Below the pieces are notes generated by a model. That model ran no database searches. It saw only the letters and a program-made list of their open reading frames with translations, and was not told the origin of the DNA. This document shows, piece after piece, positions 1 to 64,000 of a DNA stretch of 64,000 bases (position 1 is the first letter of the stretch; each line of letters begins with the position of its first letter). The stretch comes from Tabrizicola piscis (GTDB lineage Bacteria; Pseudomonadota; Alphaproteobacteria; Rhodobacterales; Rhodobacteraceae), in assembly GCF_003940805.1 (NCBI RefSeq), contig NZ_CP034328.1:1718001-1782000 (forward strand), written 5' to 3'. The position numbers and the translations under genes are program-made.

Positions 1-166
1 GGTGGCCTGGGCGGCAGCGGACAACGCGCTGCAGATTCACGGCGGCAACGGCTTTGCGTTGGAATATCGCATCAGCCGGATCCTGTGCGATGCGCGCATC
101 CTGAACATCTTTGAAGGCGCCGCGGAAATACAAGCCACCGTGATCGCGCGGCGTCTGCTGGACTGA
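1..166 (+). CDS. Acyl-CoA dehydrogenase family protein, C-terminal end (partial)
   Basis: The window opens inside a gene. Reading from base 2, one frame stays open to the TGA at 164-166 and gives 54 residues. They contain QIHGGNGF and IFEGAAEIQ, the conserved C-terminal signatures of acyl-CoA dehydrogenases, where the last helical domain packs on the FAD of the neighbouring subunit. The family oxidises acyl-CoA thioesters to trans-2-enoyl-CoA and passes electrons to ETF. The N-terminal and middle domains lie outside the window, so substrate class cannot be judged. Family assignment is firm; the specific role is unknown. Confidence 0.85.
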   Translation, partial: VAWAAADNALQIHGGNGFALEYRISRILCDARILNIFEGAAEIQATVIARRLLD

Positions 167-231
167 ATTTCTTGCGCTGATCCCGTCCGCCTGCGAAGCT
201 GTTCCTTGCAGCGAAAGGGCGGGGGCGGCCA

Positions 232-1245
232 ATGTCGGGAACCGTGCTTCTTACCGGGTCTACCGGCTTTATTGCCAAGCATGTGGCGGTCAAGCTGCTG
301 AACGCGGGCTATGATCTGCGCGGCACCCTTCGGCGGCTGGACCGGGCCGATGAAGTGCGGGCCGCCGTCACGCCGCATCTGACCGCCAAGGCAGGCGCTA
401 TCAGTTTTGTGCAGGCCGATCTTGAGGCGGATGCGGGCTGGGCTGACGCCGTAGCTGGCGTCGTGGCCGTGGTTCACACGGCTTCGCCCTTTCCCATCGC
501 GCAGCCGAAGGACCCGGCACAGCTGATCCGCCCGGCGGTCGAGGGGACCGAACGGGTGTTGAAGGCAGCCGCTGCGGCGGGGGTGGAGCGGGTGGTGCTG
601 ACGTCATCCACCGTGGCGGTCATCAATGAGGCCAAGCACGATTTCATGCAGGATGAGGCGGATTGGTGCGACATCCATCTGCCGTCAACCACGCCCTACG
701 CCAGATCAAAGACGCTGGCCGAACGCTCCGCCTGGGAGGTGGCCAAGGCGCGGGGGCTGAAGCTGACGACGATCAACCCGGGCCTCGTGCTGGGGCCGCC
801 GCTGGACGAACACTATGGATCGTCGCTGGGCCTGATCGAACGGATCCTGAAGGGCAAGGATCCGATGCTTCCGGCCTTTGGCTTGCCCGTGGTGGACGTG
901 CGCGACGTTGCCGAGATGCATCTGCGCGCGCTGCAGCGGCCAGAGACGGCAGGAAAGCGCTATCTCTCAACCTCCGGCTCGATGGCGATGGTCGACATGG
1001 GCCGCATGCTCAAAGCCGCCTACCCCACCCGGCGCATCCCCACGCGTGAAGCTCCGGCCTTCCTGCTGCGGTTGCTGGCGCTGGTCGATCCGCAGGTCCG
1101 GTCGATCCTGCCGAAGATCGGGCATCTGGAACGGGTCTCGAACGCCCGCGCCGTGAAGGAGATGGGGATGGAGTTCATCGCGCCGAAAGCTGCGCTGCTG
1201 GCATCGGCGGACTGGCTGGTCCGGCACGGCAAAATCTGGGCCTGA
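232..1245 (+). CDS. NAD(P)-dependent epimerase/dehydratase (dihydroflavonol-reductase-like, extended SDR)
   Basis: A 337-residue extended short-chain dehydrogenase. The nucleotide-binding loop TGSTGFI is at residues 8-14 and the active-site Tyr-x3-Lys is Y156/K160 (YARSK), with serines at 125-126 upstream. Overall the protein resembles the dihydroflavonol-4-reductase/aldehyde-reductase branch of the family, which reduces carbonyls with NADPH, but the substrate cannot be read from sequence. It starts at ATG 65 bases after the acyl-CoA dehydrogenase end, behind a purine-rich stretch, and could share its transcript. The next gene is convergent. Confidence 0.85.
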   Translation: MSGTVLLTGSTGFIAKHVAVKLLNAGYDLRGTLRRLDRADEVRAAVTPHLTAKAGAISFVQADLEADAGWADAVAGVVAVVHTASPFPIAQPKDPAQLIRPAVEGTERVLKAAAAAGVERVVLTSSTVAVINEAKHDFMQDEADWCDIHLPSTTPYARSKTLAERSAWEVAKARGLKLTTINPGLVLGPPLDEHYGSSLGLIERILKGKDPMLPAFGLPVVDVRDVAEMHLRALQRPETAGKRYLSTSGSMAMVDMGRMLKAAYPTRRIPTREAPAFLLRLLALVDPQVRSILPKIGHLERVSNARAVKEMGMEFIAPKAALLASADWLVRHGKIWA

Positions 1246-1322
1246 CGAAAGCACCGGGGTTGATGTAGCCATCTACCTCGGTCCTTGGCGACGGGGCGGT
1301 TCCTCGCCAGCGCCTGATGGGG

Positions 1323-2540
1323 TCAGCCCCTGCCCCGCGACGGGCGCGCGCTGCCCAGCCGGGGGTGCAGACGTCCGGCCACCGCCCATGATGCCAGAAG
1401 CCCCACCCCGGCAGCGATGAAGATCCCGGGCAAGGGCGCTACCCACAGCACAAGCCAGGCCGCCCCCGGTGTCAGGATGCCGGACACATCCCGAAAGCTG
1501 GAATAGACGGCGGACATTTCCGTCCGCTCGCTGGGCTTGACGGACATCAGGAACGGCAACCCACCGACGACATCCAGCATGACCAGAAAGACCGAGGCGA
1601 CCATGACCAGCGCCACCGTGGCCCAGGGCAGGAAAGCCAGCAGACCGGCACTGCAGAACAGCGCACCGCACAGGCCAAAGGCCGTGCGCACCGACCGGCG
1701 CACCGAAAGGCGGCGGCCCAGCCGGTTCAGCGCCGGTGCGGCAAACAACAGCGCGTTCGTCACCGACAGCGCAATGCCGCCGACCTTGTCACCCAGCCCC
1801 GCCTCGATGCAGAAGATCGGCAGATAGACGACATAGACCCACCAGCCGCAGCTGCGCATCACCGCGAACATCCAGCCCGCAATCAGCCGGGGCTGGCTGA
1901 AGAACCGGCCCAGATAGCCCAAGGGATTGACCGCTGGCCGCTTGGCCCGGGTGATCTGCTTGCCGTTGCCCAACCGCAAGACCCAGAAGCTGACCAACAG
2001 CACCAGCGCAAAAGCCCCCGCCACCAGAAACGGCGCGGGCGCCCATTGGTGGTAAAGCCACACCCCGCTCATCGGGCCCAGCGTCCAGGCGGTGGCGGCA
2101 TAGGCCATCTGGGTCGACTGGCTGCGCCCCAGATCCACCCGCTCCACATAGTCCAGCACATAGGCGTTCAGGCAGACAAAGATCGTCACTGTCGCCATCG
2201 CATTGCACATCAGCGCCATCGGCACCGACCACCAGGTCCCGATCGCGCCCAGCGTATTGCCGATCAGGTACAGGCACACGCCCCCGGTATAGGCCCAGCG
2301 CCGCGGCACTTTGCGGGTGGCCCAGGGCACCATCAGTCCCCAGAGCAGCGCCACGATCCCGGCGGCGAAATACATGACCGAGGTCGCCTGCGCATCGCCC
2401 AAGGCATCATAGACCACCAGCGGCATGGTCGAGATCAGAATCCCCCGGATCGCGGCATCAAGACCGGAGAGAAGGGCGAAATGCTCGATTCGCGGGGTCG
2501 GGCTGTGCTTCAGCGCCAGCGGCAAATATCGGGTGGCCAT
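1323..2540 (-). CDS. MFS transporter
   Basis: A 405-residue polytopic inner-membrane protein with about eleven to twelve hydrophobic segments, short basic loops (for example RKVPRR near residue 75) and a basic cytoplasmic tail. The general layout is that of a major facilitator superfamily secondary transporter; the conserved inter-helix loop motif is weak, so the substrate and even the subfamily are unknown. It starts at ATG 2538-2540 behind a GAGGGT-like ribosome site. It lies downstream of recO on the same strand, about 60 bases away, and may be read through from it. Confidence 0.75.
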   Translation of the reverse strand: MATRYLPLALKHSPTPRIEHFALLSGLDAAIRGILISTMPLVVYDALGDAQATSVMYFAAGIVALLWGLMVPWATRKVPRRWAYTGGVCLYLIGNTLGAIGTWWSVPMALMCNAMATVTIFVCLNAYVLDYVERVDLGRSQSTQMAYAATAWTLGPMSGVWLYHQWAPAPFLVAGAFALVLLVSFWVLRLGNGKQITRAKRPAVNPLGYLGRFFSQPRLIAGWMFAVMRSCGWWVYVVYLPIFCIEAGLGDKVGGIALSVTNALLFAAPALNRLGRRLSVRRSVRTAFGLCGALFCSAGLLAFLPWATVALVMVASVFLVMLDVVGGLPFLMSVKPSERTEMSAVYSSFRDVSGILTPGAAWLVLWVAPLPGIFIAAGVGLLASWAVAGRLHPRLGSARPSRGRG

Positions 2541-2601
2541 AGGCTACCCTCGCCCGGATCAGAGGGTGGCCTCTGTCACCGGTGCGACATATTGCGTCGT
2601 T

Positions 2602-3324
2602 TCACGCCTGCTTGCGCGCCAGAAGATCAACCAGCCGCGCCCGTGCTTCGGGCAGGGGCCGGTCGTTCAGGATCGGGCGCAGGCCCCGGTCAAGAAAAAA
2701 GCCGGTCAGGCGCAGCCCTTGCTCCAGCGCGCCGGCGCTCAACCCTTCGGTTCCAGCCAGCCCCGGCGGCAAGGGCAGCAGCCGGTCGGCCCAATCCCCC
2801 GCGCCCTTGGCCGAAACCGCGCGGCCCGACTTCGGGCTGACATAGGCCAGCCCTTCGGTCACCCCGGTTACGGCGCAAGCCGTCAGGTCAAGGCCAAAAC
2901 CCAATTCCTCAAGCAACCGCAACTCCCAGCGCAGGTAGGCTGATGTCCAGCCGTCAACGCCCAGCGCATCCAGCAGGGGCAGGGTCTCGGACCAAAGCGC
3001 AGGATGCGGTTCACGCTCAGGCAAGGCAGCCCGGAGCAGTGCACAGATCGACATCAGCCCCGCCAGCGCCAGCCGGTCGCCCAGCAGATGCGCCCGCGAC
3101 CGCAGGGGTTCCACCGTAAAGGTGCCGATATGGTCATCCAGCCGCGCCCGCCACTCCAGCTGCAACTGCGTGCCGGGCTGCAGGGTCGCGGCCATCTTGC
3201 GCGATGCCCCGCCACGCACCACGCCTGCGTGGCGGCCATGCGCTGCCGTCAGCACCTCGATGATCGCGGCACTTTCGCCATGCGGACGCATGGACAGAAG
3301 CACACCTTCGTCGCGCCAATCCAT
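2602..3324 (-). CDS. recO: DNA repair protein RecO
   Basis: Recombination mediator of the RecFOR pathway, which loads RecA onto SSB-coated single-stranded DNA. The N-terminal OB-fold begins [10 protein letters not shown], followed by [11 protein letters not shown], both characteristic of alphaproteobacterial RecO; the helical C-terminal domain follows. The ATG at 3322-3324 is preferred over an in-frame TTG seven codons upstream because homologues begin at MDWR; this gives 240 residues. It is the last gene of the era-DUF1491-recO stretch, an arrangement common in this family. Confidence 0.93.
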
Positions 3325-3360
3325 CCGGCGACTATCCGTGGGCAACGCGGCATGCGCAAC

Positions 3361-3696
3361 TCAATCCGACAGCCCGTCCTGATCCAGCAGCGTCCGCCCC
3401 AAACGATCTTCAAGCTCAATCACCCACAAGTCCGGATCGCGGCCACGGGCGCGCGCCAAAAGCGCATCCACCTCGACCTCCTGCCCCTCGGCCAGAACGA
3501 TCCAGGCCCGCGCGCCAGTCATCAGGTCCGACCTCCGTTCAAAAGCCCGCGCGGTCCCGTCCAGAAGCGCCACCTTGACGACCACCGCCCCCGCTGTCGG
3601 ATCGCCCTTGGCAGTGACATAGGCAGGAATGTCCGCAAGCCTTAGCCGGGTCAGGTATGCTGACACCCAGACGCCACTGGCCAGCCTCGCGCTCAT
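3361..3696 (-). CDS. DUF1491 family protein
   Basis: A 111-residue soluble protein with the look of the DUF1491 family: an N-terminal strand-rich part (SGVWVSAYLTRL), ALLDGTARAFERRSDL in the middle and an acidic C-terminal segment DPDLWVIELEDR. No function is known for the family. It sits between era and recO in the same orientation, 36 bases upstream of recO, so it probably travels in the same transcript. The tandem palindromes at 3774-3817 lie in its 5' leader. Confidence 0.8.
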   Translation of the reverse strand: MSARLASGVWVSAYLTRLRLADIPAYVTAKGDPTAGAVVVKVALLDGTARAFERRSDLMTGARAWIVLAEGQEVEVDALLARARGRDPDLWVIELEDRLGRTLLDQDGLSD

Positions 3697-3773
3697 GCGA
3701 GTTGCTCTTTCCCCAAATACTCCCGCCGGAGGCTCCGCCGCTTCAACCCGCGCTCCGGGCGCAGACCGGGGCC

Positions 3774-3817
3774 AAATTCCTTCGAAGGAATTTGCAAAAG
3801 TTTTCGAAAACTTTTGC
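3774..3817. repeat. Tandem palindromes, copy 1 (20 bp + 24 bp) between era and DUF1491
   Basis: Two perfect palindromes abut here: 3774-3793 (half-site AAATTCCTTC) and 3794-3817 (half-site GCAAAAGTTTTC). The 24-bp unit recurs exactly at 43250-43273, again next to a 20-bp palindrome. The block begins about 5 bases after the era stop codon, inside a same-strand gene pair, so as RNA it would form two back-to-back hairpins. Its function is not known; mRNA processing or a REP-like dispersed element are candidates. Confidence 0.85.
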
Positions 3818-3822
3818 CCTCC

Positions 3823-4734
3823 CTAGGCATCGCCGTCCTTGAAATCCAGCCCCATCTCGGAATAGCGCTCCGGCTCATCCTGCCAGTTCGGCCGCACCTT
3901 CACCTGCAGGAACAGGTGCACCGTGCGCCCAAGGAATTCGCTGATATCCGCCCGGGCCGATTGGCCGATGGCCTTGATCGTCTCGCCCTTGTTGCCCAGG
4001 ACAATCCCCTTGTGGCCATCGCGGGCGACATAGACGATCTGGTCGATCCGCGTGGTGCCGTCGGGCTTGTCCTCCCATTTTTCGGTTTCCACCGTCAGCT
4101 GGTAAGGCAGCTCCTCATGCAGGCGCAGGGTCAGCTTCTCGCGCGTCATCTCGGCCGCGATCATCCGCATTGGCAGGTCGGCGATCTGGTCCTCCGGGTA
4201 AAACCAGTGTCCCTCGGGCACCTCGCCCGCCAGCCATTCCCGCAGGTCGGCGACGCCATAGCCCTTTTCGGCGCTGATCATGAAGGTCTTCTTGAACGGA
4301 TAGGCCGCGTTCACCTCTTCCGCCAGCGCCAGCAGGGTTTCGGCCTTGACTCGGTCAATCTTGTTGATGGCAAGGGCCACCGGCTGACCCTTCGGCATTT
4401 CATCGGCCAGACGGTCAAGGATCAGCTTCACGCCTTCCGTCAGCCCGCGATGCGCTTCGATCAGCAGCACGATCACATCGGCGTCCGAGGCCCCGCCCCA
4501 GGCTGCCTTGACCATCGACCGGTCCAGCCTGCGGCGCGGCCGGAAGATGCCGGGCGTATCGACAAAGACGATCTGCGACTGGCCTTCCATACAGACCCCG
4601 CGTATCCGCGTCCGGGTGGTCTGCACCTTGTGGGTGACAATGCTGACCTTCGCCCCCACCATCCGGTTCAGCAGGGTCGATTTTCCGGCGTTCGGTTCAC
4701 CGATCAGGGCGACAAAGCCCGCGCGTGTGGTCAT
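3823..4734 (-). CDS. era: GTPase Era
   Basis: Essential ribosome-assembly GTPase that binds the 3' end of 16S rRNA. With the start at ATG 4732-4734 it has 303 residues. The G1 loop GEPNAGKST is at residues 12-20, followed by the switch region (TTRTRIRGV), the G3 motif DTPG, G4 NKID and a C-terminal KH domain around GNKGETIKAIG. An in-frame ATG four codons upstream is less likely because homologues begin just before GFVALIGEPN. It normally follows rnc directly; here an opposing nuclease gene separates the two. Confidence 0.96.
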   Translation of the reverse strand: MTTRAGFVALIGEPNAGKSTLLNRMVGAKVSIVTHKVQTTRTRIRGVCMEGQSQIVFVDTPGIFRPRRRLDRSMVKAAWGGASDADVIVLLIEAHRGLTEGVKLILDRLADEMPKGQPVALAINKIDRVKAETLLALAEEVNAAYPFKKTFMISAEKGYGVADLREWLAGEVPEGHWFYPEDQIADLPMRMIAAEMTREKLTLRLHEELPYQLTVETEKWEDKPDGTTRIDQIVYVARDGHKGIVLGNKGETIKAIGQSARADISEFLGRTVHLFLQVKVRPNWQDEPERYSEMGLDFKDGDA

Positions 4735-4853
4735 GTTCGAAAACAATCCATTAGTTCAACAGACGCTCCATACGGGAAAGAGGTGGCAATTGCCAGTTGG
4801 CATCGCGGCTTCATTATCCCAACTTGCAGAGATTGACCCTTTGAGTCGGAGCC

Positions 4854-5399
4854 ATGGGCATTTTCAGACTTCTCTCCCGCGCCTTCCGCGTCTCACGCCG
4901 CCCTAGGGCAGTGCTGATCGAACGTGAGACTTCCGTTGCAGAAGATTTCACCCCTTGGAACAGTCGTATCACGACTACCACACAGACAACCCAGATCAGG
5001 ATAGTCGAGGTTGAGGAACTCCGTGGGCCAGCCTGGGTGATCGACGGAGATACCCTCGACATTGCCGGAACCCGCATCCGCCTGGCTGGGATTGACGCGC
5101 CGGAGATGGATCACCCCTATGGCATGTCGGCAAAATGGGCGCTTGTGAATCTATGCAAAGGACAAGTTGTGCGCGCGGTCTTCGACGGCGACCTCTCCCA
5201 TGACCGGACGGTTGCCACCTGCTACCTATCCGATGGCCGAGACCTATCGGCTGAAATGGTAAAGGCAGGGATGGCGATTGATTGGCCAAAGTTCTCACGT
5301 GGGAAGTATTCCGCACTTGAACTGCCTGGAATTCGCAAGAAGCTGTGGCGCTGCGATGCGAGACAAAAAGGGCGTATGCCACCACGTACGAGCGCTTAG
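4854..5399 (+). CDS. Thermonuclease (SNase-like) family protein
   Basis: A 181-residue protein whose C-terminal two thirds match the staphylococcal nuclease fold. Metal and catalytic positions are visible: DGDT at 64-67, R76 and D81-x2-E84 in RLAGIDAPE, and R118 in DRTVAT, equivalent to the Arg/Asp/Glu/Arg set of SNase. The basic N-terminus (about residues 5-20) is not a clear signal peptide, so location is uncertain. The gene runs against its neighbours, is less GC-rich than them, and its stop overlaps the rnc stop by 4 bases (5396-5399). This looks like an insertion into the rnc-era pair. Confidence 0.8.
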
Positions 5400-6085
5400 G
5401 TTGACGGCCGTTCCAGCCGCGCCAGCAGTGCCTTTGCGGCCTGCTGTTCGGCAATGCGTTTTGATCCGGCTTGCGCTTCGGCAGTCTCGCCCGTTTCGAC
5501 CTGTACGGCTACCGTGAACAGGGGCTGGTGATCCGGGCCCGAGCGGGCAGCCTCGATATAGCTTGGCGGCGGCATGCCCCGAGCCTGCGCCCATTCCTGC
5601 AGGGCGGTCTTGGGGTCGCGGGCATCGGTCTCGACACCGGCGATCCGGTCGCCCCACAGGCGCAGGACCATGGCCCGGGCAGCTTCAAATCCGGCGTCCA
5701 GATAGGCGGCGGCAATGACCGCCTCCATCGCATCCCCCAAAAGCGCCTCTTTCCGGCGACCGCCGGTCAGCATTTCGCTGCGTCCAAGCTTCAGCACGTC
5801 CCCAAGCCCGATTTCCCGGGCAACGGCAGCACAGCTTTCCTTTCGGACCAGCGCATTGAAGCGGGGGGCAAGCTGCCCCTCACGCGCGCCGGTATCGGCG
5901 GTCAGCAGGGCTTCGGCCATCACCAGACCCAGCACCCTGTCGCCCAGAAACTCCAGCCGCTGGTTGTCTGGGCGGGTCGCGGTGCCGATCGACGCATGGG
6001 TTACGGCCCGCATCAAGAGCTCGGGCTTGGCGAAGTGGTGCCCAAGGCGGCCTTCAAAGGCCTTGAGCTCGGCCGAAAGCCTCAC
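5396..6085 (-). CDS. rnc: Ribonuclease III
   Basis: Double-strand-specific endoribonuclease for rRNA and mRNA processing, 229 residues. The RNase III signature NQRLEFLGD places metal ligands at E45 and D49, and the second acidic pair is D118/E121 in [10 protein letters not shown]; a double-stranded RNA-binding domain fills about residues 155-225. Its start codon overlaps the lepB stop (ATGA at 6082-6085), indicating translational coupling. Downstream it meets the opposing nuclease gene stop to stop. Confidence 0.96.
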
Positions 6086-6867
6086 TCGATCGCCTTGAAA
6101 TAGCGGTCGGAGCGCCAGGTCCAGAAATACAGCATCCGGCTGCCGGCAGACGAGAACATGATCCGGTCCGCCCGACCGATCAGATATTCGGCAGGGACAA
6201 AGCCCACGCCGCCCGCAGCTTGCGCATAGCGGCTGTCCTGGCTGTTGTCACGGTTGTCGCCCATGAAGAAATAATGGCCTTCGGGCACAGTAAACACTTC
6301 GGTGTTGTCCCCGAACCCGGCTGTGTCGATGTTCAGGATCGAGTGTTTCTGCCCCTCGGGCAAGGTTTCGATCGCGCGGGTCTTGGTACAGGTCCCGCCT
6401 GCACCGACAGCGCCGTTTTCACAGCGCGGCAGGTTGCGCATCGGGCCTTGGGGTTCATAGACCTCTTCGAACACCCCGGCCGGTTCCTGCGGGGCGGCCA
6501 CCCCGTTCAGGTAAAGGACGCCGTTCTGCATCTGCACCTTGTCACCCGGCATGCCGACCAGACGCTTGATGAAATCCGACCCGTTCACCGGATGGCGGAA
6601 GACGACGACATCGCCACGCTCCGGCTCGGACGCGAAGATGCGACCCGAGAAGGGGCACATCGCGAAGGGGCAGGAGTATTTCGAATAGCCGTAGGCCATC
6701 TTGTTGACGAACAGGAAATCGCCGATCAGCAGCGTGTCCTTCATCGATTCAGACGGAATCCAGAACGGCTGGAAGAACAGCGTGCGAAAGATGCCCGCGA
6801 TCACCAGTGCCCAGAAGACGGTCTTTATCGTCTCGACGATGCCGCCTTCGGCCTTGTCCTTCGCCAT
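6082..6867 (-). CDS. lepB: Signal peptidase I
   Basis: Inner-membrane peptidase that removes signal peptides from exported proteins. From ATG 6865-6867 it has 261 residues: one N-terminal membrane segment (about 12-33), the catalytic serine S41 in IPSESM, the general-base lysine K101 in [12 protein letters not shown] and the C-terminal [11 protein letters not shown] box. A TTG 21 codons upstream is in frame but gives an extra hydrophilic tail not typical of the family. It is coupled to rnc by a 4-base overlap and follows acpS. Confidence 0.95.
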
Positions 6868-6954
6868 GTCCTGCCCTGCCTTCGGTTCATTATCCCGCGC
6901 TTCTTGCGCGGAAGCCGTGGACGGAGTCAAGGCGCGGCGGCTGCACCATGGCGG

Positions 6955-7362
6955 TCAGCGGGGCAACAGGCGGGCTTCAATGACCACGAAAGCCTGCGCC
7001 CAGGGGTGGTCATCGGTCAAGGTGACATGGATCACCGCCTCATGCCCTGCGGGGGTCATCGCGCGCAGGCGTTCGGCCGCCCAGCCGGTGACATGCATCA
7101 CGGGCTGGCCGGACCGCAGGTTCGTCACCGCCATGTCCTTCCACGAGATCCCCATCCGCAAGCCCGTGCCCAGCGCCTTGGAACACGCCTCTTTCGCGGC
7201 CCAGCGTTTCGCATAGGTCGCAGCGACGGCGCGCGGGCGGCCTTCGGCCTTGCGCTGTTCCCGTTCGGTGAAGACCCGGTTGCGGAAGCGGTCCCCAAAG
7301 CGGGCAAGCGTGGCCTCGATCCGTTCGATATTGGCAAGGTCGCTGCCGATCCCGAGGATCAT
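6955..7362 (-). CDS. acpS: Holo-[acyl-carrier-protein] synthase
   Basis: Transfers the 4'-phosphopantetheine arm from CoA to a serine of acyl carrier protein. The 135-residue protein shows the family's two signatures: GIGSDL with magnesium ligand D8, and [13 protein letters not shown] with E58. Its ATG overlaps the pdxJ stop by four bases (7359-7362), so the two are probably co-translated. The pdxJ-acpS-lepB-rnc order is classical in proteobacteria. Confidence 0.95.
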
Positions 7363-8126
7363 GCCCCGCCCCGGGCAAGTTCCATCCGGCGGCGCATTTC
7401 CTCGATCGCGGGGCCAAGGCCGCGGAAGATCGCCTCACCGATCAGGAAATGGCCGATGTTCAACTCCATCACCTCGGGGATCGCGGCGATGGGTTCGACG
7501 TTGTCATAGGTCAGGCCGTGCCCGGCGTGTACCTCCAGCCCAAGGCTGGCGGCGTGTTCTGCCCCCGCCCGCAAGGCGGCAAGTTCACGCTCTGCGAGTT
7601 CCGAATGCCCGTCGGCTAGCAATTCCGAATAAAGCCCGGTGTGCAACTCCACGACCGCCGCCCCGATTGCAGCCGAGGCATCGATCTGCCGGGCATCATG
7701 GCTGATGAACATGCTGACCCGGGCCCCCGCTTCGCGCAGTGGGGCGATATAGTCGGCCAGCCGCGACTGGTCGCCCGCTACGTCAAGCCCGCCTTCGGTG
7801 GTCCGCTCCTCACGCTTTTCCGGCACAAGGCAGACAGCATGGGGCCGGTGACGCAGGGCAAGGGTCTGCATCTCCGCCGTGGCCGCACATTCGAAGTTCA
7901 GGGGGATGGTGATGGCGGCCATCAGCGCCTCGATATCACCGTCGCGGATGTGGCGGCGGTCTTCACGCAGGTGGGCAGTGATGCCATCGGCCCCCGAAGC
8001 CTCGGCCAACAGGGCCGCGCGCAGGGGGTCAGGCCAGGCGGACCCACGGGCGTTGCGCACCGTGGCGACATGGTCGATGTTCACCCCAAGGCGAAGGGCG
8101 CGCGGCGTGCGGGTTGCGTGTGTCAT
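7359..8126 (-). CDS. pdxJ: Pyridoxine 5'-phosphate synthase
   Basis: Condenses 1-deoxyxylulose 5-phosphate with 3-amino-2-oxopropyl phosphate, the ring-closing step of DXP-dependent vitamin B6 synthesis. The 255-residue TIM barrel shows [16 protein letters not shown] near the N-terminus, [17 protein letters not shown], and HAGHGL and [10 protein letters not shown] toward the C-terminus. ATG 8124-8126 is chosen because homologues start just before RLGVNIDH; a GTG ten codons earlier is possible. It overlaps acpS by 4 bases. Confidence 0.95.
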
Positions 8127-8159
8127 GCTGCTTGCCTCATCGCTGTTGCCTTCCACCTG

Positions 8160-8867
8160 TCACGGCGCCCCTGGCCCGTCATCCCCGAACTCTTCGCCAT
8201 CGTTTTCCCCGCGCCGCTTCAGTTTGGCCGCAGCCTCGGCCAGCTTGGCACGCATCCGGCTGCGCCGTTCACCGCGTTCTTGGGCCGTGGCGGCACGGGC
8301 CTTCTGATAGGCTTCGACCAACGGGATCGTGACGTAATAGGCGATGCCACTGATCAGAAGCGCAGGACCCAGGGCGCCGATGAAGTACGGAAGGTAGATC
8401 TCGTGCCAGAACTGGACAAGCCCGTCCCAGCGGGCCTTTTCCGGTCCGAACAGCGCCATGAAGTTGAACCACAGATCGCGCCCGGCATGGCCAAAGGCCT
8501 TGCCGATGTATTCGGCGTTCAGTGGCGCCTCGATCCCAAGGATCCAGTGGCCAAGGCTCATCGCGAGGACGGCGAAGAAGGGGGTGGTCAGCGGGTTGGT
8601 GTTGAACGTGCCCAGCAAGGCCGCAAGCACATTGCCCCGGACAAGGCGCGCTGCACCCCAAGCCGCCAGAAACTGCATGCCCGGAAGGGGAAGAAATCCG
8701 ATGAAAGACCCTGCGAACACCCCGCGCGCCACGCGGTGCGGCTGGTCGGGCAGGCGGCGCATGCGGTGCACGACATAGCGGACGGCCCGCTTGAACCCAC
8801 CGCGCGGGTAGATCTGTTCGCGCAGCCACGCGCCCCAGCCCAACCGATCCCTGCGCTTGAAAACCAC
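8160..8867 (-). CDS. DUF2062 domain membrane protein
   Basis: A 235-residue membrane protein with a GTG start (8865-8867) behind an AGAGGCGA ribosome site. The basic N-terminus is followed by the DUF2062 region: GVFAGSFIGFLPLPGMQF, then GTFNTNPLTTPFFAVLA and further hydrophobic segments, ending in a long charged cytoplasmic tail rich in Arg, Lys and Glu. The biochemical role of DUF2062 is not established. It lies between rsh and pdxJ on the same strand and probably belongs to the same transcript. Confidence 0.8.
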   Translation of the reverse strand: MVFKRRDRLGWGAWLREQIYPRGGFKRAVRYVVHRMRRLPDQPHRVARGVFAGSFIGFLPLPGMQFLAAWGAARLVRGNVLAALLGTFNTNPLTTPFFAVLAMSLGHWILGIEAPLNAEYIGKAFGHAGRDLWFNFMALFGPEKARWDGLVQFWHEIYLPYFIGALGPALLISGIAYYVTIPLVEAYQKARAATAQERGERRSRMRAKLAEAAAKLKRRGENDGEEFGDDGPGAP

Positions 8868-8910
8868 CCGCGTCGCCTCTCTGCCCCGGACATACGCCCG
8901 TTGTTCCGCC

Positions 8911-11031
8911 TTACGGCCGCTTGGTCAAATCCCGATGACGCGAGATTTGCGCCACGTCCGTCTCGGCCTCAAGCGCGGTCATGACCATATGAAGATGTTC
9001 AACATCGCGCAGATCCACGTCAATGATAAGGCGATAGAAATCCGGTTTGCGATCCGTAAACCGCAGGTCCGAGATATTGGCCTTCTGCTCTCCGATCAAG
9101 GTGCAGATGCGGCCCAGCACGCCCGCATCGTTCGAGATCGTGACATCCAGCGAGATTGTGAACACCGGGGCATGCCGACCGGAATGCCAGTGCAGATCAA
9201 CCCAGCGCTGGGTCTGATCCTCAAACTCCTCCAGCGCGGGGCAGTCGATGGCGTGCACAACAACGCCCTGACCGCGATAGGTGATGCCGACGATGCGTTC
9301 GCCCGGAACCGGCTGGCAGCATTGAGCGCGCTTGAAGCTCTGGTCGGCGGTCAGACCGACGACGGGGCGCTTGGCATCCACTTCCTCGGCCGTGGCCTGC
9401 GCAAGGTCGGGGTAAAGCGTTTCGACGATCCGCCGCGCCGGCATTTCGGCTGATCCAATGCGGGCCAGCAGGTCATTTTCATCCGACAGCCCCAGCATCT
9501 TGGCCGCCGTGCGCAGGGCCTTGTCGGTGGCCTTCTTGCCAACATGGTCAAAGGCCGCGCGGGCCAGTTCCTGCCCCAGCTTTACGAAGCGGCCCCGGTC
9601 TTCTTCGCGCAAGGACCGCCGGATCGCCGCCTTGGCCCGGCCCGTCGTGACGATGTCGATCCAGCTGGATTGCGGGCGCTGACCTTCTGCCGTGATGATC
9701 TCCACCGACTGGCCGTTCTTCAGGCGGGTCCACAAGGGCACGCGAATGCCGTCTATCTTGGCCGAAACGCAGGAATTGCCGATCCGGGTGTGGATGGCAT
9801 AGGCGTAATCCAGGGGCGTGGCCCCACGCGGCAGCTGGATCACGTCGCCCTTGGGCGTGAAGCAGAAGACTTGGTCGGAATACATCTCAAGCTTGACGTT
9901 TTCCAGAAACTCATCCGTGTCGCCTTCGTCCAGCCGTTCAGTCAGGGTGGCGATCCACTTGGCCGGATCGACGGCAAAGGGGTTCTTTGCCCGCACGCCT
10001 TCACGGTACGACCAATGCGCGGCAACCCCGGCCTCGGCCACCTCGTGCATCTCGCGCGTGCGGATCTGGATTTCCACCCGCTTGCCGTCACGCCCCGATA
10101 CCGTGGTGTGGATCGACCGGTAGCCGTTCGTTTTCGGCTGGCTGATGTAGTCCTTGAACCGGCCCGGCACCGCGCGCCAGCGTTGGTGGATCACGCCCAG
10201 AATGCGGTAGCAGTCCTGCACCGACCCGCAGATGACGCGGAAGCCGTAGATGTCGGACAGCCGGCTGAACGCCAGATCCTTCTCCTGCATCTTGCGCCAG
10301 ATGGAGTAGGGCTTTTTCGCGCGGCCATAGACATCGGCCTCGATCTGGGCCTTCTCCAACTCGTGCCGGATGTCGGCGGTGATCTTGTGGACCACATCGC
10401 CGGATTCCTTCTGCAGCGTCACGAAGCGGCGCATGATCGAATTGCGCGCCTCGGGGTTGAGGACCTTGAAGGACAGATCCTCCAACTCCTCGCGCATCCA
10501 CTGCATACCCATCCGCCCGGCCAATGGAGCAAATATCTCCATCGTCTCGCGCGCTTTCTGGGCCTGCTTTTCCGGGTTCATCGACTTGATGGTCCGCATG
10601 TTGTGCAGACGGTCGCCCAGCTTGACCAAAATGACCCGCAGGTCCTTGGACATTGCCATGAAAAGCTTGCGGAAGTTTTCGGCCTGCTGGCTTTCGGTCG
10701 AGGACAGCTGCAGGTTGGTCAGCTTGGTCACACCGTCAACAAGCTCTGCCACTTCATCGCCGAACAGGCTGGCAACCTCGGTGTAGGTGGACCGGGTGTC
10801 TTCGATCGTGTCATGCAGCAGGGCGGTGATGATCGTCGCATCATCCAGCCGCTGTTCCGTCAGGATTGCGGCCACGGCGACAGGGTGGGTGAAATAGGGC
10901 TCGCCCGATTTCCGCATCTGGCCGTCATGCATCTTGAACCCGTAGGCATAGGCCTTCCGGATCAGATCGGCATTGCTGCGCGGGTTGTAATTGCGAACCA
11001 GGGCGATGAGGTCTTCGACGTCGATCATCAC
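8911..11031 (-). CDS. spoT: Bifunctional (p)ppGpp synthetase/hydrolase (RelA/SpoT homologue)
   Basis: The stringent-response enzyme that makes and degrades (p)ppGpp; alphaproteobacteria usually carry one long Rsh protein. The 706 residues show, in order, the HD hydrolase domain (ALLHDTIEDT), the synthetase domain (YGRAKKPYSIWRKMQ, SDIYGFRVI), a TGS domain (CFTPKGDVIQLPRGATPLDY), a helical linker and a C-terminal ACT domain. Both enzymatic domains keep their core motifs, so it should be bifunctional. It follows rpoZ by 24 bases, the usual rpoZ-spoT pairing. Confidence 0.96.
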   Translation of the reverse strand: MMIDVEDLIALVRNYNPRSNADLIRKAYAYGFKMHDGQMRKSGEPYFTHPVAVAAILTEQRLDDATIITALLHDTIEDTRSTYTEVASLFGDEVAELVDGVTKLTNLQLSSTESQQAENFRKLFMAMSKDLRVILVKLGDRLHNMRTIKSMNPEKQAQKARETMEIFAPLAGRMGMQWMREELEDLSFKVLNPEARNSIMRRFVTLQKESGDVVHKITADIRHELEKAQIEADVYGRAKKPYSIWRKMQEKDLAFSRLSDIYGFRVICGSVQDCYRILGVIHQRWRAVPGRFKDYISQPKTNGYRSIHTTVSGRDGKRVEIQIRTREMHEVAEAGVAAHWSYREGVRAKNPFAVDPAKWIATLTERLDEGDTDEFLENVKLEMYSDQVFCFTPKGDVIQLPRGATPLDYAYAIHTRIGNSCVSAKIDGIRVPLWTRLKNGQSVEIITAEGQRPQSSWIDIVTTGRAKAAIRRSLREEDRGRFVKLGQELARAAFDHVGKKATDKALRTAAKMLGLSDENDLLARIGSAEMPARRIVETLYPDLAQATAEEVDAKRPVVGLTADQSFKRAQCCQPVPGERIVGITYRGQGVVVHAIDCPALEEFEDQTQRWVDLHWHSGRHAPVFTISLDVTISNDAGVLGRICTLIGEQKANISDLRFTDRKPDFYRLIIDVDLRDVEHLHMVMTALEAETDVAQISRHRDLTKRP

Positions 11032-11055
11032 CGCCCCGCTTGCGGGTTTTCCGCC

Positions 11056-11409
11056 TTAAAGCTCGCCCTGGGCTTCCATCAGCGCGCGGAGCAGCTTTTC
11101 TTCCGACATGTCATCGACCATCGGCCGATCCATGTCACCGCCCATAAGAAGCGCCATCTGGTCATCTTCGGGCTCATCAACCTCGATCTGGGTCTGATGG
11201 CTTTCGATCATCCGTTCGCGCAGCACATCGGCCGACTGCGTTTCATCCGCAATCTCACGCAGGGCGACAACGGGGTTCTTGTCGTTGTCACGGTCGATCG
11301 TGATGGGCGAGCCGGACTGGATTTCGCGCGCCCGATGGGCGGCAAGCATCACCAGTTCGAACCGGTTCGGAACCTTGTCAACGCAATCTTCGACCGTTAC
11401 GCGGGCCAT
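11056..11409 (-). CDS. rpoZ: DNA-directed RNA polymerase subunit omega
   Basis: Small RNA polymerase subunit that chaperones beta' and forms part of a ppGpp site. From ATG 11407-11409 the protein has 117 residues and begins [20 protein letters not shown], the standard family opening, with AAHRAREI following. An open frame continues upstream but lacks family similarity. The C-terminus is an acidic extension typical of Rhodobacteraceae. First gene of the minus-strand housekeeping run. Confidence 0.96.
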
Positions 11410-11494
11410 GAGGGAACTCCAATCCGGAAGTTTCGCTGGAAGTGGCCTATTTAGGCGCTTGGGCTGGCGGTGACAAGCGCTGAATCGCAGCAAA

Positions 11495-12073
11495 TCAAAG
11501 CGGTTTCACGGCCTCACGGTCAGCCGCTGGCAGGGCATCCAGCATTTGCAACACGGTCAGACCGGTGCGCGGATGCACCCAATCAGGTGCCACATCGGCC
11601 AACGGGACGAGGACGAAGGCCCGGTCCTGCAGCCGCGGATGTGGCAGGATCAGTTGGTCAGGCGTGGTGCGGATCTGCGCTTCGGGCGCCAGCGCACGCC
11701 AGGAATCCTGCGTCTTGGTGTCGGGAAGAACCGAATCGCCCATCGCCAAAAGGTCGATATCCAGCGTCCGCATCCCCCAGCGTTGCAGGCGTTTGCGGCC
11801 AAATCTGGCCTCGACACGGTGCAGGCAGGCCAAAAGTGACGCTAGGTCACCTGGCTCTTTTCGATGGATGACCGCTGCCGCGTTCACATAATCCGGTCCG
11901 GCGCCCGCCGGAAAACAGGGCGTGGCGAAAAATCGGCTAAGGGCAAGTACGGTAACGCCTTCCTCGGCAAGAGCGGCGACCGCCGCGCGCAACGTCTCTC
12001 CCGGGTCCTGTCCGTCGAACGGCAGATTCGCGCCCAGCGCAATCAGAGATTGTCCAGAATTTCCGCAATACAC
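11495..12073 (-). CDS. folK: 2-amino-4-hydroxy-6-hydroxymethyldihydropteridine pyrophosphokinase
   Basis: HPPK transfers pyrophosphate from ATP to 6-hydroxymethyl-dihydropterin in folate synthesis. Motifs seen: [10 protein letters not shown] at the N-terminus, [43 protein letters not shown] (the catalytic Asp pair in DIDLL, split here for length) and [13 protein letters not shown] near the end. No ATG is in frame; a GTG at 12071-12073 behind GGGAAG is the likeliest start (192 residues), a GTG at 12130 the alternative. The start is uncertain, the identity is not. Confidence 0.9.
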
Positions 12074-12211
12074 GCAAAACTTCCCATAGTTGACTTGTCT
12101 GGCTGCGATTTCGGCTGATATTCGTTGCACGTTGGCTGGCGGACTTATCTACAGCACGTGATCCAGACACGGAAGTTCGATCAGCATAGCGTCTTTAAGG
12201 GGACCCACGGA

Positions 12212-12787
12212 ATGTTTTACAAGGACGAACGGCTTGCGCTGTTCATTGATGGCTCGAATCTTTACGCCGCCGCCAAGGCGCTGGGCTTCGACATCGACTA
12301 CAAGCTGCTGAGGATGGAGTTCATGCGTCGCGGCAAATTGCTGCGGGCCTTTTACTACACCGCGCTGCTGGAGAACGACGAATACTCGCCGATCCGGCCG
12401 CTGGTTGACTGGCTCCACTACAACGGCTTCACGATGCGCACGAAGCCCGCGAAGGAATATACCGACAGCCAGGGTCGCCGGAAGGTGAAGGGCAACATGG
12501 ACATCGAACTTTGCGTCGACGCCATGGAACTGGCAGCGCGGGTCGATCATGTGGTGCTGTTCTCTGGCGACGGCGATTTCCGTCCGCTGGTGGAAAGCCT
12601 GCAGCGGCAGGGCGTCCGGGTGTCGGTTGTGTCCACGATCCGCAGCCAACCGCCGATGATCGCAGATGAACTGCGCCGTCAGGCCGACAATTTCATTGAA
12701 CTGGACGAATTGCGCGAAGTCATTGGCCGTCCGCCGCGCGAACCGCGCCCGATGATGGACGAAGCCGCGGCGGTCGAGTCGAAGTGA
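12212..12787 (+). CDS. NYN domain-containing protein (LabA/DUF88 family)
   Basis: A 191-residue PIN-like NYN domain protein. The acidic metal-binding positions of the fold are visible: ALFIDGSNLY at the N-terminus, KGNMDIELCVDAM in the middle and LFSGDGDFRPLV followed by the strand VSVVSTI. NYN proteins are predicted or proven ribonucleases; LabA-like members act on RNA in varied settings. The start ATG is preceded by AAGGGGA at 12198-12204. It is divergent from folK. The RNA target is unknown. Confidence 0.85.
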   Translation: MFYKDERLALFIDGSNLYAAAKALGFDIDYKLLRMEFMRRGKLLRAFYYTALLENDEYSPIRPLVDWLHYNGFTMRTKPAKEYTDSQGRRKVKGNMDIELCVDAMELAARVDHVVLFSGDGDFRPLVESLQRQGVRVSVVSTIRSQPPMIADELRRQADNFIELDELREVIGRPPREPRPMMDEAAAVESK

Positions 12788-12809
12788 CACTGCCACAGGT
12801 CGCTGGGGG

Positions 12810-13235
12810 GTGATCGCGCTTGCCAGTCTGTTCGTCGCGGCCTTTCTGGCCGCGACTCCGGTTCCGTTCAACTCTGAAGTGCCCTTTATCGCCATGCAGG
12901 TCGCCGGGTGGTCCGCTGCCACACTTGTGGCAGTCGCCTCTGTCGGCAATGTGCTTGGGTCTTGCGTGACCTACGCGATGGGACGCGGCCTTGGCCACCT
13001 TCGCGACCACCCGCGCTTTCCGGTTCGCCCGGCCCAGATGGCCCGGGCCGAGGATTGGTTCCGCCGCTGGGGGCTGTGGTCGCTGCTGCTGGCCTGGGCC
13101 CCGGGGGGCGATGTGCTGGTCGCGGTTGCCGGTGTGCTGCGGGTGCCCTTCCCGGTCTTCCTGCTGCTGGTCGCGGTTGCCAAGACCGGCCGCTATGCAG
13201 TTCTGGCCCTTGTGACCGCCGCCGCGATGCCGTGA
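12810..13235 (+). CDS. YqaA family membrane protein (VTT/SNARE-associated type)
   Basis: A 141-residue protein with three to four hydrophobic segments. The opening FLAATPVPFNSEVPFIAMQ matches the PG/SE-type re-entrant loop of the YqaA branch of the VTT (DedA-like) family, and WAPGGDVLVAVAGVLRVP carries the second conserved loop. DedA relatives are implicated in lipid carrier scrambling; YqaA function is unproven. The start is a GTG (12810-12812) inside a run of six G that also serves as ribosome site, 22 bases after the NYN gene. Confidence 0.72.
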   Translation: MIALASLFVAAFLAATPVPFNSEVPFIAMQVAGWSAATLVAVASVGNVLGSCVTYAMGRGLGHLRDHPRFPVRPAQMARAEDWFRRWGLWSLLLAWAPGGDVLVAVAGVLRVPFPVFLLLVAVAKTGRYAVLALVTAAAMP

Positions 13236-13317
13236 CGCGATGCCATGACGGGCCAGTCGTGACTGGACCTTGCCCGGCGAAGCCCTTAATCCTGACCGTA
13301 GTCCAGACTGGGATCCC

Positions 13318-14271
13318 ATGGCCAAGCATCCTCCCCTGACCCTTTACCTTGCCGCCCCACGGGGCTTTTGCGCCGGCGTGGACCGCGCGATCAAGATCGT
13401 TGAAATGGCGATCCAGAAATGGGGCGCCCCGGTCTATGTCCGGCACGAGATCGTGCACAACAAGTTCGTGGTCGATGCCCTGCGCGCCCAAGGCGCGGTG
13501 TTCGTTGAAGAGCTGTCGGATTGCCCCGATGACCGCCCCGTCGTGTTCTCGGCGCATGGCGTGCCGAAATCCGTCCCGGCAGAGGCAGCCAACCGCCACA
13601 TGATCGCCGTCGATGCCACCTGCCCCCTGGTGACCAAAGTCCACAATGAGGCCGCGCGGCACCATGAGGCCGGCACCCAGATGATCTACATCGGCCACGA
13701 AGGCCACCCCGAGACGGTGGGGACCATGGGCCAGCTTCCCCCCGGTGAAGTGCTTCTGGTCGAAACCGTCGCCGATGTGGCGCGCCTGCAGGTCCGCGAC
13801 CCGGCAAAGCTTGCCTTCATCACCCAGACCACCCTGTCTGTCGACGACACCGCCGACATCGCCGCCGCCCTGAAAGCCCGGTTCCCGCTGATCAATGCGC
13901 CTGCGCATGACGACATCTGTTATGCCACCACCAACCGGCAGGCCGCCGTCAAGGCCGTCGCGCCGAAGATCGACGCGCTTTTGGTCATCGGCGCGCCGAA
14001 TTCGTCGAACTCCAAACGACTGGTTGAGGTGGGCTCGGCGGCAGGCTGCGGCTATTCGATGCTGATCCAGCGCGCGGCCGATATCGACTGGCGCGCCCTT
14101 GAAACTGCCCGCGCGATTGGCCTGACCGCTGGGGCTTCGGCCCCAGAGGTGCTGGTGAATGAAGTGATCGACGCCTTCCGCGCCCGGTTCGATGTGACGG
14201 TGGAACTGGTCGAAACCGCTGTCGAGGACGTCGAATTCAAGGTCCCGAAAATCCTGCGCGAACCGGCATGA
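13318..14271 (+). CDS. ispH: 4-hydroxy-3-methylbut-2-enyl diphosphate reductase
   Basis: Last enzyme of the MEP isoprenoid pathway; reduces HMBPP to IPP and DMAPP using a [4Fe-4S] cluster. From ATG 13318 the protein has 317 residues. The three cluster cysteines are seen in [11 protein letters not shown] (C18), [11 protein letters not shown] and [11 protein letters not shown]; the substrate-contact motifs HGVPKS, TQTTLS and [10 protein letters not shown] are intact. An ATG 16 codons upstream is in frame but falls before the family start. The stop overlaps the next gene's ATG (14268-14271). Confidence 0.96.
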
Positions 14272-14717
14272 TCGATTGGGTCACGTTCGAAGGTCGGGTA
14301 GAACCCCTGACCTGGGGACGGTCGACCTACACCATCCTCCGCCTGCCAAAGGATGCTGTCCAAGCCCTTGGCAGCTGTCGCCGCGTCGAGGGCGAGATTG
14401 CCGATCACCCGGTCAACCTTGCCCTGTCCCGCGCGCCGGTGGTGGAGGGGGTCTTTCTCTGGACCGGTGCAAGCCTTCTTGACAGGATCGGCATTCAGCC
14501 CGGCGACCCGGTCGAAGTGCGCCTGCGGCCCGCCCCGGACGACCGGGTTGATCTTGACCCGGACATCGAAGCCGCGCTTCGCAACGGCGGAGTGTTGGCC
14601 GCGTGGGAAGCACTGTCCCCCGGAAAGCGGCGCGGGTTGCTTTACCAGATCGCCACCGCCCGTACGGACCCGACGCGCCAGAAACGCATCGCAAGGCTTG
14701 TCGCCGATCTTGGCTGA
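14268..14717 (+). CDS. YdeI/OmpD-associated family protein (DUF1905-like N-terminus)
   Basis: A 149-residue protein with a DUF1905-like beta domain ([21 protein letters not shown] split over residues 6-26; ending in [11 protein letters not shown]) and a C-terminal helical YdeI tail ([18 protein letters not shown], then [15 protein letters not shown]). Members are annotated as bacteriocin-resistance or OmpD-associated proteins, but no mechanism is established. It is translationally coupled to ispH by an ATGA overlap. Confidence 0.8.
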
Positions 14718-14792
14718 ACCGAGCGCTGTTGTCGCCCTTGCCGGGCAATTGAACCGCTTTCCATGCCCGACGCGCCACGGTACATGGGCCAC

Positions 14793-15254
14793 ATGACCGA
14801 TGATCGCCGCATCCCCCGCACCGCACTCCTGCTTGGCCTTGCCGGGCTGATCCCCTTCCTGTGGTCTGCTGCAACCCACTTGTCGCCTGATCTCTCTCGC
14901 TGGGCCGGACAGGTCCTGTCGCCCATGTTCCTTGGCGCGGTGGTCGGGGTGACTTATGGCACGGTGATCCTGTCCTTCATGTCCGGCGTTTTGTGGGGCT
15001 TTGCCACCAAGGCCGAAGGCACCGAAGCCGCCGTCGCCTATGGCCTGTCGGTGATCCCGGCGCTTTGGGTGTTCTTCATGGTCACCGACGCGTCAGCAAA
15101 CTCGACCATCTTCCTTGCAGCGGGGTTTGTGGGCCTGCTGCTGCTGGATGCCATGTATGCCGCCTGGGGTCTTGCCCCACGCTGGTGGCTGCGGCTGCGG
15201 GTCATGCTGACGGTCGTGGTTCTGGCCTGCCTCGCCATTCCGCTGCAGGTCTGA
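14793..15254 (+). CDS. DUF3429 domain membrane protein
   Basis: An inner-membrane protein of 153 residues with about five hydrophobic helices. The pattern [12 protein letters not shown], then [10 protein letters not shown], is typical of DUF3429 (the TMEM69-like family of unknown function). Three in-frame ATGs occur at 14763, 14784 and 14793; the last, giving [13 protein letters not shown], best fits the family length. It precedes rnhA by one base between stop and start and so is probably co-expressed. Confidence 0.78.
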
Positions 15255-15255
15255 C

Positions 15256-15714
15256 ATGCCCGACCTTTTCGCCTATACCGACGGTGCCTGTTCCGGCAAT
15301 CCCGGCCCCGGCGGCTGGGGCGTGCTGATGCTCGCGCGTGAGGGTGGCGTGGTCGTCAAGGAGCGTACCCTGCAGGGTGGCGAAGCGCTGACCACCAACA
15401 ACCGCATGGAACTGATGGCGGCGATCTCGGCGCTTGAGGCGCTGGCCCGGCCGTCCGAGATCACCATCGTCACCGACAGCGCCTATGTGAAGAACGGCAT
15501 CACCGAATGGATCGCCGGGTGGAAGCGCAAGGGCTGGCGCACGGCGGGTGGCCCCCCCGTCAAGAATGTGGAGCTTTGGCAACGGCTTGAGGCAGCACAG
15601 GCCCGCCACAAGGTGACATGGCGCTGGATCAAGGGCCACGCGGGCCACGCCGAAAACGAACGTGCTGACGAACTGGCGCGGGCGGGCATGGCACCCTTCA
15701 AGGTCTCGACATGA
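15256..15714 (+). CDS. rnhA: Ribonuclease HI
   Basis: Degrades the RNA strand of RNA-DNA hybrids. The 152 residues carry all active-site positions: D9 in [13 protein letters not shown]52 in NNRMELMA, D74 in VTDSAYV, H128 in [10 protein letters not shown] and D138 in RADELA. The length and the basic handle region (GWKRKGWRT) match the E. coli type. Its stop overlaps the ATG of the next gene (15711-15714). Confidence 0.97.
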
Positions 15715-16364
15715 CTGGATTTCCCGCCCTAACCCTGCTGACCGGGCTGGACTATGCGGCGGTTCTTGTCTTCGCCCTGACTGGCGCGCTTGCGGCAAGC
15801 CGGTCGCAGCTTGATATCGTCGGCTTCATCTTCATCGCCTGCCTGACGGCCGTTGGCGGCGGCACGATCCGCGACGCCATCCTGAACCGTGAGGTGTTCT
15901 GGGTGGCCGATCCGGTGAACCTTGCCGTGGCTGTCGTCGCGGCGATCATCGTCTTTTTCACCGCGCATCTGCTGGAAAGCCGCTATCGCGCGCTCTTGTG
16001 GTTCGACGCTTTCGCCCTTGCTGTCGCTGTCCCGGCCGGGGTGGCGGTGGCCTTGGCCGAAGGTCAAGGCTGGCCCGTCGTCCTAGTGATGGGAATGATC
16101 ACGGGCTGCATGGGCGGGCTGATGCGTGATGTGGTCTGCAACGAGGTCCCGCTGGTCCTGAAGCAGGGCGAGCTTTACGTCACCTGTGCCTTTGTCGGGG
16201 CATTGGGCGCAGTGTTTGCCGGGCAGGCCGACTTGCCGACGCCCATTGCCCTGCTGATCTGCGCAGCGCTGGTCTTTGTCCTGCGCGCGGGCAGCATCGC
16301 CCTTGGCTGGCGCCTTCCGGTCTATCGGTCCCAGCCCCCAAGCCCGGGCGCTCCGAAGCGTTAG
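15711..16364 (+). CDS. Trimeric intracellular cation (TRIC) channel family protein
   Basis: A 217-residue membrane protein built as the UPF0126/YicG duplication. Each half has three helices, with the signatures [14 protein letters not shown] in the first and [16 protein letters not shown] in the second. Prokaryotic TRIC proteins form trimeric potassium-permeable channels. It is coupled to rnhA by an ATGA overlap, which need not imply related function. No obvious regulation seen. Confidence 0.85.
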
Positions 16365-16507
16365 CGCTATGTGAACGAATGGTCTGATACCCCACCCCAA
16401 AGCCGCAACTCCAGCCGATCCGTATCGAGCAGCACCCCCTTGTCGCGTGACCTGGTACTTTGCCTGTCCGACTGACCCGAGTAGGAATCCCGGGCATGCC
16501 GAAACGC

Positions 16508-16537
16508 TTGATTGCGAATGAACATTCGCTTTATGCT
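16508..16537 (+). promoter_or_regulatory. Promoter and TetR-type operator of the regulator at 16544
   Basis: A -35 box TTGATT (16508-16513) and a -10 box TATGCT (16532-16537) are 18 bases apart. The spacer contains the perfect inverted repeat GCGAATG-AA-CATTCGC (16514-16529), of the size and form bound by TetR dimers. Transcription would begin near 16544, which is the ATG itself, so the mRNA may be leaderless. Autorepression is inferred from position, not shown. Confidence 0.68.
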
Positions 16538-16543
16538 TTGATC

Positions 16544-17044
16544 ATGCCGCGCACCAAGACCATTTCCGACGCATCCGTTTTTGCCACAGTCCGGCAGATG
16601 CTGGCGACCGGCGGTGACAAGGCGGTGTCCTTTGCCAAGGTCGCCGCCGCCACCGGCCTTGCCGCCCCCACGCTTGTGCAGCGTTTCGGCAGCCGTGACG
16701 GCATGGTGCGCGCCGCCCGCCAAGCTGCGTGGGAGGCGCTTGAGGCGCAAACCGCCGACGCAATCGCCAAGACCGCCGACAAAGGACCGCAAGCCCTGCT
16801 GAAAGCCATCGGCCCGGTTGATGCAGCGGCCATCGCCGCCGACCTGCGGGACCCGGACCTTGCCCAACGTGCCGCCGCTTGGCGCGCGACGCTGGAATCC
16901 GCGCTGTCGCTGCGCCTTGGCACTGGACCGAAGGCGCGCGAAACCGCGGCGCTTTTGTTCGCTGTCTGGCAAGGTCAGGCAATCTGGGACGCGACGGGCG
17001 CCAGTGGCTTTCGCCTCAAGGACGCGGTGAAACGGCTTACTTGA
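16544..17044 (+). CDS. TetR family transcriptional regulator
   Basis: A 166-residue regulator. The N-terminal helix-turn-helix covers about residues 8-55 (SFAKVAAATGLAAPTLVQRFGSRDGMV, recognition helix near PTLVQRF), followed by an all-helical ligand domain. It is short for the family. ATG 16544 is chosen because it opens the DNA-binding domain at the usual distance and because the promoter and operator directly precede it. An in-frame ATG at 16496 lies upstream of that promoter. The gene ends tail to tail with the small membrane protein, overlapping it by 8 bases. Confidence 0.82.
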   Translation: MPRTKTISDASVFATVRQMLATGGDKAVSFAKVAAATGLAAPTLVQRFGSRDGMVRAARQAAWEALEAQTADAIAKTADKGPQALLKAIGPVDAAAIAADLRDPDLAQRAAAWRATLESALSLRLGTGPKARETAALLFAVWQGQAIWDATGASGFRLKDAVKRLT

Positions 17045-17270
17045 TCCAGGTTTTCCAGGCCCAGATCAGGACCAGCGCGCCCAGCAGCGCACCGACAAAA
17101 CCTGCGCCGACCCCGGCCATCATCACCAACCCGCGCAGCACCAGCCCGCCGATCAGGGCGCCAAGCACCCCAAGGGCTATCGTCGACGGCGTATCAAGAT
17201 CAACTTTAAGGATGCGCGTCGCCAGAAACCCGACCGCCACCCCCACGATCAGAAGCCAGATGAACGGCAT
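17037..17270 (-). CDS. GlsB/YeaQ/YmgE family stress-response membrane protein
   Basis: A 77-residue protein that is almost wholly hydrophobic, with three predicted membrane helices and the glycine-rich motif LGALIGGLVLRGL typical of transglycosylase-associated (GlsB/YeaQ) proteins. Homologues are induced by general stress, but the mechanism is unknown. ATG 17268-17270 starts the family match; an upstream open extension is not conserved in style. It converges on the TetR gene. Confidence 0.8.
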   Translation of the reverse strand: MPFIWLLIVGVAVGFLATRILKVDLDTPSTIALGVLGALIGGLVLRGLVMMAGVGAGFVGALLGALVLIWAWKTWIK

Positions 17271-17391
17271 GTCACCCCTCCCCGTGCTGTCATGTGACAT
17301 ATGGGGGCCTCGTGCCCGCAACACCAGCCATCCAGCCCGAAGATTTCACGACTGCACGAGGTGAAGCCATCGTTGGCCTCACTGCGGCTTT

Positions 17392-18300
17392 TCAACGATC
17401 CTCGCCCTGCAACCGGTCGGGCAGAGCAAGCCCCCGCAGCACCTCGGTTGCGGGAATGGGGCGCTTGCCTTCACGCTGCGCCTCGGTGATCTCCACCGCG
17501 CCCGAACCACAAGCGATGGTAAAGCCATGCAGCACTTCGCCCGGCGCTCCCTGCCCTGCCGCAAGCCGGGACCGCAGCAGTTTTACCCTTTCGCCGTTCA
17601 CGTCGATCCACGCCCCCGGAAACGGCGAAAGGCCGCGGATCAGCCGGTCCACCTCGACCGCGGGCTTCCGGAAATCCACCCGCGCCTCGGCCTTGTCGAT
17701 CTTCGCGGCATAAGTCACGCCCTCCGCCCCCTGCGCAGTGGCGGGCAAGCCCGGAAGCCCTTCCAGAGCCTGGCAGATCAGCCGCGCGCCCATCTCGCTT
17801 AGCCGGTCGTGCAGGTCGGCCGTCGTTTCCTCGGGCCCAATTGCCGTCGCCTCGCGCAGAAGCACTGGGCCGGTGTCCAGCCCCGCTTCCATCTGCATGA
17901 TGCAGACCCCGGTCTCGGCATCCCCCGCCATGATGGCACGGTGGATCGGTGCCGCCCCACGCCAGCGCGGCAAAAGGCTGGCGTGGATATTCAGGCACCC
18001 AAGCCGCGGCGCGTCCAGCACGGCCTGTGGCAGGATCAGGCCATAGGCCACCACCACAGCCACATCCGCCTGCAGGTCGGCGAACGCCTTTGCTGCATCT
18101 TCGCTGCGCAGCGAAACCGGATGGCGCACCGTCAACCCCAACGCCTCGGCCCGGGCCTGCACAGGGCTTGGCCGATCTGCCTTGCCCCGCCCGGCCGGAC
18201 GCGGTGGCTGGCAATAGACCGCAACAATCTCATGCGCCTGATGCAGCGCTTCGAGAACCGGCACTGAAAATTCCGGCGTTCCCATGAAAATGATTTTCAC
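17392..18300 (-). CDS. fmt: Methionyl-tRNA formyltransferase
   Basis: Formylates initiator Met-tRNA using 10-formyl-tetrahydrofolate. The 302-residue protein begins [16 protein letters not shown], has the catalytic [16 protein letters not shown] and the following [17 protein letters not shown] with its active-site Asp, and a C-terminal OB-fold domain. Its ATG overlaps the stop of the degenerate deformylase by four bases (18297-18300), so initiator formylation and deformylation genes are co-translated. Confidence 0.96.
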
Positions 18301-18800
18301 TGCAACCGCCTCAACTTCTCTGCCTTTGCGATCAGCATCTTGCGTTTCAGCGGCGACAGATGGTCAAAGTACATCTTCCCCGCCAGATGGTCGATCTGGT
18401 GCTGAACGCTGGTCGCCCACAGGCCAACGAAATCCCGCTCTTCCAACTGGCCCTGTTCATTCAGGAACCGCACTGTCACCGCGCGAGGCCGCTTCACCAC
18501 CGCCGACACGCCCGGCAGGTTGGGCGATGCCTCCTCATGCTCACGGAACTGGCCGCTGGCATGCAGCACTTCGGGGTTGGCCAGTCGCACGGCTTGCCCC
18601 CGGCTGTCAGAGCAGTCAACCACGGCAAGCCGCAGCGCCACCCCGATCTGCACTGCCGCAAGTCCGTAGCCCGGCATTGCATCCATCGTGTCGATCATGT
18701 CGGCCCAAAGCGCGCGCACGGTATCGGTCACCTCGGCCACATCGGCGGCTGGCTTGCGCAAGATCGGGTCCGGCCAGGGCAGGCAACGGCGCACTGTCAT
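18297..18800 (-). CDS. Peptide deformylase-like protein lacking catalytic residues
   Basis: The third deformylase paralogue in the def-def-def-fmt operon, 167 residues. Motif 1 (GYGLAAVQ, residues 44-51) is kept. Motif 2, normally EGCLS with the metal-binding Cys, reads EASPN with Ser at 92. Motif 3, normally HExDH, reads HQIDH (134-138), so the catalytic Glu is Gln. The Cys ligand and the general base are therefore both lost while the fold appears intact. It is probably a pseudoenzyme, perhaps binding a partner deformylase or the ribosome; this is inference. Start and stop both overlap neighbours by ATGA. Confidence 0.85.
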
Positions 18801-19279
18801 GACAAAACTGCCGCCTCGGCCAGCGCCCGGGCGTTCGGGGGGATGCGGTCCAGTGTCAGGATCCCGTCCAGATGGTCATATTCATGCTGCGCGCAGATCG
18901 CGGCAAAACCGGTCAGCACGGCCTCATTCCCCCGACCGTCAAGATCGGTCCAGCGTATCCGGATGGTTTCGGCCCGCTCGACCTCGGTCACGGGTCCGGG
19001 GATGGACAGGCATCCCTCCGGCCCTGTGACCCGCACCGGCGACAGTTCAAGGATTTCGGGGTTCACAAACACCTGCGGGGCGTGGACGCCGTCCTTCCAA
19101 GTCACATCCATCACGAACAGCCGGACCAACCGGCCCACCTGCGGGGCCGCCAGTCCACGGCCGGGGGCGGCATACATCGTCTCCAACATGTCTGCCGCCA
19201 AGGTGCGCAGATCATCGTCCAGAACGGCAGGCGCACAGCGCTGTGACAGACGGGGGTCGGGCCAGCGCAGAATGGGCAT
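18797..19279 (-). CDS. def: Peptide deformylase (second paralogue)
   Basis: Removes the N-formyl group from nascent peptides. All three motifs are present: GRGLAAPQ, EGCLSIPG and QHEYDHLDG, with two His and one Cys metal ligand and the catalytic Glu. From ATG 19277-19279 (MPILRWPDPRL) it has 160 residues; an ATG two codons upstream (19285) is equally possible. Motif 1 has Arg where most have Ile or Val. Its stop overlaps the start of the degenerate paralogue. Confidence 0.88.
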   Translation of the reverse strand: MPILRWPDPRLSQRCAPAVLDDDLRTLAADMLETMYAAPGRGLAAPQVGRLVRLFVMDVTWKDGVHAPQVFVNPEILELSPVRVTGPEGCLSIPGPVTEVERAETIRIRWTDLDGRGNEAVLTGFAAICAQHEYDHLDGILTLDRIPPNARALAEAAVLS

Positions 19280-19360
19280 CAGCATCCGGGGAAACCTTTC
19301 GATGTTTGGCCGCACGAGCCCGCTATGCCAAAGGATGCCACCCACTGCGACGTGTGGCCG

Positions 19361-19876
19361 TCAGTCTGCCCGCGCGCGTTCCCGTTTCAGCTTTTCCATC
19401 TTGCGGGTGATCATCTGCCGCTTCAATGGGCCGAGGTAGTCGATGAACAGCTTGCCATCCAGATGGTCGATCTCATGCTGCACGCAGGTCGCCCAGATCC
19501 CGGCGAACTGACGTTCCTGCATCGCACCGTCCATATCCATCCAGCGCACCTGAACTTCGGCCGGGCGCTTTACATCGGCGTATTGATCGGGGATCGACAG
19601 GCACCCCTCCTCATAGGTCGACAGGTCCTCGGATGACCAGATCACTTCCGGGTTGATCAGCACCATCGGCTCTGGCGGGCCTTCCTTGATGCAGTCCATC
19701 ACCAGCACCCGCTTCATGACACCCACCTGTGGTGCCGCCAGCCCGATGCCGGGCGCGTCATACATCGTTTCCAGCATGTCACCAGCAAGCTGGCGCAGCT
19801 CTGGGGTGATTTCGCCCACAGGGTCGCAGACCTTCTTGAGGCGCGGATCAGGATGGATCAGGATAGAGCGGATCAT
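19361..19876 (-). CDS. def: Peptide deformylase (canonical)
   Basis: First gene of the def-def-def-fmt operon and the most canonical of the three: 171 residues, opening MIRSILIHPDPRLK, with GIGLAAPQVG, EEGCLSIPDQ and CVQHEIDHLDG and the basic C-terminal helix. It is the likely housekeeping deformylase. The stop is 75-81 bases from the next def, depending on which ATG that gene uses. The operon promoter should lie in the 208-base gap shared with the divergent PatB-type gene. Confidence 0.95.
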   Translation of the reverse strand: MIRSILIHPDPRLKKVCDPVGEITPELRQLAGDMLETMYDAPGIGLAAPQVGVMKRVLVMDCIKEGPPEPMVLINPEVIWSSEDLSTYEEGCLSIPDQYADVKRPAEVQVRWMDMDGAMQERQFAGIWATCVQHEIDHLDGKLFIDYLGPLKRQMITRKMEKLKRERARAD

Positions 19877-20084
19877 AGGCTGCGATTTACGAAAGCCCGG
19901 CCATCAAGGCAAGGGGCCAGAAGAATGAACCACGTGGCGACCAAAGGGATACCCATGCAGACCATCGTTCTGCCTTTCTGCCAATAGTCAGATGATTATC
20001 CCACTTAGCATCGATATTTCAGGATGACTTTCCACTATAGTTAATCTAATCGGACGAAAATACCACACCCGAAGAAAGCCCGAC

Positions 20085-21269
20085 ATGACCGTAGACATGA
20101 GCTTTGATGACCCGATCCTCCGCGCTGGAACCCATTGTGCCAAGTGGGACGCGATGGAGGCCCTTTTCGGCCTGTCCCCCGACGAAGGCCTTGCGATGTG
20201 GGTCGCGGATATGGAATTTCGTCCCCCACATGTGGTGCAGCAGGCGCTGGAACGGATGGTTCAGCACGGCGTCTATGGCTACTTCGGCGATGACCGCGCC
20301 TATCTGGCCGCAATCCAGTGGTGGATGAAGACCCGCCACGGCTGGGAGGTAGAGCCGGAATGGATCTTCACTACGCATGGCCTTGTGAACGGTGCTGCGC
20401 TTTGCATCGACACCTACACCCAACCCGGTGATGGCGTGATCCTGATGACGCCGGTCTATCACGCCTTTTCGCGGATCATCAAAGCCGCCGGGCGCACGGT
20501 GGTGGAATGTCCACTGGTCCTGAAGGGCGGCATGGCCCAACTGGACATCGCCGCTTGGGACCCTCTCCTCACCGGGCGGGAAAAGATGCTTATCCTCTGC
20601 TCGCCGCACAACCCCGGTGGCCGGGTGTGGACGGTGGACGAACTGCGCAGCGTGGCCGACTTCTGCCGCCGCCATGACCTGATCCTGGTGTCGGACGAAA
20701 TCCACCATGACCTCGTGTTTCCGGGCCAGACCCATACCGTCATGCCCAATGCCGTGCCAGACATCGCCGACCGGCTGGTGATGATGACGGCCACCACCAA
20801 GACCTTCAATATCGCCGGGGCCCATATCGGCAATGTCATCATCCCCGATCCGCAACTGCGCAAGGCATTTGCCAACAAGATCAACGCGATGGGCATTTCG
20901 CCCAACTCGTTCGGGATGCATATGGCCACCGCGGCCTATTCCCCCGAAGGCGCGGTCTGGGTCGATGATCTGATGCGCTATCTGGATGGCAACCGCCGCC
21001 TGTTTGACGACGGCATCGCCCGGATTCCGGGCCTCCGCTCCACCCCGCTCGAGGCGACCTATCTGGCATGGGTCGACTTTTCCGCCACCGGGATGACGCC
21101 GGAGGAATTCATTGATCGGGTGCAGACCGTCGCAAAGATCGCGACCAACCATGGTACCAGCTTCGGCACCGGGGGCGAAACCTACCTGCGCTTCAATCTG
21201 GCCTGTCCCCGCGCCCAGGTGGCCGAGGCGGTGGACCGCCTGACCCGGGCTTTCGCCGACCTGCAATGA
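20085..21269 (+). CDS. patB: PatB/MalY-type PLP-dependent cystathionine beta-lyase (aminotransferase class I/II)
   Basis: A 394-residue fold-type I PLP enzyme. WVADMEF (39-45) and GYFG are hallmarks of the MalY/PatB branch; the cofactor contacts include NPGG (176-179), D204 in SDEIHHDL and the Schiff-base lysine K239 in TATTKTFNIAG. Such enzymes cleave cystathionine or cysteine conjugates to a thiol, pyruvate and ammonia. The upstream 208-base gap is noticeably A/T-rich near 19981-20060, including TATAGT at 20036-20041, and presumably holds its promoter. It is coupled to the transpeptidase gene by ATGA. Confidence 0.87.
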   Translation: MTVDMSFDDPILRAGTHCAKWDAMEALFGLSPDEGLAMWVADMEFRPPHVVQQALERMVQHGVYGYFGDDRAYLAAIQWWMKTRHGWEVEPEWIFTTHGLVNGAALCIDTYTQPGDGVILMTPVYHAFSRIIKAAGRTVVECPLVLKGGMAQLDIAAWDPLLTGREKMLILCSPHNPGGRVWTVDELRSVADFCRRHDLILVSDEIHHDLVFPGQTHTVMPNAVPDIADRLVMMTATTKTFNIAGAHIGNVIIPDPQLRKAFANKINAMGISPNSFGMHMATAAYSPEGAVWVDDLMRYLDGNRRLFDDGIARIPGLRSTPLEATYLAWVDFSATGMTPEEFIDRVQTVAKIATNHGTSFGTGGETYLRFNLACPRAQVAEAVDRLTRAFADLQ

Positions 21270-21805
21270 GGCGCCTTGCCCGCCTGCTTGCCTATCTGGC
21301 GCTGGTGGCGATTCTTGGCATGTTGACGGCATCCCTGTTCATGCCGCCCGAACGCGTGCCAGTGCCGCCCCCGCCGCCCTTGACCGGGCAGATCGACCGG
21401 ATCGTGATCGAAAAATCTGCCCGGCGGATGCAGCTGCTGCAGGACGGCAAGACGGTCCGCACCTATCAGATCGCGCTGGGGTTTGCGCCGGAAGGCGACA
21501 AGGACCGGCAGGGCGATGGCCGCACCCCGGAAGGCGAATTCACCATCGACCAGCGGAACGACCGCAGCGCCTTTCACCTTTCCCTTGGCCTTGACTATCC
21601 AAAGCCGGAAGACCGCGCCCGCGCCGCCGCCGGGGGCTACAGCCCGGGGGGCGACATCTTCATTCACGGCCAGCCCAACGCCCTGTCCGAACGGTTCAAG
21701 CTGCGGGGGGACTGGACCGACGGCTGCATCGCCGTGACCAATATCGAGATGCGGGAGATCTGGGCTGTCACCCCTATCGGCACAAAGGTCGAAATCCAAC
21801 CCTGA
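21266..21805 (+). CDS. L,D-transpeptidase (YkuD domain)
   Basis: A 179-residue envelope protein with an N-terminal membrane anchor or signal (residues 8-26), a Pro-rich linker and a YkuD domain. The catalytic site reads HGQPN (H134) followed by DWTDGCIAVTN (C154), matching the H-x(n)-S/TxGC pattern of L,D-transpeptidases. Members make 3-3 peptidoglycan crosslinks or attach proteins to peptidoglycan. It overlaps the PatB-type gene and ends 3 bases from a convergent gene. Confidence 0.87.
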   Translation: MRRLARLLAYLALVAILGMLTASLFMPPERVPVPPPPPLTGQIDRIVIEKSARRMQLLQDGKTVRTYQIALGFAPEGDKDRQGDGRTPEGEFTIDQRNDRSAFHLSLGLDYPKPEDRARAAAGGYSPGGDIFIHGQPNALSERFKLRGDWTDGCIAVTNIEMREIWAVTPIGTKVEIQP

Positions 21806-21808
21806 CTG

Positions 21809-22162
21809 TCACGCCTTGGACAGATATCCCACCGGCGCGTTCTCATCCCGCCAGAAATCCAGCGCCGCCCGGTCCGCCACTGCGGTTGCCCGCTTGAAGT
21901 CACACACCAGCTCACCGTTTTCGATGCTGCTGGCCATGATCAGGCATTGGAAGATGTGCCGCGACCCGTCATAGACATCGACCAGCCCGCGCAGCTTTGC
22001 CGGCGACAGATCGGCATCCAGTGCGAAACCGTCATGCCAGAACCGCAGCACCGGAAACACCGCATCGCCCACCTGCACCCGCAGCCGCGACTTGCGCTTT
22101 AGGTCTTTCTTGCGGGCGGCTTCCAAGCCTTCCCGCACTTCCTTCGGCAGAAACTCAAGCAT
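21809..22162 (-). CDS. Conserved hypothetical protein
   Basis: A 117-residue soluble protein with a basic N-terminus (EAARKKDLKRKSRLRV) and then a strand-rich body (VGDAVFPVLRFWHDGFALDAD, split at residues 31-51; YDGSRHIFQCLIMAS). The RK-rich lead followed by small beta strands recalls PilZ-like or split-barrel proteins, but the diagnostic RxxxR and D/NxSxxG motifs are not convincingly present, so no function is assigned. It converges on the L,D-transpeptidase gene and is divergent from cbiB. Confidence 0.7.
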   Translation of the reverse strand: MLEFLPKEVREGLEAARKKDLKRKSRLRVQVGDAVFPVLRFWHDGFALDADLSPAKLRGLVDVYDGSRHIFQCLIMASSIENGELVCDFKRATAVADRAALDFWRDENAPVGYLSKA

Positions 22163-22214
22163 GGCAGCCCCCGTGAGCGTCTGGAATCAAGTTTGTGGCC
22201 TGAACGCCAGAAAT

Positions 22215-22243
22215 CAAGCTGCCATAAGGATATTGCCAGCTTG
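22215..22243. promoter_or_regulatory. Inverted repeat upstream of cbiB
   Basis: CAAGCTG (22215-22221) and CAGCTTG (22237-22243) form a perfect 7-bp inverted repeat around a 15-base centre, in the 223-base divergent gap between a hypothetical gene and cbiB. Placement suits an operator or a leader hairpin. No known binding protein is recognised. Confidence 0.45.
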
Positions 22244-22327
22244 TAAACGGAAGATGTCCGCAAAGACGCAGTTGCGACAACTTGCGGTTGACTCAGCGTG
22301 GAAACCCCACCACCCGGCGCGGCAGCA

Positions 22328-22376
22328 ATTCCCCAAGCCCCAGCCAGTGCTTGCGAATCACTGCAGGCGGGGGAAT
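22328..22376 (+). promoter_or_regulatory. Nested stem-loop over the cbiB ribosome site
   Basis: An outer stem ATTCCCC (22328-22334) / GGGGAAT (22370-22376) encloses an inner stem CAGTG (22345-22349) / CACTG (22359-22363). The G-rich outer arm is the only Shine-Dalgarno-like stretch, 9 bases before the cbiB ATG, so pairing would hide it. The canonical cobalamin riboswitch core was looked for and is not present. Confidence 0.45.
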
Positions 22377-22385
22377 AGCCACGGC

Positions 22386-23285
22386 ATGATCCTGACCATC
22401 GCACTCCTCCTTGACGCCGCCTTCGGTGAACCCCGTATCCTCTGGGATCGGCTGCCGCACCCTGCTGTCCTGATGGGCCGCCTTGTCGGCTGGTGTGACC
22501 GTCGCTTCAACCGCGGCCAGTCACTGCGCCTGCGGGGCGTGCTGGTCACCTTGGCCCTGCTGGTCACCGGTCTTGGCATCGGCTGGCTGATCCATGCCCT
22601 ACCCGATCATGGCGTGGTCGAGGTCATTACCCTTGCCATCCTCCTTGCCCAGAAAAGCCTTGTGGAACATGTCCGCGCGGTGGCCACCGCCCTGCGCCGT
22701 TCGGTGGCAGAGGGTCGCGCGGCCGTGGCGATGATCGTCGGTCGCGACACCGGCAGCATGACCGGCCCCGACGTTGCCCGCGCCGCCATCGAAAGTGCGG
22801 CCGAAAACCTGTCAGACGGCGTGGTCGCCCCGGTGTTCTGGTATCTGGTCCTCGGCCTGCCCGGCATCGTCGCCTACAAGCTGATCAACACCGCGGACAG
22901 CATGATTGGCCACATGACCCCCCGCTACCGCGAATTCGGCTGGGCCTCGGCCCGGTTGGATGACGTGTTGAACCTGATCCCCGCCCGCCTGACCGCTTTG
23001 CTGATCGCGCTGACCCATGGCTGGGTCGATCCCGGCCCCATCCTCCGCGATGCGCCGAAGCATCGCAGCCCCAACGCCGGCTGGCCGGAAAGCGCCATGG
23101 CCCCGGTCCTGAACGTCGCACTGTCCGGCCCGCGCAGCTACAACGGTGTCCGCAAAGACTACCCCTGGGTCTGGCCCGAAGGCCGCCGCGACCCCGGCCC
23201 GGATGACATCGACGCCGCTGCCGGCGCTTTGTGGCGGGTGTGGGCGGCCCTCCTTGCCTTTGCGGTCCTTATCGCGCTTTTCTAG
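22386..23285 (+). CDS. cbiB: Adenosylcobinamide-phosphate synthase (CbiB/CobD)
   Basis: Membrane enzyme that attaches the aminopropanol arm to adenosylcobyric acid in cobalamin synthesis. The 299 residues show the family opening LLLDAAFGEPRILWDRLPHPAVLMG, read across residues 7-31, several membrane helices, SAAENLSDGVVAPVFWY, INTADSMIGHMTPRY and the C-terminal GPRSYNGVRKDYPW. ATG 22386 opens the conserved N-terminus; the frame continues upstream without similarity. No other cobalamin gene is adjacent. A possible control hairpin precedes it. Confidence 0.93.
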   Translation: MILTIALLLDAAFGEPRILWDRLPHPAVLMGRLVGWCDRRFNRGQSLRLRGVLVTLALLVTGLGIGWLIHALPDHGVVEVITLAILLAQKSLVEHVRAVATALRRSVAEGRAAVAMIVGRDTGSMTGPDVARAAIESAAENLSDGVVAPVFWYLVLGLPGIVAYKLINTADSMIGHMTPRYREFGWASARLDDVLNLIPARLTALLIALTHGWVDPGPILRDAPKHRSPNAGWPESAMAPVLNVALSGPRSYNGVRKDYPWVWPEGRRDPGPDDIDAAAGALWRVWAALLAFAVLIALF

Positions 23286-23306
23286 GCTCCAACCGAAGGA
23301 GACCCG

Positions 23307-24482
23307 ATGCGCGCCGCCCTTATCGCCCTTGCCCCCGCCCTTGCCTTTGCCCTTGCCACCCCCGCCGCTGCCGCCCCCTGCGGCGGCGACTTTGCGAGCT
23401 TCCTAACCCAGATGGAGGCTGAGGCTGTCGCCGCAGGCACGCCCCCCGACAAGGCCGCCGCCTTTTTTCAGGGCGTCCGGCAAGACCCGGCGGTGCTGAA
23501 GGCCGACCGCAGCCAAGGCGTCTTCCGCAAGACCTTTCTCGACTTCTCGCAGTCGTTGATCTCGAAAAACCGCCTTGCCACCGCCCGCGCCAAGTCGGCC
23601 GAACTGGACGCCATCTTTGCCCGAGCCGAGGCTGAATACGGCGTTTCGCGCGGTGTCCTCCTTGCCTTCTGGGCGTTCGAGACGGATTTCGGCCAAGTCC
23701 AGGGGGATTTCAACACCCGCAACGCCCTCCTCACCCTCGCCCACGACTGTCGGCGGCCCGAGCTTTTCCAGCCGCAGGTCCTTGCCGCCGCCCAGCTCCA
23801 TGCGCTGGACGAGTTTGACCTGAACACCACTGGCGCGTGGGCCGGCGAAATCGGCATGGTCCAGATGCTGCCGAAGGACATTCTGGAACGGGGTGTCGAT
23901 GGCGACGGCGATGGTCTGGTCACCCTGAAGACATCGCAGGCCGATGCCCTTCTGTCGGGCGCGCGGATGCTGCAACACCACGGCTGGCGCGCGGGTGAGC
24001 CTTGGCTGACCGAAGTCACCCTGCCCGAAACCTTCGACTGGTCCCTGACCGGGCTTGAAACCGAACGCCCGACCGAAGATTGGGCCGCCCTTGGCGTCAC
24101 CCCCCGCGCGGGCACGTTGGCGCCGGGGCTGCAGGCCTCCATCCTCCTGCCTCAGGGGCGCAAGGGCCCGGCTTTTGTGGTCTACCCGAACTACCGCGTG
24201 TTCTTCGAATGGAACAAAAGCTTCATCTACGTCACCACCGCCGCCTATTTCGCCACCCGGATCGAAGGGGCTGACCCCTACGCCGCGGGCAACCCTGACC
24301 CGGCACTGGCGCTGGACGAAATGATGGCGCTGCAGGAAAAGCTGGCCGCCCTTGGCCATGACGTCGGCCAGATCGACGGCATCCTTGGCGCAGGGACCCG
24401 GGCCGCGGTGCAGAAGGAACAGGTGCGCCTCGGGCAACCCGCAGACGGTTGGCCCACCCGCCAGCTTCTGGACGCGCTTTGA
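23307..24482 (+). CDS. Lytic murein transglycosylase (MltB-like, SLT_2 domain with PG-binding domain)
   Basis: Periplasmic enzyme that cleaves peptidoglycan with formation of 1,6-anhydromuramic acid. The 391-residue precursor has a signal peptide (about 1-23, ending ATPAAAAPC), the SLT_2 catalytic domain with the glutamate E125 in FWAFETDFG, MVQMLPKDILERGVDGDGDG and a C-terminal peptidoglycan-binding domain (about 325-390, DVGQIDGILGAGTRAAV). Its TGA shares one base with the ATG of the next gene (TGATG), implying coupling. Confidence 0.9.
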   Translation: MRAALIALAPALAFALATPAAAAPCGGDFASFLTQMEAEAVAAGTPPDKAAAFFQGVRQDPAVLKADRSQGVFRKTFLDFSQSLISKNRLATARAKSAELDAIFARAEAEYGVSRGVLLAFWAFETDFGQVQGDFNTRNALLTLAHDCRRPELFQPQVLAAAQLHALDEFDLNTTGAWAGEIGMVQMLPKDILERGVDGDGDGLVTLKTSQADALLSGARMLQHHGWRAGEPWLTEVTLPETFDWSLTGLETERPTEDWAALGVTPRAGTLAPGLQASILLPQGRKGPAFVVYPNYRVFFEWNKSFIYVTTAAYFATRIEGADPYAAGNPDPALALDEMMALQEKLAALGHDVGQIDGILGAGTRAAVQKEQVRLGQPADGWPTRQLLDAL

Positions 24483-25381
24483 TGCTGACTTGGGGTCTGG
24501 TGGCCACGGTGAAAGCGCCGGAGGCCGAAGTGCTGGCCTTTGTCGCGCATCATCTGTCCCTCGGGGCGACCCGGATCTGGCTCTACTTCGACGACCCTGA
24601 CGATCCGACCTTCGCCATTGTGGCGCGCCTGCCCCGCGTCACCGCCACTCGTTGCACCGAGGCCTATTGGGCAGCTCAAGGCGGTCGGCATGACCGGCAC
24701 CAGAACCGTCAGGCCCGAAACGCCCGCAATGCGCAGCGGGATTGCGATCTTGATTGGCTGGGGCATCTGGATGTGGACGAATACCTCCATGCCCCCCGCC
24801 CTGTGGCCGACATTCTGGCTGAACGCCTATTGACAGACGTCGCCCTGCGGATGGAACCGTTCGAGGCCGTGCACACCCCCGGCCTGCCGGATGACATCTT
24901 CACCGCGCGGCACTTCCGCGGCCCGCTCCGCGATGCCCAGCGCGACCTTCGCGCGCCGGTTCTGGGGCTGTACCGGTCAATCCTGCCCAAGGGCCATCTC
25001 AGCCATTCCGTCGGCAAAAGCTTCTGCCGACCAGCCGTGCGCGGCGTCGGGCTGCGTCTGCACGCCGTCTACATGAAGCAGGAACGGATCGACACGCCCT
25101 TCAATCCCGAACTGCGCGTCCTGCACTTTCACGCGCAGGACTATGACGCCTGGCGCAAGGCGCTCCCCTTCCGGCTGGAACGCGGGGCCTATCAGTATCA
25201 CCCCGACTTGCAGCATCATCTGACCGGCGCGACCGAGAAGGTGATAAAGCATTTCTACGACGCAACCCAGACTCTGACGCCGGAAAAGCTTGCGCTGCTT
25301 GAACAGCATGACCGCCTTGTCACAACCGATCTGGGCCTGAAAGCCAAGGTCGACGCGTTGCTGTCAGGTGCCTACGACTGA
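24482..25381 (+). CDS. Glycosyltransferase family 2-like protein
   Basis: A 299-residue cytoplasmic protein of the Glyco_tranf_2_4 type. The nucleotide-sugar/metal motif is DVDE at residues 97-100 in LGHLDVDEYL, preceded by the N-terminal EAEVLAFVAHHLSLGATRI strand-helix. Such genes in Rhodobacteraceae are often scattered and of unknown acceptor. It is coupled to the transglycosylase gene by TGATG, so a cell-envelope role is plausible. Its last 18 bases overlap the end of the haemoglobin gene on the other strand. Confidence 0.8.
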   Translation: MLTWGLVATVKAPEAEVLAFVAHHLSLGATRIWLYFDDPDDPTFAIVARLPRVTATRCTEAYWAAQGGRHDRHQNRQARNARNAQRDCDLDWLGHLDVDEYLHAPRPVADILAERLLTDVALRMEPFEAVHTPGLPDDIFTARHFRGPLRDAQRDLRAPVLGLYRSILPKGHLSHSVGKSFCRPAVRGVGLRLHAVYMKQERIDTPFNPELRVLHFHAQDYDAWRKALPFRLERGAYQYHPDLQHHLTGATEKVIKHFYDATQTLTPEKLALLEQHDRLVTTDLGLKAKVDALLSGAYD

Positions 25382-25768
25382 CCCTTCGTCGCGGTTCACC
25401 AGCATCAGCGCGGCACGCCGGAACGTAACCATGACCTCTGCCCGCTCACGTTCGGCCACCCCGGTATCGGACATCGCGCGCTCCATCACGGCAAGCCAGT
25501 CCTCTGCATCCTTCCGGCGGATGTCCACATGCGCATGGATCTCGCGCAGGTTCATGTGGCCGTGACGTTCGTGGTAATACCGCCGCCCGCCGAAGAACCC
25601 GCACAGAAAGTCAAACTGCTCCGGCCGGACATGGGAAAGGCCATGGCCCTTCAGATGCAGGTCCATGATCGTCTTGCCCTGAGGCAGCGTTTCGATCAGG
25701 TCGTAAAAGTGGTTCACCAACAGATGAACCTGCCCTTCGCCCCCAATCCTTTCGATCATCGGTTCCAT
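25364..25768 (-). CDS. Truncated haemoglobin, group II-like
   Basis: A 134-residue 2-on-2 globin. The proximal haem ligand is H78 in LREIHAHVDI, the B-helix has FYDL (21-24), and the Trp of EDWLAVMERA occupies the G8 position that marks groups II and III. These proteins bind O2 or NO and can detoxify NO. It starts 5 bases after the tdm stop on the same strand, so it is almost certainly co-transcribed with TMAO demethylase. Its role there is unknown; protection of haem or iron enzymes of the pathway is one possibility. Confidence 0.85.
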   Translation of the reverse strand: MEPMIERIGGEGQVHLLVNHFYDLIETLPQGKTIMDLHLKGHGLSHVRPEQFDFLCGFFGGRRYYHERHGHMNLREIHAHVDIRRKDAEDWLAVMERAMSDTGVAERERAEVMVTFRRAALMLVNRDEGSVVGT

Positions 25769-25773
25769 GAACG

Positions 25774-28143
25774 TCAGCTTTGCGGGCGCGTCTTCTTCGG
25801 GTCGTAGTGCGACAGCGGCACGATCACCGCCGGCAGCCGCTTTTGCTGGCCGTCCAGCTTGCCCACTTCCAGCGCCGTGCCCACGTCCGCGTGCGCCACA
25901 TCCACCCGCGCCAGCGCGATGTTCTTGCCGAGCAGAGGTGATCGCATCGAGGACGTCACCTCACCCACCTGCGCGCGGCCGATGTGCAGGCAGTCGCCAT
26001 GGCCGACATCCACCGCCGCGTCGATCTCCAGCCCAACGAACTTCCGCGACGGGTGTTCCTTCCGCCGGATCAGCGCCTCGCGTCCGATGAAATCATCGGT
26101 CTTGCCCTTCAAGGGCACGGTAAAGCCAATCCCGGCCTCGAACGGGTCGGTCTGGTCGCTGAAATCATAGCCCGCGAAGATCAGCCCTGCCTCGATCCGT
26201 ACCATGTCCAAAGCGGCAAGACCCATCGGCTTCAAACCAAGGTCGGCCCCATATTCCCACACCGCGTCATAGACCGCATTCCCATCCTTCGGATGACAGA
26301 ACACCTCGAACCCCAGCTCCCCCGTATACCCCGTCCGCGACACCACGACCGGGGCACCAGTTGGCCCGCCAACCCGCCCTATGGTGAACCGGAACCAGCC
26401 CAGTTCGTCGATCGTCGGCTGGTGCGGCGCGGTCCAGATCATCCGCTTGGTGATCTCGCGGCTGTTCGGCCCCTGCACCGCAAGGTTATGCAACTGGTCG
26501 GTTGAAGACCGCACCATCGCCTGCATCCCCAGCTTTTCCGCCTGCTCCCGGATCCAGATCCCGCCGTAATCATCCCCGCCGATCCAGCGGAATTGGTCGC
26601 GGCCCAGACGGAACAGCGTTCCGTCATCGATCATCCCGCCATGGTCGTAGCACATGGCCGAATAGACCACCTGACCTTGGCTCAGTTTCTTCACATCCCG
26701 CGTCAGCACCCATTGCATCAAGGCCTCGGCGTCCGGCCCGGTGACTTCCCATTTGCGCAAGGGCGACAGGTCCAGCACCACCGCCGCTTGCCGGCAGGCC
26801 CAGTATTCCTCCAACACCCCGTTCTGCGAATAGGTCTGGGGCAGCCAGTAGCCCTTGTATTCCACGTGGTGACGGGTCTTTGCAGAAATCCGGTCGTGGA
26901 ACGCAGTTTCCTTGGTCATCTTCGGCTCCGCATCGGGCGTGGGGCGATAGGCGATGGAGCGGCTGAATTTTTCCGCCCCCGAATAGGTGCGAACGTGAAT
27001 GTCGCTCAGATACCAGCCGTTCGCGGGCGATGTATCATCCGGGCAGGCCGAATTGACGCAGACAATATCCGTCAGGGCCCGAAACAGCACATAATCCCCC
27101 GGCCGCGACCAGGGTTCATCGCTGATCAGCACGCCATGTGAATCAATGTTCGTATTGAAGAACAGGTTCACGGCCATCCACCCGGGCCGGGGGTCCACCC
27201 CATGTCGCGCCAGCGCAGTGTTGAAGTTGTCCGAGCAGTTCACATGCCCCGGATAGCCGATGTCGTCGTAATATTTCGCCGCACAGGCCATCGCAAAGGC
27301 ATCATGCCGGCCCACCGTGTCCTGCACCACTTCAACCAGCGGCACCCAGTCCTGATCGTAGTACTTTGAGTGCAGGCCGGGCATCGAATAGGCATGGCCC
27401 ATGAAGGTCCGGCTGGTGGTCACGTCCAGCGGATGCTGAATGCCCCGGTCCAGCTTGCGCGCGTCAAAGCACTGGAAATCGGTGCACTGCCGCCCGTCCA
27501 CATCAAGGATCTGGATATAGTCCCCGGCCTTGACGAAGTAACTTTCCGCCGTCGCCGACTTGACCCGCAGGTCAAGCACCGGATCGGCCAAAGGATCAGG
27601 CAGGTCATGCTGTCCCACCATTGGCGGGTTTGCCCGGTGCACCAGCAGTGTCAGCGGCGTCGCAGTATCCTGCGCGTCCGGCGCCATCGGCAGGCCCGGT
27701 GCCGACACGACCAACCACCCCTCGTCCAGAACGTCCAGCTCTGCCCGCGCGCCCGCCTGGGTGTCCTGGCCGAACAGCCGGACCCCACCCGCCTTCGCCA
27801 GATCGATCCCGCGCGCTTCCAGCGCCCGCCGCAACCGCACCAGACCGGCATCGCCAGCAACCAGCATCGCCTTCAGCGCCTCGACGGTAGAGTTCGCGGC
27901 CCGGCCCAGAATTGCCGCATCAATCCGCCCATCCTTTGCCGCCGCGACAAGTTCAGCCGGCTGGCCGCCTTCGTCATTGACCAGCACCAGCCGATCCCCC
28001 GAAGACACTTGCAACAGCACCGCCCCACCCCCGGGAATCACATGCCTTTCCCGCCCATGGTGACGCGAAAACCCCAGTGGCGTGATAATCCGGCTGGGAC
28101 GTGGCGGGCCGGGATTGACCGTCGGATAGGCAAGATCGAGCAT
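25774..28143 (-). CDS. tdm: Trimethylamine N-oxide demethylase (DUF1989-GcvT fusion)
   Basis: Converts TMAO to dimethylamine and formaldehyde, the latter captured on tetrahydrofolate. The 789-residue protein has the Tdm architecture: an N-terminal region of about 190 residues, a DUF1989 domain (about 195-395) and a GcvT/aminomethyltransferase domain (about 415-775). C287, C303 and C367, spaced 16 and 64 residues, match the zinc ligands as I recall them for the characterised Methylocella enzyme. The folate domain shows SRTGYTGELGFEV. The ATG has a GGGGA ribosome site. An inverted repeat lies 36 bases upstream in the gap shared with the EamA gene. Confidence 0.9.
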   Translation of the reverse strand: MLDLAYPTVNPGPPRPSRIITPLGFSRHHGRERHVIPGGGAVLLQVSSGDRLVLVNDEGGQPAELVAAAKDGRIDAAILGRAANSTVEALKAMLVAGDAGLVRLRRALEARGIDLAKAGGVRLFGQDTQAGARAELDVLDEGWLVVSAPGLPMAPDAQDTATPLTLLVHRANPPMVGQHDLPDPLADPVLDLRVKSATAESYFVKAGDYIQILDVDGRQCTDFQCFDARKLDRGIQHPLDVTTSRTFMGHAYSMPGLHSKYYDQDWVPLVEVVQDTVGRHDAFAMACAAKYYDDIGYPGHVNCSDNFNTALARHGVDPRPGWMAVNLFFNTNIDSHGVLISDEPWSRPGDYVLFRALTDIVCVNSACPDDTSPANGWYLSDIHVRTYSGAEKFSRSIAYRPTPDAEPKMTKETAFHDRISAKTRHHVEYKGYWLPQTYSQNGVLEEYWACRQAAVVLDLSPLRKWEVTGPDAEALMQWVLTRDVKKLSQGQVVYSAMCYDHGGMIDDGTLFRLGRDQFRWIGGDDYGGIWIREQAEKLGMQAMVRSSTDQLHNLAVQGPNSREITKRMIWTAPHQPTIDELGWFRFTIGRVGGPTGAPVVVSRTGYTGELGFEVFCHPKDGNAVYDAVWEYGADLGLKPMGLAALDMVRIEAGLIFAGYDFSDQTDPFEAGIGFTVPLKGKTDDFIGREALIRRKEHPSRKFVGLEIDAAVDVGHGDCLHIGRAQVGEVTSSMRSPLLGKNIALARVDVAHADVGTALEVGKLDGQQKRLPAVIVPLSHYDPKKTRPQS

Positions 28144-28178
28144 GGCATTCCCCAGTCAGGCAGCAGGGCTGATTTTAA

Positions 28179-28203
28179 TGAGGATAAAACTTGTTCATCC
28201 TCA
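28179..28203. promoter_or_regulatory. Inverted repeat in the tdm/EamA divergent gap
   Basis: TGAGGAT (28179-28185) and ATCCTCA (28197-28203) form a perfect inverted repeat around 11 bases that include AAACTTGTTC. It is the only strong symmetry in the 115-base gap between two divergent genes, so a bound regulator could control both. The central AAACTTGTTCAT resembles elements upstream of amt, the APC gene, dmmD, mgsA and the XRE gene. Confidence 0.55.
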
Positions 28204-28258
28204 AGAATAGCGCCACGCTTAGGGTGACACAAGCGCGGGAAGGGAGGAAGGCAGGAAA

Positions 28259-29119
28259 ATGCTGGCTTTGGGCTTTGGGCTGACCGCCGCTCTGATCTGG
28301 GCGTTTCACGATCTCTTTGCCCGCAAGCTTAGCCAAGGCGCGGCGCTGTTGCCGATCCTGACCGTGGTGATGGGCGCGGGCTGCCTTGTGCTGATCCCCG
28401 TAGCCCTCGCCGTCGGGGATTGGGATGCAATGACCGGCCCTGCCTGGGCAATTGCCTGCCTGTCAGGCGTTGGCATCGTGATGGCGATGGGTTGCCTGTA
28501 CAAGGCGTTCAGTCTGGCTCCGGTCCGGCTGGTGTCACCTGTGGTGGGGGCCTATCCGATCCTTTCGCTGGCCGCCGCCGTGCTGCAGGGTCGCCCGGTC
28601 AGCGGGGCCGACTGGCTGGCCGTGCTGGCCATCTGCATCGGCATCACCATCGTCGCGTGGTCCACACGCGGCGACTCGGCTGAAGGCTATGCCGCGTCAC
28701 CCGCTGTCGCTCTGGCCTGGGCCGCCGTATCTGCCATCGGCTTTGCCCTGACCTTCGCCCTCGGGCAAGAGGCGGCGCGGCAGGGCGCTGACCTGCCGGT
28801 GATCCTCACCGGGCGGATCGTGGCGCTGAGCATATTCGTCGCGCTGCTGATTTGGCACCGGGGGTCGCTCGCCCCACAGCGCGGCCATTTTCCCGTTCTG
28901 ATCGTGATGGGCATCATCGACGCGGTTGCCCTTGGCCTGGTGACCGCCGCAGGCGGGTTGCCCCGGGCCGAGTATGCCTCGGTCTCCTCGTCGTTGTTCG
29001 GCGTGCTTACGGTCCTGCTTGCCGCGTGGTTCCTGAAGGAAAGCGTCCGCCCGGTTCAATGGCTTGGCATCGCGGCAGTCTTCTCGGGCATTGCCCTGCT
29101 TGGCCTGCAGGGGATGTAA
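28259..29119 (+). CDS. EamA/DMT family transporter
   Basis: A 286-residue protein with ten hydrophobic helices in two EamA halves (LTAALIWAFHDLFARKLS near the start; SVSSSLFGVLTVLLAAWFLKESV, split at residues 239-261, near the end). Drug/metabolite transporters export or exchange small metabolites. It is divergent from tdm and surrounded by methylamine genes, so it might move methylated amines or a pathway product, but substrate cannot be read from sequence. It ends 18 bases from the convergent regulator gene. Confidence 0.8.
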   Translation: MLALGFGLTAALIWAFHDLFARKLSQGAALLPILTVVMGAGCLVLIPVALAVGDWDAMTGPAWAIACLSGVGIVMAMGCLYKAFSLAPVRLVSPVVGAYPILSLAAAVLQGRPVSGADWLAVLAICIGITIVAWSTRGDSAEGYAASPAVALAWAAVSAIGFALTFALGQEAARQGADLPVILTGRIVALSIFVALLIWHRGSLAPQRGHFPVLIVMGIIDAVALGLVTAAGGLPRAEYASVSSSLFGVLTVLLAAWFLKESVRPVQWLGIAAVFSGIALLGLQGM

Positions 29120-29137
29120 GCGCGGGCAGCCCCACCC

Positions 29138-30142
29138 CTACTCCGCCGCCGCGACGCCACTTCCGCCGGCCCGGCGCAGGGACAGCGTCAGCCGCCGCTC
29201 ATCCCGCGGGCTGACGCCAAAGATCTCGGTATAATGCCGCACCATCGGGCTTGAGGTCATGTACCCGACCGAGGCGGCAATCTCGCGCAGGCTGTCGTTG
29301 GAATACAGCACCCGTTGCCGTGCCTTGGTCAGCCGCAACTGGTGGTAAAACCGCAACGGGCTTTGCCCGGTTTCCCGCTTGAACATCCGCTCGAAATGCC
29401 GTCCGGAAAGCCCCACCGCACTGGCCACATCGGGGATCCGCAGCGGGTCTTCGACATGGGTCTCGAACAGCCGGATCGCCTCACGGATCACCGCTGGCAG
29501 GGCGTCGGTCGTGCCGCCCGCCCGCGCAACCGGCACTTTCTGGCTGGCATCAGCGTCACGCACGAAGGGATGCTGGAACCAGCAGGCCACCTCGGTCATG
29601 CAGTCGCGGCCAAGCCGTTCCTCGATCAGGCGCAGCATCAGGTCGAACACCGCACCTGCGCCGGAAACGGTCACCCGCCGCCCCTCGCGCTGGATGGTGG
29701 CGTCGCGGGCCACCACAGTCGGAAAATCGACCTTGAACGCCGCCTCATAGCACCAATGGACGGAACAGGCCCGCCCGTCCATCAACCCGGCCCGGGCCAG
29801 CGGAAAAATCCCGCCGGAAAAGGCGCCCAAGGTCACCCCGGTCCGATCCAACCACCGCAACCGTGCCGGACTGCGGCGCGGGTCCGCGAACACGGCCGTA
29901 GGTGGCGAGATCAGGTACACCTGATCCAACCCCTCAACCTCTTGCAAGGTCACATCCGGTTCAAACCCGATCTCCGCCGAAGATCTGACCGGCACCTTGG
30001 TTTCAGCCACCAGTTTCCAGTCGAATTCCCGCTTCCCGGTGATTTCGTTTGCCGCGCGCAGGGGCTCGATTGCCGAGGTCAGGCATGCCATCGGAAATCC
30101 CGGGAACATCAGGAACCCAAGGCGCAGGGGACCGCCAGCCAT
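29138..30142 (-). CDS. GlxA family transcriptional regulator (AraC type)
   Basis: A 334-residue regulator with an N-terminal DJ-1/PfpI-like domain (about 5-175, LRLGFLMFPGFPM; no nucleophile Cys in the usual elbow, which reads GAFSGGIFPL) and a C-terminal AraC double helix-turn-helix (about 225-315, SGRHFERMFKRETGQSPLRFY, split at residues 250-270). GlxA-like regulators control glycine betaine and carnitine genes in related bacteria. The ATG at 30140-30142 shares one base with the dmmC stop, so it is the last gene of the dmm operon and probably controls it. Confidence 0.87.
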   Translation of the reverse strand: MAGGPLRLGFLMFPGFPMACLTSAIEPLRAANEITGKREFDWKLVAETKVPVRSSAEIGFEPDVTLQEVEGLDQVYLISPPTAVFADPRRSPARLRWLDRTGVTLGAFSGGIFPLARAGLMDGRACSVHWCYEAAFKVDFPTVVARDATIQREGRRVTVSGAGAVFDLMLRLIEERLGRDCMTEVACWFQHPFVRDADASQKVPVARAGGTTDALPAVIREAIRLFETHVEDPLRIPDVASAVGLSGRHFERMFKRETGQSPLRFYHQLRLTKARQRVLYSNDSLREIAASVGYMTSSPMVRHYTEIFGVSPRDERRLTLSLRRAGGSGVAAAE

Positions 30143-31212
30143 CAGTCGTCCGGCCACCAACCGGGCGAGGTTGGTGCGCCGTCATCGTGCTTTGCCAACC
30201 ATTCCACCATCGCCGGGCGATTGCGGATAAAGCCCTTGTAGGTCGCCAACTCCTCCGGCAGGTCACGCACCACCCGATGCAACCGCCGCGCCCACTTCGG
30301 GACCGTGACAATCTCGTTGAAGCTGGCAAGGTAGCAGCGGATGTCAAAGGCAATCGCGTTCGACCGGGGCAGGCGATACAGGCTTTGCAGTTCCACCCGA
30401 AGGTGCTGCTTGTCGCCAAGGTTTTCCGGCGTCAGCGTCGTCTTGGTCGGCCCCCAGATCGGATAGGTCTCGGGCGCGGTGTCCAGCAGCGGGTTGACCG
30501 TCATCGTCCAGTTGAACCGCCGCACGGGTGAACCGTGCTGCAGTTTCATCAGGAATTTCAACGCCCGGTCGAACACGCCCTTCTCATGCGCCAAGGGCAC
30601 CGGCGCGTGCCATTCATGGAAATTCATGCCGACATCAAAATCCAGCGACCAGTCCGCCTGACTGGTCACCATGCCCGCATCCATCCAAAGCGTGCCGTCG
30701 CGTTCGTCCTGCAGGCTGAAGTCGCCTTGGGTCTGCCGCGTGATGTATTCGAACGGTCCATAGGGCAAGGTCGACTCGTCAAGGAATGTGAACGTATGGT
30801 CAATTCCAAGCGGCCGGTTCACCCAGTGCCAGCGTTTGCCATCCTTGGTCAGCGAAAACCAGTGCGGATAGTCCCGCGCCTTGGCTTCCATGATCAACTC
30901 AAGCAGGTCCCAACCGGCCAACGTCATGTGCGGCAGGCTTTGGCAGCGCAGCGGGTCATCGGCCAGCACCTTGGCGCGGTCGATCATCTCGGCGACGTAG
31001 TGCTCGTCCACATCCAGAATATGTTCAAACGCCGTGCCTTTGCGCCCCGGAACATGCGGCTCCATGTTGACCGAATACATATAGTCATCGCGGTCAAACG
31101 GGAACGGAAACCGCCGGATATTCTGGGGCGAGTTGCGATAGGTGAAGTCTTCGCGGAAGGTTTCATCCCGAAAGAAATCGTTGAACGCGCCCGGTTTGAA
31201 ATCAAGGCTCAT
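30142..31212 (-). CDS. dmmC: Dimethylamine monooxygenase haem subunit (DUF3445, haem-dependent oxidative N-demethylase)
   Basis: A 356-residue protein of the DUF3445 family, the haem-containing PAS-fold oxidative N-demethylases. In the dmmDABC system it is the oxygenase component turning dimethylamine into methylamine. The opening FRDETFREDFTYRNSPQNI and later PFDRDDYMYSVNMEPHVPG (19 residues) fit the family, as does the C-terminal RLHRVVRDLPEELATYKGF. It follows the reductase gene by 9 bases and its TGA overlaps the regulator ATG. The subunit letter is assigned from gene order D-A-B-C. Confidence 0.87.
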   Translation of the reverse strand: MSLDFKPGAFNDFFRDETFREDFTYRNSPQNIRRFPFPFDRDDYMYSVNMEPHVPGRKGTAFEHILDVDEHYVAEMIDRAKVLADDPLRCQSLPHMTLAGWDLLELIMEAKARDYPHWFSLTKDGKRWHWVNRPLGIDHTFTFLDESTLPYGPFEYITRQTQGDFSLQDERDGTLWMDAGMVTSQADWSLDFDVGMNFHEWHAPVPLAHEKGVFDRALKFLMKLQHGSPVRRFNWTMTVNPLLDTAPETYPIWGPTKTTLTPENLGDKQHLRVELQSLYRLPRSNAIAFDIRCYLASFNEIVTVPKWARRLHRVVRDLPEELATYKGFIRNRPAMVEWLAKHDDGAPTSPGWWPDD

Positions 31213-31221
31213 GATCGTCTC

Positions 31222-32184
31222 CTATCGGTCGATGACAAGGGTCTTGCCTTCGAAACGGCTGACGCAGGGCATGATCTTCTTGCCCTCTGCGTGTTCTTCG
31301 GGGCTTAGCCAGTGGTCACGGTGCAGGATCGTACCATCGCATTTGTGAACAACCGTTTCACATTGCCCGCAGGCACCGCCCCGGCACAGGTAGGGTGCAT
31401 CGACACCGGCGGCCTCCATCGCCTCCAGCAGCGACTGCGTGGTGCCAACGGTGATCGTCTTGCCCGTGGCCGCAAGCTGCACCTCGAACGGCAGCCCCGT
31501 GCCCGGGGCCAGAAACTCTTCATGGTGCAGCGCCAATGGGGGCCAGCCCATCGCCTCGGCCGTCGAAAGCACCCAGTTGATCATGCCCTTCGGGCCGCAG
31601 ACGTAAAGATGGGTCCCGATCGGCTGCATCGACAGGATGCGTGACAGATCAATCGCCTGCTGTTCCTCGTCGAAATAGCAATGCACCTGGTCAGGATAGG
31701 CCGCCGTCAGTCGGTCCATATAGGCCCCCAAACCGCGGTTGCGGGCTGCGTAATGCAGCTCGAACCGGCCGCCGAAATGGGTCAGCTGCGCGATCTGCGC
31801 CAGAAACGGCGTGATGCCGATCCCGCCCGCAATCATCAGATGTTTGCGCGCCCGCGTGTCCAGCGGGAACAGGTTGACGGGATAGGACAGCGTCATCTCC
31901 ATGCCGACATGCACATGCCGGTGCATGTAAAGCGACCCGCCGCGCCCCTGATCATCGCGGCGCACGCTGATCTCATAGCCGGACCGATCCTCGGGGTCTG
32001 ACATAAGGGAATAGGGGTTCAGCCTGCGCAGGCCGTGGTCATCCATCTCGACAACCGTATGCGCCCCGCCCGAGAACGCGGGCAGCGGCGACCCATCGCG
32101 GCTGACAAACCGAAAGCGCGTGATCAGGTCATTGACCGGCACCACCTCGGCCACGCGGACGTGAAGTTTTGCACCGCCGCTCAT
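31222..32184 (-). CDS. dmmB: Dimethylamine monooxygenase reductase subunit (FNR-type with 2Fe-2S ferredoxin domain)
   Basis: A 320-residue phthalate-dioxygenase-reductase-like protein. The flavin domain has LNPYSL (55-60), the NAD(P)H domain has GGIGITPFL (120-128) and VCGPKGM, and the C-terminal ferredoxin domain has cluster cysteines C267, C272, C275 and C307. It passes electrons from NAD(P)H to the haem subunit encoded next. The ATG overlaps the dmmA stop by four bases (32181-32184). Confidence 0.88.
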   Translation of the reverse strand: MSGGAKLHVRVAEVVPVNDLITRFRFVSRDGSPLPAFSGGAHTVVEMDDHGLRRLNPYSLMSDPEDRSGYEISVRRDDQGRGGSLYMHRHVHVGMEMTLSYPVNLFPLDTRARKHLMIAGGIGITPFLAQIAQLTHFGGRFELHYAARNRGLGAYMDRLTAAYPDQVHCYFDEEQQAIDLSRILSMQPIGTHLYVCGPKGMINWVLSTAEAMGWPPLALHHEEFLAPGTGLPFEVQLAATGKTITVGTTQSLLEAMEAAGVDAPYLCRGGACGQCETVVHKCDGTILHRDHWLSPEEHAEGKKIMPCVSRFEGKTLVIDR

Positions 32185-32798
32185 GTGAACCTCACCACCG
32201 GCTCAGGAACCTGACCGGGATCCTCGGCGTCGATGTTCACCCCCTGAAACGCGGCGATGCGCCGGGAATAATGGTCGCGCACAAAGAGGTTAAGCCCACA
32301 ATGGCTGCACTTGAACGGGTCCGTCGCGACGTTTTCGGTGATCCCCTTGCAATGCACGCATTGCACCCGGCGGACGGTCGACCCGCGATGTTCCTTCTGG
32401 ATCGCGCCCACCGGAAAGCCCGTGGCCATGATCTCGCGCTCCGCCTGGCCGATCAGGCCCTCGGTCCCGGCAAGATAGAACTGCGTGCCCATATGCGCAT
32501 CGGCCAGCACCCGGATCAGCCGGGGCAACAGCGCCGGAATGGTCGGCGCGCGGAAGAACTGCGCCACGCCCAGCGCCTTCAGACGGTCGCTCCGGTCCGT
32601 GCCATTCGGCCCGGGCGCATAGATCACATGCGCCGAGGCCAAGATTTCCGAACGATTGTTCGCCTTGGCCAGCATATCCGTCACGGCATCCGCGCCCTCG
32701 CCATCGGCGACCATCAGATGCAGCCGCCCCGGTCTCGGCTCCAGCGGAGCATAGACCGGGCGACTGCGAATTGTCGGAACAACGGGGGTCAGCGTCAT
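32181..32798 (-). CDS. dmmA: Dimethylamine monooxygenase subunit DmmA
   Basis: A 205-residue protein whose C-terminus has a four-cysteine metal site: C147/C150 (CVHC) and C164/C167 (CSHC), a rubredoxin or zinc-ribbon layout. The N-terminal domain (about 20-130) has a strand-helix pattern (RLHLMVADGEGADAVTDML) without a known motif. The dmmABC products together have been reported to give dimethylamine monooxygenase activity. ATG 32796-32798 is 7 bases after dmmD; an upstream open extension is not used. Whether the site binds iron or zinc is undetermined. Confidence 0.85.
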   Translation of the reverse strand: MTLTPVVPTIRSRPVYAPLEPRPGRLHLMVADGEGADAVTDMLAKANNRSEILASAHVIYAPGPNGTDRSDRLKALGVAQFFRAPTIPALLPRLIRVLADAHMGTQFYLAGTEGLIGQAEREIMATGFPVGAIQKEHRGSTVRRVQCVHCKGITENVATDPFKCSHCGLNLFVRDHYSRRIAAFQGVNIDAEDPGQVPEPVVRFT

Positions 32799-32805
32799 CG
32801 GGCCA

Positions 32806-33945
32806 TCAGTCCTTTGCGGTGCGGCGTTCTTTCTTGATGTCGTAGAACGGCATCGAATGGGTCGTCGCCGCAATCGGCCCATGCGTGCCACAGCGGACCT
32901 CAAGCTTGGTGCCGTTGTTGGCGCAATCCACTGGCAGCCGGGCAATCGCAATGTTCCAGTCGTTCAGCGGCGAATACATCGCCTGCGTCACCAGACCCAC
33001 CTGCTTGCCATCGCGGAACACAGGCGCGCCGTTGCCGGGCACGTTCTTGCCCTCAAGCTTCAGGCCCCAGATCTTGAACCGCTCTTTGCCCTTCAGCCGG
33101 TAGTGCTCCTCCGCCCCCCGGAAACCTGTCTTGCCGGGCGACACGGTGAAATCCAGCCCCAGTTCCCACAGGGTATCGCCCGGGCCTTCATCCTCGAACG
33201 GATACATCTCGGAATTGTCGAACGGGAAGAACAGAAGGTAGCTTTCCGTCCGCAGCATATCCAGCGTGGTAAAGCGGCAGGGGATGATCCCCATCCCTTT
33301 CCCTTCCTCCAGGATCCGGTCCCAGATCATCGGCGCATCCTGGCCACGGACAAACAGCTCATACCCCCGCTCACCCGTGTAGCCGGTGCGCGAGATCATG
33401 GCAGGCTTGCCGAACAGGCTGGTCTGCATCTGCGCGAAATACGGCAGCGCGCGGATGCCCGGCACATGCTTTTCCAGATACTCCACCGCCATCGGCCCCT
33501 GCAGCGACAGGTCGTGCAGGTTGTCGTCGAAGCGGATCGACACATCACGGCCCGTCGCCGCCATCGTCAGCTGCTCATGCGCCTGACCCGACCCATGCAC
33601 CACCATGAAGGCGTTCGGGGCCAGCCGGTAGATCACGCAGTCATCCACGAACTTGCCGGCGTCGTTCAGCATGGTCGCATAGACCGACCGGCCCGGCATC
33701 AGCTTTTCCATGTTCCGCGTCGTCGCACGCTCGATCACATGGCTGGCGGCGGGCCCGGTGATATGCACCTTCTTCAGGCCCGACACATCCATCAGCCCCG
33801 CCTTCGTGCGGATCGCCATGTATTCGGCATCCGGGTCGCCCTTGGAATAGGACCACGCCGTGCCCATCCCGCTCCAGTCCTCAAGATCGGACCCAAGCGC
33901 GCGGTGGCGGTCGATCAATGTCGAAAAGCGCCAGGAATTGGTCAT
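32806..33945 (-). CDS. dmmD: GcvT-like tetrahydrofolate-dependent protein DmmD
   Basis: A 379-residue aminomethyltransferase-fold protein, first gene of dmmDABC. The signatures include DVSGLKKVHITGPAA and the conserved SRTGYTGERGYELFV; the fold binds tetrahydrofolate. It most likely captures the formaldehyde or methylene unit released by the monooxygenase. DMSP demethylase DmdA is a relative, but the operon argues for dimethylamine. A good ribosome site, GGGAGA, precedes ATG 33943-33945. Repeats upstream may be operators. Confidence 0.87.
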   Translation of the reverse strand: MTNSWRFSTLIDRHRALGSDLEDWSGMGTAWSYSKGDPDAEYMAIRTKAGLMDVSGLKKVHITGPAASHVIERATTRNMEKLMPGRSVYATMLNDAGKFVDDCVIYRLAPNAFMVVHGSGQAHEQLTMAATGRDVSIRFDDNLHDLSLQGPMAVEYLEKHVPGIRALPYFAQMQTSLFGKPAMISRTGYTGERGYELFVRGQDAPMIWDRILEEGKGMGIIPCRFTTLDMLRTESYLLFFPFDNSEMYPFEDEGPGDTLWELGLDFTVSPGKTGFRGAEEHYRLKGKERFKIWGLKLEGKNVPGNGAPVFRDGKQVGLVTQAMYSPLNDWNIAIARLPVDCANNGTKLEVRCGTHGPIAATTHSMPFYDIKKERRTAKD

Positions 33946-33970
33946 CTGCTGTCTCCCTGAAGATTATGTC

Positions 33971-34040
33971 TTTTCCGCCAGTGTCAGGCGATTCCCGCCA
34001 GAAAGCAATAATCAAGTGCAACAATATTTCTTGCCAGAAA
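33971..34040 (-). promoter_or_regulatory. dmmD upstream region with repeated CGCCAGAAA-like elements
   Basis: Three related units occur on the plus strand: TTTTCCGCCA (33971-33980), TTCCCGCCAGAAA (33992-34004) and TTCTTGCCAGAAA (34028-34040); the last two agree at 11 of 13 positions. Between them is TGCAACAATATT (34017-34028), whose complement fits the AAAnTTGTTnC-like element found elsewhere in the locus. Position 25-95 bases upstream of dmmD suits operator sites. No promoter boxes stand out. Confidence 0.4.
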
Positions 34041-34055
34041 ACATCCGCTCAAGAA

Positions 34056-34079
34056 AAAGGCCGCCCGGGGGCGGCCTTT
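34056..34079 (-). terminator. Rho-independent terminator of the APC permease gene
   Basis: Perfect 11-bp stem AAAGGCCGCCC (34056-34066) / GGGCGGCCTTT (34069-34079) with a 2-base loop. On the minus strand it is followed by a T-run (TTTTTCTT). It lies 12 bases after the APC permease stop and separates that gene from dmmD. Confidence 0.9.
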
Positions 34080-34091
34080 CCGAATTTCAGC

Positions 34092-35855
34092 TTAGCCGGG
34101 CAGAACAAAGAACCAGTTCGCCCACAGAACCACCCCGGCCCCCAGGATCAGCGCAAGGTAGGGCAGCATCCCCGCCTTCCGCTCTCCCAACTCGCCATAG
34201 GGCAGACCCAGGTCCTCATAGGCCTCCTTCGGGAACTTGCCCTTGTCGACAACGTAGTGGCGGTACCAGAACACCGGGAAGATCAGCGCCGCGAAGACCA
34301 GCCCCGACCACAGCGCGTTCTCATAGCCCCAGACCTTGGCCCCGGCCCCCAGGAACAGCGCGTTCACAAAGGCCAGCACCGTGTTCAACCCGATCAACCA
34401 CGTCGGCGCTTTCCAAGGCCGCTCCATATGCGCGGAATCGATCCGGTGGATCCAGCCCGCGTTCAAGTTCAGGAAGTTGAACAGGATGTAGCCGACGTTG
34501 GAGATCGCCAGAACGTAGAAGTAGCCGCCGATGTCGGATGCCAGCGCCAGCAGGAACACGTTGAAGGCAAAGTCTGTCCACATCGCCCGACGCGGCGCGC
34601 CATGCTTGTTGACCGTGCCCAGGTATTTCGGCAGCCAGCCGTCCCGCGACCCCTGGTAAAGGGTCCGCGACGACCCCGCCATCGCTGTCATGATCGCAAG
34701 GAACAGCGCCATGATCATCAGGATGACGAAGATCTGCGTCACCACAGCACCGCCGCCCAGCATGTTGCCCAGTGCCTCACCAACGCCCGAGCCGTCGACG
34801 ATGCCGGACGCGAGCATCCCTTCCACGCCATAGACCCCCTGGAACGAGAACGGGATCAGGAAGAAGAACAGCATGCACAGAAGGCCCGAATAGAAGATCG
34901 CCCGAAACGTATCGGTCTTCGGGTCCTTCAACTCACGGGTATAGCAGACTGCGGTTTCAAAGCCGTAGGTCGACCAGGCCGCGATATAGAGACCGCCCAG
35001 AAACAGCGTCCAACCACCGATGTCCCATGTGCCGTCCACCCCCGAATAGGCGGCAGTGGGCGGCACCAGGTTCGTCACGTTCATCCAGTTGATCGAGCCG
35101 TTGAAGAGCGGCACCAGCCCCACCAGCAGCAGCGGGATCAGCACGATGATCGCCAGCCACTTCTGCGCGACGGCCGTGTTGGCGATGCCCCTTTCCTGAA
35201 TGAGCAGGATGATCAGCATCAGGACCACGCCCACCACGAAATAGGCGTTGAAATACAGCGTCCCAAGGCCAGGGATCACCAGTGTCCCCGCCTCCCAGGT
35301 GCGGAAGGCCGGGGTCAGCGCGGATACGCCATCGGCCGTTGCAACCGCCTGGATTGCATCGGTCACCGCCACTCCGGCATTGGCGGCCATGTAGTCGATC
35401 ACGCTCTGCGTCTCGGCGGTATAACTTGCGATATTCGCCGTCACCCAGTCGACGACCATCTGGCTTTCCGCCAGCGGTATCGGGAAAAGGGCATTCAGGA
35501 TATACCCCGCCGCGATGACGCAGCCCAGGCTCAGCACCGGCGACCAGGCGAACCAGTTGCACCAGACCGACAGGGGCGCGATCAGCTTGCCGTAGCGCAG
35601 CCAGGCCGTCGCGCCATAGACGGATGTGCCGCCCGACTTGTTGCCGAACATGCCCGCCATTTCGGCATAGGTGAAGCTTTGCAAAAACCCCATGATCATC
35701 GAGATCATCCAGACCGCAAACGCCAGTTTCCCGGTCGTCCCTGCAATCCCGCCAATCGAAAACAGCACCAGCGGCGGCACACCGGCGGCCACCCAGAAGG
35801 CGCCCTTCCAGCTAAGTGCCCGGACCATCTGGCCCGAACCAGTTTCAGTTGTCAT
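34092..35855 (-). CDS. APC family amino acid/amine permease
   Basis: A 587-residue inner-membrane carrier with about twelve helices. The first helix has FSIGGIAGTTG and the second FTYAEMAGMFGNKSGGTSVYG, the substrate-binding loop pattern of the amino acid-polyamine-organocation family. Long extracellular loops around 135-190 are unusual. It is transcribed alone between amt and dmmD, with an AGGAG ribosome site before ATG 35853-35855 and its own terminator. The context suggests uptake of a methylated amine or its glutamate adduct; this is inference. Confidence 0.85.
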   Translation of the reverse strand: MTTETGSGQMVRALSWKGAFWVAAGVPPLVLFSIGGIAGTTGKLAFAVWMISMIMGFLQSFTYAEMAGMFGNKSGGTSVYGATAWLRYGKLIAPLSVWCNWFAWSPVLSLGCVIAAGYILNALFPIPLAESQMVVDWVTANIASYTAETQSVIDYMAANAGVAVTDAIQAVATADGVSALTPAFRTWEAGTLVIPGLGTLYFNAYFVVGVVLMLIILLIQERGIANTAVAQKWLAIIVLIPLLLVGLVPLFNGSINWMNVTNLVPPTAAYSGVDGTWDIGGWTLFLGGLYIAAWSTYGFETAVCYTRELKDPKTDTFRAIFYSGLLCMLFFFLIPFSFQGVYGVEGMLASGIVDGSGVGEALGNMLGGGAVVTQIFVILMIMALFLAIMTAMAGSSRTLYQGSRDGWLPKYLGTVNKHGAPRRAMWTDFAFNVFLLALASDIGGYFYVLAISNVGYILFNFLNLNAGWIHRIDSAHMERPWKAPTWLIGLNTVLAFVNALFLGAGAKVWGYENALWSGLVFAALIFPVFWYRHYVVDKGKFPKEAYEDLGLPYGELGERKAGMLPYLALILGAGVVLWANWFFVLPG

Positions 35856-36137
35856 TCCCTCGCTCCTGTTGGATCTGCGGCTGGTGCGTTGCCCGGGCCT
35901 GCTGGCCCGCAGTTCAGCCCTGCCGTTTTTGGTGTTTCCCGCGGAAAGGTGCTGCCATGGCGCCGGGGCCCACTTCGCGAACGTCTCCTTTTGCCGCGTT
36001 GCTTCGCGCAAGGCCCGTCTGCAGGCAGCAGGGCCTCTGCTGCGAAATTAAGCACGGGCACGACGCTATGGCGAGGAAAATTTCATTCATGCGAAAATTT
36101 GTTTCTTAGAATGCAGGGCAAGGAAGACCGAATGCAA
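35856..36137 (-). promoter_or_regulatory. Leader/promoter region of the APC permease gene
   Basis: A non-coding stretch between the amt terminator and the APC permease. The part nearest the terminator (36050-36120) is strongly A/T-rich and carries GAAAATTT twice (36078-36085 and 36093-36100) with AAATTTGTTTCT at 36095-36106, nearly the same as the element upstream of amt. The gene-proximal part is ordinary GC-rich DNA. A promoter is expected here but no -35/-10 pair is convincing. Confidence 0.4.
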
Positions 36138-36165
36138 AAGGGCCCCGGCTTGCACCGGGGCCCTT
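36138..36165 (-). terminator. Rho-independent terminator of the amt operon
   Basis: Perfect 11-bp stem AAGGGCCCCGG (36138-36148) / CCGGGGCCCTT (36155-36165) with a 6-base loop, followed on the minus strand by a short T-run (CTTTTGCATT). It is 31 bases after the stop of the 53-residue gene. Confidence 0.88.
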
Positions 36166-36196
36166 GGCAAGGCCGATCTGGCCCATGGCCTGCGGC

Positions 36197-36358
36197 CTAT
36201 TTCGTCTTCTTGTAGGCCTTCATTTCGTGCATCGCGCCCAGAACCAGCGCGCCCACGCACAGGATCATCGACAGGAACAGCCAGACGGTCTCGCTGCCCA
36301 TGCCTGCATAATAGGCGCCTTCCACGGCGGCCCAGTCGGTGATTTCAGTTCCGATCAT
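36197..36358 (-). CDS. Small membrane protein downstream of amt (53 aa)
   Basis: A short gene encoding 53 residues: a hydrophilic N-terminus with acidic and aromatic residues (MIGTEITDWAAVEGAYY), one membrane helix (about 24-43, VWLFLSMILCVGALVLG) and a basic tail ending KAYKKTK. A strong AAAGGAGA ribosome site precedes ATG 36356-36358, 15 bases after amt, and a terminator follows, so it completes the amt transcript. No family is recognised. A regulatory or structural partner of the Amt protein is a reasonable guess. Confidence 0.75.
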   Translation of the reverse strand: MIGTEITDWAAVEGAYYAGMGSETVWLFLSMILCVGALVLGAMHEMKAYKKTK

Positions 36359-36373
36359 GCCAGTTCTCCTTTG

Positions 36374-37762
36374 TCATTCGGCGGGTGAGGTGGGCACGCG
36401 CGCGTCACCCAGAAGTTCGGGATAGGCGACGGCAGGAACCTTCGCCTTGTCCAGACCCATGATTTCCGCCTCACGCGGGGCGCGCAGCAGACCCATGACT
36501 TTCAACAGCAGTGACACGCCATAGCCGGGAATGAACCCAAGCGCCGCCATCACCAGCGCCCCCACGACCTGCCCGTACAGCGTGATCTGCGGCGCGCCCT
36601 CCGTCGTCAGCGCCGGATAGCCGCTGGCAAAGATGCCCACGGCCACAACGCCCCAGACCCCGACAACGCCATGCAGCGCCACGGCACCCACCGCATCGTC
36701 GATCCGCAGCCGTTCAACAAACCGCGCCACGATCGGCATGATCACCCCGCCGATCATCGCGATGACAAAAGCCATCGGCGGCCAGTACAGATCCAGCCCC
36801 GCCGCGACCGAGATGATCCCCCCCAGCGCGCCCGACATCATCCAGAACGGATCGCGCGTCATCACCCAGGATGAAATCGCCCCCCCGGCAAAGCCCATCA
36901 GGATGTTGAACGTCATCGCCGACAAAGTCACCGGCGTGCCATAGATCGTGGCGAAGATCCCCGAGCTCCACGACCAGGCCTCACCCGGGAAGATCACGCA
37001 GGCCATCAGGAACCCCCAGAAGCCGGCGATGATCAGCATCAGCCCCACCAGCGTCGCCGGCATGGAATGCCCCGGAATCGCGTTGGCACTGCCATCCGGG
37101 TTGAACTTGCCGATCCGCGCCCCAAGGTTGATCAGCACCCCCAGCGTGAAGAACCCGGCAATCGCGTGCACGACGCCCGATGCGCCAAAGTCGTGATAGC
37201 CCAGCGACGTCACCAGCCAGCCATCCGCATGCCAGCCCCAGGCTGCGCCAAGGATCCAGACGAAGCTGCCCAGCACGATCGCCAGAATCGTGAAGCCCAC
37301 GATCTTGATCCGCTCGATCAAACTGCCCGACATGATCGAGGCCGTGGTCGCCGCAAACATGGCAAACGCCCCGAAGAAGACGCCCGTCGCGCTGTCCGCC
37401 ACGCTTGGCCCCATGACCGACCCCGCCGGGTTGGCCGCGCCGACCGCGTAGTCATAGCCGGAGATTCCCGCAGGCCCGGCTGACATGGAAAAGCCAGTCG
37501 GAAAAGCCCAGTAGATGAACCAGCCCGCATAGTAGAACGTCGGAATGATGAAGGCGAAGGCCAAGATGTTCTTGATCCCCGAAGCCAGCGCATTCTTCGC
37601 CCGCGATGCCCCCATTTCATAGGACAGGAACCCTGCGTGGATCAGCACCATCAGCGGGATGGTCAGAAAATAGAATGTCTCGGCCGTGGTTCGGTTCAGC
37701 CCTGCGGTCGCCTCCTTGAGGCTGGCCAGTTCGGCCGCAAGCGCTGCGATCTGTTCTTCCAT
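36374..37762 (-). CDS. amt: Ammonium/methylammonium transporter (Amt family)
   Basis: A 462-residue Amt/MEP/Rh channel with about eleven helices. Typical stretches are GASRAKNAL, GVVHAIAGFFTLGVLI (pore His region) and AVALHGVVGVWGVVAVGIFA (second pore His). Instead of a signal peptide it begins with about 23 residues showing a heptad pattern (EEQIAALAAELASLKEAT). ATG 37760-37762 is preferred to 37771 because AGGGG is at workable distance only for the former. Located between tmm and the APC permease, it probably imports methylated amines or recaptures ammonium. Confidence 0.9.
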   Translation of the reverse strand: MEEQIAALAAELASLKEATAGLNRTTAETFYFLTIPLMVLIHAGFLSYEMGASRAKNALASGIKNILAFAFIIPTFYYAGWFIYWAFPTGFSMSAGPAGISGYDYAVGAANPAGSVMGPSVADSATGVFFGAFAMFAATTASIMSGSLIERIKIVGFTILAIVLGSFVWILGAAWGWHADGWLVTSLGYHDFGASGVVHAIAGFFTLGVLINLGARIGKFNPDGSANAIPGHSMPATLVGLMLIIAGFWGFLMACVIFPGEAWSWSSGIFATIYGTPVTLSAMTFNILMGFAGGAISSWVMTRDPFWMMSGALGGIISVAAGLDLYWPPMAFVIAMIGGVIMPIVARFVERLRIDDAVGAVALHGVVGVWGVVAVGIFASGYPALTTEGAPQITLYGQVVGALVMAALGFIPGYGVSLLLKVMGLLRAPREAEIMGLDKAKVPAVAYPELLGDARVPTSPAE

Positions 37763-37867
37763 GTCTCCCATCCCCTGTTGCGTCTGCCCCCTGTCAGTCC
37801 GGGCGGCTTATCGGACGATTTAACCATGGGGTGCCAACGGCCCGGCGCGGGAATCTTCATGACTGGC

Positions 37868-37879
37868 AAATTTGTTTCC
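37868..37879. promoter_or_regulatory. AAAnTTGTTnC-like element upstream of amt
   Basis: AAATTTGTTTCC, about 105 bases upstream of the amt start. Eleven bases are identical to the element upstream of the APC permease (36095-36105). Similar sequences sit before tdm, dmmD, mgsA and the XRE regulator. A common regulator-binding site is inferred only. Confidence 0.4.
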
Positions 37880-37931
37880 GCTCGGGCCAAACCGCCTCCG
37901 CGAAACTGCCAATAAAGGAACAGACCAGCCG

Positions 37932-37987
37932 CATTTTGCCCAATACTTGGGCAAAATGACAAAGGCCCCGCAGCAGCGAGGCCTTTG
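37932..37987 (-). terminator. Tandem hairpins after tmm
   Basis: Two hairpins follow the tmm stop on the minus strand. The first is CAAAGGCC (37960-37967) / GGCCTTTG (37980-37987). The second, immediately beyond, is a perfect 12-bp stem CATTTTGCCCAA (37932-37943) / TTGGGCAAAATG (37947-37958) with a 3-base loop. Short T-runs flank both. Together they should end tmm transcripts and isolate the amt promoter. Confidence 0.82.
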
Positions 37988-38008
37988 CACAAACCCGACC
38001 GGATCGGG

Positions 38009-39352
38009 TCAGTTCTTCAGATAGCTTTCCATCGAATCTTCCAGCGCATCCTTCCACGGCGTGTGGTGCACAGGTGCCATCGTCCCGGTGATGACCGACT
38101 TGTAGGCGTTGTTCCGGAAGCCCATGATGTCGATCTTCTTGTGGTCTTTCCACTCGAAGAACGCCTCGCAGGCGCCATCCACGTCGAAAGCCGGATAATC
38201 CGTCTCGGCGATCAGTTCCTTCACATAGTCGCCCTGATAGTGGATCGCGTCATGTGCGTCCTGACCGGCATCCTCATGCGCCACGCGGTCGGCCACGTCC
38301 TTTTCCAGCACGGCCTTGTCGGTCGGAATCGCGATCCGGCCCATGATCGCATCGCGCACCCACCAGGCCTGCGCGTCGAACATGTTGAAGGTGAACCACT
38401 GGTCCTGCATCCCAAGATAGAACAGCTTGGGGTTCTTGACCCAGGCCACACCCTTGTACAGATCCGCCGTCGCCAGCCGGTTCGCCGTCTTCAGCCGCAG
38501 GTCATCGGGCAGGAAGGGGAAGTGGTGCTTGTACCCCGTGCACAGGATGATCGCGTCCACCTTCTTGGATGTCCCGTCCGCGAAATAGGCGGTGGTCTCG
38601 TCGACCCGCTCCAGCTTGGGAACTTCTTTCCAGTTTTCGGGCCATTTGAACCCCATCGGCGCGTTGCGATAGGCCACCGTCACCGACTTCGCGCCATATT
38701 TCCAGCACTGGCTGCCCACATCCTCGGCCGAATAGCTGGAGCCGAGCAGAAGCAGGTCCTTGCCCGTGAACTCCCGCGCGTCGCGGAAGTCATGCGCATG
38801 CAGGACGCGACCGTTGAACTTGTCGAAGCCGGGGTATTCCGGCACGTTCGGCACCGAGAAGTGACCGCTGGCCACTACCACGTTGTCGAACTCCTCGTCA
38901 TACATCCGGTCATTCTTCAGATCATGTGCCGTGACGGTGAAGGTGCCCTTGTCTTCGTTGTACTTGACCATGCGGATCGTGGTCGAAAACCGGATCCAGT
39001 CCCGCACCCCGGCCTTTTTCACCCGGCCTTCGATATAGTCGAACAGCACGGCCCGCGGCGGATAGCTGGCGATCTGCTTGCCGAAATGCTCCTCGAAGGA
39101 ATAGTCCGCAAACTCCAGCCCTTCCTTTGGGCCGTTCGACCACAGATAGCGGTACATGCTGCAGTGCACCGGCTCGCCATGCTCATCCAGCCCCGTGCGC
39201 CAAGTGTAATTCCACAGGCCACCCCAGTTCGACTGCTTTTCAAAGCAGACCACCTCAGGGATATCGGCGCCCTTCGCCTTGGCCGACTGGAACGCGCGCA
39301 GCTGCGCAAGGCCCGATGGCCCCGCCCCGATCACGGCAACTCTCTTCTTCAT
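38009..39352 (-). CDS. tmm: Trimethylamine monooxygenase (class B flavin monooxygenase)
   Basis: Oxidises trimethylamine to TMAO with FAD, NADPH and O2. The 447 residues show the FAD site GAGPSG (9-14), the flavin-monooxygenase fingerprint [11 protein letters not shown] (179-189), the NADPH motif GSSYSAED (204-211) and CTGY (271-274). Y207 sits where the catalytic-loop tyrosine of the characterised Roseovarius enzyme lies, as I recall it. It is transcribed alone with its own promoter and terminators. Trimethylamine is the expected substrate because every downstream enzyme is encoded nearby. Confidence 0.93.
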
Positions 39353-39410
39353 CTGAACCTCCGGTGCTGGCTTGTCTTCTGACGCTTGTCCGCGCCTTCT
39401 CTGGGTTGAA

Positions 39411-39439
39411 ACCTAGAAGCAGAGTTGCGCCTGTGTCAA
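39411..39439 (-). promoter_or_regulatory. Candidate sigma-70 promoter of tmm
   Basis: On the minus strand a perfect -35 box TTGACA (39434-39439) is followed after 17 bases by CTAGGT (39411-39416), a weak -10. The region directly upstream has GTTATGTTTACC (39454-39465), a loose match to the AAAnTTGTTnC element. A weak -10 with an upstream site suits activator-dependent expression. Confidence 0.5.
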
Positions 39440-39533
39440 ATCTTCTTCCTGTAGGTAAACATAACTTGGCCCCAAGGGATTGCGCCCCCGGGGCCGACTC
39501 ACAACCTCGGCACGAAACTTGGCAGATCACTCG

Positions 39534-39947
39534 CTATCGGGCAACTGTAACAGAACAGCCTGCTTGCCCGGCGACTTCCGCCGCGACAGACCCAAGCACA
39601 AGCCGCTTCAGGCCGCGCTTGTCGCCTGTGCCCATCACGATCTGGTCGGCGCCGATCTCTTCGGCATAGGCGATGATCGCGGGGGCCGCTGTACTGGACA
39701 CCAGCTCTGCGGTCGCCACATCCGTGGCCCCCGCCGCAATGGCAGCCGCTTCAGCCTTGGCCAGCAGTCCCGCGGCCTCGTCCTCGGTCCACAGCTTGAT
39801 CGTGGGGCCGCGCGCCCCGCCCACCGCCAGATTGATGGCGCAGATCGTCAGATGCGCCCCCTTCAGCCGCGCCAGATTGGCCGCCAGAGCCAACCCTTTA
39901 GCCGCATGCTCGCTTCCATCCACCGGGCATAGAATGATCGTCGTCAT
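39534..39947 (-). CDS. Universal stress protein (UspA family)
   Basis: A 137-residue single-domain Usp. It opens TTIILCPVDGSEHAAKGL and has the ATP-binding loop pattern G-x2-G-x9-G(S/T) as GTGDKRGLKRLVLGSVA near the end. ATG 39945-39947 is preceded by GGAGGA. It lies between tmm and the cupin gene, is transcribed toward tmm, and could be read into it through a 181-base gap that has its own promoter. Role in amine metabolism is not evident. Confidence 0.87.
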   Translation of the reverse strand: MTTIILCPVDGSEHAAKGLALAANLARLKGAHLTICAINLAVGGARGPTIKLWTEDEAAGLLAKAEAAAIAAGATDVATAELVSSTAAPAIIAYAEEIGADQIVMGTGDKRGLKRLVLGSVAAEVAGQAGCSVTVAR

Positions 39948-40058
39948 AAGCCGTCCTCCATGCTCCATTGACTTGCCAGTCAGAATGGCACGAAACTTGG
40001 CCAACTGCCTTGACCTGCATCAAGACACCGACTCTGCGCTGGCAAATAGGGGGCCTGC

Positions 40059-40421
40059 ATGAAACCGATCGACCCGAACGACCGCCGCGTTGCGAACATT
40101 CACGAAGCGTCATTCACGCCTTTCGTTTATCCGGATGGGGTTTCGCTGGGCGATGCCATCCTGCAACTGGATGACAGCCAGACGCTTGGCACCGGCTTCC
40201 ACGTCTACCGCATGCCCCCCGGCATGCGCACGCGCGGCCATCGTCACAACGGCCACGAACAATTCCTGATCCTGGAAGGCGAATTGCACGAAAGCGACGG
40301 CACGATCTTCCGGGCCGGCGATCTGGTGTTTTACCGCGACGGGACGGAACACAACTCGTTCACGCCGAACGGCTGTTTGCTGGCCGTGCACATCGTGGCC
40401 GAAGAAACCCCTGTGGAATGA
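40059..40421 (+). CDS. Cupin domain-containing protein
   Basis: A 120-residue single cupin. Motif 1 reads RGHRHNGHEQFLILEGEL (metal ligands in HxH and E), motif 2 GDLVFYRDGTEHNSF. It may be an isomerase, dioxygenase or small sensor. It is the only plus-strand gene among the mgs, usp and tmm units, facing gmaS, so it is separately transcribed. A link with methylamine use is positional only. Confidence 0.8.
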   Translation: MKPIDPNDRRVANIHEASFTPFVYPDGVSLGDAILQLDDSQTLGTGFHVYRMPPGMRTRGHRHNGHEQFLILEGELHESDGTIFRAGDLVFYRDGTEHNSFTPNGCLLAVHIVAEETPVE

Positions 40422-40429
40422 CCAGCTCC

Positions 40430-40551
40430 ACGATTTTTTGCAGAAAAATCGTATCGGGCGTCAACCGGGCGAAAGATTAACGCCCGGTAAAAGCCGACAC
40501 CCAACCCTTTGAAATCATGTGTGTCCCATGCCTGTCCCGGCAAGGGACACA
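40430..40551. terminator. Three hairpins between convergent cupin and gmaS genes
   Basis: The 133-base gap holds ACGATTTTT (40430-40438) / AAAAATCGT (40444-40452), ACCGGGCG (40464-40471) / CGCCCGGT (40481-40488) and TGTGTCCC (40520-40527) / GGGACACA (40544-40551). Their position between two converging stop codons points to transcription termination in both directions, though clear U-tracts are lacking. Confidence 0.6.
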
Positions 40552-40554
40552 AGG

Positions 40555-41862
40555 TCAGACATCAAAGGTCGTCTGCGTTTCCCAGGCCGAGAAGTGCGAA
40601 CAATAATCGTTCCACTCCTTGTGCTTCAGCTTCAGATACGCGGCCGAGAATTCCTCACCCATCATCGACTTGAGCGTCTTGTCCTTGTCATACTCGCGCA
40701 GCGCGTCCAGCAGGTTCAGCGGCAGCTTCGGCGCGTTCTTTACCGTATGGCCCATCTGATACATGTCAATGTCATGGCGCTTGCCCGGATCAGCCTTGGT
40801 CCGCACGCCGTCCAGACCCGCAGCAAGGATCACGGCCTGCATCAGATAAGGGTTCGCCGCCCCATCCGGCAGCCGCAGTTCAAACCGCCCCGGCCCCGGC
40901 ACGCGGACCATGTGGGTCCGGTTGTTGCCCGTCCAGGTCACCGTATTGGGGGCCCATGTGGCACCGCTGGTCGTGCGCGGCGCGTTGATCCGCTTGTAGC
41001 TGTTCACCGTCGGGTTGGTGATCGCCGCAAGAGCCGAGGCGTGCTTCATGATCCCGCCAAGGAACGTCCGGCCCTGATCTGACAGGCCCAGCTCCTTCGA
41101 TTTGTCTGCAAAGGCATTGGTCTTGCCGTCCACCGACCAGACCGAGATATGCGCGTGGCACCCCGACCCCGTCAGCCCCTTGAACGGCTTCGGCATGAAG
41201 GTCGCGCGGAAGCCGTGTTTTTCGGCCACCGACTTGACCATGAACTTGAAGAAGCTGTGCTTGTCGGCGGTCTGCAACACGTCGTCATACTTCCAGTTCA
41301 TCTCGAATTGGCCGATCGCGTCCTCGTGGTCGTTCTGATAGGCCTCCCAGCCCATTTCCAGCATGTAATCGCAAATCTCGCTGATCACGTCATAGCGCCG
41401 CATGATCGCCTGCTGGTCATAGCAGGGCTTTTCGGCGGTGTCGTAGATGTCGGACGGGCCAGTGCCATCGGCGTTCAGGATGAAGAACTCCGGCTCTACC
41501 CCGGTCTTGACGCGGAGGCCGTCCTTGGCGGCTTCGGCCACCAGCCGCTCCAGCACGTTGCGCGGCGCCTGATCGACCAGCTTTTCTTCCATCGTCGCCC
41601 GTGCCGCGACCCAGGCCACGTCCTTTTTCCACGGCAACTGGATCGCCGAGGACGGGTCGGGCACCGCCATTAGGTCCGGATGGGCGGGCGTGAGGTCAAG
41701 CCAGGTTGCAAAGCCTGCAAACCCGGCCCCTTCCACGGCCATGTCGTTGATCGCCTGCGTCGGAACCAGTTTCGCCCGCTGCGACCCGAACAGGTCGGTG
41801 TAGGAGATCATGAAATACTTGACGCCCTTTTCCTTGGCCCATTTGGCAAGGTCTTTCGCCAT
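40555..41862 (-). CDS. gmaS: Gamma-glutamylmethylamide synthetase
   Basis: Ligates methylamine to glutamate with ATP, the first step of indirect methylamine oxidation. The 435-residue protein is glutamine-synthetase-like (type III/GMAS): GVEPEFF with E123/E125, DHEDAIGQFEMNW, GSGCHAHIS and PGPGRFELRLPDGAANPYL, split at residues 328-346, carrying the nucleotide and glutamate sites. It is 32 bases after mgsC on the same strand, closing an mgsABC-gmaS operon. A housekeeping glutamine synthetase is unlikely given the context. Confidence 0.92.
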   Translation of the reverse strand: MAKDLAKWAKEKGVKYFMISYTDLFGSQRAKLVPTQAINDMAVEGAGFAGFATWLDLTPAHPDLMAVPDPSSAIQLPWKKDVAWVAARATMEEKLVDQAPRNVLERLVAEAAKDGLRVKTGVEPEFFILNADGTGPSDIYDTAEKPCYDQQAIMRRYDVISEICDYMLEMGWEAYQNDHEDAIGQFEMNWKYDDVLQTADKHSFFKFMVKSVAEKHGFRATFMPKPFKGLTGSGCHAHISVWSVDGKTNAFADKSKELGLSDQGRTFLGGIMKHASALAAITNPTVNSYKRINAPRTTSGATWAPNTVTWTGNNRTHMVRVPGPGRFELRLPDGAANPYLMQAVILAAGLDGVRTKADPGKRHDIDMYQMGHTVKNAPKLPLNLLDALREYDKDKTLKSMMGEEFSAAYLKLKHKEWNDYCSHFSAWETQTTFDV

Positions 41863-41894
41863 TTTGTAACTCCCCGTCCCTTATCGTTTTTATG

Positions 41895-43220
41895 TCAAAA
41901 CCCGGTCCGGCCGGGTATCCAGTTCGTCCCCGCAATCGGCACCCCGGCCATTGCTGCCGCCTCGATGGTCAGCGCGCAAAGGTCTTCCGGTTCCAGATTG
42001 TGCAGGTGGTTCTTGCCGCAGGCGCGGGCAATCGTCTGCGCCTCCAGCGTCATCACCTTGAGGTAGTTCTTCAGCCGCCGCCCGCCCAGGACCGGATCAA
42101 ACCGCGCCGCAAGCTCTGGGTCCTGCGTGGTGATCCCGGCGGGGTCCTTCCCTTCATGCCAGTCGTCATAGGCATCGGCGGTGGTGCCCAGCGCCTGATA
42201 CTCGGCCTCCCATTTCGGGTCGTTGTCGCCCAGCGCAATCAGGGCCGCCGTCCCGATGGAGACCGCATCCGCGCCCAAAGCCATCGCCTTCGCCACATCC
42301 GCGCCCGACCGGATCCCGCCCGAGACGATCAGTTGCACCTTCCGGTGCATCCCCAGATCCTGCAGCGCCTTCACCGCCTGCGGGATGCAAGCCAGGATCG
42401 GCATGCCGACATGTTCGATGAACACGTCCTGCGTCGCCGCCGTGCCGCCCTGCATGCCGTCAAGCACCACGACATCCGCCCCAGCCTTCACCGCCAGCGC
42501 CGTGTCATAGTAGGGACGCGCCCCGCCGACCTTGATGTAGATCGGCTTTTCCCAGTTGGTGATCTCGCGCAGTTCCAGGATCTTGATCTCAAGATCATCC
42601 GGCCCGGTCCAGTCCGGGTGGCGGCAGGCCGAGCGTTGGTCGATCCCCTTCGGCAGGTTGCGCATATTGGCCACGCGGTCGCTGATCTTTTGCCCCAGCA
42701 GCATGCCGCCGCCACCGGGTTTGGCCCCTTGCCCCACGACGATTTCAATCGCATCCGCGCGGCGAAGGTCGTCGGGGTTCATGCCATAGCGGCTGGGAAG
42801 GTATTGATAGACCAGCGTTTTGGAATGGCCACGCTCTTCCTCGGTCATGCCGCCATCACCGGTGGTCGTGCTGGTGCCCGCCGCAGTAGCGCCGCGCCCC
42901 AAGGCCTCCTTTGCCGGGCCCGACAGCGCACCAAAGCTCATCCCAGCAATGGTGATCGGGATTTCCAGATGGATCGGCTTGGACGCAAAGCGGGTGCCCA
43001 GCCAGACATCCGTGGCGCATTTCTCGCGGTAGCCTTCCAGCGGATAGCGGCTGATCGACGCGCCAAGGAACAACAGGTCATCGAAATGCGGCAGGTGCCG
43101 TTTCGTGCCGCCGCCGCGAATGTCATAGATGCCGGTCGCTGCGGCACGGCGGATTTCGGCGTTCACTGCGGGGGTAAAGGTGGCCGAATAGCGCGGCGGG
43201 GTACGGGGGAAATCGGTCAT
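41895..43220 (-). CDS. mgsC: N-methylglutamate synthase subunit C (FMN-binding glutamate synthase-like)
   Basis: A 441-residue protein equivalent to the FMN/synthase domain of glutamate synthase. It shows ITIAGMSFGALSGPAKEAL, GDGGMTEEERG, EIVVGQGAKPGGGGML, and VVLDGMQGGTAAT and GADAVSIGTAALIALG of the barrel. With MgsA and MgsB it forms N-methylglutamate from gamma-glutamylmethylamide or methylamine. A pair of palindromes at 43250-43293 separates it from mgsB. ATG 43218-43220. Confidence 0.92.
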   Translation of the reverse strand: MTDFPRTPPRYSATFTPAVNAEIRRAAATGIYDIRGGGTKRHLPHFDDLLFLGASISRYPLEGYREKCATDVWLGTRFASKPIHLEIPITIAGMSFGALSGPAKEALGRGATAAGTSTTTGDGGMTEEERGHSKTLVYQYLPSRYGMNPDDLRRADAIEIVVGQGAKPGGGGMLLGQKISDRVANMRNLPKGIDQRSACRHPDWTGPDDLEIKILELREITNWEKPIYIKVGGARPYYDTALAVKAGADVVVLDGMQGGTAATQDVFIEHVGMPILACIPQAVKALQDLGMHRKVQLIVSGGIRSGADVAKAMALGADAVSIGTAALIALGDNDPKWEAEYQALGTTADAYDDWHEGKDPAGITTQDPELAARFDPVLGGRRLKNYLKVMTLEAQTIARACGKNHLHNLEPEDLCALTIEAAAMAGVPIAGTNWIPGRTGF

Positions 43221-43249
43221 GCGTCACCTTCTCGGACGGCTGGTGTAGG

Positions 43250-43293
43250 GCAAAAGTTTTCGAAAACTTTTGCAAATCTTTTCGAAAAGATTT
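43250..43293. repeat. Tandem palindromes, copy 2 (24 bp + 20 bp) between mgsB and mgsC
   Basis: Palindromes at 43250-43273 (half-site GCAAAAGTTTTC) and 43274-43293 (half-site AAATCTTTTC). The 24-bp unit is identical to that at 3794-3817; the 20-bp unit differs from 3774-3793 at six positions that form three compensated pairs. The order is reversed relative to copy 1, so the whole element is inverted. It lies in the 100-base gap of a co-directional operon pair. Confidence 0.85.
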
Positions 43294-43320
43294 GGCGCGC
43301 GCGGGATGGGGCGGGGCGCA

Positions 43321-44010
43321 TCAGTAGGAGGCCGCATTGTCGATGTTGAACGTGTAAAGCTTGCGGGCCGAGCCATAGCGGCGGAACTCTTCCGGCTTCG
43401 CCTTCCCTTCGGCTTCACCCCGGCGCAGCAGCTCTTCAACCATGGCGTAGTGTTCGTCGCGCATTTCCTTTTCGATGCAGTCCGCACCCAGAGATTTCAC
43501 CGACCCGCGCACGAAAATCCGCGCCTCATAAAGGCTGTCGCCCAAGGCCTCACCTGCATTGCCCAGCACCACCACGTTGCCCGACTGCGCCATGAAGCAG
43601 GACATGTGCCCGATGTTGCCATGCACCACGATGTCGATGCCCTTCATCGAAATCCCGCAGCGGCTGGAGGCGTTGCCCTTGATGACCAGCAATCCCCCCC
43701 GCCCGGTAGCGCCCGCATATTGCGAGGCGTCGCCGTCGATGATGACCGTGCCGGACATCATGTTTTCGGCCACACCCGGCCCGGCTGACCCCTTGATCCG
43801 GATCGTCGCCTGCTTGTTCATCCCGGCACAGTAGTACCCGGTGGACCCCCGCACGGTGATTTCAACCGGCGCATCCACCCCGGCGGCAATCGCATGGGCG
43901 CCCTTGGGATTGATCACCTCCCACGCCGTCATGTTGGTTTGCCCCTTCAGTGCATGCAGCGAGGAATTGAGCGTTCGCAGCCCCTGCGCCCCAAGATCGT
44001 AAGTCTGCAT
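43321..44010 (-). CDS. mgsB: N-methylglutamate synthase subunit B (GXGXG domain)
   Basis: A 229-residue protein equal to the C-terminal right-handed beta-helix (GXGXG) domain of glutamate synthase. The repeats are seen in IKGSAGPGVAENMMSG, GDASQYAGATGRGGLLVIKG, split at residues 116-135, and GNIGHMSCFMAQSG. It is a structural subunit that shapes the ammonia or methylamine tunnel. ATG 44008-44010 follows mgsA by four bases; an open extension upstream overlaps mgsA and is not used. Confidence 0.91.
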   Translation of the reverse strand: MQTYDLGAQGLRTLNSSLHALKGQTNMTAWEVINPKGAHAIAAGVDAPVEITVRGSTGYYCAGMNKQATIRIKGSAGPGVAENMMSGTVIIDGDASQYAGATGRGGLLVIKGNASSRCGISMKGIDIVVHGNIGHMSCFMAQSGNVVVLGNAGEALGDSLYEARIFVRGSVKSLGADCIEKEMRDEHYAMVEELLRRGEAEGKAKPEEFRRYGSARKLYTFNIDNAASY

Positions 44011-44014
44011 TCTC

Positions 44015-44911
44015 TCAACGCTCCCAGAAGTAGACAGTGGCGGGTTCGGGTTCCCAGACCCGGGCGGTTTCGATGCCGGGCAGGTTGACCAAGGCGCGGT
44101 ATTCGGACCCGAAGGCCACATAATCATCGGTTTCCGCCATCACGGCGGGCTTGCAGGCGATGGGATCGCGCACAACGCCAAAGCCGTTCTTGGTGCCGAC
44201 GACGAAGGTGAAGAAGCCGTCCAGATCGTCCAGCCCGGATTCCAGGGCGGTGCCCAGATCTTCGCCCTCTTTCAGCTTCTGGCTGACATAGGCGGCGGCA
44301 ACTTCGGTGTCGTTCTGGGTCTCGAAGGTCATGCCCTTGCGGATCAGTTCCCGACGCAACCCGTTGTGGTTGGACAAGGAGCCGTTGTGGACAAGGCACT
44401 GGTCCGGCCCGGTGGAAAAGGGGTGCGCGCCCATGGTCGTCACGGCGGATTCCGTCGCCATACGGGTGTGGCCGATCCCATGCGTGCCATGCATCTTGGC
44501 CAGATCAAAGCGGCGGGCCACGTCTTTCGGCAGGCCGACCTCCTTGAAGATTTCAATGCTGTCCCCCGCGCTCATCACCTTGACGTCGGGGCGCAGGTGG
44601 GCAAGGGCGGAACGGGCGGCGTCCAGCTGGCCCAGCGGCACCTCCAGCACGGCATGGGTGGATTTCACCAGCATCGCCACCGGCTGCCCGATTGCCGCAT
44701 GCAGGTCACCGTCAAGGTCCTTGAAGTCCCGCTCGGGGTGGGGCGACTGGATGGTGATCTTGCCCAATCCGTCCTTGGCCCCGGAATAGATCGCGATCCC
44801 GGCGGAATCCGGCCCCCGGTCCGTCATCGTGATCAACATGTCCGTCAGCATCGCGCCCAGATGGGGCTCCAGCTTCGGGTCCTTCAGGAACAGCCCAACG
44901 ATGCCGCACAT
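44015..44911 (-). CDS. mgsA: N-methylglutamate synthase subunit A (class II glutamine amidotransferase)
   Basis: A 298-residue Ntn-hydrolase domain. Starting at ATG 44909-44911 the nucleophile is Cys2 (MCGIVGLF), followed by TDRGPDSAG, GHTRMATES, HNGSLSNHNGLR and QNDTEVAAAYV, the glutamine-site motifs. It would release methylamine from gamma-glutamylmethylamide and deliver it to MgsC. First gene of mgsABC-gmaS. The frame is open further upstream, but processing needs Cys at position 2. Confidence 0.93.
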   Translation of the reverse strand: MCGIVGLFLKDPKLEPHLGAMLTDMLITMTDRGPDSAGIAIYSGAKDGLGKITIQSPHPERDFKDLDGDLHAAIGQPVAMLVKSTHAVLEVPLGQLDAARSALAHLRPDVKVMSAGDSIEIFKEVGLPKDVARRFDLAKMHGTHGIGHTRMATESAVTTMGAHPFSTGPDQCLVHNGSLSNHNGLRRELIRKGMTFETQNDTEVAAAYVSQKLKEGEDLGTALESGLDDLDGFFTFVVGTKNGFGVVRDPIACKPAVMAETDDYVAFGSEYRALVNLPGIETARVWEPEPATVYFWER

Positions 44912-44973
44912 GGATTCGTCTCCCCCATTACGCTTCGGCCAAACGCTAGCACCGACCACAGCGCCTATCAACT

Positions 44974-44993
44974 GGTGAGAAACTTTTTTCACC
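44974..44993 (-). promoter_or_regulatory. Inverted repeat upstream of mgsA
   Basis: GGTGA (44974-44978) and TCACC (44989-44993) flank GAAACTTTTT. On the minus strand the element reads AAAAAAGTTTCT (44978-44989), the loosest match to the AAAnTTGTTnC-like set. It is 62 bases upstream of mgsA in a 291-base gap. Another inverted repeat, GCCTA/TAGGC, is at 45010-45024. A regulator site is likely; the promoter boxes are unclear. Confidence 0.45.
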
Positions 44994-45202
44994 TGTCGGG
45001 AAAAGTCCTGCCTAATAGGTAGGCGTCTTCAGTTTTTCCTGACATAATCTTGCACGACGAGTTTCGCTGCAGCAATAAAGTTTGCCAACGCGGGAAATCG
45101 GGGCCCGGCCCGTCGTCCTCGCCCGATCACCTTGTCCGGGCAGCACCGGGGCCAACCCACCCCCACCAGCCGCATGTGATCCGGCCGATCAGGCCCCGAC
45201 AG

Positions 45203-45862
45203 TTACCCCTGCGGGTAACAGATCACCGACAGATAGCGCGCCGGCAGTTTCACCAGCGTCTCCGGCCCATGGGGCGCATCGGCGTCGAAGAACAGGCTGT
45301 CGCCTGGTTTCAAAGCGTAAACCTCGTCACCGTGGCGATAGTCGACCTCGCCCTCCAGCATGTACAGAAGCTCCAGCCCTTCATGCTGGAACGCGGGGAA
45401 GGTGTCGCTCTCGGTCGTGAGGGTGATGATATAGGGTTCTACCACCACGCCCGAACTGTTGGACCCGATATGACCCAGCAGATTGTACTGATGCCCCGCC
45501 CTTGTGCCCCGCCGTTCAATCTCGATATGCGCGCCGGCCTTTACATGCTGCGCCTCGCGGCGTTCTTCATAGCTTTTGAAGAAGGCCGTCACGGGCACCG
45601 AAAACGCGTGGGACAGCACTTGCAGCGTCGTCAGACTGGGTGAGGTGTTGCCATTCTCGATCTTGGACAGCATGCCGATCGACAGGCCCGTCACCGCCGC
45701 AAGATCGGCGACGGTCATCCCCTGCTGGCGACGGAAATTGCGCACCTCGCGGCCAATCGCGGCCTCAAGGTTGCGCTCGCTGATTTCACGCAGGCGGTGG
45801 GGGTCCTGATCAAACGCAGGCTTGCCGCGTGGCAGGTTATGGCTGGCGTCACCGTCTGACAT
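45203..45862 (-). CDS. XRE family transcriptional regulator with C-terminal cupin
   Basis: A 219-residue regulator. The helix-turn-helix is at about residues 38-92 (GMTVADLAAVTGLSIGMLSKIENGNTSPS, recognition helix SIGMLSKIENG) and a cupin sensor domain fills about 140-215 (GLELLYMLEGEVDYRHGDEVY, split at 160-180; DAPHGP). Relatives such as PuuR-type proteins regulate amine and amino acid use. It sits between mgdABCD and mgsABC-gmaS in the same orientation, making it the prime candidate for control of methylamine genes. An inverted repeat overlaps its own promoter. Confidence 0.88.
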   Translation of the reverse strand: MSDGDASHNLPRGKPAFDQDPHRLREISERNLEAAIGREVRNFRRQQGMTVADLAAVTGLSIGMLSKIENGNTSPSLTTLQVLSHAFSVPVTAFFKSYEERREAQHVKAGAHIEIERRGTRAGHQYNLLGHIGSNSSGVVVEPYIITLTTESDTFPAFQHEGLELLYMLEGEVDYRHGDEVYALKPGDSLFFDADAPHGPETLVKLPARYLSVICYPQG

Positions 45863-45880
45863 GGTCGTGCCCTGCAACAA

Positions 45881-45926
45881 GAAATTGTTACAGAATTTCA
45901 CTACCGGGAAACAGGCTTCACATCAA
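45881..45926 (-). promoter_or_regulatory. Promoter and inverted-repeat operator of the XRE-cupin gene
   Basis: On the minus strand TTGATG (45921-45926) and TAGTGA (45898-45903) are 17 bases apart. The inverted repeat GAAATT (45881-45886) / AATTTC (45894-45899) starts at the -10 box and covers the expected transcription start, a typical autorepression layout. It contains GAAATTGTTACA (45881-45892), matching the AAAnTTGTTnC-like element. Confidence 0.55.
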
Positions 45927-45935
45927 GCCAAACCC

Positions 45936-46490
45936 TCAGAACGCTGCGGCGGCCGCCACTTCCACCGCATGCAGCAGGCTTGCCGCGCTGGATCGTGGGC
46001 CAAGAACCCGCGCAGCACCGGGGCCGTGCTTGACCAGATAGCAGCCCAGATGGTCGATCACCGTCCGCGTCGCATAGCCATCTGGGACGGCGCGAAAATC
46101 GACATTGCACAGCCGCTCCAGCACGGGCGCAAGATCGGGCGCGGCAAGGTCAAGGATCACCCAGGCGTCAGTCTGTTCCGTGATGCTGGCCGCGTCGCCG
46201 AAGGCTGCTTTCAACAGGGCCACGATGTCCTCATGGCTGGCAAAAGGGGCTTCGACAAACCACATCTCCGGGGCCACCCAGAAGGCGCTGTAGGGCGCAG
46301 CTGACTGATGCCGCCCCGGCCCCGGCAAGGGCACGCCCGCCGCGCTGGCAGCCGTGGCAAGGTCCCGCCCGCGCCGTGCCGCGACTGACGCCAGCGCCAC
46401 GTCAAACCGTTCCGTCACCACCAGCGGACCTATAGCCACGGTCTGCGCCGCATCCGCCCCAAGCGCCGTCATTGCCCGCAAATCAGCCAC
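45936..46490 (-). CDS. mgdD: N-methylglutamate dehydrogenase subunit D (sarcosine oxidase gamma-like)
   Basis: The small gamma-type subunit of the heterotetrameric dehydrogenase, 184 residues. SoxG-like features are IGPLVVTERFDVALASVAARRG, split at residues 20-41, WVAPEMWFVEAP and the C-terminal RTVIDHLGCYLVKHGPG. The start is taken as GTG 46488-46490, which overlaps the mgdC stop by 8 bases; ATG 46470-46472 is the alternative. Gamma subunits stabilise the complex near the folate domain. It ends the mgdABCD operon, 73 bases before the regulator gene. Confidence 0.86.
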   Translation of the reverse strand: MADLRAMTALGADAAQTVAIGPLVVTERFDVALASVAARRGRDLATAASAAGVPLPGPGRHQSAAPYSAFWVAPEMWFVEAPFASHEDIVALLKAAFGDAASITEQTDAWVILDLAAPDLAPVLERLCNVDFRAVPDGYATRTVIDHLGCYLVKHGPGAARVLGPRSSAASLLHAVEVAAAAAF

Positions 46491-49383
46491 GCAACCGCTC
46501 CCCTTCCGGATCGACAAAATGCGGGCTGACGATGTCCACCAGCGTTTCCGTCCCGCCCACCAGATTGACCGCCCGCATCCGGCTGCCAATCTTGCGGTCC
46601 CCGCCCTTCAGATAGCCCAGCGCAATGTCGCTGCCGACATGCGGTGAATAGACCTTGGAGGTCAGCCACCCCCCGTCATTCGCCGCAACCGGGGCCGCGC
46701 CGATGTCCAGAAAATGGCTGCCTGCGGTCAGTTTTCCATTGGGATCAACCGGCTTCACTCCGACCAGCCGATAGCCATCCGGGTCCACCAACCCTTCACG
46801 CTGGGACAAGACCATGCCGATGGAATCCTTCTTCTTCGACACCATCTTCCCCAGTCCCATGTTCAGCGCGGTGGACTGCCCGTTCAACTCACCCCCCGCG
46901 ACATGGCCCTTTTCGATCCGCATCACGCCCAGCGCCTCGGTGCCGTAGACGATGGGTTCAAACTCTGCCCCCCGCGCCAGCATCTCGCGCAACAGCGCAT
47001 CGCCATAGCGGGTCGGAACCGCGATCTCATAGGCCAACTCGCCCGAAAAGCTGATCCGGAACAGCCGTGCCCGCAGCCCGCCAACGGTGATGTTCCCGGC
47101 CCCCATGTAGGGAAATGCCGCATCGCTGATGTCCTGATCGACGATCTTCTCCAGCAGCCGCCGCGCGTTTGGCCCTGCGACGGAAAACTGCGCCCAGGCT
47201 TCGGTCGTGCTGATCAGCTGCACATCCATATCCGGCCACAGGCACTGACGGCAAAACTCCAGATGCCGGAAGACCGTGACAGCGTTCGCCGTGGTCGTCG
47301 TCATCACATATTCATGTTCCGCCATCCGCGCCGTCGTGCCGTCGTCAAAGACGATCCCATCCTCGCGCAGCATCAGGCCATAGCGGCACTTGCCAACCGC
47401 GAGAGTGCTGAATGTATTGGCATAGACCCGGTCCAGAAACGCCCCTGCGTCCGTCCCCTGAATGTCGATCTTGCCCAGTGTCGTGACATCGCAAATCCCG
47501 ACCGACCGCCGCGTCGCAAGAACCTCGCGGTCGACCGACTGCCGCCACTCCGTCTCGCCCGCCTTCGGCACCCATTGCGTCCGCAGCCAGTTGCCGACTT
47601 CGACAAAGGTCGCCCCCTGCTCGGCCGCCCAGTGGTGGCTGGGCGTCAACCTGAACGGCTTGAACTCCTTGCCGCGCGACCGCCCCGCCAGCGCGCCCAT
47701 CGCAACAGGGGTATAGGGCGGGCGATAGATTGTGGTGCCCGTCTCGGGGATCGACCGCCCCGTCAGTTCGGCCATCACCGCAAGACCGATGACGTTGCCG
47801 GTCTTGCCCTGATCCGTTGCCATCCCCAGCGTGGTATAGCGCTTCATATGCTCGACGCTGGTGAAGTTCTCCTGCGCCGCCAGCTTGATGTCCTTCACGG
47901 TCACATCGTTCTGCTGGTCGATCCAGGCCCGCCCCTTGCCATGCGCCACATACCAAAGCGGGGCGATCTTCACTGCCGCATCCTCGGCCTCCGGCAGGTC
48001 CGCTGTCGCCGTCAGCCCAAGTGCCGCAGCCGCCGCATCCCGACCGGTGCGCAATGCCCCATGGGTGGAAAACACCCCTGCCGCCGCCCCTGCAACAGAC
48101 AGGCCCGGCGGGCCATCAACGCCGGGCACAAACGCCGCAATCGACGCATCCCAGACCGGACGCGAACGGTGATGCGAATGAATATTCACATTCGGGTTCC
48201 AACCGCCCGAAACCCCCAGTGCATCGACAGCAATCTCCCGCGTCCGGCCCGAGGCATCGCGCACTGTCACCGACTTCAGCCCCAAGCGGCCCGAGGTATC
48301 AATCACCTCATCCCCCGAACGCGAGTCGATGACCGCGACCACCTCCACGCCCTTTGCCTGCAGGTCGCTTGCCGTGCGCAGCCCGTCATCATTGTTGGTG
48401 AAAACCGCCACCCGCTCACCGGCTTTGACGCCCCAGCGGTTCGCATAGGCCCGCAAGGCCCCCGCCAACATGATCCCCGGCCGGTCGTTGTTCTCGAACG
48501 CAATCGGCCGCTCGGTGGCCCCACCGCACAGCAGCGCCCGGTGTGAGTAGATGCGCCAAAGCACCTGCCGCGGCTTGCCGGGAGCAGGCACCGCCAGATG
48601 GTCAGAAACCCGCTCCACCGCGGCATAGATGCCATGGTCGAAGGCCCCGACCACCGTCGTCCGTACCATCAGCCGGACGTTCGGCATGGCTGCCAGTTCC
48701 GCCACGGTGACAGCGGCCCAATCGGCTGCAGAAGTGCCGCCCACGCCGAAGGTTTCGGCATTCAACCGCCCGCCAAACCGGAAATCCTCATCCGCAAGGA
48801 TCACACGCTTGCCCGCTCGCCCAGCGGTCAGCGCAGCCATCAGCCCCGCTGGACCGCCGCCGATGACCAGCAGGTCACAGTGCAGGAACCCCTTGTCATA
48901 TGTGTCCGGGTCCTCCTCCCGGCTGACCGAGCCAAGCCCGGCGGCGCGGCGGATGATCGGCTCATAAAGCTTTTCCCAGAAGGACTTGGGCCACATGAAG
49001 GTCTTGTAGTAGAACCCCGCCGCGAAGAAGGCGTTCAGCCGGTCGTTGATCGCCAGGGCGTCAAAGCGAAGGCTTGGCCAGCGGTTCTGGCTGTTCGCCT
49101 CCAGCCCGTCGAACAGTTCCGCGACCGTCGCCCGCGTATTCGGTTCCTGCCGCCCGCCGCTGCGCAACTCGACCAGCGCATTCGGCTCCTCCGACCCGGC
49201 TGACAAGACGCCGCGGGGCCGGTGATATTTGAAGCTCCGCCCCATCAACCGCACACCATTGGCCAGCAAAGCTGATGCCAGCGTGTCCCCCGGATGCCCC
49301 TGATAGGGCAGCCCGTCAAAGGTGAAGCGAATCGTTTTCGTCCGGTCGATCTGCCCGCCCTCAATCCGATGCGATTGCGTCAT
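46483..49383 (-). CDS. mgdC: N-methylglutamate dehydrogenase subunit C (sarcosine oxidase alpha-like)
   Basis: The 966-residue large subunit. N-terminally it has a 2Fe-2S-like/SoxA domain (TKTIRFTFDGLPYQGHPGDTL, split at residues 14-34), then an NAD/FAD Rossmann fold (LLVIGGGPAGLMAALTAGRAG, about 168-188, split), and a C-terminal GcvT-type tetrahydrofolate domain (about 580-960, with the FSGELAYEIAV pattern). The complex oxidises N-methylglutamate to glutamate and yields 5,10-methylene-tetrahydrofolate. It overlaps mgdB (ATGA, 49380-49383) and mgdD. Confidence 0.92.
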   Translation of the reverse strand: MTQSHRIEGGQIDRTKTIRFTFDGLPYQGHPGDTLASALLANGVRLMGRSFKYHRPRGVLSAGSEEPNALVELRSGGRQEPNTRATVAELFDGLEANSQNRWPSLRFDALAINDRLNAFFAAGFYYKTFMWPKSFWEKLYEPIIRRAAGLGSVSREEDPDTYDKGFLHCDLLVIGGGPAGLMAALTAGRAGKRVILADEDFRFGGRLNAETFGVGGTSAADWAAVTVAELAAMPNVRLMVRTTVVGAFDHGIYAAVERVSDHLAVPAPGKPRQVLWRIYSHRALLCGGATERPIAFENNDRPGIMLAGALRAYANRWGVKAGERVAVFTNNDDGLRTASDLQAKGVEVVAVIDSRSGDEVIDTSGRLGLKSVTVRDASGRTREIAVDALGVSGGWNPNVNIHSHHRSRPVWDASIAAFVPGVDGPPGLSVAGAAAGVFSTHGALRTGRDAAAAALGLTATADLPEAEDAAVKIAPLWYVAHGKGRAWIDQQNDVTVKDIKLAAQENFTSVEHMKRYTTLGMATDQGKTGNVIGLAVMAELTGRSIPETGTTIYRPPYTPVAMGALAGRSRGKEFKPFRLTPSHHWAAEQGATFVEVGNWLRTQWVPKAGETEWRQSVDREVLATRRSVGICDVTTLGKIDIQGTDAGAFLDRVYANTFSTLAVGKCRYGLMLREDGIVFDDGTTARMAEHEYVMTTTTANAVTVFRHLEFCRQCLWPDMDVQLISTTEAWAQFSVAGPNARRLLEKIVDQDISDAAFPYMGAGNITVGGLRARLFRISFSGELAYEIAVPTRYGDALLREMLARGAEFEPIVYGTEALGVMRIEKGHVAGGELNGQSTALNMGLGKMVSKKKDSIGMVLSQREGLVDPDGYRLVGVKPVDPNGKLTAGSHFLDIGAAPVAANDGGWLTSKVYSPHVGSDIALGYLKGGDRKIGSRMRAVNLVGGTETLVDIVSPHFVDPEGERLRG

Positions 49384-49664
49384 TTCGACCGCCCCCGACT
49401 GCGCGCCACATCGCGGGCCAGTTCCACCTTCAACACCTCATGTGTCACGGTGTTCCGCGTCACCACCAGCCACGACCTGTCGCCTTGCTCGTGAAACCAA
49501 AGCTCGCGGTGCTCCCCCGCCGGGTTGTCGCGGTTGTAAGCGTAGTCGTGAAACGCCTCGACCCCGGCTGTCATCCCGTCGGGCCGGTCGATCAACGACG
49601 CATCGCCAAGGTACACGAATTCCTGCGCGTCACGGGGTCCAAGGATTGGATGGTGAATGATCAT
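49380..49664 (-). CDS. mgdB: N-methylglutamate dehydrogenase subunit B (sarcosine oxidase delta-like)
   Basis: A 94-residue delta-type subunit. GPRDAQEF, RDNPAGEHRELWFHEQGDRSW and NTVTHEV align with SoxD. Classical SoxD binds zinc through a CxxC near the N-terminus and a later H/C pair; here the region reads HHPILGPRD and HEQGDRSW, so all cysteines are gone and zinc binding is doubtful. It is 13 bases after mgdA and overlaps mgdC. Confidence 0.9.
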   Translation of the reverse strand: MIIHHPILGPRDAQEFVYLGDASLIDRPDGMTAGVEAFHDYAYNRDNPAGEHRELWFHEQGDRSWLVVTRNTVTHEVLKVELARDVARSRGRSK

Positions 49665-49677
49665 TCCTAAACAGCCT

Positions 49678-50928
49678 TCAATGCAGGTTCGGGGTCGCGC
49701 CCTGACCCTTTTCGTCGATCATCAGACCCTTCAGGAACCGGTCAAACCGATAAGCCCGCGCCGTCGTATGCGACTCATCCTTCGCCAACAGATGCGCGAA
49801 ACACCAGCCACTGGCAGGCGTCGCCTTGAACCCGCCGTAGCACCAGCCCCCGTTGAAATAGAGACCCTCAACCGGTGTCTTGTCGATGATGGGCGACCCA
49901 TCCATCGACATATCCATGATCCCGCCCCAACTGCGCAGAAGCCGCACCCGGCCAATCGCGGGCATCAAGGCCATGCCACCTTCGGCCACATCCTCGATCA
50001 CCGGCAGGTTGCCGCGTTGGGCGTAGGAGTTGTAGCCGTCGATGTCGCCGCCAAAGACCAACCCGCCCTTGTCGGATTGCGAGACATAGAAATGCCCGGC
50101 GCCAAAGGTCATCACCCCGTCGATCAGCGGCTTCAGCCCTTCGGACACAAAGGCCTGCAACACATGGCTTTCAATCGGCAACCGCATCCCGGCATGGGCC
50201 ATCACCTTGGAGGACGACCCCGCCACCGCAACGCCCACCTTCTTCGCGCCGATATAGCCGCGTGACGTCTCCACCCCAAGAATCCGGCCGCCAACGATCC
50301 GCATCCCGGTGACTTCGCAGTTCTGGATCAGGTCCACGCCCCGCAGGTCCGCCCCGCGCGCGTAACCCCAGGCGACCGCGTCATGCCGCACCGTGCCGCC
50401 ACGGCGCTGCGCAATCGCGCCCTTGATCGGGAAGCGGGCGTTGTCGAAATTCAGCCAGGGGTAAAGTTTCCGCACCTGCTCGCGGCTCAGCATCTCGGCA
50501 TCCGCACCGTGCAGCATCATCGCATTGGCCCGCCGGGTGAAGGCGTCGCGCTGCGCGTCCGTGTGGATCAGGTTGATGATCCCGCGCTGCGAAACCATGG
50601 CGTTATAGTTGAAATCCTGCTCCAACCCCTCCCACAGCTTCAACGAAAACTCATAAAACGGCTCATTGCCGTCCAGAAGGTAGTTTGATCGAATGATCGT
50701 GGTGTTTCGCCCCACGTTCCCGCCACCCAGGTAGCCCTTTTCCAGCACGGCAATCCGCGCCTGACCAAACTCTTTGGCAAGGTAATAGGCCGTCGCCAGC
50801 CCGTGCCCACCGCCGCCGATGATGATGTAATCATACTCGGCCTGAGGCACCGGGTCGCGCCAGACGGGCTTCCAGCCCTTGTGGCCCGTCAACGCCTCGG
50901 CAATCACGCGAAACCCGGAATAGCGCAC
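49678..50928 (-). CDS. mgdA: N-methylglutamate dehydrogenase subunit A (sarcosine oxidase beta-like)
   Basis: A 416-residue FAD/FMN amine oxidoreductase of the DAO fold, carrying the substrate site. DYIIIGGGGHGLATAYYLAKE (split at residues 33-53) is the FAD-binding motif, followed by GNVGRNTTIIRSNY typical of SoxB, and GGWCYGGFKATPASG near the end. It starts with GTG (50926-50928) behind AGGAGAC. First gene of mgdABCD. Sarcosine is an alternative substrate, but gmaS and mgsABC next door point to N-methylglutamate. Confidence 0.91.
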   Translation of the reverse strand: MRYSGFRVIAEALTGHKGWKPVWRDPVPQAEYDYIIIGGGGHGLATAYYLAKEFGQARIAVLEKGYLGGGNVGRNTTIIRSNYLLDGNEPFYEFSLKLWEGLEQDFNYNAMVSQRGIINLIHTDAQRDAFTRRANAMMLHGADAEMLSREQVRKLYPWLNFDNARFPIKGAIAQRRGGTVRHDAVAWGYARGADLRGVDLIQNCEVTGMRIVGGRILGVETSRGYIGAKKVGVAVAGSSSKVMAHAGMRLPIESHVLQAFVSEGLKPLIDGVMTFGAGHFYVSQSDKGGLVFGGDIDGYNSYAQRGNLPVIEDVAEGGMALMPAIGRVRLLRSWGGIMDMSMDGSPIIDKTPVEGLYFNGGWCYGGFKATPASGWCFAHLLAKDESHTTARAYRFDRFLKGLMIDEKGQGATPNLH

Positions 50929-51233
50929 GATCAGTCTCCTGTTCCTGCCCTTGGTTCTAGGGGCAGGCGCAGGGCTTTACGCATCCGTTTTCGCCATCAC
51001 TTCGTCCGTTTCGGCCACGCGTGATGCGGCTATTTCGTCCCGCGATGGATCACGGGCTCGTTCAGTCCAGGGACCTCAAGCACAAGGGATCCATCCCACC
51101 ATGCAATGATGGCCAGAAGCGTGGCGAGGGTCAGAAGGCTTTGCATGGCAGGCTCCGAGTGGGTGTTCACCCCTCGTTCTGCCCGAATCAGATTAAGTTG
51201 CCGTTAGCTCCAGAAACGCACACCGGCACTGGC
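50929..51233 (-). other. Gap between mgdA and smc
   Basis: A 305-base region with the mgdA promoter expected in its lower-numbered half. It contains a CTGCCC/GGGCAG hairpin at about 50945-50965 and a possible 38-codon gene (51030-51146). No convincing -35/-10 pair was found and the AAAnTTGTTnC-like element seen before the other methylamine operons is not obvious here. Confidence 0.4.
51030..51146 (-). CDS. Possible 38-aa small membrane protein
   Basis: A short open frame from ATG 51144-51146 to TAG 51030-51032. It encodes a hydrophobic N-terminal segment (SLLTLATLLAIIAWW) and a polar tail ending VIHRGTK, and GGAG lies 9 bases upstream of the start. Nothing else supports expression, and no family is recognised. 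Kept at low confidence. Confidence 0.3.
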   Translation of the reverse strand: MQSLLTLATLLAIIAWWDGSLVLEVPGLNEPVIHRGTK

Positions 51234-54200
51234 TTACGCCACCAGTGCCTCGGCCTTCTTCAGATCGACCGACACCAGCTGCGAAACCCCCTGTTCCTGC
51301 ATCGTCACGCCAAACAGCCGGTCCATCCGCGCCATGGTCACGGCGTGGTGGGTGATGATCAGGAACCGCGTCTCGGTCCGGCGGGTCATCTCGTCCAGAA
51401 GGTCGCAGAACCGCGTCACGTTGGCGTCGTCCAGCGGCGCGTCCACCTCGTCCAGCACGCAGATTGGCGCGGGGTTGGCAAGGAACACCCCGAAGATCAG
51501 CGCCAGCGCGGTCAGCGTCTGCTCGCCGCCTGACAGAAGCGACAGCGTCGCCAGCTTCTTGCCCGGCGGCTGGCACAGGATCTCCAGCCCGGCCTCCAGC
51601 GGATCGTCGCTTTCCACCAGCACCAGCCGCGCCTCACCCCCGCCGAACAGATGGGTGAACAGGGTCGAGAAATTGGCATTCACCTGCTCGAATGCCGTCA
51701 ACAGCCGTTCGCGGCCTTCCTTGTTCAGGCCCGCAATCCCGGCGCGCAGCTTCTTCACCGCCTCCTCCAGGTCTGCCTTTTCGCTGGCCAAGGCGTCATA
51801 TTCGGCTTCAACCGACTTCGCGTCCTCCTCGGCCCGCAGGTTGACCGCGCCCATCGCCTCACGCTGGCGTTTCAGGCGGCCCACGTCGGCGTCAAGGCTG
51901 TCGGCATCCGGCATCTGGTCAGGGTCCACCCGCAGGCTGGCGAACAGCTCATCCGGCGTGCGGTCATCCTCCTCGCGGATGCGCTCCGCCGCCAGGGCCA
52001 CACCCTCCCGCGCTGCGTCCAACCGCGCTTCGGCCCGCGCCCGACCTTCACGCGCTTCACCGGCCAGCCTTTCGGCCTCCCGTTCGGCCAACTGAGCCTC
52101 ACGCAGCGCCGCCTCCGCCTCGGCCAGGGCATCCGCGGCCAGACGCCGCCGCACCTCGGCCTCGGCCATCGCGTCCACCAGCTCGTCGCGCTTGGCGGCA
52201 ATTTCCTCGGGCGCCTGCATCGCCTCGGCCAACTCGTCCTCGGTCGCCGCGCGCCGCTCGCTCAACTCCTCGGTCCGGCGTGAGGCTGTCTCCAACCGGT
52301 GCTTCCAGCCCGAAAGTTCCTTCACCGCCTCCTGCCGCCGCCTGACCCGCGCCTCACCCTCGCGCCGCACTTCATCCTGGGCTGACCGGCGGGTCATCAT
52401 CGTGATCCGCGCCGCTTCGACCGTGATCTTCGCCGCCTCGACCGCGCCCCGCGCTGCGTCCAGATCGCCCAACTCAGCGACCGAGGCTTCCGCCTCCTTC
52501 AGCCGGGCCCGCGCGCCCATCGCCTCATCCTCAAACCGGCTGACGGCCAGCCGCGCCGCCTCCAGCTTGCCGCCGGCGATGGACCGGTCGGCCTCAGCCC
52601 GCGCCAAGGCGCGGTTTGCTTCGGTCACCCGTGCGTCCGCCGCCCGCCGCGCATCCCGGGCGCGGGCATCGGCGCTGGCCAGTTCCGCCAGCCGCGCCTG
52701 CAACGCCTCATGCGCCCGCGCCGCGCCATCGGCCCGCGCGCCAACCTCCTCCAGATCGCGCTTCAGCTGCACCAGCCGGTTCAACTGCTGCAACCGCAGC
52801 GCAGCAGCAGATGGAGCATCCTCCGCCCCCGCGCGGAACCCGTCCCACCGCCAAAGGTCGCCCTCGACAGAAACCAGCCGCTGCCCCGGCCGCAAATCCG
52901 CCTGCAACGCAAAGCCCTGCTCGCGGCTGACCAGCCCGATCTGCGAAAGCCGCCGCGCCAGCACCGCCGGACCCTGCACTTCCGTCCCCAAGGGCACCGC
53001 CCCATCCGGCAGGGCCTGCGCCTGCGCATAGGGCTCCAGCACCGCCCAGCCCGACCGCGCACCAGCGCCCACTTCGGGCGACCGCAGATCATCGGCCAAG
53101 GCAGCACCCAGTGCCTTTTCGAACCCCGGCGTCACCACCAGCTTGTCCAGCAGTTGATGCCCGGCCTGAGCCTCACGCTCCACCAGCCGCGCCAGTGCCG
53201 CCACTTCGGCGCGCAAGGCATTCGCCTCGCCCTCGGCCGAAGACCGCGCCGCTCGCGCCTCGGCCTCACGGCCCTGCGTTTCCGCCCGCGCCACCTCGGC
53301 GGCTTCCAAAGCCACCTCGGTCGCCTCAGCCTCGGCCAGCGCCGCTTCCTGTGCCTCCTCGGCGGCCGCGAACGCCTCACCCGCCGCTTCCAGCGCGCCC
53401 GTCGCCCCGGCCACCGCCTGACGGGCCGTCACGGCCTCACCCTCGGCCCGGTCGAGCACAGCCCGCGAATCCGACAGCATCCGCTGCGAGGATTGATGCC
53501 GCGCCGCCAGCCGCGCGGCATCCTCGGTCAGGTCTGCCAGTGCCGCCTCACGCTCACCCAAGACGGCGCCCGCTTCCCGTGCGGCCTCCATCGCCTCGGC
53601 CAGCTTGTCCTCATGCCCCTCATGGGCGCGGGCCAGCTGCTCAATCTCCCAGTCCAGCCGCTCGATCACTTCGCCCGCGTCGCGGTTCAGCCCCGCCTCA
53701 CGCTCCATGTCGCGGGAAAGCTGCTCGATCCGCGCCTTCAAGGCATCAATCGTGGCCAGCGCCCGCGCTTCCTGATCGCCCAGCGCATCGCGCTGCAAGG
53801 TCAGCCGCTGGAGGATGGCGCTGGCAATCGCCTCCTCCTCGCGCTTCGGCGGCAGCGCATCCTCCGCCGCCTCCCGCGCCTTGCCCGCCGCGCGTGAGGC
53901 CGCCTCGGCCTGCCCCTGCGCAATCAGCCGGTCGCGCAGCGCGCCTTCCGCCGCAATGCGCGCCTCATCGGCCTCGCGCCAGCGCCGCCACAGAAGCATC
54001 CCTTCCGACTTGCGCAACTCTTCCGAGATTTCCCGATACCGCGCCGCCTGCTTGGCCTGCCGGGTCAGGACGGACAACTGCTGTGCCAAAGCCTCCAGCA
54101 CGTCGTCGACCCGCAGCAGGTTCTGCTCCGTCCCCGCCAGCTTCAACTCCGCCTCATGCCGCCGCGCATAAAGGCCACTGATGCCAGCCGCTTCCTCCAG

Positions 54201-54695
54201 CACCCGGCGCCGGGCCTTGGGCTTGGCATTGATCAGTTCGGAAATCTGCCCCTGCCGCACCAGCGCCGGGCTGTGCGACCCGGTCGAGGCATCGGCAAAC
54301 AGCATCTGCACATCGCGCGCCCGCACTTCCTTGGCATTGGCGCGGTAGGCTGACCCCGCCTCTCGCGTGATCCGCCGCACAATCTCGATCTGGTCGGCGT
54401 CGTTGAACCCCGCAGGCGCCAGCCGGTCGCTGTTGTCCATCACGAGCGCCACTTCAGCGAAATGCCGCGCGCCCCGCGTGGCGGCCCCGTTGAAGATCAC
54501 GTCCTCCATCCCGCCGCCGCGCATGGCCGAGGGGCGGTTTTCCCCCATCACCCAGCGCAAAGCCTCCAGCAGGTTCGACTTCCCACAGCCATTCGGCCCC
54601 ACAACGCCCGTCAAACCCTCATGAATCACCAGATCCGTGGGGTCGACAAAGCTTTTGAAACCGTTCAGGCGAAGACGCGTCAGCCGCACGGGCAC
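51234..54695 (-). CDS. smc: Chromosome segregation protein SMC
   Basis: Condensin ATPase organising the chromosome, 1153 residues. Walker A is GPNGCGKS (33-40), a long Ala/Glu/Arg-rich coiled coil runs either side of a hinge (about 520-620, GFEKALGAALADDLRSPEVG), and the C-terminal head has the signature LSGGEQTL and Walker B ICVLDEVDAPLDD. It starts with GTG 54693-54695 (VPVRLTRLRLNGFKSF in coding sense). It is the last gene before the mgd locus and is not functionally linked to it. Confidence 0.96.
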   Translation of the reverse strand: MPVRLTRLRLNGFKSFVDPTDLVIHEGLTGVVGPNGCGKSNLLEALRWVMGENRPSAMRGGGMEDVIFNGAATRGARHFAEVALVMDNSDRLAPAGFNDADQIEIVRRITREAGSAYRANAKEVRARDVQMLFADASTGSHSPALVRQGQISELINAKPKARRRVLEEAAGISGLYARRHEAELKLAGTEQNLLRVDDVLEALAQQLSVLTRQAKQAARYREISEELRKSEGMLLWRRWREADEARIAAEGALRDRLIAQGQAEAASRAAGKAREAAEDALPPKREEEAIASAILQRLTLQRDALGDQEARALATIDALKARIEQLSRDMEREAGLNRDAGEVIERLDWEIEQLARAHEGHEDKLAEAMEAAREAGAVLGEREAALADLTEDAARLAARHQSSQRMLSDSRAVLDRAEGEAVTARQAVAGATGALEAAGEAFAAAEEAQEAALAEAEATEVALEAAEVARAETQGREAEARAARSSAEGEANALRAEVAALARLVEREAQAGHQLLDKLVVTPGFEKALGAALADDLRSPEVGAGARSGWAVLEPYAQAQALPDGAVPLGTEVQGPAVLARRLSQIGLVSREQGFALQADLRPGQRLVSVEGDLWRWDGFRAGAEDAPSAAALRLQQLNRLVQLKRDLEEVGARADGAARAHEALQARLAELASADARARDARRAADARVTEANRALARAEADRSIAGGKLEAARLAVSRFEDEAMGARARLKEAEASVAELGDLDAARGAVEAAKITVEAARITMMTRRSAQDEVRREGEARVRRRQEAVKELSGWKHRLETASRRTEELSERRAATEDELAEAMQAPEEIAAKRDELVDAMAEAEVRRRLAADALAEAEAALREAQLAEREAERLAGEAREGRARAEARLDAAREGVALAAERIREEDDRTPDELFASLRVDPDQMPDADSLDADVGRLKRQREAMGAVNLRAEEDAKSVEAEYDALASEKADLEEAVKKLRAGIAGLNKEGRERLLTAFEQVNANFSTLFTHLFGGGEARLVLVESDDPLEAGLEILCQPPGKKLATLSLLSGGEQTLTALALIFGVFLANPAPICVLDEVDAPLDDANVTRFCDLLDEMTRRTETRFLIITHHAVTMARMDRLFGVTMQEQGVSQLVSVDLKKAEALVA

Positions 54696-54827
54696 CTCAT
54701 GAGTCGCGGGCTGCGATGTTCCCCCCCGCCCGGCCCGGAGTCAATGCAGCCGCCCCGCATATGGCGGATGCGCGCAGCTTATCCCCAAGATATTGAGTTG
54801 CCAGGTCAGGGATGCCCGCAGAACTCC

Positions 54828-55847
54828 TCAGGATTCAGGTTCTAGTTCTTTCACTACTCGGAAGCCCGTAGTTTGCGACCGCCGATCTTCATTGCCTGGA
54901 GAACGCCAGGCTACTCGCGCATTGCCGATATGAAGCGAATAGCTGCCTCCGCGATAGGACCTCTTGCAGGTTCCAGCACCGCCTTTGGACAGCCAGTCAC
55001 TCGAAGTCGTCCACCCAGCGTATCGCTCGGCATGACACGATTGAGTGACCTCAGCAACATTGCCTGACATATGACGGATGCCCCAAGCATTGGCTGCATC
55101 CAACTCGTCTACTGGTACCGGAAAGCCACGCGACACAAAGTCGGGGAACGGCCTATCGAGCATGTACTCAGAGTCCTCACCGGAGAAGTTCACTTCAGCG
55201 GAGGTAACGTCATCTCCCTGCGCGAACCTGGACGTTGTTCCGGCGCGTGCCGCATATTCCCATTCTGCCTCGGTTGGCAGGCGATAGGAGTTGATGCCAA
55301 GTTTCCGGTTCATCCACTCAACATACAGTTGCGCGTCATTGTACGATACATAGAGCACCGGGAAGTCGTCGGTGAGTTGAAGATCGTCATCATTAGCAAA
55401 TGCTTCCGCAACCATGCTGCGATAACTTGGGCTGCCGAAACGGTCGTCGGTCAAGGATCGTTCAACGGCAGTAATTGAGACCACTGGAGGGATGCGCCTC
55501 GTCGGCACATACCCGCCGCACCCGCTATCGGCGACACATGCCATCCATTCGCCGTATGTGACCTCGTTCTTCCCGATGGCGAACGGAATGTCGATGTCGA
55601 CCTCATGCTGCGGCCCCTCATCGGTCTTGATTGAGGGATGCTCCGTGGTAGCGGGCCGAACCGCACCATCGTAGAAGACCAGTGCCAGGGGATACTCATC
55701 CTCCGGCCCCCCAATCATGAACTCCCCCATCGGCAGTTCGACCATCTCCGGGCAGACGTCGCAATCCTTGAACACGCGCAGGGGTTCGGCGGCGGCGGGG
55801 CTTGCGACGGCCAGCAGCAGGGCCAAAGTCAGGCGGCCTGCCCGCAT
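54828..55847 (-). CDS. Formylglycine-generating-enzyme (SUMF1) family protein
   Basis: A 339-residue exported protein. A signal peptide occupies residues 1-20 (LTLALLLAVASPAAAEP), and the FGE-sulfatase domain follows: MVELPMGEFMIGGPEDE, GKNEVTYGEWMACV, YRLPTEAEWEYAARAG, GNVAEVTQSC and CKRSYRGGSYSLH. The family includes formylglycine-generating enzymes and many non-catalytic C-type-lectin-like proteins; no sulfatase is nearby, so activity is open. The signal peptide end is GC-rich like its neighbours, while 54830-55700 is noticeably less GC-rich, suggesting a gene of mixed origin. Confidence 0.82.
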   Translation of the reverse strand: MRAGRLTLALLLAVASPAAAEPLRVFKDCDVCPEMVELPMGEFMIGGPEDEYPLALVFYDGAVRPATTEHPSIKTDEGPQHEVDIDIPFAIGKNEVTYGEWMACVADSGCGGYVPTRRIPPVVSITAVERSLTDDRFGSPSYRSMVAEAFANDDDLQLTDDFPVLYVSYNDAQLYVEWMNRKLGINSYRLPTEAEWEYAARAGTTSRFAQGDDVTSAEVNFSGEDSEYMLDRPFPDFVSRGFPVPVDELDAANAWGIRHMSGNVAEVTQSCHAERYAGWTTSSDWLSKGGAGTCKRSYRGGSYSLHIGNARVAWRSPGNEDRRSQTTGFRVVKELEPES

Positions 55848-56091
55848 GTCCGCACGACCCAACCGCGCTGCGGACGCTAAGGGGGAAGCTTCCCGCACCC
55901 AACGCCACGCAACCGGATCGCTCAATCTGCCCACCGCCAAGCCCTCGTCCTATGAAACAAACAAATCCGCCCCGCCCTCACCTGTCAAATCACATCACCT
56001 GCTCAAGGCAGGCGCCAGACCACTACCCAATCCAACCCCCTTGCCGAGGCCCTACCGCCCCCTACCTCCCCAAAGCAAGCGAAAGGCTCCC

Positions 56092-56631
56092 ATGCTTACC
56101 CTCCTCGGCATCCCCGGCGCTTTGCGCGCCGCATCGACCAACCGCCTGCTTCTGGCCGAAGCGCGGCAGGCCTTCGGCGAGGCGAAGCAGATCGAAGCGA
56201 ACCTGCGCCTTCCCCTCTACGATGGCGATCTGGAGGACAGCCACGGCATCCCTGTCGAAGTGCAGACCCTTGCCGACCAGATCAGCAGCGCCGATGCGGT
56301 CGTCATCGCCACGCCCGAATACAACAAATCCTTCCCCGGGGTCCTGAAGAATGCCCTCGACTGGGTCAGCCGCACCAAAGGCGCGCCGTTCCGCAACAAG
56401 CCCGTGGCGATCATCTCGGCGGCGGATGGCCGGGGCGGCGGTGACCGGTCGCAATTCGCGCTCCGCCTCGCCCTGACCCCGTTCCGCCCCCGGCTTCTCA
56501 GCGGACCGGAGGTTCTGGTGGCCGACTCCAGCCACGCCTTCACCCCCGAAGGCAAGCTGATCGACCCGCGCTACCAAAAGGCCCTGACCGAACTCATGCA
56601 GGACCTGCGGGCCGAAGCCCAGCGCGCCTGA
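56092..56631 (+). CDS. NADPH-dependent FMN reductase family protein
   Basis: A 179-residue flavodoxin-like reductase. The FMN phosphate loop lies at PGALRAASTNRLL and the isoalloxazine loop at TPEYNKSFPGVLKNALDW, both typical of the NADPH:FMN or quinone reductase family. ATG 56092 is preceded by GAAAGG. It is divergent from the SUMF1-like gene across 244 bases in which a continuous open frame exists but looks non-coding. Substrate: quinones, azo compounds or free flavin cannot be told apart. Confidence 0.87.
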   Translation: MLTLLGIPGALRAASTNRLLLAEARQAFGEAKQIEANLRLPLYDGDLEDSHGIPVEVQTLADQISSADAVVIATPEYNKSFPGVLKNALDWVSRTKGAPFRNKPVAIISAADGRGGGDRSQFALRLALTPFRPRLLSGPEVLVADSSHAFTPEGKLIDPRYQKALTELMQDLRAEAQRA

Positions 56632-56646
56632 CCCGCATCGGAGCCT

Positions 56647-57678
56647 TTACAGCGACGCCTCCACCCGGAACGCCTCAGGGATGGTGTCGCGCCCGTCCAG
56701 CACCAGATCGGCCATGACTTCCGCCACCTTGGGCGCCATGCCAAAGCCGATCTTGAACCCGCCATTCGCCACATAATGCCCCGGTCGTCCCGGCCAGTCC
56801 CCCAGCATCGGCGCCCGGCTTGCCGCGCGTGGCCGCACCCCGGCCCAGCGCGCCACAACCTCTGCGCCAGCCAGAACCGGCACCGCCGCCACCGCGCGCT
56901 GCAGCAACCCTTCAATCGCCGCATCCGGCCCGTCGCTTTGCCAGACCGTCTCGCTGGTCGATCCCACGGCCACCGTTCCATCGGCATGCGGCACGATGTG
57001 CAAACCGTCGACGAACAATTGCGGCGCATCACCCGCATCAAACCGCAGGCTCAGCGCCTGCCCCTTCACCCCGGACCCAACCGGCCTACCCAAAGACGCC
57101 GACAACGCCACCAACCCCTCAACCCCCGTCGCATGGACCACAGGCCCCACCTCATCCGCTTCGCCCAACACCACCTCACCCTGCGACGCCCGGACAGCAG
57201 CGACCAGCGCCTGCAGCGCCATCCGGGGCAGGATGCGGGCGGACAGCGTGTCCTCGACCAACAGGCCAGACGGTGACTGCGGCTCCCACGCCGCCCCGGT
57301 CGCCGGGATCACCTGCCACACCGCCTTGCCTTGCCACAGGGTCTCAGCCTCCTCGCCACGCCGCCGCGCCGCCTCGACCGCGCGGGCATCGGCCAAGGGC
57401 TGCAACCGCCCAACCCGGCCATAGCCGGAGGGCAGCCTTGATGCCGCCTCTACCCCTGCCCACCAGTCCCCGGCCATCAGCAGGCTTTCCAGTTGGAACG
57501 CCTTCTTCACATTCCACGCCTCTGGCACATGCGGCGACAGCGCACCCACGACGCCGCCCGAAGACCCCGCGCCCACGGCCACAGTCTCGATCACCCGCAC
57601 CCGCGCGCCGCGCCGCGCGCAGGCCCAAGCCACCGACAGACCGAAGATCCCCGCGCCCCGTATTGTCACATTGACCAT
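56647..57678 (-). CDS. FAD-dependent oxidoreductase, MnmC1-like (cmnm5U34 tRNA oxidase)
   Basis: A 343-residue DAO-fold oxidase with FAD motif RGAGIFGLSVAWACARRG near the N-terminus, SSGGVVGALSPHV and a C-terminal VANGGFKIGFGMAPKVAE. In E. coli MnmC an equivalent domain converts cmnm5(s2)U34 to nm5(s2)U34 and is fused to a methyltransferase. Here the methyltransferase is a separate divergent gene starting 61 bases away, which favours the MnmC1 assignment over glycine or D-amino acid oxidase. ATG 57676-57678. Confidence 0.77.
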   Translation of the reverse strand: MVNVTIRGAGIFGLSVAWACARRGARVRVIETVAVGAGSSGGVVGALSPHVPEAWNVKKAFQLESLLMAGDWWAGVEAASRLPSGYGRVGRLQPLADARAVEAARRRGEEAETLWQGKAVWQVIPATGAAWEPQSPSGLLVEDTLSARILPRMALQALVAAVRASQGEVVLGEADEVGPVVHATGVEGLVALSASLGRPVGSGVKGQALSLRFDAGDAPQLFVDGLHIVPHADGTVAVGSTSETVWQSDGPDAAIEGLLQRAVAAVPVLAGAEVVARWAGVRPRAASRAPMLGDWPGRPGHYVANGGFKIGFGMAPKVAEVMADLVLDGRDTIPEAFRVEASL

Positions 57679-57739
57679 GGGTTTCTCCTTGCCAAACCGC
57701 CGCCCCGCGCCCATTCAGACGGCCAAAGGACTGCCCCCG

Positions 57740-58423
57740 ATGCCCCAGCCTGAACCGCCCTCATCCCCGGCACCGCAGCTTGATTGGCGCGACGGCACCA
57801 TTCCCGTTTCCCGCGCCTTTGACGACCCCTACTTTTCGCTGTCTGGCGGCCTTGCCGAAACCAGACATGTCTTCCTTGCAGGCAACGTCCTGCCCGACCG
57901 CCTGCGCGACGGCTTTCAGATCGCCGAGCTTGGGTTTGGAACCGGCCTCAACCTGCTTGCCACACTTCTGTGCCATCCGGGCCAAGGCCATATCCGCTTT
58001 ACCAGCTTTGAGGCCTTCCCCTTGCCCGCAGCAGACATCGCCCGCGCGCTGGAGGCCTTCCCTGAAACCGCTCCCTTGGCCGAAGCCTTCCTTGCCCAGT
58101 GGTCCAACGGCCTGCGCACCTTGCAGTTTCCCGGGCTTACCGCCGACATCATCATCGGCGACGCCCGTGACACCCTGCCCCGGTGGAACGGCAAAGCCGA
58201 CGCGTGGTTTCTGGACGGCTTTTCCCCCGCGAAGAACCCCGAGCTTTGGTCGCCCGATCTGATGGCAAACGTCGCCCGCCATACCGCCCCCGGCGGCACC
58301 TTCGCGACCTATACCGCCGCAGGCCATGTCCGCCAAAGCCTGACGCAAGCGGGCTTTACCGTCACCCGACAGCCCGGTTTTGGCCGCAAGCGCCATATGA
58401 CGACGGGGTATCTTCCGGGATAG
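57740..58423 (+). CDS. mnmD: tRNA (mnm5s2U34) methyltransferase MnmD
   Basis: A 227-residue SAM-dependent methyltransferase that completes the mnm5 modification of wobble U34. Matches to the MnmC methyltransferase domain are PVSRAFDDPYFS, GGLAETRHVFLAGN, ELGFGTGLNLL (SAM loop), AWFLDGFSPAKNPELW and GFGRKRHMTTGYL. ATG 57740 gives the family start; 23 upstream codons are open but not conserved. It is divergent from the FAD oxidase. Confidence 0.9.
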   Translation: MPQPEPPSSPAPQLDWRDGTIPVSRAFDDPYFSLSGGLAETRHVFLAGNVLPDRLRDGFQIAELGFGTGLNLLATLLCHPGQGHIRFTSFEAFPLPAADIARALEAFPETAPLAEAFLAQWSNGLRTLQFPGLTADIIIGDARDTLPRWNGKADAWFLDGFSPAKNPELWSPDLMANVARHTAPGGTFATYTAAGHVRQSLTQAGFTVTRQPGFGRKRHMTTGYLPG

Positions 58424-58446
58424 CCGGCACCGCCTGTTGCCAGACC

Positions 58447-58800
58447 TTACTCAGGCCAAAGCCCGGCCAACATCTCGCGCAGCGCCTCAAGGGCTGGCGC
58501 AGCATCCTCGCACCCCGGCCCGATCTTCACCGCCACCGATGTGGCAAAGCCGAAGGCGGCCGCCCGCTCTGCCCGGATCGCCACCTCGAACCCCTTCGGC
58601 CCCACGGCAATACCCGCGATTGCGTCTTCTGCGCCAAAAGCCTCGTCATTGACCTCAAACCAGACCGGCCCGCCGCCAAGCGGCTGGCGGAACAGGACAT
58701 AGCCCTCTTCCTCCTCCTCGCCCTCGGCAAAGCCGACGAAAAGGAACCCCTCGTCCTCGACGACCGACCCATAGGCTGCCGTCACGGTTACATCGGCCAT
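58447..58800 (-). CDS. Imm10-like protein (possible immunity protein)
   Basis: A 117-residue acidic protein. The order GFLFVGFAEGEEEEEGYVLFRQ (split at residues 18-39), then VWFEVNDEAFGAEDAIAGI and GFEVAIRAE, resembles Imm10 family immunity proteins, which protect against polymorphic toxins. No toxin gene is next to it, so it would be an orphan. The match is by pattern only. It lies between the convergent mnmD and hemF. Confidence 0.5.
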   Translation of the reverse strand: MADVTVTAAYGSVVEDEGFLFVGFAEGEEEEEGYVLFRQPLGGGPVWFEVNDEAFGAEDAIAGIAVGPKGFEVAIRAERAAAFGFATSVAVKIGPGCEDAAPALEALREMLAGLWPE

Positions 58801-58831
58801 GCAGCCCCCCCAGCCCCAACCTCAGCCCCGG

Positions 58832-59692
58832 TCAGGTCCATTTGGCCACCGGGGGCAGGCTCATCAGCACAGCATTCGCGTCATGCCCGGTTTCAAGGCC
58901 GAACTTCGTGCCCCGGTCATAGACAAGGTTGTACTCGGCATAAAGACCACGGTGGATCAGCTGCACGTCCTTGTCCGCCTCGGTCCACGCCGTGCCCAAG
59001 CGCCGTTCCGTCAGGGGCACGAAGGCGGGCAGAAACGCCTCACCCACGGCTTGGGTAAAGGCGAAATCAGCCTCCCAGTCGCCGGTGTTGAGGTCATCGT
59101 AAAAGATCCCGCCAACACCCCGCGCGCGGCCGCGATGGGGGACAAAGAAGTATTCATCCGCCCATGCCTTGAAGCGCGGGTAATAATCCGCGCCATGCGC
59201 ATCACAGGCGCGCTGCATCTCGGCATGGAAGTGCGCGGTATCCTCCGCATATTCGATCGCCGGGTTCAGGTCCGACCCGCCGCCAAACCATGCTGCCCCC
59301 GGCGTCCAGAACATCCGCGTGTTCATGTGCACCGCTGGCGCGTGCGGGTTGACCATATGCGCCACCAGCGAAATGCCGCTGGCCCAGAACCGCGGGTCTT
59401 CCGCCATGCCCGGAACGCCACGCGCCGCCATGGCGCGTTGGGCCTTTTCACCCAAGACCCCGTGCACTTCCGACCAGTTGACCCCGACCTTCTCGAAGAC
59501 CTTGCCGCCGCGCATCACGCTCATCAGACCGCCACCGCCATCGGCGCGGGTTGTCGGCGTGACCTGAAACCGCCCGGGCTGGCCATCGCTGAACCTGTCC
59601 TCCAGATCCTCGAAGGCCGCGACTATCCGGTCCCGCAAGGTATGGAACCACGCCGCCGCACGCGCCTTGCGACTGTCAAAGGGATCGGTCAT
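58832..59692 (-). CDS. hemF: Oxygen-dependent coproporphyrinogen III oxidase
   Basis: Aerobic haem biosynthesis step converting coproporphyrinogen III to protoporphyrinogen IX. The 286-residue protein shows SLVAHMVNPHAPAVHMNTR (catalytic His region), WFGGGSDLNPAIEY, FFVPHRGRARGVGGIFYDDL (split) and GLYAEYNLVYDRGTKFGL. The usual length is about 280-300. Enough haem would be needed for the DmmC and haemoglobin proteins, but no regulatory link is seen. Confidence 0.95.
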   Translation of the reverse strand: MTDPFDSRKARAAAWFHTLRDRIVAAFEDLEDRFSDGQPGRFQVTPTTRADGGGGLMSVMRGGKVFEKVGVNWSEVHGVLGEKAQRAMAARGVPGMAEDPRFWASGISLVAHMVNPHAPAVHMNTRMFWTPGAAWFGGGSDLNPAIEYAEDTAHFHAEMQRACDAHGADYYPRFKAWADEYFFVPHRGRARGVGGIFYDDLNTGDWEADFAFTQAVGEAFLPAFVPLTERRLGTAWTEADKDVQLIHRGLYAEYNLVYDRGTKFGLETGHDANAVLMSLPPVAKWT

Positions 59693-59770
59693 CCTGTTGT
59701 CTCCATCTCATGACAGCGCCATGCCTAGCACCCCTGGGCGGCGCTTTCCAAGACCCACAGGGAGCGTCCG

Positions 59771-60160
59771 ATGAAACGCCATGCTCTTCTGGCATTTGCC
59801 CTGCTTGCCGCCTGCGGCACGCCCCAGGAACAGTGCATCTCCTACAACACCCGCGACCTGCGCACCCTTGACCGCCTGATCGTCGAGACCGAGGGCAACC
59901 TTGACCGCGGCTTTGCCTATGAAAGCGTGACCCGCTACGAGGAATACTGGAGCTATTGCCCCGAACCGCGCCGGGTTGAGGGGGAACGACCAGCGCTGCG
60001 GCCCTGCCTGAAGGACCGCGAATATACCGTGCAACGCCCCAAGGCCATCGACCTTGCCGATGAGGCGCGCAAGCTGGACAGCCTGAAGATCAAGCGCCGC
60101 GAACTCGCCCGCAAGGCCGAGGCTGTCATCGCCCAATGCAAGGCGAAATACCCTGAATGA
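59771..60160 (+). CDS. Hypothetical lipoprotein
   Basis: A 129-residue protein with a lipoprotein signal: basic MKRH, a hydrophobic core and the lipobox LLAAC (Cys15). The mature part has several further cysteines and a Lys/Arg-rich helical C-terminus (about 90-125). An AGGGAG ribosome site lies just upstream. It is probably tethered to the periplasmic face of a membrane. No known domain is recognised. Confidence 0.75.
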   Translation: MKRHALLAFALLAACGTPQEQCISYNTRDLRTLDRLIVETEGNLDRGFAYESVTRYEEYWSYCPEPRRVEGERPALRPCLKDREYTVQRPKAIDLADEARKLDSLKIKRRELARKAEAVIAQCKAKYPE

Positions 60161-60973
60161 TCAATGGGCCGGCGCGGGCACCGCATCAAGGATGCTGCGC
60201 CCGCCGTCCACCGCAATCACCTGCCCGGTGATAAAGCTGGACGCGTCCGAGGCCAGGAACTGCACCGTCTCGGCCAGTTCCACCGGGGCGGCGATGCGCT
60301 TCAGCGGCGTCGCCTCGGCAATCTCGTCGCGGTAACCGGGGTTGTCCTTCAACGCGGCCTGCAGGCTGGCGCTCATCACAGACCCAAAGGCCACGGCGTT
60401 GACCCTGATGCCCTTGGGTGCCAGCGCCACGGCCAGGGACCGGGTCATCTGGTCCATCGCCGCTGCCGCCATCGAATAGGCCAGCAGTTCCGGCCGCGTC
60501 GTCTGCGCGGTGATCGAGGATATGTTGACGATGGTCCCGACCATGCTGCCCACCTCAGCCTCGGTCCGTGCGGCATGCTGGATCATCCGCTTGGCCGTCA
60601 TCTGCGACATGCGCAGCGCCGTCAGCACATTCTGCCGCCACAGGTCCTCCACCCCGTCCGCCTCGGGCGACAGGATGTCAGACACCACCATCTTGCGGTT
60701 GGCGTTCACCAGAATATCCACCCGGTCAAACGCGTCGATCGTGGCGGACAGCAGGTTGGCAATCGTCAGCTTCTCCGTCAGATCGCCCGCGAACATGCGG
60801 ATCGGGCCTTCGGCGCGGGCCTCTTCGCCCACCTCGGCCTCAAGCCGGTCTTCGTCGATGTCGGCGAACATCACATTGGCACCCTTGTCCAACAGATGCC
60901 GCGCAATGGCGAGGCCGATGCCAGCCGCAGCGCCAGTGACGATGGCAGTCTTGCCGGAAACGGAAAAGGACAT
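60161..60973 (-). CDS. SDR family oxidoreductase with altered active site
   Basis: A 270-residue classical short-chain dehydrogenase. The cofactor loop TGAAAGIG is at 13-20 and the C-terminus ends with the usual ITGQVIAVDGG. The NNAG motif reads NANRK (90-94), and the catalytic YxxxK reads YSMAA (166-170), so the Lys is Ala; serines at 152-153 and Y166 remain. Reduced or changed activity is expected. The gene stops 1 base from the convergent lipoprotein gene and lies 19 bases after the rsmC-like gene. Confidence 0.83.
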   Translation of the reverse strand: MSFSVSGKTAIVTGAAAGIGLAIARHLLDKGANVMFADIDEDRLEAEVGEEARAEGPIRMFAGDLTEKLTIANLLSATIDAFDRVDILVNANRKMVVSDILSPEADGVEDLWRQNVLTALRMSQMTAKRMIQHAARTEAEVGSMVGTIVNISSITAQTTRPELLAYSMAAAAMDQMTRSLAVALAPKGIRVNAVAFGSVMSASLQAALKDNPGYRDEIAEATPLKRIAAPVELAETVQFLASDASSFITGQVIAVDGGRSILDAVPAPAH

Positions 60974-60992
60974 GGGCGCGCTCCGTCGTCTG

Positions 60993-61976
60993 TCAGGGTT
61001 TTGCCCGAATGGGCTTGGTCGCGTGGATCACCCGAAAGGCACCGTCGCCGGCAACTTCGCGATGCTCCAGAAAGGCGGCAGCAAGGGCGGCATCGTAGGG
61101 CAGATGGCGGTTGGCAACCAGCCAAAGCCCCCCGTTCGGGGCCAGCATCCGCCGGGCGGCCTGAATGAACGCGGCGCCAAGGGCCGGGTCGGCATCCCGC
61201 CCATGGTGGAACGGCGGGTTCATCACCACCGCGTCCAGCAGGGTTTCCGGCCGGAACGTCGTAGCATCGGCCCAGTGAAACCGCGCGCGGTCATCGATGA
61301 CGTTCACCCGCGCACAAGCCAGCGCATCCGCCTCGGCCTCCACCAGGTCCAGCCGCTTGACCCCCGGATGCGCCAAGATCGCCTGCGCCAGATAACCCCA
61401 TCCCGCCCCAAGATCGGCAACCTTGCCGCCAAACTTGGCCGGCAGCGCCGCTGCCAGCAGAACCGACCCCCGGTCCGGCCCATCCGCCGAAAAGACGCCG
61501 GGCAGCGTCTGAAACCCGCCCTCGATCTGGCGGGGGACTGCTGCCCAGTCCGAAAGGTCCGGCCCGGCGGCAAAGCTTGCCAGCTTGCCATGCGCCTTCG
61601 ACAGGCTTTCCGAAAGCTCCACCCGGCTGCGCAGGTCTTTCAGCGCGGTGTCGATCCCGTCGGTCTTCTGCCCGTCCACCACGACCAACCCACCCGGCAC
61701 AACCTCGGCCGCCGCCTGCGCGATCAGCGCCCGCGCGGCTTCGCGCGCCCGGGGCAGGCAGACCAGCGCAGCCGCATAGGGTGCGGCGGCAGTGACGGAA
61801 TAGCCCTTGGCGAAATGGTCATGGTCCGGCTTGAACCCGGTGACCACCGTCACCCGATCCTGCGGCAACGCCCCCAGATCATCCCCTACGCGTGGACGAT
61901 ACACGGCGATGCGCCCTTCGGCGGGAAGGGTCAGCGCGCCGGTGTCCAGCGCCAATGTCAAGCGAGCGGATCGCAT
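60993..61976 (-). CDS. rsmC: Class I SAM methyltransferase, RsmC-like
   Basis: A 327-residue methyltransferase. The SAM loop is VADLGAGWGYLAQAI and the catalytic motif NPPFHHG, diagnostic of RsmC/RlmG guanine-N2 methyltransferases acting on 16S or 23S rRNA. The N-terminal half is a degenerate duplicate domain, as in RsmC. G1207 of 16S rRNA is the likely target by analogy with E. coli. It precedes the SDR gene on the same strand. Confidence 0.85.
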   Translation of the reverse strand: MRSARLTLALDTGALTLPAEGRIAVYRPRVGDDLGALPQDRVTVVTGFKPDHDHFAKGYSVTAAAPYAAALVCLPRAREAARALIAQAAAEVVPGGLVVVDGQKTDGIDTALKDLRSRVELSESLSKAHGKLASFAAGPDLSDWAAVPRQIEGGFQTLPGVFSADGPDRGSVLLAAALPAKFGGKVADLGAGWGYLAQAILAHPGVKRLDLVEAEADALACARVNVIDDRARFHWADATTFRPETLLDAVVMNPPFHHGRDADPALGAAFIQAARRMLAPNGGLWLVANRHLPYDAALAAAFLEHREVAGDGAFRVIHATKPIRAKP

Positions 61977-62024
61977 GGGCGGGGGCCGCAGCCCCCTAGA
62001 CCCTTTCCGATGGGCGATGGACGG

Positions 62025-62345
62025 TCACTCTTTTTCCATCGTGCACTGCAGCGGGTGCTGATGACGGCGCGCGAAATCCATGACCTGCGCCACTTTCGTC
62101 TCGGCCACCTCGAACGAGAACACGCCCACGACGGCAAGCCCCTTCTTGTGAACCGTCAGCATGATGTCGAACGCCTGGGCATGGTTCAGACCGAAGAACC
62201 GCTCAAGCACATGCACCACGAATTCCATCGGGGTATAGTCGTCATTCAAGAGCATGACCTTGTAAAGCGGGGGCCGTTCCGTCTTGGCCTTGGGCTTGGT
62301 CAGGATCGACGTGTCCTGACCCGGGCCATCGGTCTTGTCAGACAT
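62025..62345 (-). CDS. clpS: ATP-dependent Clp protease adaptor ClpS
   Basis: Adaptor delivering N-degron proteins to ClpAP. The 106-residue protein has an extended N-terminus (1-30) and the ClpS core: [18 protein letters not shown] with the N-end-rule pocket, [12 protein letters not shown], and [23 protein letters not shown] 62343-62345 is the last start that keeps the tail; the frame is open upstream without similarity. ClpA is not in the window; the rsmC-like gene follows. Confidence 0.94.
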
Positions 62346-62474
62346 GGTCAGCGGGCGTGACGACACGGGACGTAAGCTCCATCTGGATTCGGGGGTTGCA
62401 CCGGATAGGGGAAATATAGCCTTTTCTGGGCTGGCGAAAAGGGGCGGCGTTCGCACCGCGCAAAAGGACACGAC

Positions 62475-63182
62475 ATGCTGACGACGATAGGCTTCGATGC
62501 CGACGACACCCTGTGGCAGAACGAGTCGTTCTTTCGCCTGACACAGGACCGCTTCACCCGGCTTCTGGCCGACCATGCCAAGGCCGACCATCTTGCCGAA
62601 CGGCTGGAAGCGGCAGAGCGGCGCAACATCGGCCATTACGGCTTTGGCGTGAAGGGCTTCACCCTGTCGATGATCGAAACCGCCATCGAGGTGACGGAAG
62701 GCCGTGTCCCCGCCAGCGTGATCGCCGAACTGATCGCCGCCGGGCGCGACATGCTGGAACATCCCATCGACCTTCTGCCGCAGGCCCGGGCCACGGTCAC
62801 GACGCTGGCCGCTGACTATCGGGTGCTGCTGATCACCAAGGGCGACCTTCTGGATCAGGAACGCAAGCTGGCGCAGTCGGGGCTGGGGGATCTGTTCGAC
62901 GGGGTGGAAATCGTCAGCCACAAGACCGAAGCCGCCTATCGCGCGATCTTTGCGCGTCACGGCACCGGTGCCGATCAGGCCATGATGGTCGGCAACTCGC
63001 TGAAATCAGACGTGATCCCCGCGCTTCAGGCCGGCGCATGGGGCGTGCATGTGCCCCATGGTCTGACCTGGGCGCTTGAGGCCGCCGATCCACCGACCGA
63101 TCACCACCGCTTTCACGCGATCACCTCCCTTGGTGACCTGCCGGACCTCGTGGCCAGCCTGCAGGTGGGGCGCAACAGCTAG
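62475..63182 (+). CDS. HAD family hydrolase
   Basis: A 235-residue haloacid-dehalogenase-type phosphatase. The nucleophile is D8 and the acid D10 in [11 protein letters not shown]; motif II lies at LLITKGD and the later acidic pair at [13 protein letters not shown]. The helical cap sits between motifs I and II (about 20-100), the YigB/5'-nucleotidase type. Substrate unknown. It is divergent from clpS. Confidence 0.87.
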
Positions 63183-63377
63183 AGGCAAAGGGCCCGACCT
63201 GCGCTAGATATGGCCACAGCGTCGAATGCGGTGCTGCATCTGCGCAACTGCATGAACTATACCCGCAAAGCCATTGGATTTTTTGGGTTTTCGGATTGGT
63301 TCCGCTGTGCTAGCTTTCCGGCTGAGGCAGAACTCGGCACCGGAAATTCGGGCCGCACAGGCAAGGGGACAGGCGAC

Positions 63378-64000
63378 GTGGCATCGCTTCTCGGGCGGAT
63401 TCTTCGCACATTATTGATTGCATTCGTAGCCGTCACCGTTCTGGTGACCGCTCCGCTGCAGGCGGCACCATTTGCCGCCATCGTCGTGGACGCCCGCACG
63501 GGCGAGGTCCTGCTGGAAGACAACGCAGACGCAAGACTGCATCCTGCATCGCTGACCAAGATGATGACGTTGTACATCGCCTTTCAGGAAATCGAGGCTG
63601 GTCGGCTGTCGCTGGATACCAAGGTGACCGTCACGAAATACGCCGCCTCGCAGCCCCCGTCACGCCTTGGGCTGAAGCCGGGCCAAAAGATTGCGCTGCG
63701 CTACCTGATCCGCGCCGCAGCGGTGAAATCCGCCAATGATGCCGCGTCCGCGATTGGTGACCATATCAGCGGTGACCATGTGGCCTTTGCCAAGCGCATG
63801 ACCCGTACGGCCAAGCAACTGGGCATGGCCAGCACCACGTTCCGCAACGCCAACGGCCTGACCGCGGATGGCCATCTCTCCACGGCGCGCGACATGAACA
63901 CGCTGGGCCGCCACCTGTTTTATGACTTCCCGCAGTATTACAACATCTTCTCGCGCCGCACCGCCGATGCGGGCGTGGCGACGGTGACCAACACCAACTC
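63378..64000 (+). CDS. D-alanyl-D-alanine carboxypeptidase (DacA/DacF type), 5' part
   Basis: Start of a low-molecular-weight penicillin-binding protein cut by the window end. From GTG 63378-63380 there is a signal peptide of about 29 residues (LLIAFVAVTVLVTAPLQAA), then the serine motif SLTK in HPASLTKMMT, GLKPGQKIALRYLI and the SxN motif SAND. The enzyme trims terminal D-Ala from peptidoglycan stem peptides. The KTG motif and C-terminal domain lie beyond 64000. Confidence 0.9.
   Translation, partial: MASLLGRILRTLLIAFVAVTVLVTAPLQAAPFAAIVVDARTGEVLLEDNADARLHPASLTKMMTLYIAFQEIEAGRLSLDTKVTVTKYAASQPPSRLGLKPGQKIALRYLIRAAAVKSANDAASAIGDHISGDHVAFAKRMTRTAKQLGMASTTFRNANGLTADGHLSTARDMNTLGRHLFYDFPQYYNIFSRRTADAGVATVTNTN

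Follow-up and report, generated by a model that had tools for sequence, protein, structure and literature searches.

Gene content of the locus

The window analysed here is a 64,000-nucleotide stretch of the Tabrizicola piscis contig NZ_CP034328.1 which carries, between 25364 and 50928, a dense set of genes for methylated-amine breakdown (Table 1). A first-pass annotation had placed tmm, tdm, dmmDABC, gmaS, mgsABC and mgdABCD there on the minus strand; all were recovered as open frames at that place and on that strand, and both the gene identities and the reading as a route from trimethylamine (TMA) to ammonium were upheld by curated family matches and by comparison with Paracoccus aminophilus. 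Searches against solved proteins matched Tmm, Tdm and GmaS over almost their full length, as follows. Tmm belongs to the equivalog family NF058570 over its full length (839.8 bits, cut-off 675) and scored 590 bits with 6kbw (listed as trimethylamine monooxygenase) and 827 bits with 5iq4 (listed as flavin-containing monooxygenase, which we take to be a Tmm). Tdm scored 1207 bits with NF053776 (cut-off 1100), with DUF1989, GCV_T and GCV_T_C all present, and 1258 bits with 9q59 across residues 4-789. GmaS belongs to TIGR03105 ("type III glutamate--ammonia ligase"; 658 bits, cut-off 469.6) and is closer to GmaS-type chains (7cql, a type III glutamate--ammonia ligase and presumably a GmaS, 600 bits; 9qur, glutamate--methylamine ligase, 337) than to plain glutamine synthetases, the next best of which scored 239 bits. 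DmmDABC was recognised by its order of four genes, for a folate-binding, a DmmA-like, a reductase and a HODM subunit. Matched genes were 55-85% identical to their counterparts in the P. aminophilus pAMI6 stretch, except for mgdD (36%) and the AraC regulator (30%); mgsA lies outside the stretch compared, and amt, eamA and usp had no match in it.

Table 1. Features of the methylated-amine locus, in window coordinates
Feature	Coordinates	Strand	Evidence and remarks
Group II truncated haemoglobin	25364..25768	-	5 bp after tdm; Bac_globin 5.7e-21; solved matches 2xyk and others
tdm, TMAO demethylase (DUF1989 + GCV_T)	25774..28143	-	NF053776, 9q59
EamA/DMT-family transporter	28259..29119	+	EamA; same place in relatives; 41% to DMT transporter of Ponticoccus island
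AraC-family regulator, TmaR candidate	29138..30142	-	HTH_18; GbdR-like but below cut-off; start inferred
dmmC, haem oxidative N-demethylase-type subunit	30142..31212	-	HODM_asu-like; 5lte 463 bits
dmmB, reductase subunit with 2Fe-2S	31222..32184	-	DmmA-like_N, Fer2, NAD_binding_1; 67% to P. aminophilus
dmmA, dimethylamine monooxygenase subunit	32181..32798	-	DmmA-like N and C, NF041259; start inferred
dmmD, folate-binding GcvT-like protein	32806..33945	-	GCV_T 2.6e-58; 72% to P. aminophilus
tmoP, APC-type TMAO permease	34092..35855	-	NF053774 812 bits (cut-off 690); start inferred
Divergent Amt-family channel, methylated-amine-linked clade	36374..37771	-	Beside tmm; Ammonium_transp; clade and S1-site residues
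tmm, trimethylamine monooxygenase	38009..39352	-	NF058570; 5iq4 residues 1-447
Universal stress protein	39534..39947	-	Usp 1.2e-24; same place in many relatives; start inferred
gmaS, gamma-glutamylmethylamide synthetase	40555..41862	-	TIGR03105, 7cql, 9qur
mgsC, FMN glutamate-synthase-type subunit	41895..43220	-	Glu_synthase 2.8e-87; 85% to P. aminophilus
mgsB, GXGXG subunit of N-methylglutamate synthase	43321..44010	-	GXGXG; start inferred
mgsA, glutaminase-type (GATase) subunit of N-methylglutamate synthase, start MCGIVG	44015..44911	-	GATase_6, GATase_7; start inferred
HTH-cupin (XRE/PuuR-like) regulator	45203..45862	-	HTH_3, Cupin_2; 68-74% relatives in P. aminophilus and R. conchae islands
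mgdD, SoxG-type subunit	45936..46490	-	TIGR01375 47.7 bits (below cut-off 144); 36% to P. aminophilus; start uncertain (46490 GTG or 46472 ATG)
mgdC, SoxA-type subunit with GCV_T folate domain	46483..49383	-	TIGR01372 1312 bits (cut-off 1164); 64.5% to P. aminophilus MgdC
mgdB, SoxD-type subunit	49380..49664	-	TIGR01374 83 bits (below cut-off 116.5); 68% to P. aminophilus
mgdA, SoxB-type flavoprotein subunit of N-methylglutamate dehydrogenase	49678..50928	-	TIGR01373 695 bits (cut-off 529); 82% to P. aminophilus MgdA

The same stretch holds accessory genes that had gone unlisted: a truncated globin, an EamA/DMT transporter, an AraC regulator, a TMAO permease, an Amt-like protein, a Usp and an HTH-cupin regulator. 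The AraC gene sits directly after dmmC. A TmaR was defined as an AraC regulator >44% identical to SPO1584 of Ruegeria pomeroyi and linked to mgd or dmm; the identities obtained here are to other comparators, namely the mgd-side regulators of Ponticoccus (46%) and P. aminophilus (30%). At Rfam gathering scores, no RNA family was found in 25000-51500.

Predicted pathway and assignment of Mgd

Gene identity, order and conservation mark the locus as a catabolic island for methylated amines, of the type known from roseobacters and Paracoccus, a reading in which we have high confidence and which takes enzyme function by analogy from characterised relatives and published pathways. Tmm would convert TMA to TMAO, with TmoP providing a second entry point for TMAO, and Tdm would then cleave TMAO to a C1 unit and DMA; the presence of a GcvT domain in Tdm suggests that the C1 unit is passed to tetrahydrofolate. 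DmmABC would convert DMA to MMA using O2 and NAD(P)H, and DmmD probably loads the C1 unit onto folate. With GmaS, MgsABC and MgdABCD, MMA would pass by way of gamma-glutamylmethylamide and then N-methylglutamate back into glutamate-family nitrogen, another C1 unit ending up on folate. Oxidation of the C1 units would then fall to FolD and Fhs, whose genes lie elsewhere. The TmaR-kind AraC regulator probably turns the gene set on; this induction, like the growth phenotype, is a prediction, and use of TMA, TMAO, DMA and MMA as carbon-oxidation and nitrogen source is plausible. P. aminophilus is reported to lose growth on TMA in a tmm double mutant (PMC4543880) and growth on DMA in dmm mutants (PMC5520151).

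fhs, folD and purU are missing from the window, as first annotated. fhs and the main folD lie at ~1.24 Mb on the same contig, ~0.5 Mb from the window (1.718-1.782 Mb), and no PurU scored over the cut-off anywhere in the genome, so that the formate end of C1 oxidation would rest on Fhs.

For Mgd a rival assignment was considered, namely that the operon is a sarcosine oxidase of a glycine-betaine route, which would leave the pathway incomplete here. The four subunits are Sox-like and the NCBIfam names of their families are sarcosine oxidase; two of the subunits score below the Sox cut-offs. Heterotetrameric sarcosine oxidases are the solved proteins closest to the two large subunits, and the beta subunit alignment retains a His which we take to be the covalent-FMN site. 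MgdC itself, however, shares more with P. aminophilus MgdC (64.5% identity) than with either soxA-family paralogue of its own genome (54% and 43%), the four subunits go with gmaS-mgs and resemble known Mgd most closely, and the operon ends ~1 kb from mgsA. In nine of 24 other genera, too, no more than 25 kb separates the best MgdC relative from gmaS; in the other 15 this relative is not near gmaS or is on a different contig, or no gmaS was detected. A sarcosine oxidase at this locus is thus highly improbable, and we assign MgdABCD as N-methylglutamate dehydrogenase, an activity predicted from sequence; the 43% soxA-family copy is presumably the genome's sarcosine oxidase.

A divergent Amt-family channel and a truncated haemoglobin

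The protein encoded beside tmm matches Pfam PF00909 but falls outside the TIGR00836 subfamily (197 bits, cut-off 343). Its sites are numbered after E. coli AmtB through a fetched and aligned K-12 amtB, with an offset of 22 residues that we assume for the mature protein. The numbering of F107, W148, D160, H168, F215, S219 and H318 agrees with PMC10433425. Of the S1-site residues F107, W148 and S219, taken together with D160 and the twin His H168/H318, five are kept and Ser219 is replaced by Cys. Across the branch, the external site shows S219C, N216L or Y, F103A and W212F, with twin His and D160 retained.

We surveyed Amts in 25 genomes, one per genus with T. piscis included, all picked for having Tmm. 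In this sample, the window-type clade adjoined methylated-amine genes in 21 of 21 members vs none of 20 other Amts, and every member had Cys at the Ser219 site; the tree program warned that long branches meet. The channel is far from universal: only 10 of 41 tmm neighbourhoods contained it (41 from the best 80 of 589, the other 39 being shorter than 21.3 kb and left out, at identity thresholds of our choosing), and it lies at this place in five of nine Tabrizicola-genus relatives, being missing in four. The full cluster occurs without any Amt at E 1e-20 in genomes G050 and G117; at that threshold G061 lacks an Amt, and G077 and G119 have canonical Amts only. Close homologues of the window protein occur, as sequence matches, in other Proteobacteria.

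All 12 sites checked in the Amt of the P. aminophilus island have the canonical residue; PMC3925955 describes this Amt as the sole copy in that genome, perhaps required on NH4Cl. The T. piscis genome has no second Amt at E 1e-20, and its Amt-like protein may therefore serve ammonium too. On two Paracoccus plasmids the island Amts carry Cys at the same site and have lost both pore histidines. Single and double His-to-Ala variants of AmtB do not transport methylamine (PMC3647058), which disfavours these His-less proteins as carriers. An amt is drawn in the R. pomeroyi TMA cluster (PMC13390433, PMC5520151 and PMC4744692), so an Amt near methylated-amine genes is already published; our literature search found no description of the S219C clade or of a dedicated methylamine carrier for this pathway.

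The globin, labelled group II in some relatives, forms a pair with tdm at the cluster in seven of nine Tabrizicola-genus relatives. In the 25 Tmm-bearing genera it was absent at E 1e-5 from 16, and among 11 globins one strong (G050) and four weak ones were located elsewhere. The one Aminobacter globin examined lies away from methylated-amine genes, and the Thioclava stretch has no annotated globin. Globin matches occur in 32 plasmid records, with surroundings inspected for seven; the word "globin" does not appear in the main text of the R. pomeroyi cluster papers PMC13390433 and PMC5520151.

For both accessories we offer one joint reading, as a tentative and rather doubtful proposal. The Amt-like protein would be a separate, methylated-amine-dedicated Amt/Mep branch whose remodelled external site moves methylammonium, perhaps DMA or TMA, rather than ammonium, serving the pathway as a valve for uptake, recapture or release, with two Paracoccus plasmid islands changed similarly on their own; the haemoglobin, whose gene is probably transcribed together with tdm, would be the second such accessory, one that serves or protects the O2-using, haem-containing steps. 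If the Amt clade holds, it matters more than the island itself, and a natural group of S219C Amts that goes with methylamine genes would offer a test of Amt substrate choice.

Contiguity and comparison with known islands

The first-pass annotation had contrasted this compact locus with marine roseobacters, in which the modules were said to be spread over several places. This is contradicted in R. pomeroyi DSS-3, whose complete pathway is published as one cluster, SPO1548-1588 (PMC13390433), and PMC4543880 describes R. pomeroyi, Leisingera methylohalidivorans and Paracoccus sp. N5 as having the genes on one "methylotrophy island" each, and Roseobacter denitrificans as having them scattered. Scattering does occur. 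Our synteny comparison agrees with the single-cluster descriptions: all five marker enzymes fell within 30 kb in four of the 25 Tmm-bearing genera (T. piscis included), and in the remaining 21 they were scattered, incomplete or cut by contig ends. Contiguity as a novelty is ruled out, being both published and seen in relatives. The source is presumably not a marine roseobacter, and the island adds the Tabrizicola genus, in which compact organisation is common, to a pathway studied mainly in marine bacteria. The locus is a complete gene set of an already described island type, with the Amt-like channel as its one fresh lead.

That the clustering reflects a recent, strain-specific acquisition on a mobile element is extremely improbable: related islands are plasmid-borne in Paracoccus, Thioclava, Ruegeria and Ponticoccus, but here the chromosomal left flank (SLT and glycosyltransferase genes) is common to seven of nine Tabrizicola-genus relatives, tmm is above the cut-off in 22 of 24, the island's GC resembles its flanks, and neither a tRNA in the window nor an integrase among 20 flanking frames scanned was found.

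A cluster of the same kind is chromosomal in Tabrizicola kin, where all nine relatives fetched keep the window's arrangement of tmm, dmmDABC and the AraC gene; mgs is present in all seven with enough contig, and mgd is adjacent in two of these. Like the window, SPO1548-1588 of R. pomeroyi holds tmm, tdm, dmmDABC, gmaS-mgs and mgd with the AraC regulator TmaR and a drawn amt (PMC13390433, PMC5520151, PMC4744692). The differences are modest: the window has the APC-type TmoP, and no TmoXVW and no GntR-type TmoR among the frames scanned. In P. aminophilus pAMI6, tmm-tmoP-dmmDABC and tdm-globin are arranged as in the window, and the plasmid of Paracoccus sp. MA brings the whole set together in a single stretch, also as here; unlike the window, both include folD and purU inside the island and have other kinds of Amt. 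The same enzymes are described for Paracoccus sp. N5, known from PMC4543880 only.

Gene content of the island

The first-pass annotation had proposed a complete trimethylamine-to-ammonium pathway in one locus (25364-50928), and all the genes that it listed are indeed present there as open frames on the minus strand. The first half reads mgdA-mgdB-mgdC-mgdD, an HTH-cupin regulator, mgsA-mgsB-mgsC-gmaS, Usp and tmm, and is followed by an Amt-like gene, tmoP, dmmD-dmmA-dmmB-dmmC, an AraC regulator, tdm and a truncated globin. The genome measures 4.39 Mb, and the window spans 1.718-1.782 Mb on its main contig. In profile searches, Tmm, Tdm, TmoP and GmaS passed curated cut-offs. Among solved proteins, Tmm matched 5iq4 over residues 1-447 (827 bits), Tdm matched 9q59 (1258 bits), the best match of GmaS was 7cql (600 bits) and the single match of DmmC was 5lte, a haem-dependent oxidative N-demethylase. 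Altogether, the analysis confirms a methylated-amine island that is complete and conventional; it carries a small variant in transport and regulation and, besides, two accessory genes (the Amt-like gene and the truncated globin).

An EamA/DMT transporter gene stands between the AraC gene and tdm on the opposite strand. In R. conchae, Ponticoccus and Parasedimentitalea, too, a DMT-family transporter is annotated, next to the island globin; the Ponticoccus protein, the one compared, is 41% identical to that of the window. Usp, between gmaS and tmm, keeps its place in many genus relatives and evolves fast (56-75% identity to them).

As also claimed at first pass, fhs and folD are missing from the window: the formate-THF ligase and FolD genes lie less than 1 kb apart at 1.24 Mb. 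No PurU scored over the profile cut-off in the genome, where one of two weak matches is a formyltransferase of the window.

The mgd genes could instead have encoded a sarcosine oxidase, and the genome holds three soxA-family copies. Sarcosine oxidases are the closest solved proteins to the two large Mgd subunits; this comparison cannot decide the question because N-methylglutamate dehydrogenase is named for no listed chain. However, the window MgdC is nearest to P. aminophilus MgdC (64.5% identity vs 54% and 43% to its paralogues in the same genome). In 9 of the 24 other Tmm-bearing genera (G066, G117, G050, G042, G093, G079, G099, G130 and G123), the best MgdC relative lies at most 25 kb from gmaS; among the remaining 15, it is distant from gmaS or on a different contig, or no gmaS was found. 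We take the Sox-like operon of the window to be Mgd.

Coordinates of individual features (window positions, or positions in the loci of relatives)
Feature	Sequence	Position	Strand	Remark
Formyltransferase	window	17392-18300		weak PurU match
Group II truncated haemoglobin	window	25364-25768	-	begins 5 bp past tdm stop; matches group II truncated haemoglobins
EamA/DMT transporter	window	28259-29119	+	
Amt-like protein	window	36374-37771	-	TIGR00836 197 bits, cut-off 343
Usp	window	39534-39947	-	
Island Amt	L199, Paracoccus plasmid	13690-15054		lacks both pore histidines; Val at F215
Island Amt	L237, Paracoccus plasmid	20087-21454		lacks both pore histidines; Val at F215
Island globin	L201, Parasedimentitalea pW43C	7992-8376		two annotated frames; few genes annotated nearby

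The Amt-like channel

Searching the Amt-like protein against the 25 Tmm-bearing genera (E 1e-20) yielded 41 matches. All 21 matches of at least 327 bits, from 20 genomes, have tmm, tdm, gmaS, dmmC or mgdC at most about 6 kb away, and none of the 20 matches of at most 148 bits (two with an internal stop) is near these genes. At the same threshold, five of the 25 genomes had no Amt of the linked kind, and the window's own genome had no second Amt. In a tree of 30 Amts (21 linked and 9 unlinked, the 11 other unlinked ones, for which no locus was obtained, being left out), one branch separates both sets with 100/100 support, albeit with a long-branch warning.

The same separation appears in the alignment to E. 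coli AmtB (K-12 gene). All 21 linked Amts carry F103 to Ala, Q104 to Phe, W212 to Phe, N216 to Leu/Tyr and S219 to Cys; all nine unlinked Amts keep the AmtB residue at these positions, and F107, W148, D160, H168, F215 and H318 are conserved in all 30. The island Amts of Ruegeria conchae, Ponticoccus and Thioclava show the linked pattern. In P. alcaliphilus and Paracoccus sp. MA, position 219 of the island Amt is Cys as well, but Tyr and Phe replace the pore histidines H168 and H318; the island Amt of P. aminophilus is canonical. According to passages of PMC10433425, S219, W148 and F107 form the external binding site S1, and AmtB S219A takes up methylammonium above wild type. Recurrent amt genes in methylated-amine clusters are already on record in parts of PMC7574528, PMC4744692 and PMC5520151; for a separate Amt clade whose S1 site is altered, we found no report in the open-access literature searched, mostly at listing level. 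Any substrate of the Amt-like protein is thus far putative, and its gene is an accessory one worth a bench test.

The truncated globin

The 25 Tmm-bearing genera yielded 11 globins from nine genomes, seven of them above 70 bits. Of these seven, six have a pathway gene no more than about 1 kb away: tdm in four cases (the window's own among them), gmaS in one and dmmC in one. Such a neighbour is missing for the remaining strong globin and for all four of the weaker matches. Among 32 plasmid records with a match, seven were inspected: the globin is inside the islands of P. aminophilus, P. alcaliphilus, Paracoccus sp. MA, R. conchae and Ponticoccus, the Aminobacter aminovorans globin has no methylated-amine genes nearby, and the Parasedimentitalea one, near mgsA and dmmA, is divided into two frames in surroundings with few annotated genes, as if that island were decaying. 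The main texts of PMC13390433, PMC4543880, PMC7574528 and PMC5520151 do not mention 'globin', and no paper among the literature matches listed joins a globin to the pathway. This gene, too, is worth a bench test.

Distribution and comparison with published islands

Tmm scored over the cut-off in the window's own genome, in 22 of 24 genus relatives (the two others being genomes 80% and 59% complete) and in 25 of 100 genomes of the family sample, own genome counted. In all nine genus relatives fetched, the order of tmm, dmmDABC and the AraC gene is that of the window, and the same is true of the mgs genes in the seven relatives whose contig reaches far enough; seven of nine have tdm followed by the globin, and five of nine have an Amt at the window's place. 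Seven stretches were long enough to show mgd: it is adjacent in two of them, and the remaining five have none within about 11 kb. One genus relative (L041) had no match to tmoP at its place.

Some relatives differ locally. At the tmoP place (L041 and L056), a weak (27%) Amt match stands, in one genus relative, where the TMAO permease is unmatched. Between mgsA and the HTH-cupin gene, several relatives (L062, L071, L084 and others) have ~3.5 kb of additional sequence that the window lacks; at this place, L056, L080 and L104 carry a second Amt (43-48%) on the opposite strand.

Of the best 80 of 589 Tmm-based loci, 41 reached 10 kb or more on each side. In 18 of the 41, tmm, gmaS, mgsC, dmmD and dmmC fall within 21 kb, and ten of those 18 include tdm as well. 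All of tmm, tdm, gmaS, dmmC and mgdC fall within 30 kb in four of the 25 Tmm-bearing genera (the window, G050, G079 and G117); in the remaining 21 they are scattered, incomplete or interrupted by contig ends.

The first-pass annotation had set this compact locus against scattered modules in marine roseobacters, a contrast that does not hold, one-cluster organisation being published for R. pomeroyi, Leisingera and Paracoccus. Passages of PMC13390433 describe the R. pomeroyi genes as 'clustered in the genome (SPO1548-1588)' and place the regulator TmaR (SPO1584) between dmm and mgd, and passages of PMC4543880 report a single methylotrophy island in Paracoccus sp. N5, R. pomeroyi and L. methylohalidivorans, and partly scattered methylotrophy genes in R. 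denitrificans. Because such clusters are already published, the finding is ordinary in kind; in Paracoccus sp. MA, the entire gene set likewise occupies a single plasmid stretch.
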